From NCBI GenBank assembly GCA_903813345.2, contig CAIIXF020000011.1:36948062-37012061 (forward strand): a stretch of 64,000 nucleotides of DNA, given 5' to 3'. Source of the stretch: Owenia fusiformis (taxonomy: Eukaryota > Annelida > Polychaeta > Sabellida > Oweniidae). Position 1 is the first letter of the stretch, and each line of letters begins with the position of its first letter. Below are positions 1-64,000 of the stretch, one piece after another. The position numbers and the translations under genes were made by a program. The notes beneath the pieces are model-generated. The model saw nothing but the letters and a program-made list of their open reading frames with translations. It did no database searches and had not been told where the DNA came from.

Positions 1-3000
1 CATATTAATTTCAACGATATTGATACTGAATGAGTTTCTGCAATACTCATTATTAAGCAAATGAGCAATCATAACTCTCTGATCAAAATTGTGTTTGAGG
101 TTATCATTTTATGACAGACGATTCTTCAAGCGACTATTAGCTTACATTATCACAGTAGAAAAAACATCATTCATTTCATATGCCAAATGTAATATCTGAA
201 CATCTACATATTGCCCAGGTTCTGATACATTGATTTGTATTTTTCAATGTTGCTCTCTGTGCCTCCTCATTAATTTATTTGGAATTAAGAAAACCTTTGA
301 AAGCATTGCAAATGATTATCTTAGCCAAAAACCTTGGAACTGTTATCTCATTCTGACTTTTCCCATTTAAAAGGCTTCTCAGAACAATATCAAGACTAGA
401 CCACCGAGAAATCCTCACATTTCAAAAGAAACTTTACAACTTTTGTGTTAAAGTTCACTCCAAAGCCACCCTCTCTTATTTTCCCTTGGGGATATCCCTT
501 GACTTAACTATCAATGCTAAATGTTTTTAAAATATAAGATTCTGAACTAAGACACAGAAATGATGAAAAATAAACAATTCAGACATCAAATACTGTTCCT
601 CTTTTGTTAGAAACGCCCAAAAATATGAAATTATATTACAATTTAGGGCAGATTTACAAGAAAAATTACGTCAAAGTGACGTTTTCAACAAAGGAAGAAC
701 TCAACTAAAAAGTTGTTGACTCCAAGACCAACTCTATAATTAACGTGATGCCCTCTTGAAATAATTTACGAAATCATGGCTCAAGTTACGAAAAAAGTTT
801 ACGTTAAAAGTGAAAATTGACAAGAAGTGTCGTGTCGAATTTAGGCAATGATTACAGTAAGGCTTTCATTTTATCCATCAATTAAACATTTTGGGAAAAT
901 CAACATGTTGCTTTATGTATGCTCGAATAAACAAACACAACATTACTTTTTTAAACCCAATCTTGGAGTCTATGAGATAATGATTTGTAGACATCAGGGT
1001 AGTAGCACATAATATTTGTTGTCTATCTGGGAAATTATTGACTTTTTATTGGGTCATGAACTACAGTTTATTGGGAATTGATGTATGATTGTATTTTTTG
1101 AAGGTTATCTTAGTGCGTTTTTCAGCATTGACTGTTTCATCTTTTATTAAATTAAATATGATCGATGATCTCAGACATAATCAGATTAATGACGTAATAA
1201 ATCAATTAATATTTAACCTACCCGCTTAATGTTATCCTATGATGTATGATCTCATACCTATTTATGACGGTATCTATCGCATTTGATAATTTTGAAAACG
1301 TTAACAAGTGAAACCAAAAGATGATAATAACATTGATACACACATAACTATATATGTTTTTTAAATGTACTTAATTATCATATCGTTATTAGTCATCTCT
1401 TACCTGCTGCAGGGCCAGGTAATACTCACCTGTAATTAGTGAAACTTTCATCTTACGTCAACCTTGGCTTTCAAGTCTATGAATCACTATTAATATTGAT
1501 TAATATGGCCAGCTGCTATTTATGTTATTGTTTTATCAACTTTACCTGACAATCATTCTGTTATACCAGTTTATTCATATAGTCGGTGAAAAACCGTGAT
1601 GGATAAAATTAAATTTCCAGACAATTAGTTATGGTGGGGGGTTGATTTGTATGGCTTAGTGATTGATGATTTTCAATTTCGGAAATAGTATGACAACTTT
1701 GATATAAACAACAATATTATGAATCATGGAACGAAGAATAAAATGTCAACAATTTTTCGAGGATCTAATTAAAATATTTTTAGAAAACCCACGCGGCTCA
1801 AAGAAAAATGGAAAACAAAAAACAAAAACAGTTTTCCATAAAACACACACACAACATTTGAAATCGAAAAACAGCTTTAAAATAAATCCTGTAGTTTTAG
1901 CCACAAATCATTTTACATAAGTCATGAGGTACAGAATGCGGTGAAACACAGAGCCATCGATCTTTGATTTCCACCAGTCAAGGTCTACGACCGAAACCTT
2001 GTAAATCAAGTTTGTTTTTGTGTTACGATTACTCTAATTCGAGAACACATGACAATTGACGAACATTCAATTGTTTCTTTTTGTTATTCTAAGTATTTTC
2101 CCAGGTTCTATGTAATTATCAATCCACTCATCCAATCGTGCCAGTTGTAGTATATACATGTATCATACCAATGCTATGTTAATTGCTGCACCAAATGACT
2201 GTGTATCAATCCCCTTGCCATACCTTCATTGTTGATAAAAATCCTTGCCAACTTTCAGAGATTAATTTTATTACTTTTATTATCTTAATCCGAGTTGATC
2301 CAGTGCAAAGTAAGTCAACCAACATCCGTTTCACTTTCATTCTATATTAATTGAAATTAAGATTTCATTATGCAATCATTTGCCTGAACGATCGATATAC
2401 AGATGTTTCAATTATTAAAAAGTGATGACTTAATATTTCATAATATATATGGTTTAAAGTGTGCTTTAACAGGACCATAGTACTCTCAATACAATACTGA
2501 GATAAGTTTGTATATATTTACATGTATATGTGTATGATCAATGCATGTGTTTTGGGTTTTTCTAATATTACCCTTTATGGTGCTGAATGATAGAAGCCCC
2601 CAACATTCCATTGATCAAGTCAAATATGAAATACCTGATAAATACAAATTGTGAAAAAGCATGATTTGAACATCAAAAACAGAGATGAACGATCGATCAA
2701 TGAAAGTAAAAGGACACCATGTTGCAAATATAAATATGAATGTTTTAAAACAATGATTGGTCTCACACCAAACTCTTGTGCCCCCTCCCACTTAACACCA
2801 CCTCGCCACAAGATGAAAATGATAGGGATCCCATTCTCAATACTTAATGCAAGACTGGGCCATGATCTTTTGAATCTCATTTAGACAAAAAGTGAAGGTA
2901 AAGAATGCAATAGAAAAAATCAAATATGTCAAGAATTCCCTCGAGCAATGCATCTTAAAACTAAAAATGAAATCGACAAACGTACTTACTCACCTCTTCT

Positions 3001-4438
3001 CCCACATGTGTCCCATTGACAACAGACAATTCAAGATATATTCATTCAGAATAAGTAATCATCCAATTTAGTTACATTTACATATGTCAAATAAAACAGC
3101 AAAAGTGTAAATATGTGTGTAGCAGGCAACACACACGCACGTAAAGAGGTTATTAGTTGTTTTCATACAGTATGACCACACTTATACATGTTGCGGTTGG
3201 CATCGTTTACATACCTTTCAATTTAACAAAGGTATGGCGTGTCAGGTAAAATTGGTTAAAAAAGTTAAAAGGTCAGATGAAGCAGACAAAAGATGAGGGA
3301 AATGAGATTGAGTCTGGGTATGTGCAATTTAAATAATGGGTAATACGATTTCATTCTCCCAGCTCTCTCGATCGTCCAGTACTAAGAGTCAAAGATGGAA
3401 ATAGCTGGAGATGACGTCATTGATAACAAATCAAAGTAGGACTATGAAGTCGAACAAAACACAATTAACTTTATTGTTAATATTTAGAACTGGAAAAGCT
3501 AGTTTTAATGCACTCTATGGAAAACTAACTTAAAATGACTTCTTGGGCACTTTTAATTTTTTAAATTACCCAGCTTCTAGATTTAATAAGTGTAAATAAG
3601 TATTAAATACTATTTTGGCTAACCTTTATGTTTTAATTACTAGTACTTTATTGTAAAAATTATCAAAGGAATTCGTTTAGTATTGCCCTACTCCACCCCT
3701 AGTGTGGACAACTTAAAAGGACAAAATACTATTGTCTAAACTAAGCTCTAGTGGTAAAACAAATGGAACAGAAATATATTTTGTAGAGATAACCTCCAAG
3801 GTTCAATATCTTGTTTTCTTATATTTTTAAATATATTTTACTTCCTTAAAAACATTCCTAAATATTTTTTGGCAAGAGAAGAAAGGGTTCTGTGCGCTTG
3901 GATAAGCATTATCAGAATTAAGGTATGACAAGTCCTCGACATGTAAATGAAGTTTGTAAATATGTACTTATCCACTTTTGTGGAGTGCGTATAAACTATT
4001 GTTGTTTGTTGTTATACCTTTGAACTACGGAATGCCAATAATACAACTATGAGTACAAATTAAGATGATAAGTAATATTAAGTATACGTGTGGCACATGG
4101 TTTTTTTTCATATTGTTAAACCAGTGTATTATTTTGGTATCCAACACCTTGATGGTTTTTGGACGTTTTTATTAACCCTGAGTCCCAAAGTCTAGTAATA
4201 ATTTCTACGCTCTGATTCGGACAAATAAATATCCAGTGTTGATGCTAAAAGTAACTTAATGACCAAAAAGAAGCTGTTAGGGCATTTGATGGAACATTGA
4301 ATATGAAATTAATGCCAGCTATCTGACGAGGGTAAACAGCTCTGTGACTGCAATTCAGATTAGATAGCTGAATTCTAATCAAGTGACCTAATCTAATTTG
4401 GTAAGGCTAGATCAAAGGGTTATATTTTATTCAAGAGC
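1..4438. other. AT-rich intergenic DNA, no gene seen
   Basis: No open frame here has recognisable domains, coherent splice sites or conserved motifs. The only frames are short and of low-complexity composition. One GC-rich stretch at 1404-1429 is bounded by consensus splice sites on the minus strand and is described under findings. No inverted-repeat element or tandem array was seen. Confidence 0.6.
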
Positions 4439-6515
4439 ATAGACACGCCTTACCATCGCGTAAGCAGGCGTCATCGTACAGCGTCAAAAAATAGCGGAGT
4501 ACAGTTTTCTGTACGGTAACGCAAATTAACTGCTTTGAAGCAAAAACTATGACAAGGGTTTAAAAAAATTAATTTGATGAAAACTAATACGATTTCATGT
4601 GAAATAAAAACAGCATTCTCTTAGAAATGGTTTTAACTTTCTGATTATGATAAACGTTTTACGAGCACTGTTCGGATTTTTTCTGAGTGAATCGGCCCAC
4701 ATAATCGACCAGAGTGAAAAAAGGTTGTTTTTTCACATTTTGTTTGGTTATTATTTTCCCTACCGTCTGAGAGTATGGATTATATTTATGAGAATATGTA
4801 TTTGTTACTTACACATTTTAGAACGGGCGAAGATTCAGCAAACAACCATTCATTATGTATATTTAAAAAATATCAAATTTGTACGGTGACGCACCAGCTG
4901 TACGGTGACGCTATGCTTTGATGAACTAAATGAGACTAAGATTGTATGAAATGGAAACTCTGGAGTATGATCATTTGTTCATATATAGTGCATGGGCGCT
5001 ACAGTTTAATGATATCTTCCACAGCTTAATGGAAGGTTACTGGAAATGTATGATACGGTAATGATCATGAAACCAAAAACTCTCTTGTTGCTATGTTATT
5101 GATGTTTTAAAACAAGGGATGTCACAAGTAAATCTCATCTTGCACGTGTGACTTTTTAGGATGAAAGATGCAATATCTTGCATGGGGTAAAGATGGCTGT
5201 GTAGGCTATCTTTGTTAGTCATATGAGAAAAGCCTGGTTTAGTTAAAATGATGCCAAAGCATTACGTCAACTTTCAAATAGTTAATTCCATGAAAACTAA
5301 AAATATCGAAATTAATACTTCCTGTCCGCCATCTTAAATGCGAAGGTGACGGCTGTAACCTTCGCTTGATACTTACCAGTGATAATGTACATGTAGATCT
5401 GACGCTTCTTTACCTCTTGTTCGAACTTAACAGTAAGCTTAGAGCACTTCATAAAATCTAAGGAAGCGTCACCGTACAGCTGATGCGTCACCGTACAGTT
5501 CTGATCTTTTTTAAATAAATACACTGAATGATTATTTGCCGAATATTCATCTGTTCTAAAATGTGTAGATAACAAATACATATTCTCATAAAAATAATCC
5601 ATACTCTCAGACGACAGGGAAAATAATAACCACACGAAAAGTGAAAAAAACACAATTTTTCTCTCGAGTCGATTATGTGGGCCGATCCAGTCAGAAAAAA
5701 TACGAGCAGTGCTCGAAAAACTTTTATAATAATTAGAAAGTTAAACCCATTCCTAAGAGAATGCTGTTTTTATTACACCCGAAATCGTATTTATTTTCAT
5801 CTAATTAATTTTCTTAAAGGGTTCCGATTGGCATCCCGTATAAAAACAATATGGCGGCTCCAGGCGAATCAACTGGATCAGTCCATTTTTAAGAAATAAG
5901 GGGAGTTCTGTAAAATCCAGTTTATTGAAATTGTCTTTGAGATAAAGTAATCCGTTTATAATGATTTTGAAAACGTTATCCAAAGAGTGATTGCGTTCAA
6001 AGAATACATGTACAACAGCCAATATAAATCCTTGTATTAGAAACCGGGTTGTCTTGCTTTGTTTCATTTGTAGGATATTTCATATGCCAAGCTGTGTGCT
6101 ATTACGTTATGGGGAAATTTAGATGCCAATTTTTCCTTATTATACAAAAATAGAAGATCCTGAAACTTCACCCATAAATGTGGAATTGATTTGTCAAAAT
6201 AAAAATCACCCTTTTATAAATGTGTGACGATCTATAATATACTTATGCTATATAACAGTTAGAGGTGTTGACACAACGACCTCGAACCTGTGAACCCTTG
6301 AGTATTATTCCGGGATCGGGCCTTTTATACTAAACGGTGAGCAACACCAGAAACGAGCGTTCGATTTGCTAAACGATATGCGTCACCCTTTAAACCCCTC
6401 ATTATAGTTTTTGCTTCAACTCAGTTAATTTTCGTCACCGTACAGAAAACTGTACTACTGTATTTTTTGACGCTGTACGGTGACGCCTGCTTACGCGATG
6501 GTTAGGCGTGATAGA
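4439..6515. mobile_element. Long-inverted-repeat (foldback-type) DNA element, about 2.07 kb
   Basis: The element runs from 4444 to 6510 and starts and ends with CACGCC / GGCGTG. The outermost 30 bases of the two ends are near-perfect inverted copies (CGCGTAAGCAGGCGTCA is shared). It is flanked by a 5-bp direct repeat ATAGA at 4439-4443 and 6511-6515, which I read as the target-site duplication. The left arm covers about 4444-4920. Its outer part pairs with 6510-6393 and its inner part with about 5820-5460, so the arms are near 470 bp. The word CTGTACGGTGACGC recurs in both arms at both orientations. The central 540 bases (4921-5459) are not palindromic. No transposase was recognised, so it is probably non-autonomous; the superfamily is not assigned. 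Confidence 0.85.
5818..6392. repeat. Insertion within the right arm of the foldback element
   Basis: The right arm of the 4444-6510 element is interrupted by about 575 bases that have no counterpart in the left arm. The junctions sit at CTTAAA / CTTTAAA, and the inserted piece begins GGGTTCC and ends GTCACCC, so a short target duplication and inverted GGGT/ACCC ends are possible. It holds no recognisable gene. A deletion from the left arm is the alternative, but the left arm is continuous at the corresponding point, so insertion is simpler. Confidence 0.55.
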
Positions 6516-7838
6516 AGTGAAGTGAAAATGCGAAATTAAACTATTGAAAAGGGAACCTGGTACATGTCCAAATTGTGGATGTTAAGTATTGTTATTGAAA
6601 TACCTGAGTTCAAATTATTGCCCCCTATTATTCAAGTAATTAATAGACTCTGAGCATTATTTCATGTCGAGCTAATTATAATCATCTGTCTCTCAAATGT
6701 TTTGATCTCAGCTTCGTAAAGTTCAAAGATGGCTCACACATTATGCACCAAACCCTTAACTTTACCATAGATCAGAATATCTGTTGTGTCAGTAATTTTT
6801 CAATAACTTTTTAATTTCAATAAAATTCTATTGATTATCGTGTGTTGGAGTAAAGATCAACTTGGCGCCCATGTTTTTGAAATTTTTAAAATAAGTAATC
6901 GAACTAGTCCATGCAGACATATCATTAATATTCTGTCTTGCAGGTGCCTTAAATTGATATTTAATATTTTGCTATCTAAAGTGGTCAGTAACCACTGGAA
7001 TAACAATTTAGAGGCAGATGGTCCGAATAAAGTCAGGGAACCACAGACAAACACACCTGATTATATTGATACGGACTATGCCCGTACTGGGGTCGTTGTG
7101 ACTTTCTTCCAACTGTCAGCTATTTTAAAACATTGACGAAAATCTCTAAAATATAATTTTCAAACATTTTTAATCAGTCTGAGGTCACTTATACTTGCAA
7201 TTGAATTAGACAATGCGCACTAAATATGCAATGCCCTTTAACACACACATGACATTGCAGAAACATCTGATGACATCTGATGACATCGGTTGAACTTCAT
7301 GTAGACCATGTCTGGTCTAGGCTTGTAGGGTCAAAACAGGCGAGACGGCGAAAACCTTATGTTGAACAATGTATTTTGACATTCTTCTCATAAAAAACTT
7401 GGTATTACCTGTATTATGGTCTCAGGTCTTATCAAGGAAGTTGGGGGTAAAAGGAACTTGTGTGTTTTCCACGATGGAAACAATGCAACAAGAGACGAAC
7501 ATCCATATTCAATTCTCAAAGTAACTCATCATCACGAGCGAGACATTTATTTGATTCTGAGCCACTCTGTCATGAACAACTTCGAACACTCCGGTGTCGA
7601 GAGCCAAGTTTCAAAACAATAATGAAGAAAGTAAAGTACCCGGGGTAAATAACTTAATTAAACACAGATGTAAAGTTCATAAGTACCTGCGTTTACAGTC
7701 TACTCTTCACTAAGCAAAATAAAAGATAACAGGTGGGATGGCTCAACATTTAATCCTTGCAATTCAGCCAAATCCAACCATTTTTAAATAGTTTGATTAT
7801 GTCGTCCACTGCCCAGAGAAGCTCTCTTTTAAGAAGTG
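6516..7838. other. Intergenic DNA, nothing recognised
   Basis: Short open frames at 6831-7136, 7416-7622 and 7460-7648 show no domain, repeat or conserved motif, and two of them overlap in different frames. No mobile element with recognisable ends was found. Confidence 0.5.
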
Positions 7839-7858
7839 AAGTCGAACGAATGCAAAGG

Positions 7859-7964
7859 GTATGTCGCCATCAAAAGTGATGACATATTGTTACGTTTTCA
7901 TGGACGTTTTTTTGGCGTTCGATGTCTGTAACAAATGGCAGGTAGTGACATTTTGCAAGCCTTG
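7859..7964 (-). mobile_element. Short hairpin-ended interspersed element (family A), minus orientation
   Basis: Read on the minus strand this starts with CAAGGC, then AAAATGTCACTACCTGCCATT and GTTACAGACATCGAACGCC. It ends with the hairpin ATGTCATCACttttGATGGCGACAT. At least eight other copies with the same order of motifs lie in the window: 8141, 16915, 21120, 27609, 40726, 41935, 42950 and 55158. No coding capacity. The family has a fixed 5' word, a fixed 3' hairpin and a variable middle, which resembles non-autonomous Helitron/Helentron-type or pearl-like MITEs of molluscs; that class assignment is inference. Confidence 0.75.
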
Positions 7965-8140
7965 TTTTGCTTTTTCAATTTACAAGTCATGTTTAACCAT
8001 AGCCTGTGGATCTCAGAGTATCAAAGCCCTTATATATGTCCAAACTTTAATCTCCTATCCACCCCCCCCATATAATTCACTCTCACATCATCAATAGATT
8101 GGAGAATATTATACTTCAATAAACAAAAAAGTACAAAATG

Positions 8141-8271
8141 CAAGGCATTAATATACAAAATGTCACCCCCTGTCATTTGTTACAGACGCCGAACATTAAC
8201 CGCCGAACACCGTCCACGAAAATGTTGGAACCTGTAGCAATATGTCACCACTTCTGGTGGTAACATAATAA
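8141..8271 (+). mobile_element. Family A short hairpin-ended element, plus orientation
   Basis: Starts CAAGGCATTAATATACAAAATGTCACC, carries TTTGTTACAGACGCCGAAC, and ends with the hairpin ATGTCACCACttcTGGTGGTAACAT followed by AATAA. It is about 130 bp, the short form of the family without an internal repeat. It lies 180 bp from the oppositely oriented copy at 7859-7964. Confidence 0.8.
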
Positions 8272-8273
8272 AC

Positions 8274-11200
8274 TACATCGTGAATAAAAAAGCAATTAAA
8301 TCCACTAATGATGTTCAATCCAAAAACAATTATTCAAAATTTAGAGGGACACTACCATGATTCCCGTAATAAGCCCTCTTTATATTATGTCTCTTAGACT
8401 GTTTATTTAAATTGTTCTCAAAGCCATTGACCCCACTTTCGGTCAACAAGTGTGTCTAACGAGACGACTGCTCAAAAATAGCAAATACAATTTACATGCT
8501 GATATATCCATGAATTCAATTTTCAAATAAACGCCCGATGGCCTCTTACACGAGTGAAAAACAGACCCTACCTCTATTTAAACGCCCATGGCCGCTTATT
8601 GCGGAAAAATTCGGTGCACTATCCCTCTCGAGATTGCAAAACAAAAGTCTCTGTATACTCACATTTGCTTGTAGACTTCTAGACTGATACACAGAACATC
8701 ATATCAATGGAATATAGTGTTACCATAAAATCGATGTTAACATCGTTGCAAAACACATCCTAGTCTTAATTTTCATTTACACACCAAGTGCACTGCGACC
8801 TTTACCCTTCGGAATGAATAAACCTGTGTTTTTCTATCTATAACACTGACACCCACACATTCGTTTTTATACTGCATGACTCATCTACCGCAATTATATT
8901 AAATTCATATTGAAATGATGGCCAGTCATCCACTTTAGGAAAGAGGTATAACAGTGAAAACAAAGCATGCATTAATAAAAACATTATGTAAATAATTAAA
9001 TCCCCAGTGAGTAATAATAGTATTGCATTAAACATTCATAATGCATAATAAGTATTACAATTAAATTCATCTATAAGTCTTTTTATTTGTAAATTCAAGA
9101 ATGTTAATTTCCTTGGTAAATATTTAGATACTAATAAAAGGTTCAATGGTATAAAAAGTATGATAATAGTCAAAGAACAATGGCAACAATTCAAAAATAA
9201 ACCACAAAACCCCTATAAATCAAACAAACTATTATTTACTGGTATTATCAAACAAATATAAAAAGTCGAGTCATTTTTTCCCTGGGCCTAAAAGGTTGGT
9301 AGACGAAGCTATAGAAGAAGCTAAGTCAAACGAATGCGAAGGGAAGTCATCATACGTAATACTATACCCTTTGCATTCGTTCGACGTTTGAATGGAGAAT
9401 ATCCAGCTAATAGTACATATTTAACTAATGCCTCGGTCATATTTGATCTACGGCAGCCGTACTGCAGCCGTTACTTCCCAAAATCGAGGAAAATATTTAG
9501 CTTGAAATATAGGGATGAGCAGTACGATTTAGATTTTCTATTCGATTTTGTAAATTTAGCAAATGTCAAATGTAGAGCAAATGTCACCGAGGCTTTAGTT
9601 TGCATTGAGAGTACTTTCAAACCAGACTATTGTAACTATATGAGATCAGATGTATTTTTTCAGTTTTGTTGATTTTAACGACTTCATAAGTTTCGATTTC
9701 TTTTGTTCAACACAATGCGTGTTACTCAAAGACGCCATGTTCGCAAATAAACTGTAGTAAACGCAATTGAAGTATTAAAATATCATGAAACTTCAAAGTG
9801 TATGATTCACCTTCTATTTTACATTTTGTGGTGATTCTGACATTTATTTGGTTTGTGGATCTTCAAAGATCACGGCTATGTGGTTATTTTGTCTACGAGA
9901 CGAAATACCTACCTGTTCTCGTAAGACACTTCTACGACCATTTGGCCTCAACACTTGACTTTCAGATCTTTACCTACCCCAAGTATAAACACTCTTTTAT
10001 TTATAACTCTCCCCATCAGCAATTTTTCAATATGTTTACGACCAATGTGGAAATAACTTGCCTAATTCAGACATTCTTGGCCCTCATCTCCATTCTCCAA
10101 TGCCACTTCTGGCAGGAACCTAAATATAGACGTCAATTCGAGCTCTATGATCTAAATGTTCATAACATGGTCTACCAGCTGTTATATGTTATACTATAGT
10201 TGTGTCAGATCTAATGACATTAAGTTATTTAATTTGGAGAATAATTACTTGGAACAATGCCCGGCGTCTGCTAGTACTAAATCATTAGAATATGTGCGTT
10301 CGTGTCAGGTAGAACGGTCAGTCCAACTTCATATTTATATTTGGAGGTTGGGAATCTAATTTGATGTACATGTAGTTTTCCAGATTTCTGTTTTTAATTT
10401 CCCATTTGGGTAATTAAAGATCGAAGGGCTATCAAGAAATACGAGAATGTAAATCTTTTACAACTTGAATTATATCAAACCAAATCGAATCGTTTACTAT
10501 TTCTTCCCTGCATCGCTTAATATTAAAATGTATGCTGTATTTAAAAATACATAATTGAGAAATGAATGATGGAAAGGGCACATATTTACATATAAATACT
10601 GCATTTATCTTCTCAATACACGTTTCATTGACATAAAACAGTAGCCATTGATTGATGTTTGGATAGAAGCCAATGACATTGACATTTAAGAGATTTGACC
10701 TTGGCACAAAATAATATACACTGAGTGACCTTGGTGCAGTTGACCTTGGTATTAAATAGTAGATGACACAGACGATTTAATCATGACATAAAACATTAAA
10801 CACAGACTATGGCTATTTTGACCATGAAATAGAAAACATTGATCATGGCATAATGAGTTAAACTCAGAAACGATGGAAATGATAGTCAATGACTTAGGTT
10901 ATATTAAAATAACCTTAGAACAAAACATGCAAATTGAAAAAGATAGAAACTGACATGAAAGAAGAGACCTGGATGTATGACTCACCGTAGGACTTTCTCA
11001 GGGAGCAGACGACATTACAACAAAATACCGAATAGATAACTAAGATCGATCATCCATGTAAGCAAGGGCGTTACAATACCCGGGAATTTATCGGTTCGTG
11101 CAGTACTTGTTTGTGATAGCGCCCTCTGTAGGTCACTATGCTTATAGCCTACAGTAATACGGGGTAGGATATCGGGAATTCGGTCAGTTTCTATACGTCG

Positions 11201-11412
11201 ATTTCGCTATGAATTGAAGCAAGTGTGACCACTTTATCCACTTAAACAATTTGATAATTGATTAAATCTTTAAACAAAATCGATAAACACGTTATACACT
11301 TCCTATCTCCTTAGAAATTAGCATGTATTTATGGATTGTGTTTTCGAACAAGGCTCGACCCACGCCAATAGGGAAATCCTTATGCTAATTAGTATGACGT
11401 CATATTTTCCTG
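8274..11412. other. Intergenic DNA, no supported gene
   Basis: Frames at 9334-9672, 9798-10199 and 10156-10359 are not connected by convincing splice sites and contain no motif I recognise. One 22-bp sequence at 7839-7861 recurs as its exact inverse at 9363-9384 (GAATGCAAAGGGTAT core), with a diverged direct relative near 9325-9343. Otherwise nothing was identified. Confidence 0.5.
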
Positions 11413-11733
11413 GGGAATCCCAAGGAGGATTGGCTCCCAGAGTGCACCACCGATATTCTGTCCCATATATGGGTATGTCGTAATACAAAATTCGAATTCA
11501 AACAGCCGCCATTTTGTTCACTTCAACATTTAAATCGTGAATTTTGGTCTTATTTCCAAACGAAAAATTCCAAAACTCACAAGAAACGATCGAGATATTG
11601 GTTCGAATCTTTTGAACTGTTTATTTTGAATTTATAGTCGGTTTTAATTTCAGAAAATAACGACATTTCGACGTTTTCATTGTTGGAAAATATCGAGTTT
11701 CGATCCTGGGAGCCAATCCTCCTTGGGGAATCC
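11413..11733. mobile_element. hAT-type MITE with 8-bp target duplication
   Basis: The element spans 11421-11725 (305 bp) and has exact 20-bp terminal inverted repeats (CAAGGAGGATTGGCTCCCAG). It is flanked on both sides by GGGAATCC (11413-11420 and 11726-11733). The 8-bp duplication and CA..TG ends fit the hAT superfamily. It has no coding capacity. A truncated second copy is at 30652-30725. Confidence 0.88.
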
Positions 11734-13245
11734 TAGATTTCAAAGCCTCAGCAGTCTGTTATTGTGTCAAATGTAGAACGCTCTTTTGCAGACAGAAAAT
11801 TGACAGATTTAGCTTTTAACTTTCAGCTTTGATGTTTAAATATTCTGTATTTCTACCGGACTTCTTGCTGAATATCATATAATGTTATAACTTGATTTGG
11901 ACCATTGCCTGATTGATCATTCTGAAATTTTGATTGTGATTCATGATTGATTGGCAAGAAAAATAATTCCTATTGTTTTCCAGCGAAGTCAAAATGTTAC
12001 AGCATGAGTTATAATGTCGAGTTTGCATCATGTTAAATTTTGCTAGTGATTAGAAGTCCATGCACAAGCATACACATAAGAGACAAACACACCCAGGCTC
12101 CAGGCCGTGGATGGAAATATAAAACTATTTAAGGCACAAACTGGTATTAATAGACCGATATGTAGTGTCTGCCATGTATTGAAGGTAAACCAATCTGCAT
12201 TATTAATGTTTCTTCTATCAATACATGGATTGTGCAATAGAAAAGCAATGGCACAATCAAAAATGTGCATATCAATCGTGAATATCTCTCGGTTCATAGC
12301 TTATTTCCAACAGAATCGTGTGAAAATATGTGTCTGAGTAACAGTTATACATTATAAGATCGCAAACTCTTACCAATTATCAGCCGAATGGCTCATTTTC
12401 AACGAAATGTCCTTAAGACAACAGCCCTGGGTCGCGCCTGAGACCAAAAACTACTTCAAATAGCCCTCCCCTAATTATATTGGATAATCACATTTATGCG
12501 TGCGCGCGCAGCTCATCCACTGAACGAAACGCCACTTCCCGCTGAAATCACCGGGTATTGATCTTTCCCTTGATGTAAGTAACACTAATGCAAAAACATG
12601 ACAAGCGGCATATTGACTATGATGACTGGATAATTAAATGGAATAATCTTGTCTTGAATCCTCTGGAAATCCAACTTGATATCCCGGCTCATTGGTAATT
12701 CAGCATCATATTGCGCATTTTGATGACGAAAATGATTGGGATGGAGATCGGTTTCATGATTTCCTTCCCTGGGAGGAGGGTAAAATTGTATCCACATGAC
12801 AGCCATATTATTATAAATAGGAAATATGAAATATGGAATTAATATTTAGCAAATACCACTTTCGGATATAACAAATTACAATACGACATTTTACAGATTG
12901 TTCAATTTTGTAAAACAGATATGAAATTTATTAACAGAAATATAATTCACTATACTAGAAGATATTTTGAAAGTTATACTACAATTCAGAGTTCGGGCCC
13001 ATCGTGAGTTTTCTGGTCCAATGTTTTTTTTCTAGCCACGTTTGAGGCACGAAAGTCCGGGGATTGAAAGTGATAGGCGAACATAAATGTGTTTGGAGAA
13101 TGGACGAACGACAGAATGAGAAAAGAATGTGGCGACGTTTTAGATGAATGATGACTAACCATCCCATTAATCAATATCTAAAAATCTACATGACAAAACA
13201 TTGATGTCTATGACCTAAAAGAGGAGCATTCGGAATGCCATAGTA
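11734..13245. other. Intergenic DNA, nothing recognised
   Basis: Only short random-looking frames occur here. A short alternating GC run (GCGTGCGCGCGCA) is at about 12500. No splice-linked coding exons and no element ends were found. Confidence 0.5.
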
Positions 13246-13249
13246 ACAC

Positions 13250-14160
13250 GGATTGCATCTTCAGATCCATTTATTCGGATGCACATGGAATCCAAGCATT
13301 TTAGGTCTACATAATTCAGATGCGCATCCAAACATAGAATCAAAACATTTTCGGGTCTACATAATTCAGATGCGTATAGAATCCAAACATTTCGAAGTCT
13401 ATTCACGTGGCCATAGAATCAAAACATTTTCAGGTCTACACAATTCAGATGCCCATAGAATCCAAACATTTTCAGGTCTACACAATTCATATGCGCATAG
13501 AATCCAACATTTTTAAATCTACATAATTCAGATGCGCATAGAATCCAAACATTTCGAAGTCTATTCACGTGACCATAGAATCAAAACATTTTCAGGTCTA
13601 CACAATTCAGATGCGCACAGAATCCAAACATTTTTAATTGTACACAATTCACATGCGCATAGAATCCAAACATTTCGAGGTCTATTCACGTGACCATAGA
13701 ATCAAAACATTTTCAGGTCTACATAATTCAGATGCGCATAGAATCCAAACATTTCGAAGTCTATTCACGTGACCATAGAATCAAAACATTTTCAGGTCTA
13801 CACAATTCAGATGCCCATAGAATCCAAACATTTTCAGGTCTACACAATTCATATGCGCATAGAATCCAACATTTTTAAATCTACATAATTCAGATGCGCA
13901 TAGAATCCAAACATTTCGAAGTCTATTCACGTGACCATAGAATCAAAACATTTTCAGGTCTACACAATTCAGATGCCCATAGAATCCAAACATTTTCAGG
14001 TCTACACAATTCATATGCGCATAGAATCCAACATTTTTAAATCTACATAATTCATATGCCCATAGAATACAAACATTTTCGACTAATTCAGATGCGCATA
14101 GTATACAAACATTTTACATAATTTACATAATAATAGTCTACATAATTCATATGCATACTT
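13250..14160. repeat. Minisatellite with 162-bp higher-order organisation
   Basis: The basic unit is about 40 bp and contains AATTCAGATGCGCATAGAATCC and an AAACATTTTCAGGTCTAC-type word. Four variants in fixed order form a 162-bp higher-order unit. The variant with TTCGAAGTCTATTCACGTG recurs at 13391, 13553, 13674, 13753 and 13915. Those spacings are 162, 121, 79 and 162, that is 4, 3, 2 and 4 basic units. Frames read through the array are a by-product of the repeat and are not treated as genes. The array decays after about 14060. Confidence 0.9.
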
Positions 14161-14164
14161 TAAG

Positions 14165-15675
14165 GTCAGCCGAATTATTCGAATGAACATAAAATACAAA
14201 GGGTTAATTAGAATTACGTCATCTTTTCATCTTAACATTAATTGCTCTCTGTACTCAACTTAATAGAACATTGCAATTGTTGTTTTTTCAGAAAAATAAA
14301 CCAAATAGTTTTACCCAACTAAAAGCCTGACGTCTTTAAAATCTAATGTAATGAATAATATTTTTTACAAACTGTACATACCGTATTATGTTTTTGGCCA
14401 TGTGGTAATTATTCTCCCGAGAGTCGTTCTACCAAATACTAGTAATGCAATCCGAGTGCTACTCGCCATGCTATCTATTTGTCCCTTACTTTGTCGACCA
14501 TTGGACCAGTCGCTTTCAAGTTATCCATTGCTGGATTAGTAAACTAAAATCCAAATACTAATTTAACGCAGTGAGTGCTGTTGTCCGATTGAACACGAAC
14601 AATTACAATACAGAAACGAAACGTTTTGTTCCCACGATTGTTCTTGGCTCACTCTCTCCTCCCACTGCGCTGTACAGTAGAGAGAAAGTATTTTAACAAA
14701 GAGAAACGTGCAATATTCTTCCATTCAACAATCCTGTCACTTTGCCGATATGACCCAAAGTGAATTATATCACGTTACAAGACGAGTACCCTTGATTATA
14801 TACTTATTCATTTAATATAATAACAAATTCCATTGTCATATTACACGATCATTACAAATATACAGTCCCACCATATAAAGACAGCTGGACTTTTTTGGTT
14901 TCTTTGTTTGGAGAACGATTTGAAGAGCTTTTTAAACTAATATAACATTTTATTTCAATAACACACAAAGCAATGTTGAATGGATCGATTTTCTTTTTCT
15001 TCATTCACCTAATTCTTTGAACAAAATGAGCCAACAAAAATCAATCAACAAAATAGTATTGATATTTAAAATGTATGACCTGATAAAAGACGTGTTGGTT
15101 TAAGAGGGAAATTCAAAAATGTGTTTTCCGGCAATTCTTATTCTTATGATAAGCAGTGACATCTTTAAATGGAAACGTTTACCAAATACAATTTTTCTAA
15201 AACTCAAAATAGGTAAAAAAACAGTGGTCGATTTCAACATGCGACTATATTCTACTTATGATAACATTGAATAGATACCATTTATCAATGAAAGTGGTCG
15301 AAATAACTTTCACTGAAAACCTTTTATAACAATGATTTGATGTAATTAGAATGTCCTTCATGTCCTTTGAGACATGTTTTACTTCCTAAAAGGAAATGTG
15401 GATTGGGACTTTAGATACTAAATTTGGATGACCAAAATGAGCTGACATCAATGGATAGCATGAGATTTCTCACTGGGGAAATAACATGGGCAACACTAGT
15501 CTTAGATTGATTTATTTTGCATATCAAATATTGCAAAAAATTGGCTTTTTGGTGAAACATCATTAAAAAGGTATGATCATTATGCATGAAGTATTACATG
15601 CAAAATGATTTACTGTAAATAGAAAATTCATTTCTAAAAATACAACATCCAGGTCTGTTTACATTATTTCATTAA
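14165..15675. other. Intergenic DNA, nothing recognised
   Basis: AT-rich sequence without a supported gene, RNA or element. The frame at 14351-14539 has no recognisable features. Confidence 0.5.
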
Positions 15676-15679
15676 CCCT

Positions 15680-16260
15680 ACTATCACACCAAACTAGTTC
15701 TCACTACGTTCTCGAAAACGGGCTTCAACTGTGTACGAACGGACTGGACCTACTAAGAACCGTTTGGGATCTATTTGCAAACTTCATCGAACGTACTCGA
15801 ACGGGTAGGTCCTCTAGAACTTAGACAATGCTCAAAATGTTCTCGTGGTCGTCACGTTCTACAATTAGAACGAGTGACAACGTACTAACGACGAGCTGGA
15901 CGTACTACGAACGGAACCGTCGTTCTTCAATCCTACTAGGGACGTTTTAACAACGAGTTGAACTGTCTAAGGACGTGTTGAGAACGAGGTAGAACTTATT
16001 GCAAACGAGTTTAAACTGATTAAGAACGTATTTAACACTGCTTATGAACGAGTTAGCAAAATTATAGCTATCACACCAAACAAGTTGCCACTGCGTTCTT
16101 CAAAACTGGTTTTAAACTGTGTGCGAACGGAATGAACGTAGCTGCAACTTTCTAACTATTACGTTATTTCAGACATATTTCCCGACCACAGCCAGATTGA
16201 GCCCGTTTTACGACGTTTTCGTAGGACTGGCAAGAACGGGTAACATAAAAGCTTCAGATA
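15680..16260. repeat. GAACG/CGTTC-rich segment with a duplicated leader
   Basis: The words GAACG and CGTTC, or one-base variants, recur every 10-25 bases over about 570 bp. The surrounding DNA has few CpG. The segment opens with CTATCACACCAAACTAGTT and the same words return near 16070 (CTATCACACCAAACAAGTT), followed by matching ACTGCGTTCT and AACTGTGTGCGAACGGA blocks. This implies an old direct duplication of about 390 bp. No long open frame exists. The nature of the element is unknown. Confidence 0.6.
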
Positions 16261-16577
16261 GATGAATTCATGTTTATTTTATTTATTTATTTGCTTCCAC
16301 TTTTAAAACAGTGGCAGATGGGTCATGATAGCCTAGTGTGGCATATTACATTCAGTTGGAAGGTTAGTATTATTTGACTGAATAGATAGAGACATCTATT
16401 ATTTGTAGCTTTTACTACCATACATAGTGGTACATTCTTCAAAATGAAAAATAGAACAAGTTGACCTAATTTTCACCTAATAAAGTTTACTAATACAATA
16501 CATGTAGTTTACATTATCATTAATCAAATAAAGTATATTTTATAACACAATGAATATATTCACGATTGATTCAATAT

Positions 16578-19500
16578 TCACTTTTTATTTTTTTGATTCC
16601 CTCTTTTCTGCCCCTTACCCCCACCAAATGTTTTCCCATGTCCTTTCTTACTCTTTGTATCATTATCTTGTTTGGGACCCGTTTTTGAGTTAATCTTATT
16701 TTTCTTGAAAGTCACTTCTTTATCGATGGGATCAATGATTGTTCCTATTTTTGTGACGATCTTGGGTTTTGTGATTTCTTTAAAGGCGCCTTCTGGGTTC
16801 CACAGCTTTCCAATTGGGGCCTTAACATCACTCTCAAACTGCAGGACATTGGTATAGGGGAATGGTAACTTGCTTACCTAAAATAAGAAGATTTGACTGA
16901 ATACTAGGGATAAACAAGACATTAACATGCACAATATCACCACCTGACAACACACCGAATGCTAAACACCAAACCCTGTCGCAAAAAGCCCATTACAATA
17001 TGTCATCACTTCCGATGGTAAAATAAAAAGTTTCTACAAGGAATTTTCAAATATTTTTATTAAATACATTTCACTTAAATTCAATTTTTAAGATTTGCAA
17101 TATTGAATCGAAATCCCCTGCATTTTGACAATTAGATGTCTATTTTCATACCTGGTGCTTTGCTATGCTGTTGTCCTTGGCTTCACTGATGATGACATTC
17201 TCTAGGTGTTTGTCCTTTCTTGGGGGCAGTGGTGGTGCCTTGATTAGAAACCTGGAACATTTCAAAATCTAGTTTAATTCCATTGATACTCATAGCATCT
17301 TTCTGTTTCACCTGAAACATGACTGAGAAGAAATGTGATGTCATGGTTTATCATGATGAGAAATGAGATGTCGTGGTTTATCATGTAAGAAATGAGATGT
17401 CATGGTTTATCATGATGTTTAATTCAATCAAAACCTTCATTGAGAGTAGTGGAGGGGCCTTTCGAAACAAACTGAATTGAAACATTTTAGACATTTTTAT
17501 GCTTTCTTGTCTTGGATTTAAAATTTAATCGCAAATAAAATAAGATTAGTGTTGAAACAAAAGCATTTTATCCTCTTACAATCAATATTTTATCAACAAT
17601 TATATTTCAGTTTTTGCTTTTAAATGGTTTTAAAAGATTCACTTTATCCCATTCAAACTTTGTTCATCGGGATAACCGAAAAACAAACTTATATTTATCC
17701 AATTCAAGTTTTCTTTAAATGGTGCTGCATGACCCTAGAAAACTAATATAATTCAAAATCTTATGTATGCCCTATTTAGACAAAGCCATCCTTGATCATT
17801 AAGGATCTTTATTTGGATATTTTTCAGAAAAGTATGTCTTATCATTTTCGGCAATATGTTGCGAAAAAAGAATCGCATTGCTAAATAGATGTCAGGGTGA
17901 TAGAAAATAATCTCAAAAATCAAATATTGATGTACTTCAATGTGTTTACAAGGTTCAAAGAGCACACACACACAAAATATGAGAGTGTGCACACAAAATG
18001 TATTGAGCATGTATAAAATGTGAATGTATTGAGATATTTACACATTGAGACTCTTAAAGCTGCTATATGTGTCTTCATAGTCACTAAACTTTGGATGCAA
18101 AGTAAGGTATATATGGTTTAACATGTGTGGTAGTATATAAAGTGAAATGATGGTCTTGTTTTAGAATGCATGTAAAGTAGAATTTATATAAAGTATAAAG
18201 TGGAATTAACATGTGTACATGTATGTCAGCAAATTCAAGATGTCTTATATGAAAAATAAGTAACCATCCTGGACTACAGTGCAATTCTAAAGGACAAAAT
18301 ACAAACATTTTACAGACACCAAATGCTTGCAAATATCAGGTAGTGTTAGTGTAAAATTGGGGTCTCTCATAACATTGATAGTTTCAGCCATTATAAATGT
18401 GGTACCATGCTTCAAAATTGAGCAGAAAAACATCAATATACAAAAGACAACATACTTGCTAGCATAGGCACACAAAATTTAAAATTTGGTCTCTGAATTA
18501 TGTTTTTTTAGTTTTTAGTTTTACAATTAAACAATGGTCCATTGATTCCTTATTCTAGCAAAAAACAACTATCAGTGAATCTGACTGCAGGCCTTCCAAT
18601 GTTTATTGAAATGTAAAGAATATACCAGTCAGTTCATTCTAACTTTTAGGAGTACATGCTTTGAATATTGTAATATCATATGATCAGAATGACATTTCAG
18701 ACACGAGCATATAGCTTTAAGTCCCCAATTCCTGTTGACTGCAGAATAACAGCTATAGTGCCAAAAGCTACTGTCATATCAAGGGCATTTCACTTGGTTG
18801 TTTTATAACAGAACGGCTTTATAAGGGAAGTTTTGTTTGCACTGAGGTTTCCCCAATGTATAAATAATACATTAACTATAGTGTTCTTCTAAAATCTTTC
18901 CCAATTGTTTTCATTTTCAAGTGGGTACAAATTGATTTTCAGTATCACATACATGTTACAATTTACACTGGAAGAAAAAAAAAGCTGATATAGTATATTA
19001 TTCTTTTGTTCTACTTGTGCTGATGATAACAATAAGATCAACAATGAAACCACAAGGCAAATCACACAAACTAGAGTGCACTAAATTATTAATAGACTAC
19101 ATTTGTTGATGCACAAAAGAAACATTGCTTTATGGATCTCATAATACACTAGAGTCCCATTAGGACCCAGTGAGTTAAGTGTGGTATGTTGTGATCACTT
19201 AAGGGGGAGAATGTGACCAAGAAAAGGTACTAGGATCTAAAAACATTGGAGGCCTGAAAACATGTAAGTAGTGGCCTCACTTGAATTGTGTCATTTCAAT
19301 CAAGGAAGACTTTGAAACTTTGACAATGACATACCTAGGGTGGTAATAGTATGGTATGGTTTGGTATGGTATAATATGGTCTGGTATGGTATGGTATGGT
19401 TTGGTATATGGTATTCCAACATGAGGACATAAACTCAACTGTGATATAATATTCAACAGTTTTTTTTATTTGTTGTAGAGACTATGCACCCCACTCCAAG

Positions 19501-22500
19501 AAACCCAGAAACTAGGGGGTAAAATTGAGCGTAAAATCATCAATGAAGATGAGGACTAACAGGCTATGAAGACAATGATACTGAATCAAAAGTTTGAAAA
19601 ATGTGATTCAAATAAAATGAAAATATGTGGTGATGCAGATTGTAGAGTAGTTTGTGAGGCCTGAAAATACACTACAATACCTTATGTACAGGTATATTTA
19701 TAAAAAACCTAAGAATGTTCAAAAAATATTTTCATTGAGTCAAATAGCAAACTGCTTAGATCCATTTACTCCAGAATGTGATTCGATTTTTTGACAGTTA
19801 AAAGCCAGCTTGTAAGTCACCAACTAAAATTCATAATTTCTTAACGTGATGTCATTTAGAAAATGTATCATATTGAAATTCTGACAACATAGGAATTGAT
19901 GAGAATCATCTTGACTAAAAATGGACACAAAAACCACGAGAAAAGTTCAAATACATAGGTGTTACAGATGTTCATTATTGGATACTGATTTGTTCACATT
20001 TGGAGATTTTGTTGGCATGGAAACAAGGGACTCACAATTGCCCCCACATTTGAGAACTGATCACATATAAACATTTAACTGTACAAACAAAATAGTCTAA
20101 AAGGCCAGCTGTTGTAAAGGAATTAAAATAGTGTAGAACTATTGAAAATCACATAAAACCAGCTCAATGGAAATCATTTAAGCTCAAGCCAAATGGTTTT
20201 ATGAGATAAGAATAAAATCTATAGAAAACATATCTCAAGTATTGATTTGAGCTTAGCGTGGGTCAACTGAGAGAGATTTATATCACAAATCTGCAACAGG
20301 CTATAAGTCAGACTACGAAAACCATTCCAGAAGTATTGGTATATAGATACATGTATGTAGAACGCTGTATCTTGGAGACACAGTGAAACATGTAAGTTCA
20401 CAAAATTGTTGTAATTTTGCTTATTGAATGAATTAATTCAAATCACTCCTGATTTTAAATTACTTATTGAAATATATGTATATGTTGGAGAGGATAGGCA
20501 CGTTATTCAAATAATGAAATTGGAAGATGTTCAGATTTCAGATTACATTTCTATGTACAATTAAATTAAACTAATCATTTTGGATCTCTCAGATGTACAA
20601 AACTGTGATGCATATTCAAATCCAATGTATAGAAATGTTGAAAACAACGCTTTAGATCATAAAATGTAAGAACATTATTGAAATATATTTTTTGAGGCTG
20701 GGATAATAGACAGATACATGTGATACAACATGATAATCAATTGCATCTCTTTATCACATGCAACACATGAAGATATGAGAAGCAAATGATAGTCAGGCCT
20801 GTTGCCAGGGGATTGGCTTTGAATAGTTTTTTAACCAGGGAGGAGAGTTGCTTGAACCCCACCCCCCTCCCTGGCTACGGGTCTGATAGTGAGACAAATA
20901 TGTTTGAAGTACTGTATGTTTCGTATCAGTACATCAGGCATCAAGATATTTCTTACAACTGCAGCAATACATTGGGATAATACTTAGAATGCCATATTTA
21001 TTAGTAATAATTTTTTGAAACATAATTGAAGTTCTGGATATTCCAAAACTATGAATATTTCTAATGCTCCGTAAATTGTAGCACTTGAGATATCTAGAAT
21101 GACTCTAGATATACGTGTACAAGACATTGACATGCAAATTGTCACCACTTGCCATTTGTTACAGACACTGACTACAAAACATCGAACACCAGTCGCCAAA
21201 CACCACCCACAAAAAGTTGGAGACCATAACAATATGTCACCACTTTTGGTGGTATCATAATAAGAGACTTCCCATAGATGTGATACCATTTTTTTGTTAA
21301 ATACAATTTTCATTTATTTCAGTAATGTACCCTATAAGGTAATAAATATAAGATAATAAATATGCTATGGTTAATTCAAATATTAATTGATAGATTAATA
21401 AATAAAAATTTAGCTTTTAATTACATTGTCATGTATTTTCAGGAGTATGTTGACGTTATTGAAAAGAAAATGGCGGATGTACTGTCAGAGAGGGCCAATG
21501 CCATATATAGCCGTATTCACATTATTGGTCATATGTACACTATATCTCATGTACTACAACAAACCCAGGGTTGAATCATTTTATGAAAACTACAAGGAAC
21601 CCGTTAAAGCTAATGCCTTAAGAATCCAGGAAGCCATGCCAGGAGTTTTCGATAAGATAGACAAGATGAAAAAAATGGGTAACCCCGAAAACTGGAAAAT
21701 GGCTGACCTACATAAACCTTTCAATGAAACATTGAATTTCTTGAATGATAAACTAAAATCTATGAATATGACAAATGCGTTCATGAACAATATAGCATTT
21801 CCAAACCTTATTGATCTCAGGAAAAATATGCAGAAGCCAAAGCCAACATTGTTGAATGAATGGCGAAACAAGGTAAAAAGAAAACAAATGTGTGATAGGG
21901 CTTTAACACTTTACAACAACGAGTTTGCCTTATTGAATGATGTCATAATTGATCGTAACTTTTCTAAAGGAGCCATAGGTGGTGAGTCTCTACATGAGGT
22001 GTTAAACCAACTTGAGACTGATGAAATATACCAGCTGAAACAAGGATTTTTCAAGATGGACTGTGAAGCTGATACCCTTTCGGATTATACGTTTTCTGGC
22101 GACACGAACCATTTGAATGCTTGGTTGGAAGCAGTATCAACCAAGTCTTCAACTCAAGGAAAGGATATCAATAAAATTCCAGAATTAACAATTGCAATTC
22201 AACGTTATGAATATGCAAATTTCTATCATGTGATCACTGATATTTACAATGCCTTCTTGATGATGACATTCTTCGATAAACAACCAGAAAATACAAATAT
22301 TATTTTTATCGATGGACATCCATTTTGTGAACTAGATCTAATCTGGCAGAAACTGTTTCACTCTGTACAAAGGGTGGGTCACTTAGAAGGTCCCACTCTG
22401 TATGAATCTCTAGTTTGGGGCATGGTAGGGTATAACAGCCCGTTAAACAGCCATGGCGCAGGGGGAATGGAGACTCTACCCCTAGCTAAAGAATTCAAAG

Positions 22501-25500
22501 AATTCTACCTGGGAGGGTATGGTATTCCATCAGGAGGGCCCCTTGAGCACAAACTCAACTGTGATAAGATCAACATTCTGTTCATCTGGCGTAGAGACTA
22601 TGTTTCCCATCCTCGCAACCCAGGGGGTAAAATTGACCGTAAAATCCTCAATGAAGATGAGCTATTACAGGCTATGAGGACAATAGATACTGTACATAAG
22701 GTTGAGGGTATCCAGTTTGACCAGAGATCAATGGGAATTCAACTCAATTATATTACAAATGCCGATCTACTCATAGGTATGCACGGGGCTGGTTTATCCC
22801 ATACATTATTTCTACCACCCCATTCTGCACTGTTAGAGCTATCACCAAATGATTGGTCCCCCTCCAATAAACATTTCTGGTATTTCGCTAAATGGAGCGG
22901 AGTTTCTCACTATAGATGGCAGAGTGATATGAGAGGCAGTGCACGTGGATCAAGAGATCCAGCATATACAATCGTGCCACCAGGCACTCTAAAGGATCTC
23001 GTCACTAAAATAATTGCAAATATGTGTAAAACTGACCAGAGTTCACAGTGATAAACAATGTTTCATAGCTTCCTGTTTTGAATATCGAGCAATGTAATAA
23101 TCCTAAATAATAGAGGATTAGCTATACATCTTTGAAATCTCATTGATATATTGTTTTAATGATAACACGACTATTAAGATTATTTAGCCAAAAATGGCCT
23201 ACATTTTTTGTATACACTATTATTTTAATTCTGCACTTATTTTTCTAAAGTAATGTTACTCAATTTGCCAGCTAAACCCTTTGTTGATTCTCATGGGTTT
23301 TAATGTTTTAAATGTTATATAGAAAAGTTAAATATGTATAAATGGGAAGCTACAATGCCATTGGCCCATGCACCCAGCCATGATATGTATATATAATGTA
23401 TATTAATAAATTTTGATATTAAAACATAAAAAAAAAAATATATAAATGTTTGATACTGTATCATAAAAACAGAAATGCTCATGATGAACCAGGCTTTTGA
23501 GAAGTAGAAATAATTGAGGTCGACATACTTTTCAACTGGATGCAAATGCATTTCTATCAGGGTTTTTTCTCAACTAACAATGAGATTTAACATTGCTTCT
23601 ACGTGTGAATGTGACATCATGTCAGATTCGAATACTGCATCTAATACCTTTTATTTATTTTTATAGACATTTGAATAATCTGTGCAGATGTGCCAATCTT
23701 TACATAACAGTGGATTTACTTGTGTCAACAATCTAGTCAAAACGTATATGATAATTCAGCCAAAAAATACAGGTTAATGAAGTATTTCTTTCAACAATTT
23801 GATTATTCATTTCATCTTGTAGTTGTTCTTACCTTTTTGTTTTCTTCTTAGATGGCTGAATACCAGCTCCTCCCCAGTCCCCCCATCCTGGTAGGGTCAG
23901 GTTGATATCTTTAGGCTTGTCCCTCTCCTCAGCTTCCTGCTTCTCTGCAGTAAAATCATCTATGACATCATCATCTGCAAAAGCCTCGGATATTGTCATT
24001 CGCTGATCATCTTCGTCCTGGTCTTCTCCATCGAGAATTTTCGGAATAGCAGATTGGTTGATTTTGGTTTCAAGTGTCATGCTGTTTTTTGGGTCAACTC
24101 TGACCTCAGCTTCCTGATTTTGATTCTCTCGATTCTGCTTCTCTTTTTTCTTTTTCTTATGGCGTGGCTTTGCCTTCTTACGACTTCTTACTTTAAGAAC
24201 CTTCTCAGGAACTTCTTCATCATTTGAGTCTTCATTAAAATCTGCTAAAGTTCTCTTTCTTTTCATGGTTTGTGTTATCATTTCTTCGTCCTCACCTTCA
24301 GACTCCTCTGGACTTTCCTCCTCACTGTTCTCAATTTTTACATCTTTTCCCTTTTTATTAGTCTTTTGTTTGCTTATTTTTTTCTTATTTTCTAAAATAT
24401 CAAATGCTTTTTCAATTTCATCATCAGTTTCTTCGTCTTCATTATCACTTGCCTGATCATTCATGTTATCTTCACCAGTTCCATTATTTTCCTGATTTTG
24501 CTCATCATTTTCATCACTACTGTCTTCGTCATCATCACTTGATGCTTCATTTCTGATCTCCTCCAGTTTAGCATAGGGTTTATGTTGAGAGGGTGCACTA
24601 TGAGCCAACCAGGGGTTGTGGCTGCCACCACCAGATGGAGCTGTATCATCTGTTGCCATAGTAACCCCAGCCTCATTTTGACCCTCAGCCTCATTCTCAC
24701 TTTCACTCTCAGAAACATGGTCCTTCTTGGTGAGTTCTCTACTGTGTTGTAACATCTCTTGAACAGAATTTCTGGCCTGAAACCGTAAATAAACTCTAGG
24801 TAATCAATATCATCAGAAAAAATCATAAAAAATATTCAATGTTTAACTTAAGGAACATCTGTTAATAATATCTATCATCTCTAAAGTAAAGATTTTCAAA
24901 CTAATATTAACTGATAATCATTTATAATCATTACACTCATTATCAGTTCATGGTTCACTCATTATTAAAAGTGTAAAAAATTACATAATCCTTCAACTTA
25001 CATCTTTGTCATATTTTGCATGTATCAGTTGGTTCTTCATGAATTTGCTCCCGCCTCTGTGTTTCAGACTCATGCGTTCCTCAACACGACGTTTTTCAGC
25101 CAGTTTCACAGCCTCAGCATAAGCTTCAGGGTCCTTCTTCTCCAAGTCTGTCATTTCCTTCTTTAACTGCTTTGCTTTCTCCTTGCGTAGAATTCTATGA
25201 AACCTGGAGGAGGAGTATTATGAAAAATATTTTAATTAATATTTTTATTACAATACAGGTGTATAATAATATGAAATCTTATCATTTATTCAGGGCAAAA
25301 TATCAACATTTAGAATCAATCAAATTAAATCTAGCATTTGAACTCCTACCTCTCTTCTTAAACTCAAAGGAAGGATATTTAAATACAACAGAAATATTAT
25401 TGCTAAGTTTAACTAGTGCCTCTCCCTGTAGATAATTCAAACTTCAAAAGGTAAATTTTTACATTAGCTCTTAAAAGAAAAAAAAAGATAATACTATAAA

Positions 25501-28500
25501 TCATGAGCAAACTGTATAATAGATCATTTCAATGATTAATAATGACATACTTCTTGCTCTTGATTTTCTTCTGTCTCTTTGCTTTAGACTCCTGGTAAGA
25601 CAATAATGCTCTGTATTTCTGCAGCTCAGCTCGTCTCTCCCTAGCCTGGAAACGCATCAACATGCTATTTGAATTATATTTGTTGATGACTGCTTGTCAC
25701 GTGACAAAAGCTCATGCTCATAGTAACTGTTTTCTATTCCTCACATCTGACATAACTATGCTGATGTACACAAGGTCTATTATCACGCAGCATTAGACTT
25801 GAAAATTCACATGCCAACTCTGTTATAAATCTGTATACACAGCAGATGCATTATGGGTACATACCTCCTCTAGACTCATGGCCTTCATAGATTCCATCTC
25901 AGCTCTGGTCAACTGGGTACGCTTGTCTACTTTGTGTGGATTGTTTCTCAACATGGCCGCTACTTCGACTTCTAATGGGGTCCTAGGCTGGAATGAAAAA
26001 AATTGAAATCTAAGAACAAGAACATTTTTTTATTTTTTAATATTGCACTTCATATGACTTTTCACAAAAGCATTCATAAAATCAATTTAAATTCAATTTC
26101 AATGGATCTAATCCTTTATTTTGGATAATTTTACATACAATAAAGGTCTAACAGGCGACAATATTTCTAGTGTTTATACCCTTACATATTATAGAAAGAT
26201 GTCATGGATATTTAGAACAAGACCGATGTTTCAGTCCAACTTTACTTAAAGTAAAATTGGAATTCTGGCCCATGCGCCCAAAGAGTAAAAATTCTTGGGA
26301 GAATACAATACCAACTTGAAGTTTCTTTCCAATCCTGCAATTTTTATTGGAAGTACTTCAATCTAAAAATCAAGAAAGCAGTCAAAGATGTTTTTAGAAA
26401 TACAGGAAGGCATACCTTAAACGACCTGACAACTTGATCAGTAGTCTGGAGGTTGAGGTTAGGTCTCTCTAAAGGAAAACTCAGTTGTGGAGCATTCCTA
26501 TTTTCCTTCACTATGGGATCCCACAGAGTGAGGTCTTTGCTGGTTTTCTCATATACAACACGGCGTTCAATCTATGTGTAGAAAAACAAAAAGAATTATT
26601 GTATGTTCAGCAGCTTAATTGTTTGAATTCCTTGCAAGCTCATGATGTCTTAATATAACTAATTACACCATGGTCAGAGCAATATAATATGCAAGTGATA
26701 AATCACATATTTGGGATAGGGATGATATCAGGGTTGATATTGGGATTAGAGGGATGATATCAGGGATGTTATGGATATTATCCGGGGTTTTTACTCCAAA
26801 GTTTTACACTTGTATCCATTTTATTTAAAAATTTCATTTTTTAAAATTTTCCATTTTTTCAAAAACTCATATTTTTCAAAAAAAATCATTTTTTCAAAAA
26901 ATTCATTTATTCAAAAATTATGAGAAAAGATTAGATTTCAAACAATGAGTAATGTTATGGACTATTAGCTTTGCATAGCAACTGACAAACCAAATGTTAT
27001 TCTTGTTTCATTCCCATTTAATTGCCATTGGATAAAATCTGAAGGACGATTTTCAAAAATAACCAAATTTGTCAGTCACTTCTGACCTTGCATGATTTAT
27101 TGCAGAAAAATTGTAATAATCAGATCTGAAGTCAAATTATGAAGTAGCATTACCCTTCCCTGCTCTGGCTTTGAGAGAGGAGTGTCAAGTGTCTTGTTTC
27201 GTCTCTTGAGCTCCATGAGCTGCTTCTTCAGCATGCCATGCCCTGTGGTGTTCTGTAGCGCACCCATCAACTGATGCAGACGGATCTTATCAGCATCTAA
27301 ATTAAAGAAAAGTTTCAAAATATTAGATAATATATGCACTGTAAACATGTTATAATGTGGTTTTTATTAAAACCTTAAGATTGTCATGAACTGTCACTAG
27401 ATCGATCCAAGTAATGGATCAAGATTAATAAATATATTAAAAATAAATAGTAACATCAAGATTAATGGAATTGTGTGCTTAATCCCATTTAATTTTAGTG
27501 CTGCATTGTTTGCTTTTTCTCACCTCTATGCAAGACTACATTCTAATTGGAGATAAAAATAGATGTTATTCCTAAGACTTAAAGTGGTAGCCTTAAAGTA
27601 ATAAAATACAAGGCATTAACATGCAAAATGACACCGCCATTTGTTACAGACGCTAAATGCCAATCGCCAACGGCCGTCACAAAAAACGGAGACCATTACA
27701 ATATGTATAAAAATTCTCAAATTTATTGGTTCTAACAATTCTGTTTAACTATTAACATTTACCTGATGATGTAGACAGACTAGCTTCACCAATATTCTTA
27801 GTTGTTTCAGACCTCGCCTTCCTGTTAGACCTAAAAATAATTATTTCTATAGCATTAGTAATTTGTTTTATTAAGATATATCCAAGTACAGTAATAAGGT
27901 GTTCACTGTTCAACCATTTTTAGGTCTTGCAAATCACCTTAAAATTGAGTTTGAGCCAATTTTACTTTCAACTGGGATTTTTTTCATGATACTAATGTAA
28001 AGGAGACTTGAGAGGAAAAAGATCTATAAGCTCTGGCAAGAGAAGCTAGGCTTCAAGTGCAAGCATATGAATAAATGAATATAATTAACTCACTTTCTCT
28101 TCCCATCCAAGCTGATGATGGAATCAATGAGTTTGTTATGTGTGAAGTCATCACCAACATCCTAGAACAAAAAGGGTTAACATTGAAGCAAATCAGAGCT
28201 ATTGAAACATAAAGGTTGAATTGTCTCAATGTGATGATGGAGTCAATGAGTCTGTTATGTGTGAAGTCATCACCAACATCCTAGAACAAAAAGGGTTAAC
28301 ATTGAAGCAAATCAGAGCTATTGAAACATAAAGGTTGAATTGTCTCAATGTGATGATGGAGTCAATGAGTCTGTTATGTGTGAAGTCATCACCAACATCC
28401 TAGAACAAAAAGGGTTAACATTGAAGCAAATCAGAGCTATTGAAACATAAAGGTTGAATTGTCTCAATGTGATGATGGAGTCAATGAGTCTGTTATGCGT

Positions 28501-31500
28501 GAAGTCATCACCAACATCCTAGAACAAAAAGGGTTAACATTGAAGCAAATCAGAGCTATTGAAACATAAAGGTTGAATTGTCTCAATGTGATGTATTGGT
28601 ACATAGAAACAGACTTTACAGGGTTTTCTTTAGAATTTGAGAAAGTAGTGCAAAATTCTAATTTTCACAATTTTAACCAATTAAAAAGTTGTTCAAAATG
28701 CCAATTTTTCATTTCAGGTGAATGAAAGACTACATGTATTTTGAAAACGGAATCGGTACCCAGAATTAGACTTTACAGAGTTCTCTCTAGAATTTGGAAA
28801 AGTGGGTGCGAAATTAAGTGTCACAATCTAATGCAATAATCAATTTACAAGCATATATTTGGACTTGGATGGTCAAAACTTAATGTTTTAAAGAACAAGG
28901 TTACTCTTTTAACTTAGATGTCAACTTTATTCGAAATATAATATGCTGATGTCAGCAAAATACTTCATCAAAATAGCAAAGCAGTCTTAAGCTTTAAATA
29001 TTACTAATTGTAACAATAGTAAGAAGTGTAATATAAACAATTGAAATCTTATATGCAAAATATGGATTTATTAGCTAATTATCTCATTAACAATTGACCC
29101 TAGAAGCTCTAAGGGGGGGGGGGTGTACAAAAGGCTCTCACAGTTAAGGTTTTCTCTAGAACTTTTTAAAGGCATTAGGTAGAATCTTCAAATTCTCAGC
29201 AGCTGGAGCTAGAGATATAACAAATGTATTATGAAAAATCAGCAGAATTATATGTAGGGTAATTAATTTATTATGATGTAATCATCAGCTCCACGAGACA
29301 AAACCTGATTATATAAATTGAGAATCACTAATTCTACCACATTCAAACCAGACAAATATACAATCTTAGATCTAGTACGTTCAGAACAAACATGGGAAAA
29401 TACTCTATAAGGAAGACAGGGTCAGACCTGTGGAACACTTTACCTCATAAAATTACTCATTCTAATACTCTTTCCACCTTCAAAAAGAATTTAAAATTAC
29501 ACTTGCTCAACAATTAAGATCATTACTTAAAGAAAGAATCAGATCTAGCGAGCAGCCTAACAAAAAATTGTTTCAATTAAAAATATTTCTGGCTATGTCA
29601 TTCCTTTTCATGTACACTTTATTTTAGGAAAACTAAAGATTTTTACAATAATGTATTATTTTTCAATAAGAATGGTGACCATTCCTATTATTTGGGAGAA
29701 TTTAAACATTTTTCACCAATTTTTCACTTTGGATCTATAACTTTACTGATTTATAACATATTGTGAATCTTTTGGGAGATTTGTATTTGAGATTGTAAGG
29801 AATAGATTGGTAGGTCAATTGTACATATTGCTTGTAAATTTGTCACCCCCATAGATCTGATTCTGCGTTTGATCAAGGTCTAACTTTTCTTGAGAAAAAT
29901 CTCTGGAGTGAGTAGAGGAGGATGGAGGATGGGACCGATTGTGAAATATTTAGTGTTGATTTTTAATTCTAATGAGCACTGATTTCTTGTATGAGTTTTG
30001 CTACTTTTGCTACTTTTTACTTTGCTATTTTTTGTTTAGTATAAAATGGATCATATGCCCCTTGGGGTGTCTTCAACTGTTGTGATTGTATTTGTATTAT
30101 TTGGAATTTAGGAAAAAAATAAAAAAAAAATAAAAAAAATAAAATAAAACGTGTTGTCTTGAGAATAAAATTACACAATCTTAAAATCATCATAGTTGTA
30201 AAAGTTATTACACCATAGAAGTAAAAGTAGATAAATGAATGAAGTACTGTATATTTGGGGAAAGTTTGAACATCAGAGCTTTTCTGATAAAGATTCTATA
30301 AGTGGCATCCTCCGATCACAGGGCTTCAAAATCCAGAATATATTCTTTCTTTTTACCCCCTGCGATAAGCAGTTAGCATTTTCCCGATTAAGAACTCGCA
30401 GTCTGATTGGCTAATGCAACAGAAATCATGTATAAGTCATTGCGCATAATTAGATTACGTGATTCAGTTTAATCGGGCGCTCCCAAATTGGTTATAGCAG
30501 GGGGAAGAAGGAAGTACGGATTCTGTACAGCTGCTTAGGAGGATGATAAGTGGGGGGGGGGGAGTTTGTGGGATATGGCATCTGTCAGGCAAGCAGAAAT
30601 GAAGGCACTAGAAACTGAATGCATGAATCCTACCAGTATGCGCTAAATGGTCAAGGAGGATTGGCTCCCAGAGTGCAACACCGATATTCTGTCCCATATA
30701 TGGGCATGTTGTGATACATGCGAACCCCCTGTAAAAAATTCTCAAAAGTTCATAAATTAAATTAGGTAAGATTTAGCCCATCATGAGAAATCATGGCCTT
30801 CATATTTCTCGTTGAAGGCAGAAATATGTGATGAGTATCAGAATGGATTTAACCATTTACTGTGTTCATGTAGCATAGGAGTCCCATTCAAATCTAAAAC
30901 AAGGGCGGAATGTCTAGGAGCAAAATTGTTTCATCAGAATATTAAAACATAGTATTTGCCCATTTAATTCGATTCTTGATAATAGTTTTTTCTGAAAAGT
31001 TACTAATTCACAATGAAGCAACGCTGTATCTTTTAGAATCAATATTTTATAATGAAGTGTATTTTTAGAATTTAAATCTTAAATAAAATAGGATTAGTGT
31101 CAGAATGAAATAGATTACTTAACAATTTAATAAATGAAAAAAGTAGAAACGGAATTCTCTTTTATGATCAATGAGTTTTGGCACATATGGACAAACTAGT
31201 GACAAAAATTAATGCCAACTTTACATTAAAAGATAATCTTGCAACATTAACAAGACAAAATGCCACACAGGTTATCGCAAATAAATGAATAGATAGAATT
31301 CAACCATTTACGGTGTTCATATATAGCGTATTAGTCCTGTTCATATCTATATATATATCTTTTATTGACTCTTTAGATGTCATATCATGACATATTAGTC
31401 ACTTAGGTAGAGCAGTTCTTCCCATTGTCGAGTTGAAGAACTGGTATCTTTATCCTGGCTAGAACCATAGACAATTCTAGCCAGCGCCAGCCTTTTATCG

Positions 31501-33276
31501 AGTTAGCAGCACTCTAGTAATCGCCGGTATAGGTCAGCATAACACGAGCAGGGTGTCTAGGAGCAAAATTATTTCTTCAGAATATTACGGTAATACTAAT
31601 TGGCCAATTCAAGTCTGAATGAAAGTTTTCTTTCTGAAAAGGTACAATGACGAAACAGGTATCTTTTGGAATCAATATTCTATATTGAAGTATATTTTTA
31701 AATTTTAAATCTTAAATAAAATAAGATTAGTAAGTGTCAGAATGAACTGGATTACATATTACAATTAAAAAAAGAAATGAAGGAACATTGAAAAATTTTA
31801 GTTGAATAAAGTAAAATATAAGATTTTATAAGCAAAGTTGTTTTAAAACTGAATGTGTAATTCCAACTCTATCTGCTATAACATGTTAAAGGTTATTGTT
31901 TTGGAAATATTTTGAAGTTATGAAATACTTGTATATGTTTAGGTTCAGTTATAGCAGGTGACAATAGATTAATAATACTACCTTTTGAGGTAAATGTAAA
32001 ATATAAGCTTGCATTTGCAAATGCAACTAACAACTAGCGACTACCGGATTAACCTACTATTTTATGACCAATTCATTTAAATATGAATGGAATAGTGGCA
32101 GGTACTATTCATATTTAAATGAGTTGCCCATAAAATAGTAGGTTAATCCGGTAGCGGATTGAGTAAATGTAAAAATGGAATTAAAATTGATATGTTAATT
32201 AGTAAGCTAATTAATATGCATAATAAAAACACAGTTGTTATACACTTCTTTTACCCCTATAGTCATAATTGAGATCGTATTTATTCTACTCTAATTTAGG
32301 GTTACGTTATTCAGGTGAAATTAACTCCACTTGTAACACATTTATAACCTTACAATGATACCAAATCTCTGTTCTACCAAAGGTGAACCCGTTATAAAAA
32401 TCAGACAATCGTTACTGCACTTAGTTTACATTTTTCTGGTAGTGTTGATTTAATGACTTAATTTGCATAATTATTGTATTTTTTCAGAGAGAGAATGTTC
32501 ACAGGTAGATATGTATATTGCAAGCCATAAATTAAACAAAAATAACTGATAAGGGAAATTTAACTCCATTTAAATACATGAATACTACCAAATGTGCCAC
32601 GCCCCCTTTCAGAAATATTACATAATTTTAAAAAGACAATAGAAAAAATGCTCAACCTACCACAACTGCATATTTGTGGCTTTTTGACCAAGACATGCCT
32701 AACTATCAAAAAATGCAATAAAACATTGTATATACTCCAAAACAAGGTTCAGTGATAAATCCTTTGTTTTCATCTAGACTATATACATTATACCCGCCAT
32801 GCTATCTGACCCGAACGAGCCATCTGGTGGTGAATCTGGTAACTACCTACTCGCATCTGCGTTATTAAAAAGTTGTTCAAAATGCCAATTTTTCATGACT
32901 TTCTCATTTTCAGGTGAGTGAAAAACTATTTTGAAAAATGGACTTAGCACACACTTGCACTAAATTTGGGAACATCACTGGTTGATATAGCCTCAATGGA
33001 CTTTTGTTTACAAGGAAAATATAAGAATATAAGGAGGGTGTTCATTGCGTTTAAATTGTCATCAAAAATGTGTGACAGTCCGAAAATGTCATTTTAAGAA
33101 ATGTCATACCACCAGGGTGACCACTACAGTATGACAATAAAACAAATTGTAATTTTTAGATTCAGATCAATAACTACAGTATAAGGTTGAGCAGTATTTG
33201 TATATTTACTAACCTCATCTCCACTGTCATTCTCATAACCCCCTGATGTGAAAATGTCTTCAGTTTCATCCATCAT
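16578..33276 (-). CDS. UTP14: UTP14, U3 snoRNA-associated protein 14 (SSU processome), complete, 11 coding exons
   Basis: Nucleolar protein of the small-subunit processome, needed for 18S pre-rRNA processing; in yeast Utp14 activates the Dhr1/DHX37 helicase (family knowledge). Coding exons, 5' to 3' on the minus strand: 33276-33214 (start ATGATG), 28161-28094, 27830-27763, 27296-27154, 26571-26416, 25987-25865, 25645-25551, 25203-25002, 24776-23833, 17251-17152 and 16877-16578 (stop TGA). All junctions are GT-AG and the phases agree throughout, giving about 753 aa, close to the human length. Diagnostic stretches are HNKLIDSIISLDGK, LTLWDPIVKENR, ESMKAMSLEEARERRAEL, KKIKSKKFHR, MSLKHR, the acidic/basic middle (24.7-24.0 kb), LTLPGWGDWGGAG, RFLIKAPPLPPRKDK and LPFPYTNVLQFE. 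The N-terminal ATG lies two bases after the exon-2 acceptor, so exon 1 is untranslated. The 6.6-kb intron between the last two large exons contains an opposite-strand gene. The second coding exon is partly amplified upstream (28113-28588). Confidence 0.95.
16915..17026 (+). mobile_element. Family A short element in the last UTP14 intron
   Basis: Carries CAAGACATTAACATGCACAATATCACCACCTG, a diverged centre and ATTACAATATGTCATCACTTCCGATGG at the end. The GTTACAGACGCC block is largely missing, so this is an older copy. It begins 38 bases from the acceptor side of the final UTP14 exon. Confidence 0.7.
17331..17418. repeat. Three tandem copies of a unit of about 31 bp
   Basis: The words GAAATGAGATGTCATGGTTTATCATG repeat three times with one to three changes each. 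The array is short, intronic and has no coding sense. Confidence 0.75.
19345..19410. repeat. (GGTAT)n microsatellite abutting a gene relic
   Basis: Imperfect TATGG repeats run directly into the decayed glycosyltransferase copy at the point where the intact gene reads GGGTATGGTATTCC. The microsatellite therefore probably grew from that short gene-derived GGTATGGTAT word. This is inferred from position and sequence. Confidence 0.65.
19400..19585 (+). pseudogene. Decayed fragment of the GT61 glycosyltransferase gene
   Basis: This is similar to 22515-22690 of the intact gene at 21447-23051, on the same strand and in the same UTP14 intron. Shared blocks in the same order are GGTATTCC, ATAAACTCAACTGTGAT, TAGAGACTATG, AACCCAG, AGGGGGTAAAATTGA, CGTAAAATC, TCAATGAAGATGAG and CAGGCTATGA. 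In the intact gene this segment encodes the part around ILFIWRRDY and the residues after it. The relic has several insertions, deletions and in-frame stops, including a T-rich insertion after CTGTGAT, and covers only about 180 bp. It is not functional as a coding sequence. I saw no further matching segment on either side, so it looks like a partial tandem duplicate that lost its remaining parts. Confidence 0.85.
20794..20885. mobile_element. Very short MITE-like element with imperfect inverted ends
   Basis: The ends CAGGCCTGTTGCCAGGG and, inverted, CAGACCCGTAGCCAGGG pair with three mismatches over 92 bp. ATAGT flanks both sides. The CAG...CTG ends suggest hAT-like origin, but the flank is too short to be sure of the duplication length. 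Confidence 0.5.
21120..21262 (+). mobile_element. Family A short hairpin-ended element upstream of the GT61 gene
   Basis: CAAGACATTGACATGCAAATTGTCACCACTTGCC at the start, TTTGTTACAGACACTGA in the middle, and the terminal hairpin ATGTCACCACttttGGTGGTATCAT. It lies about 185 bp before the GT61 start codon, so it may sit in that gene's promoter or 5' intron. Confidence 0.8.
21447..23051 (+). CDS. Type II membrane glycosyltransferase of family GT61 (EOGT/POMGNT2-like fold), intact, nested in a UTP14 intron
   Basis: A single 534-aa coding exon. I start it at ATG 21447; the frame extends seven codons upstream only through a TTG and through TTTTCAG at 21436-21442, which looks like a 3' splice site, so a spliced 5' untranslated exon is likely. 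A short cytoplasmic tail with basic residues (KRKWR) precedes a membrane anchor at about residues 19-37 (IAVFTLLVICTLYLMYY), which suggests a Golgi or ER type II enzyme. GT61 hallmarks are NFYHVITDIYNAF (about 255), the ILFIWRRDY segment (about 374) with following NEDELLQAM, and ADLLIGMHGAGLSHTLFLPP (about 438), the probable nucleotide-sugar region. NETL, NMTN and NFSK are possible N-glycosylation sites. The sugar transferred cannot be told; animal members of this family move GlcNAc onto O-linked acceptors. AATAAA at 23405 is followed 20 bases later by an A-run. Confidence 0.92.
   Translation: MLTLLKRKWRMYCQRGPMPYIAVFTLLVICTLYLMYYNKPRVESFYENYKEPVKANALRIQEAMPGVFDKIDKMKKMGNPENWKMADLHKPFNETLNFLNDKLKSMNMTNAFMNNIAFPNLIDLRKNMQKPKPTLLNEWRNKVKRKQMCDRALTLYNNEFALLNDVIIDRNFSKGAIGGESLHEVLNQLETDEIYQLKQGFFKMDCEADTLSDYTFSGDTNHLNAWLEAVSTKSSTQGKDINKIPELTIAIQRYEYANFYHVITDIYNAFLMMTFFDKQPENTNIIFIDGHPFCELDLIWQKLFHSVQRVGHLEGPTLYESLVWGMVGYNSPLNSHGAGGMETLPLAKEFKEFYLGGYGIPSGGPLEHKLNCDKINILFIWRRDYVSHPRNPGGKIDRKILNEDELLQAMRTIDTVHKVEGIQFDQRSMGIQLNYITNADLLIGMHGAGLSHTLFLPPHSALLELSPNDWSPSNKHFWYFAKWSGVSHYRWQSDMRGSARGSRDPAYTIVPPGTLKDLVTKIIANMCKTDQSSQ
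23405..23440 (+). promoter_or_regulatory. Probable polyadenylation signal of the GT61 gene
   Basis: AATAAA lies about 355 bases after the stop codon and is followed by a run of ten A at about 23429-23438. An A-run after a signal can be a genomic trace of retroposition, or simply an A-rich stretch in AT-rich DNA. Confidence 0.45.
27609..27710 (+). mobile_element. Family A short element, 3' truncated, in a UTP14 intron
   Basis: CAAGGCATTAACATGCAAAATGACACC, TTTGTTACAGACGCTAAATGCC and GGAGACCATTACAATATGT are present. The terminal hairpin is missing. It lies 50 bases from the donor of the third coding exon of UTP14. Confidence 0.75.
28113..28588 (-). repeat. Tandem array, 4 x 119 bp, carrying the 3' splice site and most of a UTP14 exon
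   Basis: The anchor TGATGATGG recurs at 28113, 28232, 28351 and 28470, an exact 119-bp period. On the minus strand each unit contains intron end TTTTTGTTCTAG, then the first 49 or so bases of the exon that encodes DVGDDFTHNKLIDSII. Only the unit nearest the exon's true end (28113) continues into the rest of the exon and its donor at 28094. The three upstream units share differences from it (GAGTCAATGAGTCTG instead of GAATCAATGAGTTTG) and are nearly identical to each other. The array therefore supplies three extra acceptor sites that lead to truncated exon copies. Confidence 0.95.
28680..28750. repeat. Dispersed repeat copy 1 in a UTP14 intron
   Basis: AAAAGTTGTTCAAAATGCCAATTTTTCAT followed by TTTCAGGTGAATGAAAGACTA matches 32870-32945 in the same orientation with a 15-base gap. 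It is intronic, and its origin is not recognised. Confidence 0.65.
29300..30149 (+). mobile_element. 5'-truncated LINE (non-LTR retrotransposon) tail
   Basis: The frame 29383-29517 encodes the end of a non-LTR reverse-transcriptase ORF: RTNMGKYSI, then the hallmark GSDLWNTLPHKI, then STFKKNLKLHLL and a stop. This C-terminal pattern is typical of Jockey/CR1-like elements. Just upstream, in another frame, LRITNSTTFKP is probably the preceding part separated by a frameshift. A 3' untranslated region of about 600 bp ends in an A-rich tail (A7TA11TA8T...) at 30112-30149. The reverse-transcriptase core and endonuclease are absent. It sits antisense to UTP14 in its largest 5' intron. Confidence 0.8.
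30652..30725 (+). mobile_element. Truncated copy of the hAT MITE
   Basis: CAAGGAGGATTGGCTCCCAG is followed by AGTGCAACACCGATATTCTGTCCCATATATGGGCATGT, matching 11421-11490 with a few changes. The right half is missing. Confidence 0.8.
30835..31770. repeat. Direct duplication in a UTP14 intron
   Basis: The block about 30840-31130 is repeated in the same orientation at about 31300-31770. Shared words include AACCATTTACNGTGTTCAT, GTCTAGGAGCAAAATT, TCAGAATATTA and TTAAATCTTAAATAAAATA. The second copy has about 170 extra bases (31360-31540) that are absent from the first. A further weak match to the last block lies at 17518-17560. Confidence 0.65.
32041..32154. repeat. Palindrome with 48-bp arms
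   Basis: CTACCGGATTAACCTACTA at the left and its inverse at the right end. The arms (32041-32088 and 32107-32154) pair with few mismatches around a spacer of about 18 bp. It probably comes from a MITE; no clear target duplication was seen. Confidence 0.8.
32795..32945 (+). repeat. Dispersed 'CCACCTGGTGG' repeat, then dispersed repeat copy 2
   Basis: The segment 32795-32872 (GCCATGCTATCTGACCCGAA, GAGCCATCTGGTGG, GGTAACTACCTACTCGCATC) matches 54651-54726 in the same orientation and 57934-57990 inverted. It is joined to a second block (32870-32945) that also occurs alone at 28680-28750. No coding or tRNA-like structure was seen. Confidence 0.65.
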
Positions 33277-33379
33277 TCTGAAAGTATAAGAACAGAAAAT
33301 AAAATTTATGAGTCATGGGGCATCATTTATGTTTTTATTTTGGAATCATCAATTGCTCTGTGGTGTCACAAAGCAAATG

Positions 33380-33700
33380 CAACGAGGCATTAACATGACA
33401 AAATGTTACCACTTCATTGCTCACAATATTATGAATCTTTTTTTGACCTTGAGAAGATCATTGAAGGTCAAATCTCAAATCTAAAGTCAGATTTGAATTT
33501 CTGAGAACTTGTAGATGATTTTGAAATAAAAATCTGGTTAATTGAAGCAAGCTGAAAAAATACCCTTTGGACCTTTTTTGACCTTGAGAAGGTCATTGAA
33601 GGACAAATCTCAAATCTATAGTCAGATTTGAACTTCTGAGAACTTGTAGATGATTTTGAAAAAAAATTGGTCAATTCGAAGCAAGTTGAAAAAAGATGAG
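33380..33700 (+). mobile_element. Family A element, long form, 3' truncated
   Basis: It starts GGCATTAACATGACAAAATGTTACCACTT and continues into about two copies of a 115-125-bp unit (TTTTTGACCTTGAGAAGRTCATTGAAGG ... TCAGATTTGAAYTTCTGAGAACTTGTAGATGATTTTG). The GTTACAGACGCC block and 3' hairpin found in complete copies are missing. An open frame on the opposite strand (33468-33752) is just the repeat read backwards. Confidence 0.75.
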
Positions 33701-34243
33701 CCGAAAGATTGTATAACACTTTCAAATGGTATTGGATAACACTTTGTATCATTTAGAGCAATATATTAGGCACATTTTCTGAAAAATTGAAAAGATTCTG
33801 TTCAGTGACCTTTCCAAAGCGCCTGCTTTTAGCTATTTTTCAGTCACATTTTCAGAGGGCTGAAAAAGTTATTTTGTCATGTTTAGGGTCATTTTGACCA
33901 TGTACATTGTGCTTCTGGTCATGTAAATGACATGTGAAACTAATTTAACCTACTAGATGTCAAAACAGAACTCTGTTAGCTTGGTTCAAAAAATGTTTGA
34001 AATCCAGCATGGTTTTGTCATTTCCTGTTTTGGCAGGCACCTTAAACACCTTCCTTCAAACTGTGAACACCTTGGTCCAAATCTGAACACCTTGGTCCAA
34101 ATTTTGAACACCTTGGGACAGGGACAAAAAAAATTGAAGACAACGCTGACATATATGCAATATGCATGAAAATTCCAAACGAACTGTATTAGTATTTTTG
34201 GCATTCATTTCTCATGTTTCGGCATTGGTTCTTTGTGTCCTTC

Positions 34244-34296
34244 TCCAGAAATATTTTTGCTTGACAATATTTTTCACATATATTGTCAAGCAAAAA
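34244..34296. repeat. Short perfect hairpin
   Basis: TTTTTGCTTGACAATAT and its inverse ATATTGTCAAGCAAAAA are separated by about 13 bases. It is intronic to UTP14 and its function is unknown. Confidence 0.7.
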
Positions 34297-35151
34297 AACT
34301 GGTGTGACTTCAATTTCTTCAGAAAATCCGTGACAAATACGCAAATTGCAGGACAACTGGCAGGCCTGTTGATTGGATAATTATTGACTGATGCGTATAA
34401 TATCGATTAATATTAATGAGTGGCACAAAATGCCAAGTGACTATCTGAGATACTCACTTCTTCTGAGGGTCAATACAACCTACTTGAGATTTGTTTTGGT
34501 CATGGTATAGGAAAAGTAGTACTTAAAACACTAGTTTGCTACTTTGTAGATGTATGGCACGTATATGTGTACATGTATTGACAATTAATGTTTGGTAATA
34601 GCTAGTAGGAGTGTCAGGGACCGCTGACAGATTATAATTTTGAACCCAAAAAATTGAATTATATTTTTGGTCGTCTCAGTAAATCAATGGGGTAATCAGG
34701 TTCTACGTGCTTTTTACAGGCCCAGAAATCAATGCTCCGTTATAAAGGTAGCAAAATCTTTTTTGTTCATGGGATATTTTTTTCACCATATAACCGAACG
34801 GGAAGTTTTTACATGATCTGAATGGATGCGAGGATTCGATGGGCTGGGATTTGAGAAATTATTATTTGAACTTTGCCAATTTTACATGTATTCCAATGGG
34901 TGAAAAAGTAAGTTGCTTTCTACCTGAGTAAATGGCATGTACTCAAAAAAATACAAATGTGCTCTATTATCACCCACATGGAAAAATATTTTACTCGCTG
35001 ACAAATTGATATCATTTAATCCAAGTTTCATGTGGGTTTTTCTCAACAATTTGAAGTGTAAGTATTACTCATTATAATAATAATGAATTCCATGAATAAG
35101 CTACCAGCCTTTGCAATAAATGTACAAAATAAGGGAAGAAATATTATTTAC

Positions 35152-35215
35152 CTTTTTTCACGTGTGAAATTTACGACACCCTCCAGAAAGTCTCCGTTTT
35201 AATTTGTAAATTTTA
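35152..35215 (-). other. Probable non-coding first exon of UTP14
   Basis: On the minus strand the sequence reads ...CACACGTGAAAAAAG|GTAAAT, a good 5' splice site at 35151. It can join the acceptor at 33278 (polypyrimidine then TTTCAG), which directly precedes the ATG. It contains no ATG. The upstream limit is approximate. A CACGTG E-box lies within it at 35159-35164. Confidence 0.55.
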
Positions 35216-35371
35216 TCAATTTACCCAACTCAAATAATTATCTATATACACAGTCATAACTTTAAGATCTTGGTTCAATCAATGAATTCTAAAAAACAAT
35301 TTATTTTATGGTTGTTTTGGTATCGTAAATCAGTCGTCCGGAGGTCGTTCAAGGTCACCTCAAGTTTCAAA
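35216..35371. promoter_or_regulatory. Probable bidirectional promoter of UTP14 and MECR
   Basis: UTP14 starts leftward near 35215 and MECR rightward before 35372, leaving 150-220 bases between them. A TATA-like TCTATATACA lies at 35241-35250. The shared promoter is inferred from this head-to-head spacing; transcript start sites cannot be read from the sequence. Confidence 0.5.
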
Positions 35372-36523
35372 ATGTTTGTCAAGTTATTCCGAAAATGTGC
35401 AGGTTCCTGCAGTTTTATTGGTGACAATATCAAACAGGTGTTTCGTAATTATTCTGCTGAATCCCATGATGGAGCAGGGCTTATATATAAAGAATATGGC
35501 GATCCTATGAAAGTTCTGAAAAAAGTTGACCATGTACTGTCAAAATCTACACAATCCCATCCCATGGAAGGACGAGTGATAGTCAAAATGCTCGCAGCTC
35601 CTATTAATCCTGCGGATATTAACATGATCCAGGGAACGTACCCTGTCAAGCCATCCCTTCCTGCTGTTGGTGGAAACGAAGGTGTTGGAGAGGTATTGGC
35701 TGTCGGAGATGATGTTACGAGTTTCAAAGAAGGCGACTGGGTTTTGCCATCCAGCCCTGGTTTCGGAACCTGGAGGACACATATGATGTGTAAACCATCG
35801 CAGTTGAAGCTTGTTGCCAATGACATTCCTCTAATAAGTGCAGCAACTCTGGCTGTAAATCCTTGTAGTGCATACCGGATGTTGAAAGACTTTGAACATG
35901 TAGTTCCAGGTGATGTCATCATTCAAAATGGTTCAAACAGTGCCGTTGGTCAAGCCGTGATTCAAATTGCAAGTGCAATGAAATTCAAAACCATCAATGT
36001 TATTCGTGATCGTGATCAACCTGATATGGATGCACTTAAAAAGCATCTGAAATCCCTAGGTGCCACTAAAGTTATTACTGAAGACTTTGTACGCAAACCA
36101 GAAATGAAGGACTTGGTAAAATCTCTCGGTAAGAAACCAAAACTAGCTTTGAATTGTGTTGGTGGAAAAAGTGCAACTGAATTAGCGCGACAGTTAGAAA
36201 ATAATGGCACTATGGTGACGTATGGTGGCATGTCTAAACAACCAGTTGTTGTGCCAACTGGGTCCTTTATCTTCAAGAATATTAAACTGCGAGGCTTTTG
36301 GATGACAAGATGGAATCAAGAGAACTTTAAGAATCCAGAGTCGCAAGATATGCTAGATGAGCTTTGTGAACTTGTGCGACAATGCAAGCTTCATCCGCCA
36401 TTTTGTAATCTGTCGCATATTGATAACTTCCAAGATGCAATTGCTACGGCAATGAAACCACAAACCAACAGGAAAGAGTTGCTAATTATGGATGAAAAAT
36501 ATCTGGACTGGCGATATGAGTAG
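35372..36523 (+). CDS. MECR: Mitochondrial enoyl-[acyl-carrier-protein] reductase / trans-2-enoyl-CoA reductase, single exon
   Basis: NADPH-dependent last step of mitochondrial type II fatty-acid synthesis (medium-chain dehydrogenase/reductase superfamily), needed for octanoate and thus lipoic acid. I use ATG 35372, giving 383 aa (human about 373). It yields a basic, acid-free presequence (MFVKLFRKC...) suited to mitochondrial import. An in-frame ATG at 35282 would add 30 residues. Landmarks are INPADINMIQGTY with the catalytic Tyr at about 90, PAVGGNEGVGEVLAVG (about 98-112), GDWVLPSSPGFGTWR (121-135), the cofactor loop NGSNSAVGQAVIQIA (about 186-200), LNCVGGKS, GTMVTYGGMSKQPVV and LRGFWMTRW. 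The frame is intact through the whole protein with no intron, whereas the vertebrate gene has many exons. Confidence 0.95.
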   Translation: MFVKLFRKCAGSCSFIGDNIKQVFRNYSAESHDGAGLIYKEYGDPMKVLKKVDHVLSKSTQSHPMEGRVIVKMLAAPINPADINMIQGTYPVKPSLPAVGGNEGVGEVLAVGDDVTSFKEGDWVLPSSPGFGTWRTHMMCKPSQLKLVANDIPLISAATLAVNPCSAYRMLKDFEHVVPGDVIIQNGSNSAVGQAVIQIASAMKFKTINVIRDRDQPDMDALKKHLKSLGATKVITEDFVRKPEMKDLVKSLGKKPKLALNCVGGKSATELARQLENNGTMVTYGGMSKQPVVVPTGSFIFKNIKLRGFWMTRWNQENFKNPESQDMLDELCELVRQCKLHPPFCNLSHIDNFQDAIATAMKPQTNRKELLIMDEKYLDWRYE

Positions 36524-37144
36524 ATAGCGTGTCTGATGTGTTCAGATATGAAAATACTTTGTAACCCGGTTCTATGGGGTCTCTATAGGAATACATCAAA
36601 TATTTATTTTTTTATTTTACCTTTATAGATTGCCATTATTAAATAATGGATCTTTAAGAATTTTGTTAAATTTTGATGTATACATGTACATGTCTTCAAA
36701 ATGTATATCCATCCACTTGTTTAATTTTGCTTTTTGCCAGATTAACACCCGTTGTGGCAAATCAATGTTACAGTATTATTATATAATATTATATAATCAC
36801 AGCTGAATATGTTAAGAAACTTTACGTTAAAGATCTGTTAGTTATCTGAGGGAATGAATGAAGCATAATCCTATATTCAAACATGACCGTGCTCTATTCG
36901 AATATCTCAACCAATCAGAATGCAGCATAGCCAATATAGAACGTTCTCTAATTCTCCATAGATGCACGACCATGCTCTATTCAATCTGCAATTTGCATTG
37001 TTTTGAATGACGTCACATCTCAGCTGCACATCTGGGGCTCTGTCCGGGGATAGATTACAGATTATTATTTTGATTACAGCATGCGTATTCTTCCTTCATG
37101 CCCGTTCCACAGACACGGCTTTTACTAATTTTTATGTTTGAATC
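36524..37144. other. MECR 3' flank, no other gene
   Basis: AT-rich sequence without further coding potential. No close AATAAA follows the stop; ATTAAA at 36638 is a possible variant signal. Confidence 0.4.
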
Positions 37145-37303
37145 GGAATAAATAATGATAGGCCATTCAATATGGTGAAATTCAGCACTCGTTGGACAGA
37201 ATGTTAGTACAAATGCACTCACCTTCGGTTCGTGCTTTGTACAACATTCTGTCCAACTCGTGCTGAATTTCACCATATTGAATGGCCTATCATTATTTAT
37301 TCC
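37145..37303. mobile_element. Palindromic MITE, arms about 70 bp
   Basis: GGAATAAATAATGATAGGCC begins the left arm and its inverse ends the right arm. The arms pair almost perfectly through GTTGGACAGAATGTT and flank a loop of about 15-20 bases. There is no coding content; no target duplication is certain. Confidence 0.8.
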
Positions 37304-40265
37304 TTAATTAGAGATCGAATGTCATTTTATGTATAGAATAGATGGTGCAATGAGCAGTTTGTCAACTGTGTTGTGAAAATCAATCTTTAGGCCATCTATT
37401 GACCAAACACAAAACTCATTTATAAATCGGGAGAGATGCACATACATGTACTAAACATTTCCAAATAAGGACCAATATATTGTAGCCTTAATACATGTTT
37501 ATTGTTTACTATAGTGTATATTTAAGTCATGTAGAAAATGTGATGTTCCAAGTGTTCCAAGTGGGTCTTCAGAAAACAAAAATTGATTGATATGTAAATG
37601 TACATCATGTTGAAGATCTAGGCCTATTGTACTCATCACAAGATCTCACCCTTGTATATACTTATTAAAGGAATTGATATCGTCTCCATCAATCCTCTGA
37701 AAGTTACAACACTGCATTTTCGAGTTTTCTACCTTTGAATTACAACATTCAAATGACTTCAAATTAAAAATCTCATAAAATGCAATTGAAAAGAAGCTAC
37801 ATTCATTTGCCTCAAAACTGAATCATCTGTTATGGTTGCTAGTTGATGGGAGTTTCAGGGTAGACCTGTTTTGGGATGATGATGATGATGTGACTCCCAA
37901 ACTCTGGCTTACATGTATGTCTTTTTAACAACTTGATTACAGGCTGGTGCAGCTAATATGTTCACTAAAGCTCATCTGTTTCAAGGTGCTAGCTAGATAG
38001 TGGGAGCCAATAGGATTTTAAGTTCTTCCTTAGAGCTCAAATAAATTTCCCGTTAAACAGGACAGGAATGATAGAGAAATAACATTAGCGTAGTTGTAGT
38101 ATAATATTTGTAATTTGTATTTTAAGGATTAATTAATGAAATGTGAATCATTATTTGACCCGTCATGCTGAAAACAAAAGATCTGAATACAAAATTAAAT
38201 ACGCTTAGCCTAGATAAAAAAAACAAGTCATTAGCCTAGTCAATAATGTCATTTAGTCATTTCAATTGTTTAAAGCTGTTTGAATTCGGATCATTTATAG
38301 AAGTGTGATGTTTTTATAGACTTGTTACTCATTCATTAATTGAATTTTGGTGCTTTTTGTGTACAGTATATTTTTATAAAGTTGTTCAAATATGCATGTC
38401 TGATTATGTCAACCAGCTCATATAATAAGCATAAACAGTTAAATATCATGCATTGTATAGTACTGAACATCAAAAAGAGATCTCATCCATGATCACAGTT
38501 TATAAGAAAAGATTTTCAGGGTACCAGTTCTGGTAGACTACATGTTGTTTTATACTATTTTATTTCTTAACACTGTAATGCATGTGTACATGTAATATGG
38601 AATAAAAGATGTATATGTGAATCAAATAACCTTAGTATTGCTGTAACAGTAACAAAATAAAAAAAATTAACATGAAAACAGCAACTCAATGGAGTAGCAA
38701 ATCCCACTGAACAAAGCATAATTTATTTGATACCACATGCATGATGTGTTGCCATATATTAAATTTTTTTCAACAGTCAGGTCTTACAACCATTGAAGAT
38801 TTGGACCAAATCTGGTAATTGGTGTTTGTGTTATCAGAATTATAACTTTTTGACCAGAATCTTATGCGAATAAGGCATCAGCACATAAAATCTGAACCTA
38901 ATCTGTCAAATGGTACTAATGAGTTATCAAAAACTTTTTTTTATTAAAGAACAAAAAATGGTGTCCAGGGGTCATTTTGGAAATTTCTTCTTGAGCAGAG
39001 GTCCTTTGCCCAGATGACATTAGCCTTTACTTACACCACATCCTATAACTGGTGTTTAAGACATAACTCGGAAATTATATTTTTTCATAAATGTGGGCGT
39101 TTGAATTGACCAACCATCTTGAAAATTTTTGAGCAGTGTCCTAAAAGAATCAGCATATAAAATTTACACTAAAATCTGTCGACTGGTATTTGAGTTATCA
39201 CACATTACAGTGTAATATTGTTCATGAAAAATTGTGGCCATTTTTGAAATGATTATCGAATAACAGATGCTACATATTTGGATATTTTATTCTTAATTGC
39301 TTGGTTTTAGTTAGTACATAAGTACCATAACATATTGCCTACGAGCTTCAACAATTTTCAAATGTACTGACTTGCCTTGGGCCATGTTTTTGGTTAAGCT
39401 AAATAGCATACACAATATATGTACTGGTTAACACCAACAATTTTTTTTATTTTTTATTTACTTCATTATATAATATTCCATTGATAACATTTATAACATA
39501 ACACTGTTTGCATTCTCCACACTTCTAATGTAATATAAAGTGCACGTAAGTTTACTATTAATATTGTATGACCAATATTCAATTTAATCACAGTACAAAC
39601 TTCTATATGTTCACAATAATCAACATATAAACATGAATAAATAATATTAAATATACAAAAATATTTTATATAATCATAATTAGACTACAAACATACAATA
39701 TGTATATTATTAGGGAGTCCAACAATATATCATCAAATATTAGGCATTTAATACAAGAAATATTGAAATTCTCTTTAGAAGAACCATCCATCTAAGTGCC
39801 CATGGGCATTCAACTAAATGAAAGTGAAGAAACCTATGTATAAAAGATACTGATAGCAAACATATGTATATAATTCCAGGGTTTAAAGCAACAAATTTCA
39901 AATTTCCCGAAAATTGAATGGTGAGTGGTGGGTTTTGGCGGATCATCCTTCCAAGAAATTTTGGAAAAATGAGATTTGATTGAGTGCTTTTTAGAGTAAT
40001 GTAATGGTAGACCCATTACATATACTTTCAAATTTGGAGGAAAAGTATTCTCATAGGAAAAAATTAAACAAATATGACCTTAATTTTGAAACCCTTGCTT
40101 GACCCCCCCCCCAAACGAGAAATAAATCCAGATTTGTATTGAACTCAATGGGGTCAGATTTTGGTCAATTTCTTCCTGAAATTCCTGAAGACTTTAAGCC
40201 ATGTTATTCCATGTTGTAATTGAATTCTAAGGATATCTACTGCTTATATATATTGCATCTATATG
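37304..40265. other. Intergenic DNA with one old tandem repeat
   Basis: No gene is supported. At about 38770-39255 a diverged unit of roughly 130-150 bp recurs about three times. Its marks are ATCAGCAYATAAAATYT, AATCTGTC, TGGTATTTGAGTTATC and a 'tggtgtttgtgttatc' relative. (GAT)n occurs at 37879-37892. Confidence 0.5.
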
Positions 40266-40453
40266 TACAGTAAAACCTGTCTTAGTGAACACCTCTCTCT
40301 CTAGTGAACACCTGTGACTAGTGAATACATCTTCTCAGCACATACTCCACTTACTGAGTTCTCTATAAAATTGCCTCTCTGTAGTGAACACCTAAATATA
40401 GTGAACACATTTTGTGGCTCCAAAGGTGTTCTTTGTACACAGGTTTTACTGTA
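40266..40453. mobile_element. pogo/Tigger-like MITE
   Basis: It spans 40268-40451 between TA dinucleotides, with ends CAGTAAAACCTGT and ACAGGTTTTACTG. The interior has repeated TAGTGAACACCT words. The CAGTNAAACC end and TA target match the pogo group of Tc1/mariner. It has no transposase. Confidence 0.8.
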
Positions 40454-40618
40454 CATGTATATCTGATTCGTGAGACTCCTAAAAAGTGTCTTAATCCAAG
40501 TCTTGTGCGCAGTCCCAAATATTGGCTCAACTGAAATGAGATGGCCATTCATACATCTGTACATGGGCCTACACTTGCAGGAGTTGTGCACTGAACTGTA
40601 CACTTTTATAACATACAA

Positions 40619-40933
40619 TACAGTAAAACCTTTATAACCAAACACTTCATATTCAAACGTCTCTTAATATGAATACTTTTTCCCTCCCCCAATTTTGTAA
40701 TCCCCATTGACTACCATGTTATAAACAAGGCATTGACATGCAAAATGTCACCACCTACCATTTGTCACAGATACTGAACATCGAACACCAACTGTCATCT
40801 ACAAAAAGTTGAAGACTATAACAATATGTCACCACTTGTGATGGGGACATAAAAACTTGAAATGTGAACAGCTGCTAATCCAAACCCCTCTGGGCAGTCC
40901 CAGTCGCATTTGTATTAGACAGGTTTTACTGTA
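40619..40933. mobile_element. Second pogo-like MITE carrying a nested family A element
   Basis: Ends CAGTAAAACC at 40621 and GGTTTTACTG at 40931, with TA on both sides. A family A element (40726-40853) lies inside it and so inserted later. Outside the insert the element has about the same length as its neighbour at 40268-40451. Confidence 0.75.
40726..40853 (+). mobile_element. Family A short element nested in a pogo-like MITE
   Basis: Starts CAAGGCATTGACATGCAAAATGTCACCACC, then TTTGTCACAGATACTGAACATCGAAC, and ends AACAATATGTCACCACTTGTGATGGGGACAT. It is full-length for the short form. Confidence 0.85.
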
Positions 40934-41301
40934 AATAAAAAATACTTAACATACTGTACATGGTTAATTGATTACATATTACACGGTTTATAAATTATAA
41001 TTCATACAATAATGAATTAATAAAGATTTTAACATTGATCACATTAGACTGTCAGTAAACAGACATGAATTCACAACCAATTACTAAGATCACCAAAAAT
41101 GTTATATATCTTTATATAAATATAATATTATGACTATCATATATTTGTTTGAAAGAACATTACATTAATAATGATAAATTTCACTGTATATAAATAAGAT
41201 ACATGTATGGATATGGTACAATATAATACATATTTTAAATTGAACATGATAATTCCTAATTTTGAAACATTAATAATTTAATGTACTACATACATACAAT
41301 A

Positions 41302-41412
41302 AAGCTAAGTTCACACCAACGGGGCTTTGATGGCGCTTTAATGCGATGTGCAAAGCGGCTTTGCACCCTGCTTTAAAGCGCCATCAAAGTGCCGTTGGTG
41401 TGAACTTAGCTT
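41302..41412. mobile_element. Palindromic MITE, arms about 45 bp
   Basis: AAGCTAAGTTCACACCAACG at the left and its inverse at the right. The inner parts TTTGATGGCGCTTTAA and TTAAAGCGCCATCAAA also pair, with a GC-rich loop. There is no coding content. Confidence 0.85.
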
Positions 41413-41934
41413 AAGAGATAAATCACTTTTAATGTATCTGAAACAAAACATGCATAAGGCCTTAATGTTATTAGATATTAGATAATTGAGTTTTATTAAA
41501 ATCATGAACTCAGGTAACTACCATTGTATTTTTCACCCTCCAGAATCTTGAATCATTGAATATTTACTATCAATTTTTCAATCTACAGTATACCAAAAAA
41601 GATTGAAAAAATATTCTATCAATTTATTCCAAAGAAACTGAAATTGTTGATATAATTCCATATTCTATATTTAGCATAATTTATTTGTTTTAATTTTTTG
41701 ATCATCACAGGTGGGCCATTGAAGAGACTAGATATGCATATAGATCACGATTAGGGATCTAGGAAAATGTATGAATGAAGTATTGAAATGGTAGCCAAAT
41801 CAAAAATCAAACAAATCTATTATGGAATCTCTAATCTATGTGGAATCAATTTCTGAGTACTTTCAATAAATAGCAATTGACCATTAGCTGGTAAGCTTTA
41901 GTATACATTTTGGTTCGATTAATACATGGTATGC

Positions 41935-42028
41935 GACATGAACATGCAAAATGTCACCACCTGCCATTTGCAACAGATGTCAACAGTCAAACACCAACCA
42001 CTGAACACCACTTGGTGATGACATAATA
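41935..42028 (+). mobile_element. Family A short element, internally deleted
   Basis: GACATGAACATGCAAAATGTCACCACCTGCCATTTG, then AACACCAACCACTGAACACCACTTGGTGATGACAT. The GGAGACCATAACAATATG block is missing, so the end hairpin is half lost. Confidence 0.75.
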
Positions 42029-42949
42029 GTGAACCAATGTTTACACCCTTTACAAATGAGACAGATGTGAAGGACAATCCACAAGGTGGTCAGAGCAGTG
42101 CTAACAATATGAGCCCACAAATTCTTTACATTAATCGATTTCTAATTTTACATTGTCCACCTCTACTTCTAAATGCAGTAAAATAAATTATAAATCACAG
42201 GTAGTTAACATTCAACTACAGATATTATTATACAAGATGTAGATCAGGAAAACTGAATGGGAAATATGTAAACAGTCAAAATATGTACATATTCATTTGC
42301 CAGTGTGCCCTTTCATATTAAATGGTAGATTCATTTTGTTATTGTTTCTTTTGTCCCACCCCTTTTCAAGATCCACTTATTGTTTGTACAATACTTTGAT
42401 GCAAATTGCAACATTTAATTGATTATATGTCTTCAGTTTGTCGCATTCAGTCATGTGTTGAATTTCTAGTACTATATTTGTCATTGATCTGTGGACTTGA
42501 GCCTTGAGTTTCAGATATTCAGATTATACTCATATGTAAAGCAGAGTTGTACACTTTAATTATTCCTGTATATTTTGGTGATTATTTAAATGAAATCAAA
42601 AATTTAGAGTGGTCCACAAAGTAAAAATTGCTATTGCCCTTATATCATCCGAAAAAATGAATATTTCATTACCTCTTTTACTTTACTAGGTTAATGGTAA
42701 AATGATACCTTTAGTGGATACCTTTTCGCTTTCATGTTATATAGAACACTCTACATGAAAAATATATAATTTGACAGTTTGACTAGATATATTGCATCTC
42801 ATGTGTTTTAAATCATTCGCTTGACCAGTGAACAAGTTTATGTGATTGCAGTTTTATTTTTAGTTATGCCCCAGACATTCCCTAAAAGTGGTCCTTTAGG
42901 CCTAATTTGGGAAGAGAATAGCCCTTTCAAAATAGACATAAATATCTAA

Positions 42950-43320
42950 CAAGGCATTAACATGACAAAATGTCACCACCTAGTTGCTCACAATATTATG
43001 AGTTCAATCTTAAGTCAGATTTGAATTTCTGAGAACTTGTATATGATTTTGAAAAAATAAACTGGTCAATTTGAAGCAAGTTGAAAAAAGACCTTTTTTG
43101 ACCCCGAGAAGATCATTGGCGATGAAATCTCAAGTCAGATTTGAACTTCTGAAAACATTTAGATGATTTTGAAAAAATTGGAGTCAGTCTAAACAATGTT
43201 TGTTAAGTTATTGGAAGTTGTAAGAATTTGTTACAGACGCCGATCGCCAACCACCAACCGCCGTCAACTAAAAACAGAGACCATAACAATATGTCACCAT
43301 TTTTTGGTAGTGACATAATA
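42950..43320 (+). mobile_element. Family A element, long form with internal repeats, complete
   Basis: The family 5' word (CAAGGCATTAACATGACAAAATGTCACCACC) leads into about two units of the 'GTCAGATTTGAA..TTCTGAGAACTTGTA..ATGATTTTGAAAAAA' repeat. The family 3' part follows: TTTGTTACAGACGCCGATCGCC ... CCATAACAATATGTCACCAttttttGGTAGTGACATAATA. It shows that long and short copies share both ends. Confidence 0.85.
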
Positions 43321-43529
43321 AAGGGGCCCAAAGAAAGGGAAGAGATTTTACAAAAATAATTTGCCTCCCCATACCCTCAGGCAAAATACTAGATCTAGGT
43401 CAAGTACAGTAAATAATATAACAGTGAGATGCATGATAAAAATCTATTTTGCTAAATTGTTTGTTCATTGTTGCTTGTTTTCTTCAATCGTCCTTGTTTT
43501 TCATTTTCTCCCTATCTTTGATTTATGAA

Positions 43530-46500
43530 TCTTCTTTGTCCATTGGATACACTCTATTGAGTTTCTCTATGTTTTGTTGCAATAGTTTGTGTGTTGGATT
43601 GAGCCTCAGAGCCTCATTGTAGTGGAACCTCGCCATCTTATATTGTTTCTGAAATATCAATGAACTATTAATCTTCTTTGTCCATTGGATACACTCTATT
43701 GAGTTTCTCTATGTTTTGTTGCAATAGTTTGTGTGTTGGATTGAGCCTCAGAGCCTCATTGTAGTGGAACCTCGCCATCTTATATTGTTTCTGAAATATC
43801 AATGAACTATTAATCTTCTTTGTCCATTGGATACACTCTATTGAGTTTCTCTATGTTTTGTTGCAATAGTTTGTGTGTTGGATTGAGCCTCAGAGCCTCA
43901 TTGTAGTGGAACCTCGCCATCTTATATTGTTTCTGAAATATCAATCAATTATGAATCTTCTTTGTCCATTGGATACACTCTATTGAGTTTCTCTATGTTT
44001 TGTTGCAATAGTTTGTGTGTTGGATTGAGCCTCAGAGCCTCATTGTAGTGGAACCTCGCCATCTTATATTGTTTCTGAAATATCAATGAACTATTAATCT
44101 TCTTTGTCCATTGGATACACTCTATTGAGTTTCTCTATGTTTTGTTGCAATAGTTTGTGTGTTGGATTGAGCCTCAGAGCCTCATTGTAGTGGAACCTCG
44201 CCATCTTATATTGTTTCTGAAATATCAATGAATTATGAATCTTCTTTGTCCATTGGATACACTCTATTGAGTTTCTCTATGTTTTGTAGCAATAATTTGT
44301 GTGTTGGATTGAGCCTCAGAGCCTCATTGTAGTGGAACCTCGCCATCTTATATTGTTTCTGAAATATCAATGGATTCTGAATCTTCTTTGTCCGTTGGAT
44401 ATACTCTGTTGAGTTTCTCTATGTTTTGTTGCAATAGTTTGTGTGTTGGATTGAGCCTCAGAGCCTCATTGTAGTGGAACCTAGCCATCTTATATTGTTT
44501 CTGAAATATCAATGGATTCTGAATCTTCTTTGTCCGTTGGATATACTCTGTTGAGTTTCTCTATGTTTTGTTGCAATAGTTTGTGTGTTGGATTGAGCCT
44601 CAGAGCCTCATTGTAGTGGAACCTCGCCATCTTATATTGTTTCTGAAATATCAATCAATTATGAATCTTCTTTGTCCATTGGATACACTCTGTTGAGTTT
44701 CTCTATGTTTTGTTGCAATAATTTATGTGTTGGATTGAGCCTCAGAGCCTCATTGTAGTGGAACCTCGCCATCTTATATTGTTTCTGAAATATCAATGGA
44801 TTCTGAATCTTCTTTGTCCGTTGGATATACTCTGTTGAGTTTCTCTATGTTTTGTTGCAATAGTTTGTGTGTTGGATTGAGCCTCAGAGCCTCATTGTAG
44901 TGGAACCTAGCCATCTTATATTGTTTCTGAAATATCAATCAATTATGAATCTTCTTTGTCCATTGGATATACTCTATTGAGTTTCTCTATGTTTTGTTGC
45001 AATAGTTTGTGTGTTGGATTGAGCCTCAGAGCCTCATTGTAGTGGAACCTAGCCATCTTATATTGTTTCTGAAATATCAATCAATTATGAATCTTCTTTG
45101 TCCATTGGATACACTCTGTTGAGTTTCTCTATGTTTTGTTGCAATAGTTTGTGTGTTGGATTGAGCCTCAGAGCCTCATTGTAGTGGAACCTAGCCATCT
45201 TATATTGTTTCTGAAATATCAATGAACTATTAATCTTCTTTGTCCATTGGATACACTCTGTTGAGTTTCTCTATGTTTTGTTGCAATAGTTTGTGTGTTG
45301 GATTGAGCCTCAGAGCCTCATAGTAGAGGAACCTCGCCATCTTATATTGTTTCTGAAATATCCTTGAATTATGAATCTTCTTTGTCCATTGGATACACTC
45401 TATTGAGTTTCTCTATGTTTTGTTGCAATAGTTTGTGTGTTGGATTGAGCCTCAGAGCCTCATTGTAGTGGAACCTCGCCATCTTATATTGTTTCTGAAA
45501 TATCAATGAATTATGAATCTTCTTTGTCCATTGGATATACTCTGTTGAGTTTCTCTATGTTTTGTTGCAATAGTTTGTGTGTTGGATTGAGCCTCAGAGC
45601 CTCATTGTAGTGGAACCTCGCCATCTTATATTGTTTCTGAAATATCAATGAACTATTAATCTTCTTTGTCCATTGGATACACTCTATTGAGTTTCTCTAT
45701 GTTTTGTTGCAATAGTTTGTGTGTTGGATTGAGCCTCAGAGCCTCATTGTAGTGGAACCTCGCCATCTTATATTGTTTCTGAAATATCAATGAATTATGA
45801 ATCTTCTTTGTCCATTGGATACACTCTATTGAGTTTCTCTATGTTTTGTTGCAATAATTTATGTGTTGGATTGAGCCTCAGAGCCTCATTGTAGTGGAAC
45901 CTCGCCATCTTATATTGTTTCTGAAATATCAATGAACTATTAATCTTCTTTGTCCATTGGATACACTCTGTTGAGTTTCTCTATGTTTTGTTGCAATAGT
46001 TTGTGTGTTGGATTGAGCCTCAAAGCCTCATTGTAGTGGAACCTAGCCATCTTATATTGTTTCTGAAATATAAATGAATTATGAATCTTCTTTGTCCATT
46101 GGATACACTCTATTGAGTTTCTCTATGTTTTGTTGCAATAGTTTGTGTGTTGGATTGAGCCTCAGAGCCTCATTGTAGTGGAACCTCGCCATCTTATATT
46201 GTTTCTGAAATATCAATGAATTATGAATCTTCTTTGTCCATTGGATATACTCTGTTGAGTTTCTCTATGTTTTGTTGCAATAGTTTGTGTGTTGGATTGA
46301 GCCTCAGAGCCTCATTGTAGTGGAATCTAGCCATCTTATATTGTTTCTGAAATATAAATGAATTATGAATCTTCTTTGTCCATTGGATATACTCTGTTGA
46401 GTTTCTCTATGTTTTGTTGCAATAGTTTGTGTGTTGGATTGAGCCTCAGAGCCTCATTGTAGTGGAACCTCGCCATCTTATATTGTTTCTGAAATATCAA

Positions 46501-46937
46501 TGAATTATGAATCTTCTTTGTCCATTGGATATACTCTGTTGAGTTTCTCTATGTTTTGTTGCAATAGTTTGTGTGTTGGATTGAGCCTCAGAGCCTCATT
46601 GTAGTGGAACCTCGCCATCTTATATTGTTTCTGAAATATCAATGAACTATTAATCTTCTTTGTCCATTGGATACACTCTATTGAGTTTCTCTATGTTTTG
46701 TTGCAATAGTTTGTGTGTTGGATTGAGCCTCAGAGCCTCATTGTAGTGGAACCTCGCCATCTTATATTGTTTCTGAAATATCAATGAATTATGAATCTTC
46801 TTTGTCCATTGGATACACTCTATTGAGTTTCTCTATGTTTTGTAGCAATAATTTGTGTGTTGGATTGAGCCTCAGAGCCTCATTGTAGTGGAACCTCGCC
46901 ATCTTATATTGTTTCTGAAATATAAATGTACACTATA
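43530..46937 (-). repeat. Tandem array of 24 copies (142 bp each) of the terminal exon of a TPR gene
   Basis: TCTTCTTTG starts at 43530 and the period is exactly 142 bp through the last unit at 46796; no indel shifts the register. On the minus strand each unit has TTGATATTTCAG (3' splice site), then an exon encoding KQYKMARFHYNEALRLNP, HKLLQQNIEKLNRVYP and MDKED, then a stop. The variable 20-base spacer gives three kinds of ending: a stop right after KED (spacer AACTATTA), KEDS-stop (AATTATG) or a longer tail (GGATTCTG). Exon bases are nearly invariant between units while spacers vary. The copy at 43530 borders unique 3' sequence and is probably the ancestral one. Confidence 0.97.
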
Positions 46938-47846
46938 TAACCATGAAGTCCGTTATCTCCTTTAACATTCTATCTTTACCCCAATACATTACTTAAGATT
47001 CTCAATTCATTTTTATTGCCATTGTCATGGAATTGGCAACTATTGTATCTTAGTTAGTTTTCTCCATCTTGAATCTTCAATAGCTTCCATTTTTGATTAG
47101 ACATCTTACATCCTTCTCAAATAATGAATAAAGATTGTAAGTTACTAGAGTACTCATAATAAGCAAATACTATATATTTGTGTGAAGTAAATAAGCTGAG
47201 TTAAATTGTACAGAAGTACCAGTAAAACTTATATATTCAAACACCTCCTAATGTGAACAATTCTTCATCAAAACACTTTTACACATTCCAGACAATGATT
47301 CACTTAAACAGGTTTTACTCTACACAAAAGTGACATGTAAGCATTGATTTGTACCTTCATGTGTAAGATGACTCCTATATTCAGCTGAACCTCCATGTGC
47401 CAAGGGTTGAACAGCAAACACTGCCCATAACTCTGAAAAAATTATTATGTCTTGTTACATGTAAATGGTGGAGGTGAAACTTTAAGTGATTTGAGAAATA
47501 AAATATCAAATGGCAAAAACAGTCACAGGGAAACACCACGTAACATCCAACAAATGTTCAAAGATAATTTTTCCAATGAGTTCCTTATATATTACTAAGA
47601 CCTATAAATGATCCAGTCCCCCTACATCCCCGTAGACCAATTAAGAATACAACAGACCACAGTGTTCAATTTCAAGCTCATATAGAGAGTAAATATGTGA
47701 AACAGGTACTTTCTCTTATATAATACCTTATATGCCCCATCAAAATCTTCAAGATCCCTGAGATGGTTGCCTTTGTTGTAATATAACTGAGCTTTGGTTG
47801 TAGTATCAGTGGTATACTGGAGAGCCTGGTCTAGGTACTGGATAGC
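46789..47846 (-). CDS. C-terminal part of a TPR-repeat protein (three exons; upstream exons not found)
   Basis: Exons on the minus strand are 47846-47727 (AIQYLDQALQYTT, AQLYYNKGNHLRDLEDFDGAYK), 47432-47355 (SYGQCLLFNPWHMEVQLNIGVILHMK) and 46914-46789 (KQYKMARFHYNEALRLNP..., stop). All are in phase 0 with GT-AG junctions. Together they read as two and a half tetratricopeptide repeats: the pattern W/Y-LG/IG-Y-A-F-A-P is visible in AQLYYNKGN...GAYKSYGQCLLFNP and VQLNIGVILHMKKQYKMARFHYNEALRLNP. TPRs serve as protein-binding scaffolds; the partner and pathway cannot be told. I used the first terminal-exon copy met by transcription; any of 24 copies could serve. The first exon listed is the last unit of a second array. 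Upstream exons must lie above 51.2 kb on the minus strand but none was recognised. Confidence 0.85.
47220..47320. mobile_element. Decayed pogo-like MITE in a TPR-gene intron
   Basis: CAGTAAAACTTATATATTC at the left and AACAGGTTTTACTCTA at the right, with AAACACCTCC inside, resembling the elements at 40.3 and 40.6 kb. The ends have mutated and the target duplication is unclear. Confidence 0.55.
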
Positions 47847-50800
47847 CTGAAAATACATAGGGTAATACTTGAATATTGCCTTTGTTGTAATGTAACTGAG
47901 CGTTGGTTGTAGTATCAGTGGTATACTGGAGAGCCTGGTCTAGGTACTGGATAGCCTGAAAATACATAGGGTAATACTTGAATATTGCCATTGTTGTAAT
48001 ATAACTGAGCTTTAGTTGTAGCATCAGTGGTATACTGAAGAGCCTGGTCTAGGTACTGGGTAGCCTGAAAATACATAGGGTAATACTTGAATATTGCCTT
48101 TGTTGTAATATAACTGAGCTTTAGTTGTAGTATAAGTGGTAAACTGGAGCCTGGTATAGGTACTAGAAAGCCTGAAAATACATAGGGTAATACTTGAATA
48201 TTGGCTTTGTTGTAATATAATTGAGGTTTGGTCTCGGCACTGGATAGCCTGAAAATATATAGGGTAATACTCGAATATTGGCTTTGTTGTAATATAATTG
48301 AGCTTTAGCTGTATTATCAGTGGTATACTGGAGAGTCTGGTCTAGGTACTGGATAGCCTGAAAATACATAAGGTAATACTTGAATATTGCCTTGTAATAT
48401 AACTGAGCTTTGGTTGTAGTATCAGTGGTATACTGGAGCCTGGTCTAGGTACTGGATAGCCTGAAAATACATAGGGTAATACTTGAATATTGCCTTTGTT
48501 GTAATATAACTGAGCTTTAGTTGTAGCATCAGTGGTACACTGGAGAGCCTGGTCTAGGTACTGTATAGCCTGAAAATGCATAGGGTAATTCTTGAATATT
48601 GCCTTTGTTGTAATATAACTGCGCTTTGGTTGTATTATCAGTGATACACTGGAGAGCCTGGTCTAGGTACTGTATAGCCTGAAAATACATAGGGTAATAC
48701 TTGAATATTGCCTTTGTTGTAATATAACTGAGCTTTGGTTGTAGTATCAGTGGTATAATGGAGAGCCTGGTCTAGGTACTGGATAGCCTGAAAATACATA
48801 AGGTAATACTTGAATATTGCAATTGTTGTAATATAACTGAGCTTTGGTTGTATTATCAGTGGTATACTGGAGAGTCTGGTCTAGGTACTGGATAGCCTGA
48901 AAATACATAGGGTAATACTTGAATATTGCCTTTGTTGTAATATAATTGAGCTTTGGTTGTATTATCAGTGGTATACTGGAGAGCCTGGTCTAGGTACTGT
49001 ATAGCCTGAAAATACATAGGGTAATACTTGAATATTGCAATTGTTGTAATATAACTGAGCTTTGGTTGTAGTATCAGTGGTATACTGGACAGCCTGGTCT
49101 AGGTACTGGATAGCCTGAAAATACATAAGGTAATACTTGAATATTGCTTTTGTTGTAATATAACTGAGCTTTAGTTGTAGTATCAGTGGTATAATGGAGA
49201 GCCTGGTCTAGGTACTGGATAGCCTGAAAATACATAGGGTAATACTTGAATATTGCCTTTGTTGTAATATAACTGAGCTTTGGTTGTATTATCAGTGGTA
49301 TACTGGACAGCCTGGTCTAAGTACTGGATAGCCTGAAAATACATAAGGTAATACTTGAATATTGCAATTGTTGTAATATAACTGAGCTTTGGTTGTATTA
49401 TCAGTGGTATACTGGACAGCCTGGTCTAGGTACTGGATAGCCTGAAAATACATAGGGTAATACTTGAATATTGCAATTGTTGTAATATAACTGAGCTTTA
49501 GTTGTAGTATCAGTGGTATACTGGAGCCTGGTCTAGGTACTGGATAGCCTGAAAATACATAAGGTAATACTTGAATATTGCCTTTGTTGTAATATAACTG
49601 AGCTTTGGTTGTATTATCAGTGGTATACTGGACAGCCTGGTCTAAGTACTGGATAGCCTGAAAATACATAAGGTAATACTTGAATATTGCCTTGTTGTAA
49701 TATAACTGAGCTTTGGTTGTAGTATCAGTGGTATACTGGAGCCTGGTCTAGGTACTGGATAGCCTGAAAATACATAAGGTAATACTTGAATATTGCAATT
49801 GTTGTAATATAACTGAGCTTTGGTTGTATTATCAGTGGTATACTGGAGAGTCTGGTCTAGGTACTGGATAGCCTGAAAATACATAAGGTAATACTTGAAT
49901 ATTGCCTTGTTGTAATATAACTGAGCTTTGGTTGTAGTATCAGTGGTATACTGGAGCCTGGTCTAGGTACTGGATAGCCTGAAAATACATAGGGTAATAC
50001 TTGAATATTGCCTTTGTTGTAATATAACTGAGCTTTAGTTGTAGCATCAGTGGTACACTGGAGAGCCTGGTCTAGGTACTGTATAGCCTGAAAATGCATA
50101 GGGTAATTCTTGAATATTGCCTTTGTTGTAATATAACTGAGCTTTGGTTGTATTATCAGTGATACACTGGAGAGCCTGGTCTAGGTACTGTATAGCCTGA
50201 AAATACATAGGGTAATACTTGAATATTGCCTTTGTTGTAATATAACTGAGCTTTGGTTGTATTATCAGTGGTATACTGGACAGCCTGGTCTAGGTACTGG
50301 ATAGCCTGAAAATACATAGGGTAATACTTGAATATTGCCATTGTTGTAATATAACTGAGCTTTGGTTGTATTATCAGTGGTATTCTGAAGAGCCTGGTCT
50401 AGATACTGGATAGCCTGAAAATACATAAGGTAATACTTGAATATTGCAATTGTTGTAATATAACTGAGCTTTGGTTGTAGTATCAGTGGTATAATGGAGA
50501 GCCTGGTCTAGGTACTGGATAGCCTGAAAATACATAAGGTAATACTTGAATATTGCAATTGTTGTAATATAACTGAGCTTTGGTTGTAGTATCAGTGGTA
50601 TAATGGAGAGCCTGGTCTAGGTACTGGATAGCCTGAAAATACATAGGGTAATACTTGAATATTGCCTTTGTTGTAATATAACTGAGCTTTAGTTGTAGCA
50701 TCAGTGGTACACTGGAGAGCCTGGTCTAGGTACTGTATAGCCTGAAAATGCATAGGGTAATACTTGAATATTGCCATTGTTGTAATATAACTGAGCTTTG

Positions 50801-51100
50801 GTTGTAGTATCAGTGGTATAATGGAGAGCCTGGTCTAGGTACTGGATAGCCTGAAAATACATAAGGTAATACTTGAATATTGCAATTGTTGTAATATAAC
50901 TGAGCTTTGGTTGTAGTATCAGTGGTATAATGGAGAGCCTGGTCTAGGTACTGGATAGCCTGAAAATACATAAGGTAATACTTGAATATTGTCTTGTTGT
51001 AATATAACTGAGCTTTGCTTGTATTATCAGTGGTATACTGGAGAGCCTGGTCTAGGTACTGGATAGCCTGAAAATACATAGGGTAATACGTGGATATCAT
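47759..51100 (-). repeat. Tandem array of about 31 copies (period near 109 bp) of the 3' splice site and 5' part of a TPR exon
   Basis: The word AGCCTGAAAATACAT recurs about 31 times from 47845 to 51067, mostly 109 bases apart, with some units at 103-108 and one at 77. On the minus strand each unit is TATGTATTTTCAG followed by about 87 bases encoding AIQYLDQALQYTTD and AQLYYNKGN, then a junction TATTCAAGTATTACCC into the next unit. Only the unit at 47846 continues into the rest of the exon (HLRDLEDFDGAYK) and a donor. Because 109 is not a multiple of 3, reading through shifts frame in each unit and stops within about two units. Frames of up to 125 codons in the array come from units with small deletions and are not genes. 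Confidence 0.96.
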
Positions 51101-51124
51101 TATTTTGTTGTATCTACATATTTA

Positions 51125-51190
51125 AATTTGTTGTAGTCACAATGGTAATCGAGAGACCGGTCTACACACAGAATAGCCTGAAAATATATA
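51125..51190 (-). pseudogene. Strongly diverged outermost copy of the TPR exon unit
   Basis: ATATTTTCAG then GCTATTCTGTGTGTAGACCG and TCTCGATTACCATTGTGACTACAAC resemble an array unit at about two bases in three. It sits at the transcription-upstream edge of the array. Either it is an old member that escaped homogenisation or an ancient exon duplicate. No donor or intact continuation was seen. Confidence 0.6.
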
Positions 51191-53185
51191 CAATTCTAAC
51201 ACAATTCTATACACAATTCTAACACCAATGCTAAATACTCAATAATAAAAACAATACTCAGTCATTGTGACATGCATATTGCATGTAATTTCTTCATCCC
51301 AGATACCATTTAGAATACAAATTGTTTCAAAACCATAAACAAGTTAATAAATTTTGTTTGGTAGATGAATTTTGTTTATTTTCCATATGCTACCCACATT
51401 TTAGGCTATTACATCCTAGTTTTGGCCATTAAAATAATGTTGTGAAACATATGTGCTTAATATGTGATGACTCAACCTTCTGTGATTCCTGAACATGTAC
51501 ATGCATCAAGGACAGTTTACAAATCAATTCCATGATTAACATCACGTAAGGTGCATCCAAATTAGGCAGTATATCTTATTTTATGGCTTTTATTTGAGAT
51601 TAACAATTGATAATCCAGGTTCATTTCCTAAATACTAAAAAATGTATAAATCACACAAGCTAGGCCATGAATGATCAATATCCTCTGATCAATGAAATCA
51701 GAGATTGTAACAATTATACTCCTAATGTTTGAATAACAAGATTCTTCTAAGAATAATTTTTAAAGATTTGACATTTATACCTTAGATTTTCGGGATCACC
51801 TCATTATACCGAAGCGCATTGTGCCGAAAAACAATATACCGATGTGCATTGTACTGAAGCCCGTTATACCGATGCACGCTGAACCGAAAACCATTGCTGT
51901 ATATCGGCACCATGATTTTGTGATGTTAAAAGGCTTGTAATGGAAGATGTATGATAAGAGTAGAAGAGTATGATAAGTATTATTGAAAATAAACCAGCCA
52001 AGAAATAGCAACAGAATACTCATATAGGCTTCCCTAAGGAAGGGAAACTAAAAACTGCAAACACTGTAAAATCACAGCCCAAGTTAAACCTTCCCGTACA
52101 TGTTGTTAGTCTGCGAAAATATGTCACTTATCATTTCTTATTGAAGTTTAGTTTGGAACAAAATAGATTTAAGAAGACATTGTAAGCTTTCCAATGGTGT
52201 ACTGTATATGTGGCTGGCTATTTCAAATCATATATAGTGTTGCCAGTCAGCAAAAAATGTTTTGTCTTCTATTGTTAAAGTTCAATGCGTTATGGTTGAT
52301 TCACTTCTGTTAGAAAGGAGATTAAAGCACCAATGGTGCGTTGAGTGTTGTTTATGTGGCTATTTCAAATTATAAAAATGTACGTAATGTTGTCAGTTTG
52401 CGAAAATATGTCGTCATCTATTACATAACACGTTACATTTCATTTCAATTCATTGTATTTTGTTTTTACATTTGATCCTGTTTCTTTGCCCTCGAGAAGG
52501 AATCCTTGAACTAAGGCTACACAACACAGAATCAATGTTAAAACTTTCGAAGATAAGTTCTAAATCAGACGTCCTTTGGCCATAGGCCTATTCCTATAAA
52601 TTCTTGTTTTCCGAATAAATAGATGGACAAACAGACAAACAAATGGGCAGCTTTTCTATCTCTGGGGATAAAATGGAAACGGTGACAGGTTGTTCTAGTC
52701 TCAAAGTAGATGTTCTCCTGTTTGTAAGGATTTTTGTCAATCCTAACTAATGAATATCATATATCAAAACTTGAAAACTGTCTAATATTTTACTCCAAAT
52801 AAACTTCAATATGTGTTCACTAATTTGTCTATCAATTATCTATCAATTACCTTGCGTTGCATTGTCTCTTAAACATTACAAGCAGATAGTTACACACAGG
52901 AAAACTTTTCGGTACAATGCGTGTCGGCATTATGGCATTCAGTATAACTCCCTTGTTTAAACAATAACAGTATGGTCATGTACTAGACTGCTACTTTGGT
53001 TTGTGGTTATGACTGCATTTAAGACTTGGGTCTCATGTATGTACAATGTATACTTGAAAAGGTTCATACATTGTATGTACAGTATATTGGTTGGGTCACA
53101 GGACTTAAGTTTTTTTTGGCTATTCCATTGTTACGCATAATGGATAAGTATAGCCCTAGTTCATTTAACCAGTGTAGCCACCGTT
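51190..53185. other. Repeat-bearing DNA between the TPR and VWD genes
   Basis: At 51786-51900 short words CATTRTACCGAAGCG, ATATACCGATG and relatives recur about every 17-22 bases. A related inverted block (TTTTCGGTACAATGCGTGTCGGCATTA) lies at 52905-52950, so the two may be ends of one decayed element of about 1.2 kb. At 52090-52430 a diverged unit of about 140 bp recurs 2.5 times (GTTGTYAGTYTGCGAAAATATGTC, ATGTGGCTATTTCAAAT). No exon was recognised. Confidence 0.5.
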
Positions 53186-53189
53186 TTTA

Positions 53190-54215
53190 ATGTCTTTCTA
53201 ATCAAATGCGAAAGTGCTCTAATAATGAAAGTGAAAGCCACTGTTAGGAATTCCCCAAAATAAATGTCACAACGAATGTCTCCATACCATCCAAAGCATA
53301 TTAATGACGTAATACTCGTAACCCGCTCTTGTGGAAATCCAATGTAATGTGACGTCATTTCCCTAACAATGATAGCTTTGGAGGAACCCCAAAACTGTCA
53401 GTGGATTCTCAAAATTATTTTATGTTTATATATAAAATTAACTCTAAATTGGGTATATAGGCGTTTTTTCATATTGCAAAGGATTCCTTATATTAATACA
53501 AATATATGATAATAATATACAAATATTGAATTCTGTGGAGTTGAATATCTGTATTTATCCCATACTTGGACGTGTTACAGGTACATAAAGCCGGTTTGTA
53601 AAAACTTATATTTCCATCAGCGGGCAGATATAGCTTTACGTCCCGCGCCGAGCGGGCAGATATAGTATATCTACGTCATAATCGCCGCTCGCATATTTGT
53701 TCATAATTTGTAACGTTCGCGTAATGACTGTAAACGACAATGGAGAAAACACAGACAATCGGGATCTGTTTGATGGTTTAAAAAGGGAAGGAGCAACCAC
53801 TTAATCAATCAAAAATTCGAGAAAATAAATATGGGAATATTTGAGAGAACAGGAAAATCCACCCACGGCCAAGAAAACAAAATTGACATGAATATTCTAA
53901 AATATTTCCACGATTGAACAATGTGAACCAGATGACCAAGATTGGTATGGGATAAACATATTATTCTATAGTCGGTTCAGGATATTGGGATTATCCCTTG
54001 GCCAAGATAATATATTTTCCCTCGGGACCTGTGGCCCTTGGGCAGATATATTATATTTGCCTCGGGATAATCCCAATATCCTGAACCTCATATAGGATAA
54101 TCTTTATATATTTCTGAATATTCAATTTCTTTTTTTACGTGAAATGAAAGATGAGTATCCAAGGCTTTGGAAAGGAATGAAAAACACTTTAAGAGTTATA
54201 CAACCTTTAACTGAA
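53190..54215 (-). repeat. Inverted duplicate of 61970-62605 (left arm)
   Basis: Read on the minus strand, 53420-53190 matches 62360-62605: TTTTGAGAATCCACTGACAG, AGGGAAATGACGTCACATTACATTGGAT, TATTAGAGCA, TTTAGAAAG. The block 54215-54120 matches 61970-62105 (GGAATGAAAGATGAGTAT, AAGGAATGAAAAACACTTT, ATACAACCTTT). The order is conserved, so one segment exists twice in opposite orientations about 7.8 kb apart. The middle (53.43-54.1 kb) differs between the copies. Confidence 0.75.
53974..54087. repeat. Palindrome with perfect 24-bp ends
   Basis: GGTTCAGGATATTGGGATTA and its inverse TAATCCCAATATCCTGAACC close a 114-bp segment. Inside, CCTTGGCC and GGCCCTTGGG continue imperfect pairing. A related GCGGGCAGATATAG word occurs twice at 53625-53660. 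It lies within the part of the left duplicate that has no match in the right duplicate, so it may be a MITE inserted after the duplication. Confidence 0.75.
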
Positions 54216-54362
54216 GTAAGGTGTTCACTCGGATAGGGTTTAGTGTACTTGATATCTCATAATTGATATCTCATTGATTTAAGTGATAACAACACAGCAG
54301 GACAAGCAAATCTCATTGTTTGAGGGAAAAAGCCAATGATAAGTTCATTTTTTAACGACAAG

Positions 54363-57300
54363 ATGCTAAAATATGTTTTGCTATTGACATGCTTACTTGG
54401 AGAAAGCACGATAGATGCTTTGAGAATTGTTGATGGTTTGTATAATTTTTGTATAACTATTTATCATTCGAATTTTAAGAGAACCAACCATATTACCTAA
54501 TAATAAAGAAAATAACTAAAAGTTAAATGAAGTAAATAAGTTACTTTCATTCTTTTTTGATAAAGAATAGTTGTGCTGAACATTTAAAGAGGCATGTTGC
54601 CATTAAGGAAGCACACTACAGACTAATCAAGTTTAGGAGAACTCAAATATACCTGCCATGGTATTTGACCCGAATTAGCCACCTGGTTTTGAAACTGGTA
54701 ACAACTTACTGGCATCTGGGTTATTGGAAAAACTGATAGAAGTCGAGTCACTGAATTTCTTGATTAATTGTATAGTTCTAAATGGATTAATGTAAAACTC
54801 CATGGACATACAACTAGCTGATCTTGTTGACATGTGAATCATGATTTAACCTTAAAATTGTGTTCCTTAAAAGAATAATACTGGTATACTTTTTGCATGG
54901 GGGTGCCCCTGAGGTTCAAATATCCACCCACATCTAGGGTTTTTATTCTTTAACAATGGACTCACATCTAGGTTTTTTATTCAAAATTGGACCCTGATAT
55001 CTAGAGATTTTCCTTCAAACATAGACAAACTTCTAGGGATTCTTAGAGATTTTCCCAGGAATTTGGGAATCTCCCCAGCAAAAATTGTCAACCTTGGCTG
55101 TCAAACACGTCTTGTGACAAGATCATTAAAGTTGTCACCCACATCAATTCAACAAGTAAAGGCATTAACATGACAAAATGTCACCAAGTTAAGTCAGATT
55201 TGAATTTCTGAGAACTCTGTATATGATTTTGAAAAAAGATTGGTCAATTTGAAGCAAGTTTTTTGACCCTAAGAAGGTCATTGAAGGTAAAATCTCAAAT
55301 CTGAAGTCAGATTTAAACTTCTGAGAACTTGTACATGATTTTGAAAAAATTGGTCAATTTCTAACAAGTTAAAAAAAGACCATTTTGACCTTGAGAAGGT
55401 CATTGAAGGTCAAATCTTTTTTGACCTTGGGAATGCCATTGAAGGTCAAATCTATAGTCAGATTTGAAATTTTGAGAACTTGTAGATGATTTTGAAAAAA
55501 GAAATTGGTCAATTTGAAGCAAGTTGAAAAAAGACCTTTTGACCTTGAGAAGGTCATTGAAGGTCAAATCCTAAATCCAAAGTCAGATTTGAACTTCTGA
55601 TAACTTGTAGACGATTTAAAAAAAAATTGTTCAATTTGAAGCAAGTTGAAAAAAGACCTTTTTGACCTTTTTTAACCTTCTTTTGACCTTGAAAAAATCA
55701 TTGGAGGTCAAATCTTACACGTAAAGTCAGATTTGAACTTCTGAAAACTTGTAGATTATTTGGAAAAAAGTGAAGTCAGTCTATACAGTATTTGTTAAGT
55801 TATTGGAAGTTTAAAGAATTTGTTACAGATGCCAACTGGCACCCGCCACCCGCAAATCGCCAACCACCAACTGCCGCCACAAAATAACGGAGACCATAAC
55901 AATATGTTACCACTTCTTAAAAAGTGTTGGGATTTCTCAGTGAAAAATTGACCCACTTTTGCGGCACATCCTCATATAATCCAAGGGTGTAATAAAAATC
56001 ATGAGGTGAAATATTAGATCTTAGCCAATCTAGTTGACTTGAATGTCTAGGCATGTGTTAGACAAGAGCATGATAGAGAGAAAAATGAAAGATGGGCTTG
56101 AAGAATTACATGTACATACTTTATACTGTAGTCTTGGCTTCATATAAACATAGTTAAACTAACATCTCTTAAGTTGATTATGCATTTCAGGTCTAAGCGC
56201 TTCTATTGATATCAGAATGACATTTGGAATAACAACTGGTTGGGGAGATCCACACTATAGAACATTTGATGGTCTAGATTATGACTTCCAGGGTACTGGC
56301 AAATACTTGTTTGTTGAATCAACAGATGGGGAATTCAAGGTATATGAATAAACAGATATACACTGTACATATCAAATAAATTCACTCTTCATTAGTCTTC
56401 AAGATAAAGAACTAAATTAAATCCAATGAGATTGTTTCAGATATGATGTGATATGCTCCCTCTCCCCCTCCCTGTTCTAAGTCTGATGGTTCAATAGAAA
56501 ATCTCATGCTCACTTATATATTTATAGGTTGAGGTGCAAAATACTCCATCAGTGAATCCAAGTGTGTCACTCACCCTATATGCAGATATTTACGTAGGGG
56601 ATGATATCATAAGACTACATGTTGCCAATACAGCAAAGGTAAGTCTTAGTCAAGCCCAATATCTTTTTGAGAATAGGTATTCTGGCCATATCCATCTTCT
56701 GATCATCCAGTATTTGTTTTATTATGCACCTTCTCAATCAAATTTTTGAGTGTGCTACTAACATTTTTATAACTTTTGATTTTTCTTAAAACTCAGACAA
56801 CTTCTGTTATACCTAACAGAAAAGCGTTGTAAAAGGGATTTTCTTTTCATTTAACCATGGACTTTCAGAAGCCCATGATTTAGTATAGCAATTCTGTTGT
56901 ATTGCTTACAAGTTCTGACTAAATGATTAGGAACCTTTTTTTATTTTTATTTTGTTTGGCACACAGTACATGTATCTATTTCAAATAAAACTCAAATTAT
57001 AATAAAATAAAATTCTTAAGGATTCTTCATTTCTTTAACAAAAATACTGGACAGTCTCCTGCCAGATTTTGAAAAAGTACCTGTCCCTTTTCACAAAAGG
57101 GTCGAGTACTAAAAAGACACATGGTGAAAAATGTTGCAGCTTTGAACAAAATATAAAAAAGGGTTAATACATCAAAGTTTGTAAATATGCTGCCTTAACA
57201 CTTACCAAGAATGCCCAAAAACCTACATGTAATCATTCTAAACTTTCATCTGTTCAAATATCCCTGAAAATTTCAGATGAATCCTCAAACTGTTAGGCTG

Positions 57301-60300
57301 AAACCTGTTTGGCTGAAAACCTGTACAGAAGCCTTGACAGACAAGATTTTAGGATGAAAATCCAAAATGGTTGCCTTAATACTTATCCAGAATGCCCAAA
57401 AACTAATCAGTTCTTAACTTTCATATGAGAAACATCCTTGAAAGTTTCAGATGAATCCCTTAAAGGGTTTGGTTAGAAACCTGTAGACAAGCCTTGACAG
57501 ACAAGATTTCAGGACTGAAGATCCAAAAATGGCTCCCTTAAAATTTACTCAGAATGCCCAAAAACTAATCAATAGAAACATCCTTGAAAGTTTCAGATGA
57601 ATTCCATATTTTATTGAAGATGTATATGCACTATGATGTACATCAAGTAAAGTAAGGGACATGCTGAATAATCACAATGTTGCGATAGCTAGGAAGGCAC
57701 AATCAAGACACCTCTGGACATTTTTTGCATTTTGGGCCGTACCACTTATTCACTATCTACTTATCATACTTGTCAGTATGATCACGAGACCAAAGGAACT
57801 CAGTAAATGGCAGTTTTAGAAATTCTAAAAGAAATTAAAAACTAGCTTTAAATTTGATTGGCTGCCTGCCTCAAGTCATTTGCCGATGCTCATGTGCTTG
57901 TGTCACTTCACAGGGTATCCCCTCAATTACTCAGATGCGAGTAGGTAGTTACCACTTTCGCCACCAGGTGGCTGATTCGGGGGAATTACAAAATTCCCTT
58001 AAACTTGAATATGCATCAGTTTTAGTTGTTCACTTTTCATATTACCTTTATGTATCTGATAGTAATTACAAATTAAAATATGTACAGTAAAAGAAAATGT
58101 TATCTGCCCAACACAAGAAAAGATATTTCACTTTTTGTGGTTTTACAATATGGGGTCTATGGGGAATCTCCCCGACCTAGAAGTCACATTTTCAAAGAAA
58201 ATTAAATTTTCAAAGTTGATTAACTCTTTTCAAATCCACATTTGTAAATGTAATTTTACATGTAGATTCCAAATATGACATCAGTTTGACTGAATTATAA
58301 TTTTTAATGACGTAAATCAAGACTATTACTACTCGCATCTGGGATATTGCCACGATCAAACTCAATTGTGTTCAATTCTGACAGTTGGTTGTTCAGTTGA
58401 TTTTTTCAATATATCAACAATACATTACCAATAAGTTGTTCTCAAGATATATCTAAGGTACGCAAGATATTATATTAGCAATTATAATTTGACATCACTT
58501 ATTGTCTGGGAGAGGACCCATTGCATAATTTATCCTTAAACCAACAATACGATATCATTTTCTATTAATCCATTAATTGTCAAGTACATAAAATATAATT
58601 ACTGCTTGTTTAAAAAAAAAATTCAACACTACTACTCCATCAGTGCAGATATTCACAGAGGGGATGATATCATACAACTAAATGTTAAAACTATACCAAA
58701 GGTAAGTGAAATATACACAATGTAATTCATACACATACGAGGGGTGATCCAAAAGTCTTGGACGCCCTGCTCTAATTTTGTTGGTTTTTGATAAAATTAC
58801 TTTAAACTTTCCAATAATAAGGAATAACATCTTAACTACCTTGTGTATTAATTTCATGGAGAAATGATATGGTTTATGTAGTTTTCTAGATAGTTTTTAA
58901 TACAGGGACCCTGCCACCCGGAACAGTATTCGCACATGACAACTTTCAGCCTTAAATGTTGCCGCCATTTGACTTGTTTTGCAAGTCTTGAGCACTCTCT
59001 TTATTTGAATTTTGAATGTTAAACCATGTTAGTTTACTTACTTTGTTACTAGGCAACCAGTTAATTGTGTTTTATATATATTGTCACATATAAAAATGGC
59101 CATATATGTCAAATTCTAAGAAAATGACATCAGACAAGCAACCCTCATTCTGGTATCCTTTTTGCTCCAAAATGGCTGCTGAAATGCAGAACATGAAAGA
59201 AATAAAACTGGAACAAAGAATACTACAAGGTATTCTCACTATTATTGACCTTTAGCAGCTACTATATGCACAATACAGTCTAGATATGGCTCTGTGTGAT
59301 TGTCTTCCTTTTCTCCAAGTTAGAAGGGGGGTTAAAAAATGTTTTTTTATTCATTGGATGAGGTTTAGAGTGGCACTCCAGCACCATTTGTATCACATAA
59401 GGAATGGCGATTTCATAAATGTCTTCCATTCATTGGTAAAGCGGTATGAAAGATGTGTTCAAATTCATGAAAAATATGTTGAAAAGTAGGTCTTAATATG
59501 TGAAGATGATGATGGCAGATGACACTGAGATCGAAAATCGGAAATTCTCTCATATCATGACTGGTGTTAGATTGTGCACCTGCACCTTAAGTATTTGCCA
59601 TATTATAACAGTTGTGACGCGATTTGCTATATTCAAATACCGTTCCGGGTGGCAGGGACCCAGTGTTAAAAAATACTTACCAAAAAGCTAAAATAAATTA
59701 TTTTCTGTTGAAACTTATACACAAAGTTGTTAAGATGTTGATCTTTATTATCTGAAAGTTTCATGCAATTATATTAGAAAATAGCAAAGTTAGAGCGGGG
59801 CGTCCAAGACTTTTGGATCACCCCTCGTACATGTAACAGTATGAGGACATGAAACTCTGGTAAGCTTACATTAATTATTTTCTTCATAGGTGAATAATAT
59901 CCCTGTCGTTGAATTTCCATATAAGGATGGCAAGAAGTCATACGTTGTAACACAACTAGATGGTATAACATCATTTATTTCTCCCAAACTGTACTTTGCA
60001 GTGGATATGCAATATGGAATATCAGTTGCTGTAGGAGAAAAGTGGAAGGGCAAGGTAGGCTCAATATTGCGCATTTAATTGTTAGAATTTAAAATGGAAA
60101 GCAGAATAAAATAGATTATGACGGAGGTAGAAAAGGGAAATACTAGATTTCTAAAAGAAATGTATGCATATGCTTTAGCCCTGTGATAGTTGATACGATT
60201 AAATGAAATGTCATATTGACCTAGTTTTAATTAAAAATAGTCACTCAAACAGCTCATTTAAGCATCAAATATACAGAGTTATATGCCACATTTACTAAGG

Positions 60301-63300
60301 AAAACATATGTATTCAGAGGTAGAATGAATATTGAATTTAATAATATAATTCTCAAGAAATTTCTCTAAATGGTGAGAAATACAGAAAAAGTGGCAAATG
60401 CCACTTAACTCCTCATTTTGAACTTTTCATAATATAACAAACAAATAATTCTGGCCACTCTAAAAACAAGTGTCGTTTTTTCCCCGAATTATTGGAAAAA
60501 CAATGGATTCAGAGGCCAATTGAGAAATGAGGTAAAGAAGCATTCAAGTTTTAGCCAAAAATATCATTGAAATGAAAACTGTAGGTGGATGGCCTTGCTA
60601 AAAACTTTGATGGAGACATGGAAAATGACAAAACAGACAGAAATGGAGATGATGTCAGTAATATGAGCAACCTTGGATCCTTAATTGGGATTAGCTATGA
60701 TGTTGATAATATATCTAGGTGAGTCAAGCTTCCTTTACACTCAGAAACACTGTTATTAACTGAAAATATTGCAATGGTCAATCAAAGGTAGAAGTTATGT
60801 CTTAAGCATTACTTAAGTTTGATTGCGATGACAGTGACAGCAAGTTGGCTACTTTGATCAAAAATAACAAGGCACATGACGTGAACAAGATCTTACCATC
60901 AAAAAACTTTCAAAATGGATGCCAGAAGTTAATCAGCTCTAGAACTTGATATCCTCTATCATGTGTGCAGATTAATGATGGAGACAATCTGACATGGCGA
61001 AGATCTATCAGAAAACCTTCAAAATGGCCACCAGAAAACAAGATGGCCTCCCAAAAGTTAATCAGCTTTACAATTTGATATCCTCTATTATATGTGCGAA
61101 TTTGGAGAAAAATCTACAAGCAGTTAAAAATTTCCTGCAATGGCGAATACAAGAATTTCCGAAAAAAATTCATATGGCCACCAGAAAACAAGATGGCTGC
61201 CCTAAAGTTAATCAGCTCTAGAATTTTATATCCTCTATCATTTGTGCAAATTAGGAGAAAATCCAATGAGCGGTTTTCCTGAAATGGCGATGACAAGATT
61301 TTCTGAAAAACCTTCAAAATGGCCACCAGAAAACAAGATGGCCACCCAAAAGTTAATCAGCTCTAGAACTTTATATCCTCTATCATGTGTGCGAATTTGG
61401 AGAAAATCCGATGAGTGATTTCCCTAAAATGGCGATGACAAGATTTTCCGAAAAAAACTTCAAAATGGCCACCAGAAAACAAGATGGCTGCCCTAAAGTT
61501 AATCAGCTTTAGAATTTTATATCCTCTATCATTTGTGTGAATTTGGAGAAAATCCGATGAGCGGTTTTCTTGAAATGGCAATGACAAGATTTTCAGAAAA
61601 ACCTTCAAAATGGCTGCCAGAAAACAAGATGGCCACCCAAAAGTTAATCAGCTTTAGAACTTTGTATCTTCTATCATGTGTGCGAATTTGAGGAAAATCC
61701 GATGAGTGGTTTTCCTGAAATGGTGATGACAAGATATTCCAAAATGCTTCAACATGGCTGCCAGAAAGAAAGATGGCCGCCCAAAAGCTAATCAGCTCTA
61801 GAACTTTATATTCTCTATCATGTATGCAAATTTGAAGAAAATCCGATGAGCGGTTTTCCTGAAATGGCGATGACAAGATTTTCAGAAAAACTTTATATCC
61901 TCTATCATGTGTGCGAATTTGGAGTAAATCTGATGAGTGGTTTCATACAATTTAGAAGTATCCTCATAGTTTAAAGGTTGTATATAACTATTATTAAAAG
62001 TGATTTTCACTCCTTTTCAAAGCCTCAATACTGCTGTGTATATTAAATATTGTTTTTTTACACATTTCGAGTAAATACTCATCTTTCATTCCATATAATG
62101 GAACCAGAAATTGATATAAAATTGATGGAGTGAGAGCTGTTACAATGACCCCTACTTTTAGCAATTTTCAGAATGTTTCGTCCAGTGTATTTAATGAGGG
62201 GTCGACCTTAATTCAATAACAATAACATCGCTGTTTTGGGCTTATTTCTTGAAAGCATTACAGGCTATTATCATCATATACTTGAATTAATATGAAGAAT
62301 AGATTGCAATATGATACAACTCTCATATTACCCATGTTAGAGTTCATTTTGTATGTAAATGTAAAATAATTTGGGGAATCCACTATCAGTTTGGGGGTTT
62401 CTCAAAAGCTATCATTGTAAGGGAAATGACGTCACATTACATTGGATGTCCACAAGACCGGGCTATGAGTATAACGTCATCAATGGGCTCGATGGTATGG
62501 ATATATTCATTGTGGCATTTGTTTTGGGAAATCCTAGCAACAAGCAAATACGTTCACCTTTATTATTAGAGCATTTTCACATTTGTTTAGAAAGTGAAAA
62601 TGTATTTGTTGCATTTAATTGATAAAAAAAATTAATCTAATTGATGATATTCTTAAAAAACTCATTTTACTATTTTCTAAGCCCTTGATAGTTAAATACA
62701 TCCTTTAAATCAATTCATCTGTTTGTCTGGATGATAAGCAAAATGGAGAAACAGGATGACTGACTGAAAAACCTAAAAGGCAAACTTAAAAATAGTTATA
62801 TATAAATTACTTATTATAGAAAAGAACTAATTAAGACATCCCTGAGTAATAAAATGCAAGCTTTTTTCAGGTTTTCCTCGAAATGTGGTAACAAATTATG
62901 TGAAATATATCATCCTAGCCAATCACTTCTAAGAAAAAAAGACAAGAAATGTGTTATTCAAAATTATTTCCAGGAGTGATAAGGTGATACCTCTAAATGA
63001 TATACCACCTATTATGGAACTTTGTATTACTCCTAGACAGAGAAGAGCTGCAGAACGTGTTTGTCAATTGATATTTGATTTTGAGGATGGACCTTTTACA
63101 GAATGCAAAGATCCGTAAGAAAATGTCATAACAGCACAATACTCGCTTTATTTTTAGTCACTTTATTTAATTAAATGGAAAACAAATGTAAACATTTTAC
63201 ATAATTTGTTTGAGGCATTATCATTTTCGTTCTATCTTAAGTTTATATCCATTTTTGCAAGTTTTCATATTTGCGATGTTTTTGTGCTTTCCCATTTTAG

Positions 63301-63437
63301 ATCATTCCAAAAAAGAAGAGAAAGACTAATTAGAGATTGCACCTTTGATGTCTGTGATGATTTCAAAAACTACTGCAACATTGTTTTCAAATTCCTTGAC
63401 TTAATGGATTGTGTTGCAGATGACAATTTTAAATGTG
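54363..63437 (+). CDS. Secreted VWD-C8 domain protein, 5' part of gene (continues beyond the window)
   Basis: Exons are 54363-54435, 56191-56339, 56528-56638, 59890-60054, 60585-60718, 62974-63114 and 63301-63437. All have GT-AG borders and consistent phases, and the last donor leads out of the window. Exon 1 encodes a signal peptide (MLKYVLLLTCLLGES) that joins in phase to a VWD domain: GWGDPHYRTFDGLDYDFQGTGKYLF (about residues 41-65), DDIIRLHV, SPKLYFAVDMQYGISVAVG and KNFDGDMENDKTDRNGD. A C8 domain follows in the last two exons (MELCITPRQRRAAERVCQ, TEC, RDCTFDVCDD, NYC, MDC, FKC), with exactly eight cysteines. The VWD exons encode no cysteine at all, so the usual CxxC (CGLCGNF) and GTC positions are replaced (GLAKNF, GTG). 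Relatives include zonadhesin, IgGFc-binding protein and mucin-type gel-formers; a TIL domain would be expected next. The exact orthologue cannot be named. Confidence 0.88.
54651..54726 (+). repeat. Dispersed 'CCACCTGG' repeat in intron 1 of the VWD gene
   Basis: CCTGCCATGGTATTTGACCC, GCCACCTGGTTTTGAAACTGGTAAC and TGGCATCTGGGTTATT match the copy at 32795-32872 and, inverted, 57934-57990. The short word ACTACTCGCATCTGG at 58329 is a fourth fragment. Confidence 0.65.
55158..55925 (+). mobile_element. Family A element, longest form with about five internal repeats
   Basis: Starts AAAGGCATTAACATGACAAAATGTCACCAAG and then has about five units, some partial, of 110-125 bp (TTTTTGACCTTGAGAAGGTCATTGAAGG, GTCAGATTTGAACTTCTGAGAACTTGTAGA, TTGGTCAATTTGAAGCAAGTTGAAAAAAGACC). 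It ends with the family 3' part: TTTGTTACAGATGCCAACTGGC ... ACGGAGACCATAACAATATG. The hairpin's second arm is degraded. It lies in intron 1 of the VWD gene. Confidence 0.85.
57170..57612 (+). repeat. Diverged tandem repeat in a VWD-gene intron, about three units
   Basis: The block CCTTGAAAGTTTCAGATGAATCC recurs at about 57262, 57431 and 57579. It comes with AATGCCCAAAAACTAATCA and CCTTGACAGACAAGATTT. The arrangement resembles a diverged relative of the 146-bp array at 60.9-61.96 kb (AAAGTTAATCAGCTCTAGAACTTT, CCGATGAGCGGTTTTCC, ATGACAAGATTTTC). Confidence 0.6.
57934..57990 (-). repeat. Dispersed 'CCACCTGG' repeat, inverted copy
   Basis: On the minus strand it reads CCGAATCAGCCACCTGGTGG then GGTAACTACCTACTCGCATC, the best-preserved copy of this family in the window. 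Confidence 0.7.
58619..58701 (+). pseudogene. Decayed duplicate of VWD exon 3
   Basis: It matches exon 56528-56638: ACTCCATCAGTG, then after a gap of about 28 bases CAGATATTCACAGAGGGGATGATATCATA, CAACTAAATGTTA and CCAAAGGTAAGT. The donor is preserved. The acceptor and first codons are not, and the internal deletion is out of phase (28 bases). It is unlikely to be used, because exon 3 joins exon 4 in phase without it. Confidence 0.8.
58736..59829 (+). mobile_element. Mariner-like element with long inverted repeats and a transposase remnant
   Basis: The element is 58738-59827, flanked by TA on each side. The outer 43 bases of each end (CGAGGGGTGATCCAAAAGTC...) match with two mismatches. Weaker pairing continues inward for about 190 bp to a second well-kept inverted block (AGGGACCCTGCCACCCGGAAC at 58911 and its inverse near 59644). 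The interior frame 59286-59489 looks like the end of a mariner transposase (FINVFHSLVKRYERCVQIHEKYVEK pattern). The catalytic DDD/E part and N-terminal DNA-binding part were not recognised, so it is a deleted, immobile or trans-mobilised copy. It lies in the VWD intron between exons 3 and 4, 37 bases after the decayed exon duplicate. Confidence 0.85.
60895..61960 (+). repeat. Tandem array, about 7 units of about 146 bp, in a VWD-gene intron
   Basis: AATCAGCT recurs at about 60932, 61062, 61208, 61356, 61502, 61650 and 61792. Each unit has CAAAATGGCCACCAGAAAACAAGATGGC, AAGTTAATCAGCTCTAGAACTTTATATCCTCTATCATGTGTGCGAATTTGGAG and ATCCGATGAGCGGTTTTCCTGAAATGGCGATGACAAGATTTTC. Open frames of 60-115 codons on both strands arise from the repeat and are not treated as genes. 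Confidence 0.92.
61970..62605 (+). repeat. Inverted duplicate of 53190-54215 (right arm)
   Basis: The two well-matching blocks are 61970-62105 and 62360-62605; see the left arm for shared words. It lies in the same VWD intron as the 146-bp array. The frame 62371-62622 falls inside it but has no counterpart frame in the left copy, so it is not taken as coding. Confidence 0.75.
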
Positions 63438-64000
63438 GTAAACACTGCTTAGCAAATACAGGGTGGTCCACAATAGTGTGCCATGAGTTATCTTGAATAA
63501 CTGTTGATTATCCATGATAGAGAGTTCTAAATGAGTTATTCACTGCTTCAAATTACGATTTTAACGCTAGTGCATACATTAATACATCTGACAAAGTTCT
63601 TAATCCTTGATCAAATGCATTATGGATGTTGATTATTTTGCGGTTGATTGCTTGTTTGCAATCTGCAGTGGTTTAAGAGGGGTCAATATAGACACTTTGC
63701 TTCAAATATTTCTTCTCTTGATCTTGTGGAGAATACCGTAGCAAACATGGTCACCAGGCAGTGGCTCATTCTGGTACTCATAGCATACTCGTACACGTTA
63801 TAGCAACTCTCTCTCTGTTGCATCTCCAGAAGGAAAGATATGGAGAGTGTGTGGCTTACCAAGATGACAATGGCCAATGATCTAGTAACCTTATATGAAC
63901 CGTGTCTTGTGTAGTTCAGCATCTCTGAACCACAAATCGCATTCGTATGAAACTAGGAAGAGTTCATACGTACATTGAATTAAATACACTTTTGACAAAT
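63438..64000. other. Intron of the VWD-C8 gene running to the window edge
   Basis: The donor GTAAAC at 63438 opens this intron. No further exon (TIL or second VWD) is recognisable before the end. The frame at 63683-63922 on the minus strand has no domain. Confidence 0.5.

Follow-up and report, generated by a model that had tools for sequence, protein, structure and literature searches.

Tandem repeats of an intron/exon boundary, termed "mirages," have been described in amphioxus, where they are reported at both exon boundaries (PMC3087553, in the passages on these repeats). In one amphioxus globin gene presented in that paper, the units consist of the 3' end of an intron plus the 5' part of the following exon, and RT-PCR shows that splicing is undisturbed (PMC3087553). 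So far, amphioxus mirages have been reported one gene at a time, and they have been proposed as a source of new introns. Here, we analyzed a window of 64,000 nucleotides from the annelid Owenia fusiformis (contig CAIIXF020000011.1), referred to below by its own coordinates, in which three arrays of this kind lie in two genes. They resemble the amphioxus BflGb6 array in having boundary-spanning tandem units (150 to 160 bp in BflGb6, again a 3' intron end and a 5' exon part) and an authentic exon beside the array, the BflGb6 units being 81 to 100% identical and described as evolving in concert (PMC3087553). In a second globin gene, BflGb9, on the other hand, it is the other exon boundary that is duplicated, and the portions of that study concerned with splicing and haplotype differences examined both, whereas the arrays described here are known from the DNA of one assembly (PMC3087553). 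Unlike in the amphioxus mirages, as many as about 31 units are found in one array, and a terminal exon is repeated whole. The genomic settings differ as well, amphioxus having 19 chromosomes and about 41% GC, compared with 12 large contigs in the present genome, where the stretches we looked at have a GC content of about 34%.

Two other systems are comparable. Tandem exon duplication and mutually exclusive exons likewise give head-to-tail exon copies within a gene, as outlined in PMC9013439 and PMC9741552, but there whole exons are duplicated, in contrast to the truncated, near-identical units found here. Tandem duplication of proto-splice sites also involves small duplications bearing splice signals; in the cases set out in PMC2891723, however, coding sequence acquires a new intron, while here existing introns are lengthened by repeated exon fragments. 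Among the matches listed in our literature search, there were no such arrays outside cephalochordates, and the sections of a huntingtin paper concerned with tandem repeats (PMC2206037) mention no splice-site arrays. The recurrence of mirages across several unrelated genes is new, and so, probably, is their occurrence outside cephalochordates. Also new are a terminal exon present in redundant copies and the different ways in which copies evolve from array to array, both described below.

Three exon-derived arrays in two genes

All three arrays are read on the minus strand. Array A (4 x 119 bp, 28113..28593) was called by TRF as 119 bp x 4.0 with 99% matches (28113-28593), and its unit comprises 70 nt of intron end and the first 49 nt of an exon assigned to Utp14 by Pfam (E = 1e-7, 31.5 bits against a cut-off of 30.2, on hand-joined exons). 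The AG acceptor is present in 4/4 copies. A donor scan found the three upstream copies to be without a donor-like site, and the presumed working exon (28094..28161, minus strand) takes its acceptor from the last copy and ends at the donor GTGAGT, which agrees with the consensus at 8/9 positions. The founding unit carries the same 5 nt, CATCA, at both ends, one in the intron and one in the exon, which matches the expectation for a duplication at short homology; such microhomology is clear for array A only. A genome search with array A and its flanks returned the array itself and one match of 78% over 66 bases, located in the flank outside the unit.

Array B (about 31 x 109 bp, 47767..51097, minus strand) was recognized from TRF, a unit search and its anatomy. 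TRF reports the 109-bp period in two calls (4.3 and 26.5 copies, 93% matches), and the unit consists of 29 nt of intron end and the first 80 nt of an internal exon of a TPR gene, named from a Pfam TPR_1 match on hand-joined exons (E = 1.2e-14). At its transcription-upstream edge lies a decayed extra copy of the exon part (approximately 51098..51177, minus strand) that retains the acceptor AG. The copy at the downstream edge is joined to the presumed working TPR exon (47727..47846, minus strand), whose donor, GTATTA, agrees at 6/9 consensus positions. An AG acceptor was counted in 32/32 copies on the minus strand, a number that is partly a product of its construction, since the pattern used to pick the copies itself contains TCAG; an independent search of the whole genome with the 109-bp unit gave at least 31 matches, all at the TPR locus. 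The copies of array B decay neutrally: distinct variants number 8 synonymous versus 25 non-synonymous, as expected without constraint, the exon part carries deletions in 8/32 copies, and 25 different exon sequences occur among the 32.

Between arrays B and C, the TPR gene has a single-copy internal exon (47355..47432, minus strand; SYGQCLLFNPWHMEVQLNIGVILHMK), recognized from its sequence and from the Pfam TPR match on the joined exons. Array C (43519..46928, minus strand) holds exactly 24 x 142 bp (TRF, 142 bp x 24.0, 96% matches, no indels), as supported by its anatomy and the genome search, in which the unit gave at least 24 matches, all in array C. Its unit contains 16 nt of intron with the AG, the entire last TPR coding exon and the stop codon. 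All 24 copies have the AG acceptor on the minus strand and an in-frame stop, located 120 or 123 nt past the acceptor in 21 of them and at 150 nt in the other 3, and 13 different exon sequences occur among the 24. A satellite or transposon origin was rejected, both TPR units being absent elsewhere in the genome searches, as was the reading of the arrays as coding TPR repeats, as the 109- and 142-bp units break the frame and no donor of 7/9 separates the copies.

The initial annotation had reported these three arrays with the same periods and copy numbers, and TRF confirms them, with one more decayed copy in array B. It had described the unit as beginning within the last 15 to 60 bases of an intron, taking in the AG and ending within the exon or shortly behind it; the AG is indeed present in all copies, but the 119-bp unit exceeds that range with its 70 nt of intron. 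The accompanying statement that only the downstream-edge copy is joined to the rest of the gene holds for arrays A and B and fails for C, where all 24 copies are complete with a stop. What had been overlooked is that every 142-bp unit amounts to a full terminal exon, from its acceptor through the coding sequence to the stop.

Arrays of like anatomy in other gene families

We surveyed nine Pfam families in the same genome (12 large contigs, 498 Mb), covering about 749 exon-level matches; to be detected by a survey of this design, an array must contain enough exon sequence to give a Pfam match, so that short-unit arrays such as the one in L050 escape. This partial version of the genome-wide comparison of arrays with splice sites proposed in the initial annotation yielded four further arrays of like anatomy, in 4/9 families, and no clear excess over background (see below). 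They are a kinesin array (18 x 159), a dynein array (2 copies, 154 apart), a CCT array (4.2 x 96) and an SNF2 array (about 5 x 137). Four arrays among about 749 exon matches correspond to about one in every 190. With exons placed by the Pfam matches, the AG acceptor is found in every copy (18/18, 2/2, 4/4 and 5/5, respectively), and 17/18 kinesin units reach an in-frame stop 134 nt past the acceptor. The same anatomy in four unrelated gene families indicates that the pattern is not a peculiarity of this window.

Together, the seven arrays (A, B, C, kinesin, dynein, CCT and SNF2) are spread over three chromosomes (C2, C11 and C12). They show a head-to-tail, minisatellite-like layout by TRF and spacing counts (dynein with two copies only), a boundary-spanning unit with a splice signal and an authentic exon at one edge, all copies being complete in array C. 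In the six internal-exon arrays (A, B, kinesin, dynein, CCT and SNF2), only the last copy runs on into the remainder of the exon and its donor. The intron parts measure 16, 29, 31, 34, 37, 53 and 70 nt, with part boundaries set by hand. Four other candidates (L047, L049, L050 and L051) had no repeated exon once their DNA was read; in L050, a HECT exon ends in a 20-bp x 3.8 array that repeats the donor four times. Two more (L043 and L054) are pairs of complete exons and were set aside as ordinary. The same genome seems to hold whole-exon duplications, in a GSK3-like kinase (L043), in SNF2 (L054) and perhaps in a myosin, which differ in appearance from the units of the seven arrays.

Splice-site layout and variation among copies

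Tandem-duplicated exons carry an acceptor and a donor on each copy. When each of the 7 arrays was scanned from its first acceptor to its last, no donor-like site scored 7/9 or more, so that at this threshold the copies do not each have an acceptor and donor of their own. At 6/9, a score that 2/6 real donors also have, the decoy stretches contain 1 site in B, 4 in CCT and 12 in SNF2, and 0 in the other arrays.

Variation among copies is mostly synonymous in four arrays. Diversity in arrays C, kinesin, SNF2 and dynein is 0.073 to 0.16 at 4-fold versus 0 to 0.0075 at 0-fold sites. Over six arrays, 28 synonymous versus 10 non-synonymous distinct variants were counted (25% expected, p = 4e-10, a value that treats variants as independent, which is only roughly true given exchange between copies). 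CCT shows no synonymous excess (2 synonymous versus 3 non-synonymous). Growth outward from the working copy was rejected, as the kinesin variants are scattered rather than layered.

We consider it likely that these arrays are mirages, that is, minisatellites tolerated thanks to a working copy at one edge and homogenized along with it. The founding tandem duplication would simply have happened to span an intron-exon boundary. By exon definition, the spliceosome would pair the single acceptor backed by a nearby donor, the extra copies would remain intronic and the array would therefore be tolerated; in the six internal-exon arrays, the acceptor used would be the last. In array C every copy is a full exon, so the choice of acceptor should matter little for the protein. 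Copies would turn over through unequal exchange or conversion. If the working copy joins the exchange in fast-mixing arrays, selection on it would become visible in all copies as mostly synonymous variants, while most copies of the 109-bp array may have escaped exchange and be decaying now. Against this reading stand the decoy sites of 6/9 in B, CCT and SNF2, the lack of a synonymous excess in CCT and the restriction of clear microhomology to array A.

Possible amplification at acceptors, possible use of the copies and wider meaning

Alternatively, 3' splice sites might themselves start tandem duplication, through the polypyrimidine tract, nascent RNA or copied-back branch-point intermediates, a possibility that we regard as improbable. 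Where the exon part is long, the internal-exon arrays divide 6:0 between the acceptor and donor sides (two-sided p = 0.031; p = 0.125 for the four survey arrays alone), and most arrays include little of the intron (16 to 70 nt). Selection against surplus donors would yield an equal asymmetry, however, and counting the HECT array of L050, which repeats a donor, brings the ratio to 6:1 (p = 0.125); the amphioxus mirages, in the cases presented in PMC3087553, affect both exon boundaries. The background is also dense, with 40 tandem arrays of period 30 or more in a 200-kb random sample. From this density, 0.9 to 3.1 acceptor-side arrays are expected in the survey against 4 observed. The strictest assumptions (4 versus 0.9, p = 0.013) favor an acceptor-directed process, while looser ones (4 versus 3.1, p = 0.38) are unremarkable. 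The expectation was computed for all 17 sample arrays and for the 11 that remained after crude word-based filtering against dispersed families, a step that dropped 6/17, one of them wrongly (L012:9341-9898), and kept at least one dispersed-family member (L010). Exons at the sample arrays were sought by one coding scan (963 codons of training), which may have overlooked some exonic arrays of the 200-kb sample. Two further coding arrays from the random sample cover stop codons rather than acceptors, and in these the first copy is the one that works. By chance alone, donor-side arrays of equal size would be expected at about the same frequency, and none was found, which weighs against the mirage reading.

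The background density is thus high enough to account for the four survey arrays, and an acceptor-seeking mechanism is not required. The suggestion of the initial annotation that a process in this genome amplifies acceptor-exon junctions is not shown. Its argument that nothing should make minisatellites keep to acceptors leaves geometry out of account: when a unit of about exon length overlaps an exon, it will nearly always hold a splice site. The alternative it offered, tolerance where the edge copy still works, fits better and also covers the two stop-codon arrays.

That the copies are used as selected alternative exons, above all in array C with its 24 acceptors and near-identical C terminus, seems decidedly unlikely to us. 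The excess of 4-fold over 0-fold diversity in C, kinesin, SNF2 and dynein and the in-frame stops in 24/24 C and 17/18 kinesin units would be expected from such use. The SNF2 and dynein copies, though, share the synonymous pattern while they would truncate their enzymes, which makes use at the protein level unlikely there; exchange with the working copy explains the same pattern, and array B and CCT show no constraint. Assembly artefact through over-expanded repeats is most improbable, even if one mirage is reported to be apparently misassembled in a draft amphioxus genome (PMC3087553, in its account of that locus), because scattered variants distinguish the copies (13 exon sequences among 24 in C, 25 among 32 in B) and the arrays lie on three chromosomes, although copy numbers may still be off.

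With tolerated mirages as the preferred reading, their recurrence in a second genome makes the proposal that they give rise to new introns testable at large scale. It can be asked whether acceptors are favored, how about 31 near-identical acceptors in a row are spliced and whether decoys feed back on the working exon, and the 24 full terminal exons of array C are a natural experiment in acceptor choice. Such arrays also matter for annotation, as they may mislead gene finders. A bolder reading, which we find doubtful, is that an intron end plus an exon start is a preferred unit of tandem amplification in this genome, and that a working exon helps to renew the array to which it belongs, which would keep dozens of non-coding exon copies protein-like. 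If this were true, acceptor-side amplification would be a steady mutational force, lengthening introns and supplying material for new exons or alternative ends.

Exon arrays in the window and elsewhere in the genome

Tandem Repeats Finder located all three arrays of the window (C11:36948062-37012061), which lies in a 498-Mb genome of 12 large contigs. They are present on the minus strand in the UTP14 and TPR exons where the initial annotation had described them, with three corrections. The unit of array A (119 bp × 4) joins 70 intronic nt to 49 nt from the Utp14 exon. In array B (109 bp, approximately 31 copies), 29 intronic nt are joined to 80 of the 120 nt of a TPR exon, and in array C (142 bp × 24, zero indels), 16 intronic nt are joined to the last coding exon of the TPR gene and its stop. 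Pfam matches support both gene names, Utp14 with an E value of 1e-7 at a score just above the family cut-off. As proposed, every unit includes the AG acceptor, but a start 15 to 60 nt before the intron end applies only to arrays B and C. Similarly, the transcription-downstream-most copy is the joined one in arrays A and B, where it runs on into the remaining exon and a donor (8/9 and 6/9 consensus positions, respectively), but not in array C, in which all 24 copies contain a complete terminal exon, with the stop 120 to 123 nt past the acceptor in 21 copies and 150 nt past it in 3. One extra, strongly decayed copy is found at the upstream edge of array B. The same window contains a 383-amino-acid uninterrupted open reading frame (35372-36523, plus strand) with an alcohol dehydrogenase-like N-terminal domain (Pfam ADH_N), which we take to be a mitochondrial enoyl reductase.

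An exon survey with nine Pfam families (PF00069, PF00225, PF00063, PF00005, PF12774, PF00118, PF00632, PF08393, and PF00176) considered nearby repeated matches to one profile segment, picked by eye. It comprised at least 787 rows, several families being scored for part of the candidates only; counting each array once and a 17-row dispersed HECT-bearing family once gives a denominator of ~749 exons. Ten repeated-looking places were read as DNA, and four were truncated-exon arrays, extending the pattern beyond the window: kinesin (C2:23266359-23269174; 18 × 159 bp), dynein (C12:24489641-24489983; 2 copies 154 bp apart), CCT (near C11:134.9-135.3 kb; 4.2 × 96 bp), and SNF2 (C2:4915297-4916006; ~5 × 137 bp). 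Four others (L047, L049, L050, and L051) had no repeated exon. The remaining two were rejected as truncated-exon arrays, being diverged pairs of complete exons: two copies of a presumably GSK3-like kinase exon separated by a ~50-nt intron (C10:2256400-2257900), which look mutually exclusive, and two SNF2 gene exons, 74% identical and ~680 bp apart (C1:6486300-6487350), likely an alternative pair.

Other repeated matches, judged from the match tables, may be of different kinds. Twelve diverged, irregularly spaced matches to one N-terminal myosin head segment (approximately profile positions 18 to 84; C9:37986009-37994334, minus strand) are probably a large alternative-exon cluster of a muscle myosin gene. 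In two dynein genes, one AAA_6 segment matched repeatedly, 1 to 3 kb apart, at C9:7082562-7087388 (plus strand) and C11:25315668-25317046 (minus strand), possibly representing alternative or duplicated exons. The dispersed element was found among the matches listed at 17 places on 10 contigs (e.g., C1:25257117-25257257). All 17 listed copies match HECT positions 234 to 284 at an identical 40.4 bits in an open frame of 161 amino acids, and this repeat family may thus include a HECT domain fragment.

Splice acceptors and the background of tandem arrays

Is there a special role for acceptors in array formation? Among internal-exon arrays whose exon part is long, all six lie on the acceptor side (two-sided p = 0.031); the four of these found independently of the initial annotation give p = 0.125 by themselves. 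Array C was left out of this count because its exon is terminal. However, a 20-bp × 3.8 array in L050 (C11:15887600-15888350, minus strand; 594-668 of the minus-strand reading) starts exactly at a HECT exon donor and repeats the donor-like GTAAATAG (once GTATATAG) four times. It is a short donor-side counterpart of the acceptor arrays, and with it the ratio becomes 6:1 (p = 0.125). This place was read for another reason; with just a few exonic bases, the array was too short on the exon side for the survey itself to detect.

The background density of arrays also argues against such a role. In a random sample of 20 stretches of 10 kb (200 kb), with a GC content of ~34% as in the window, there were 17 arrays of period 80 to 170, or 11 once roughly filtered. 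The number of acceptor-side arrays to be expected by chance in the 749 exons ranges from 0.9 to 3.1, depending on this choice and on how long an exon part must be to be detected; the probability of finding four or more is 0.013 to 0.38. Therefore, the frequency of these arrays needs no special process, and the amplification of acceptor-exon junctions initially proposed is unnecessary as an explanation.

A coding scan of the random sample showed that 2 of 23 arrays of period ≥60 touch coding sequence. One (L012:9341-9898) spans the end and stop of a dynein heavy chain-like gene (Dynein_C, E = 0.012, below the cut-off), and the other (L009:8027-8307) spans the stop of a Kinetochor_Ybp2-family gene (Pfam E value of 8e-16). 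In both, the first copy is presumed to be the working one, with the others in the 3' untranslated region. The shared rule is thus that an edge copy still works, rather than the acceptor as such; the alternative offered initially, tolerance where the last copy works, survives in this broader form, since here it is the first. The same scan gave no coding signal for a 3 × 108 bp array with 99% matches (L009:7431-7755). Short tandem arrays with related units of ~120 to 140 bp containing AAGTCAGATTTGAA or a close variant occur at window positions 33439-33694 and 55383-55669, L020:1141-2188, and L022:714-1175, apparently a dispersed family.

Evolution and possible origin of the copies

Distinct exon-part variants (synonymous:nonsynonymous) numbered 2:1 in array A, 7:4 in array C (leaving out the stop codon and the preceding codon that becomes a stop; 8:6 with them), 9:2 in kinesin, 3:0 in dynein, 2:3 in CCT, and 5:0 in SNF2. 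The pooled 28:10, from variants that are not fully independent, compares with 25% synonymous expected (p = 4e-10). Fourfold sites were at least 10 times as diverse as zerofold sites in array C, kinesin, SNF2, and dynein, while CCT showed the opposite (0 versus 0.04). Array B, with the decayed copy left out, gave 8:25, matching the expectation without constraint, and 8 of its 32 copies have exon-part deletions; its intron part was somewhat less variable (5/29 sites) than its exon part (30/80; p = 0.06). Use of the copies themselves is unlikely as a general reason for constraint, because SNF2 and dynein copies could yield only broken enzymes. Exchange with the working exon, itself under selection, is a simpler account of the synonymous excess. 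Kinesin variants are scattered along the array rather than layered, a pattern that fits mixing and not outward growth from the working copy.

Such arrays probably originate when short homologies give rise to a tandem duplication, although only array A shows a clear homology (CATCA at both unit ends); they are probably tolerated through exon definition and turn over by unequal exchange. All seven arrays have AG in every copy, and none contains a donor-like site of ≥7/9 between the first and last acceptors; at 6/9 there are 1 in array B, 4 in CCT, 12 in SNF2, and none in the other four. The anatomy imposes one constraint: the 3' splice site of the last copy must stay functional, so that an intron part far shorter than observed would break the gene. 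With the 16-nt intron part of array C, the branch point may need to be supplied by the end of the copy before it.

Amphioxus genes with such arrays, called mirages, are described in two reports (PMC3087553; PMC3902484). Units of the type found here, 150 to 160 bp long, make up the array in the globin gene BflGb6, with 6 copies in one haplotype and 3 in another; RT-PCR showed regular splicing of this gene, while BflGb9 repeats the other exon boundary (PMC3087553). Our arrays, known here from the DNA of one assembly, show the three sequence features of mirages. The interpretation first put forward is partly supported. What is notable is that mirage-type arrays recur within this genome, that array C repeats a whole terminal exon, and that constrained and decaying arrays provide a testable contrast.
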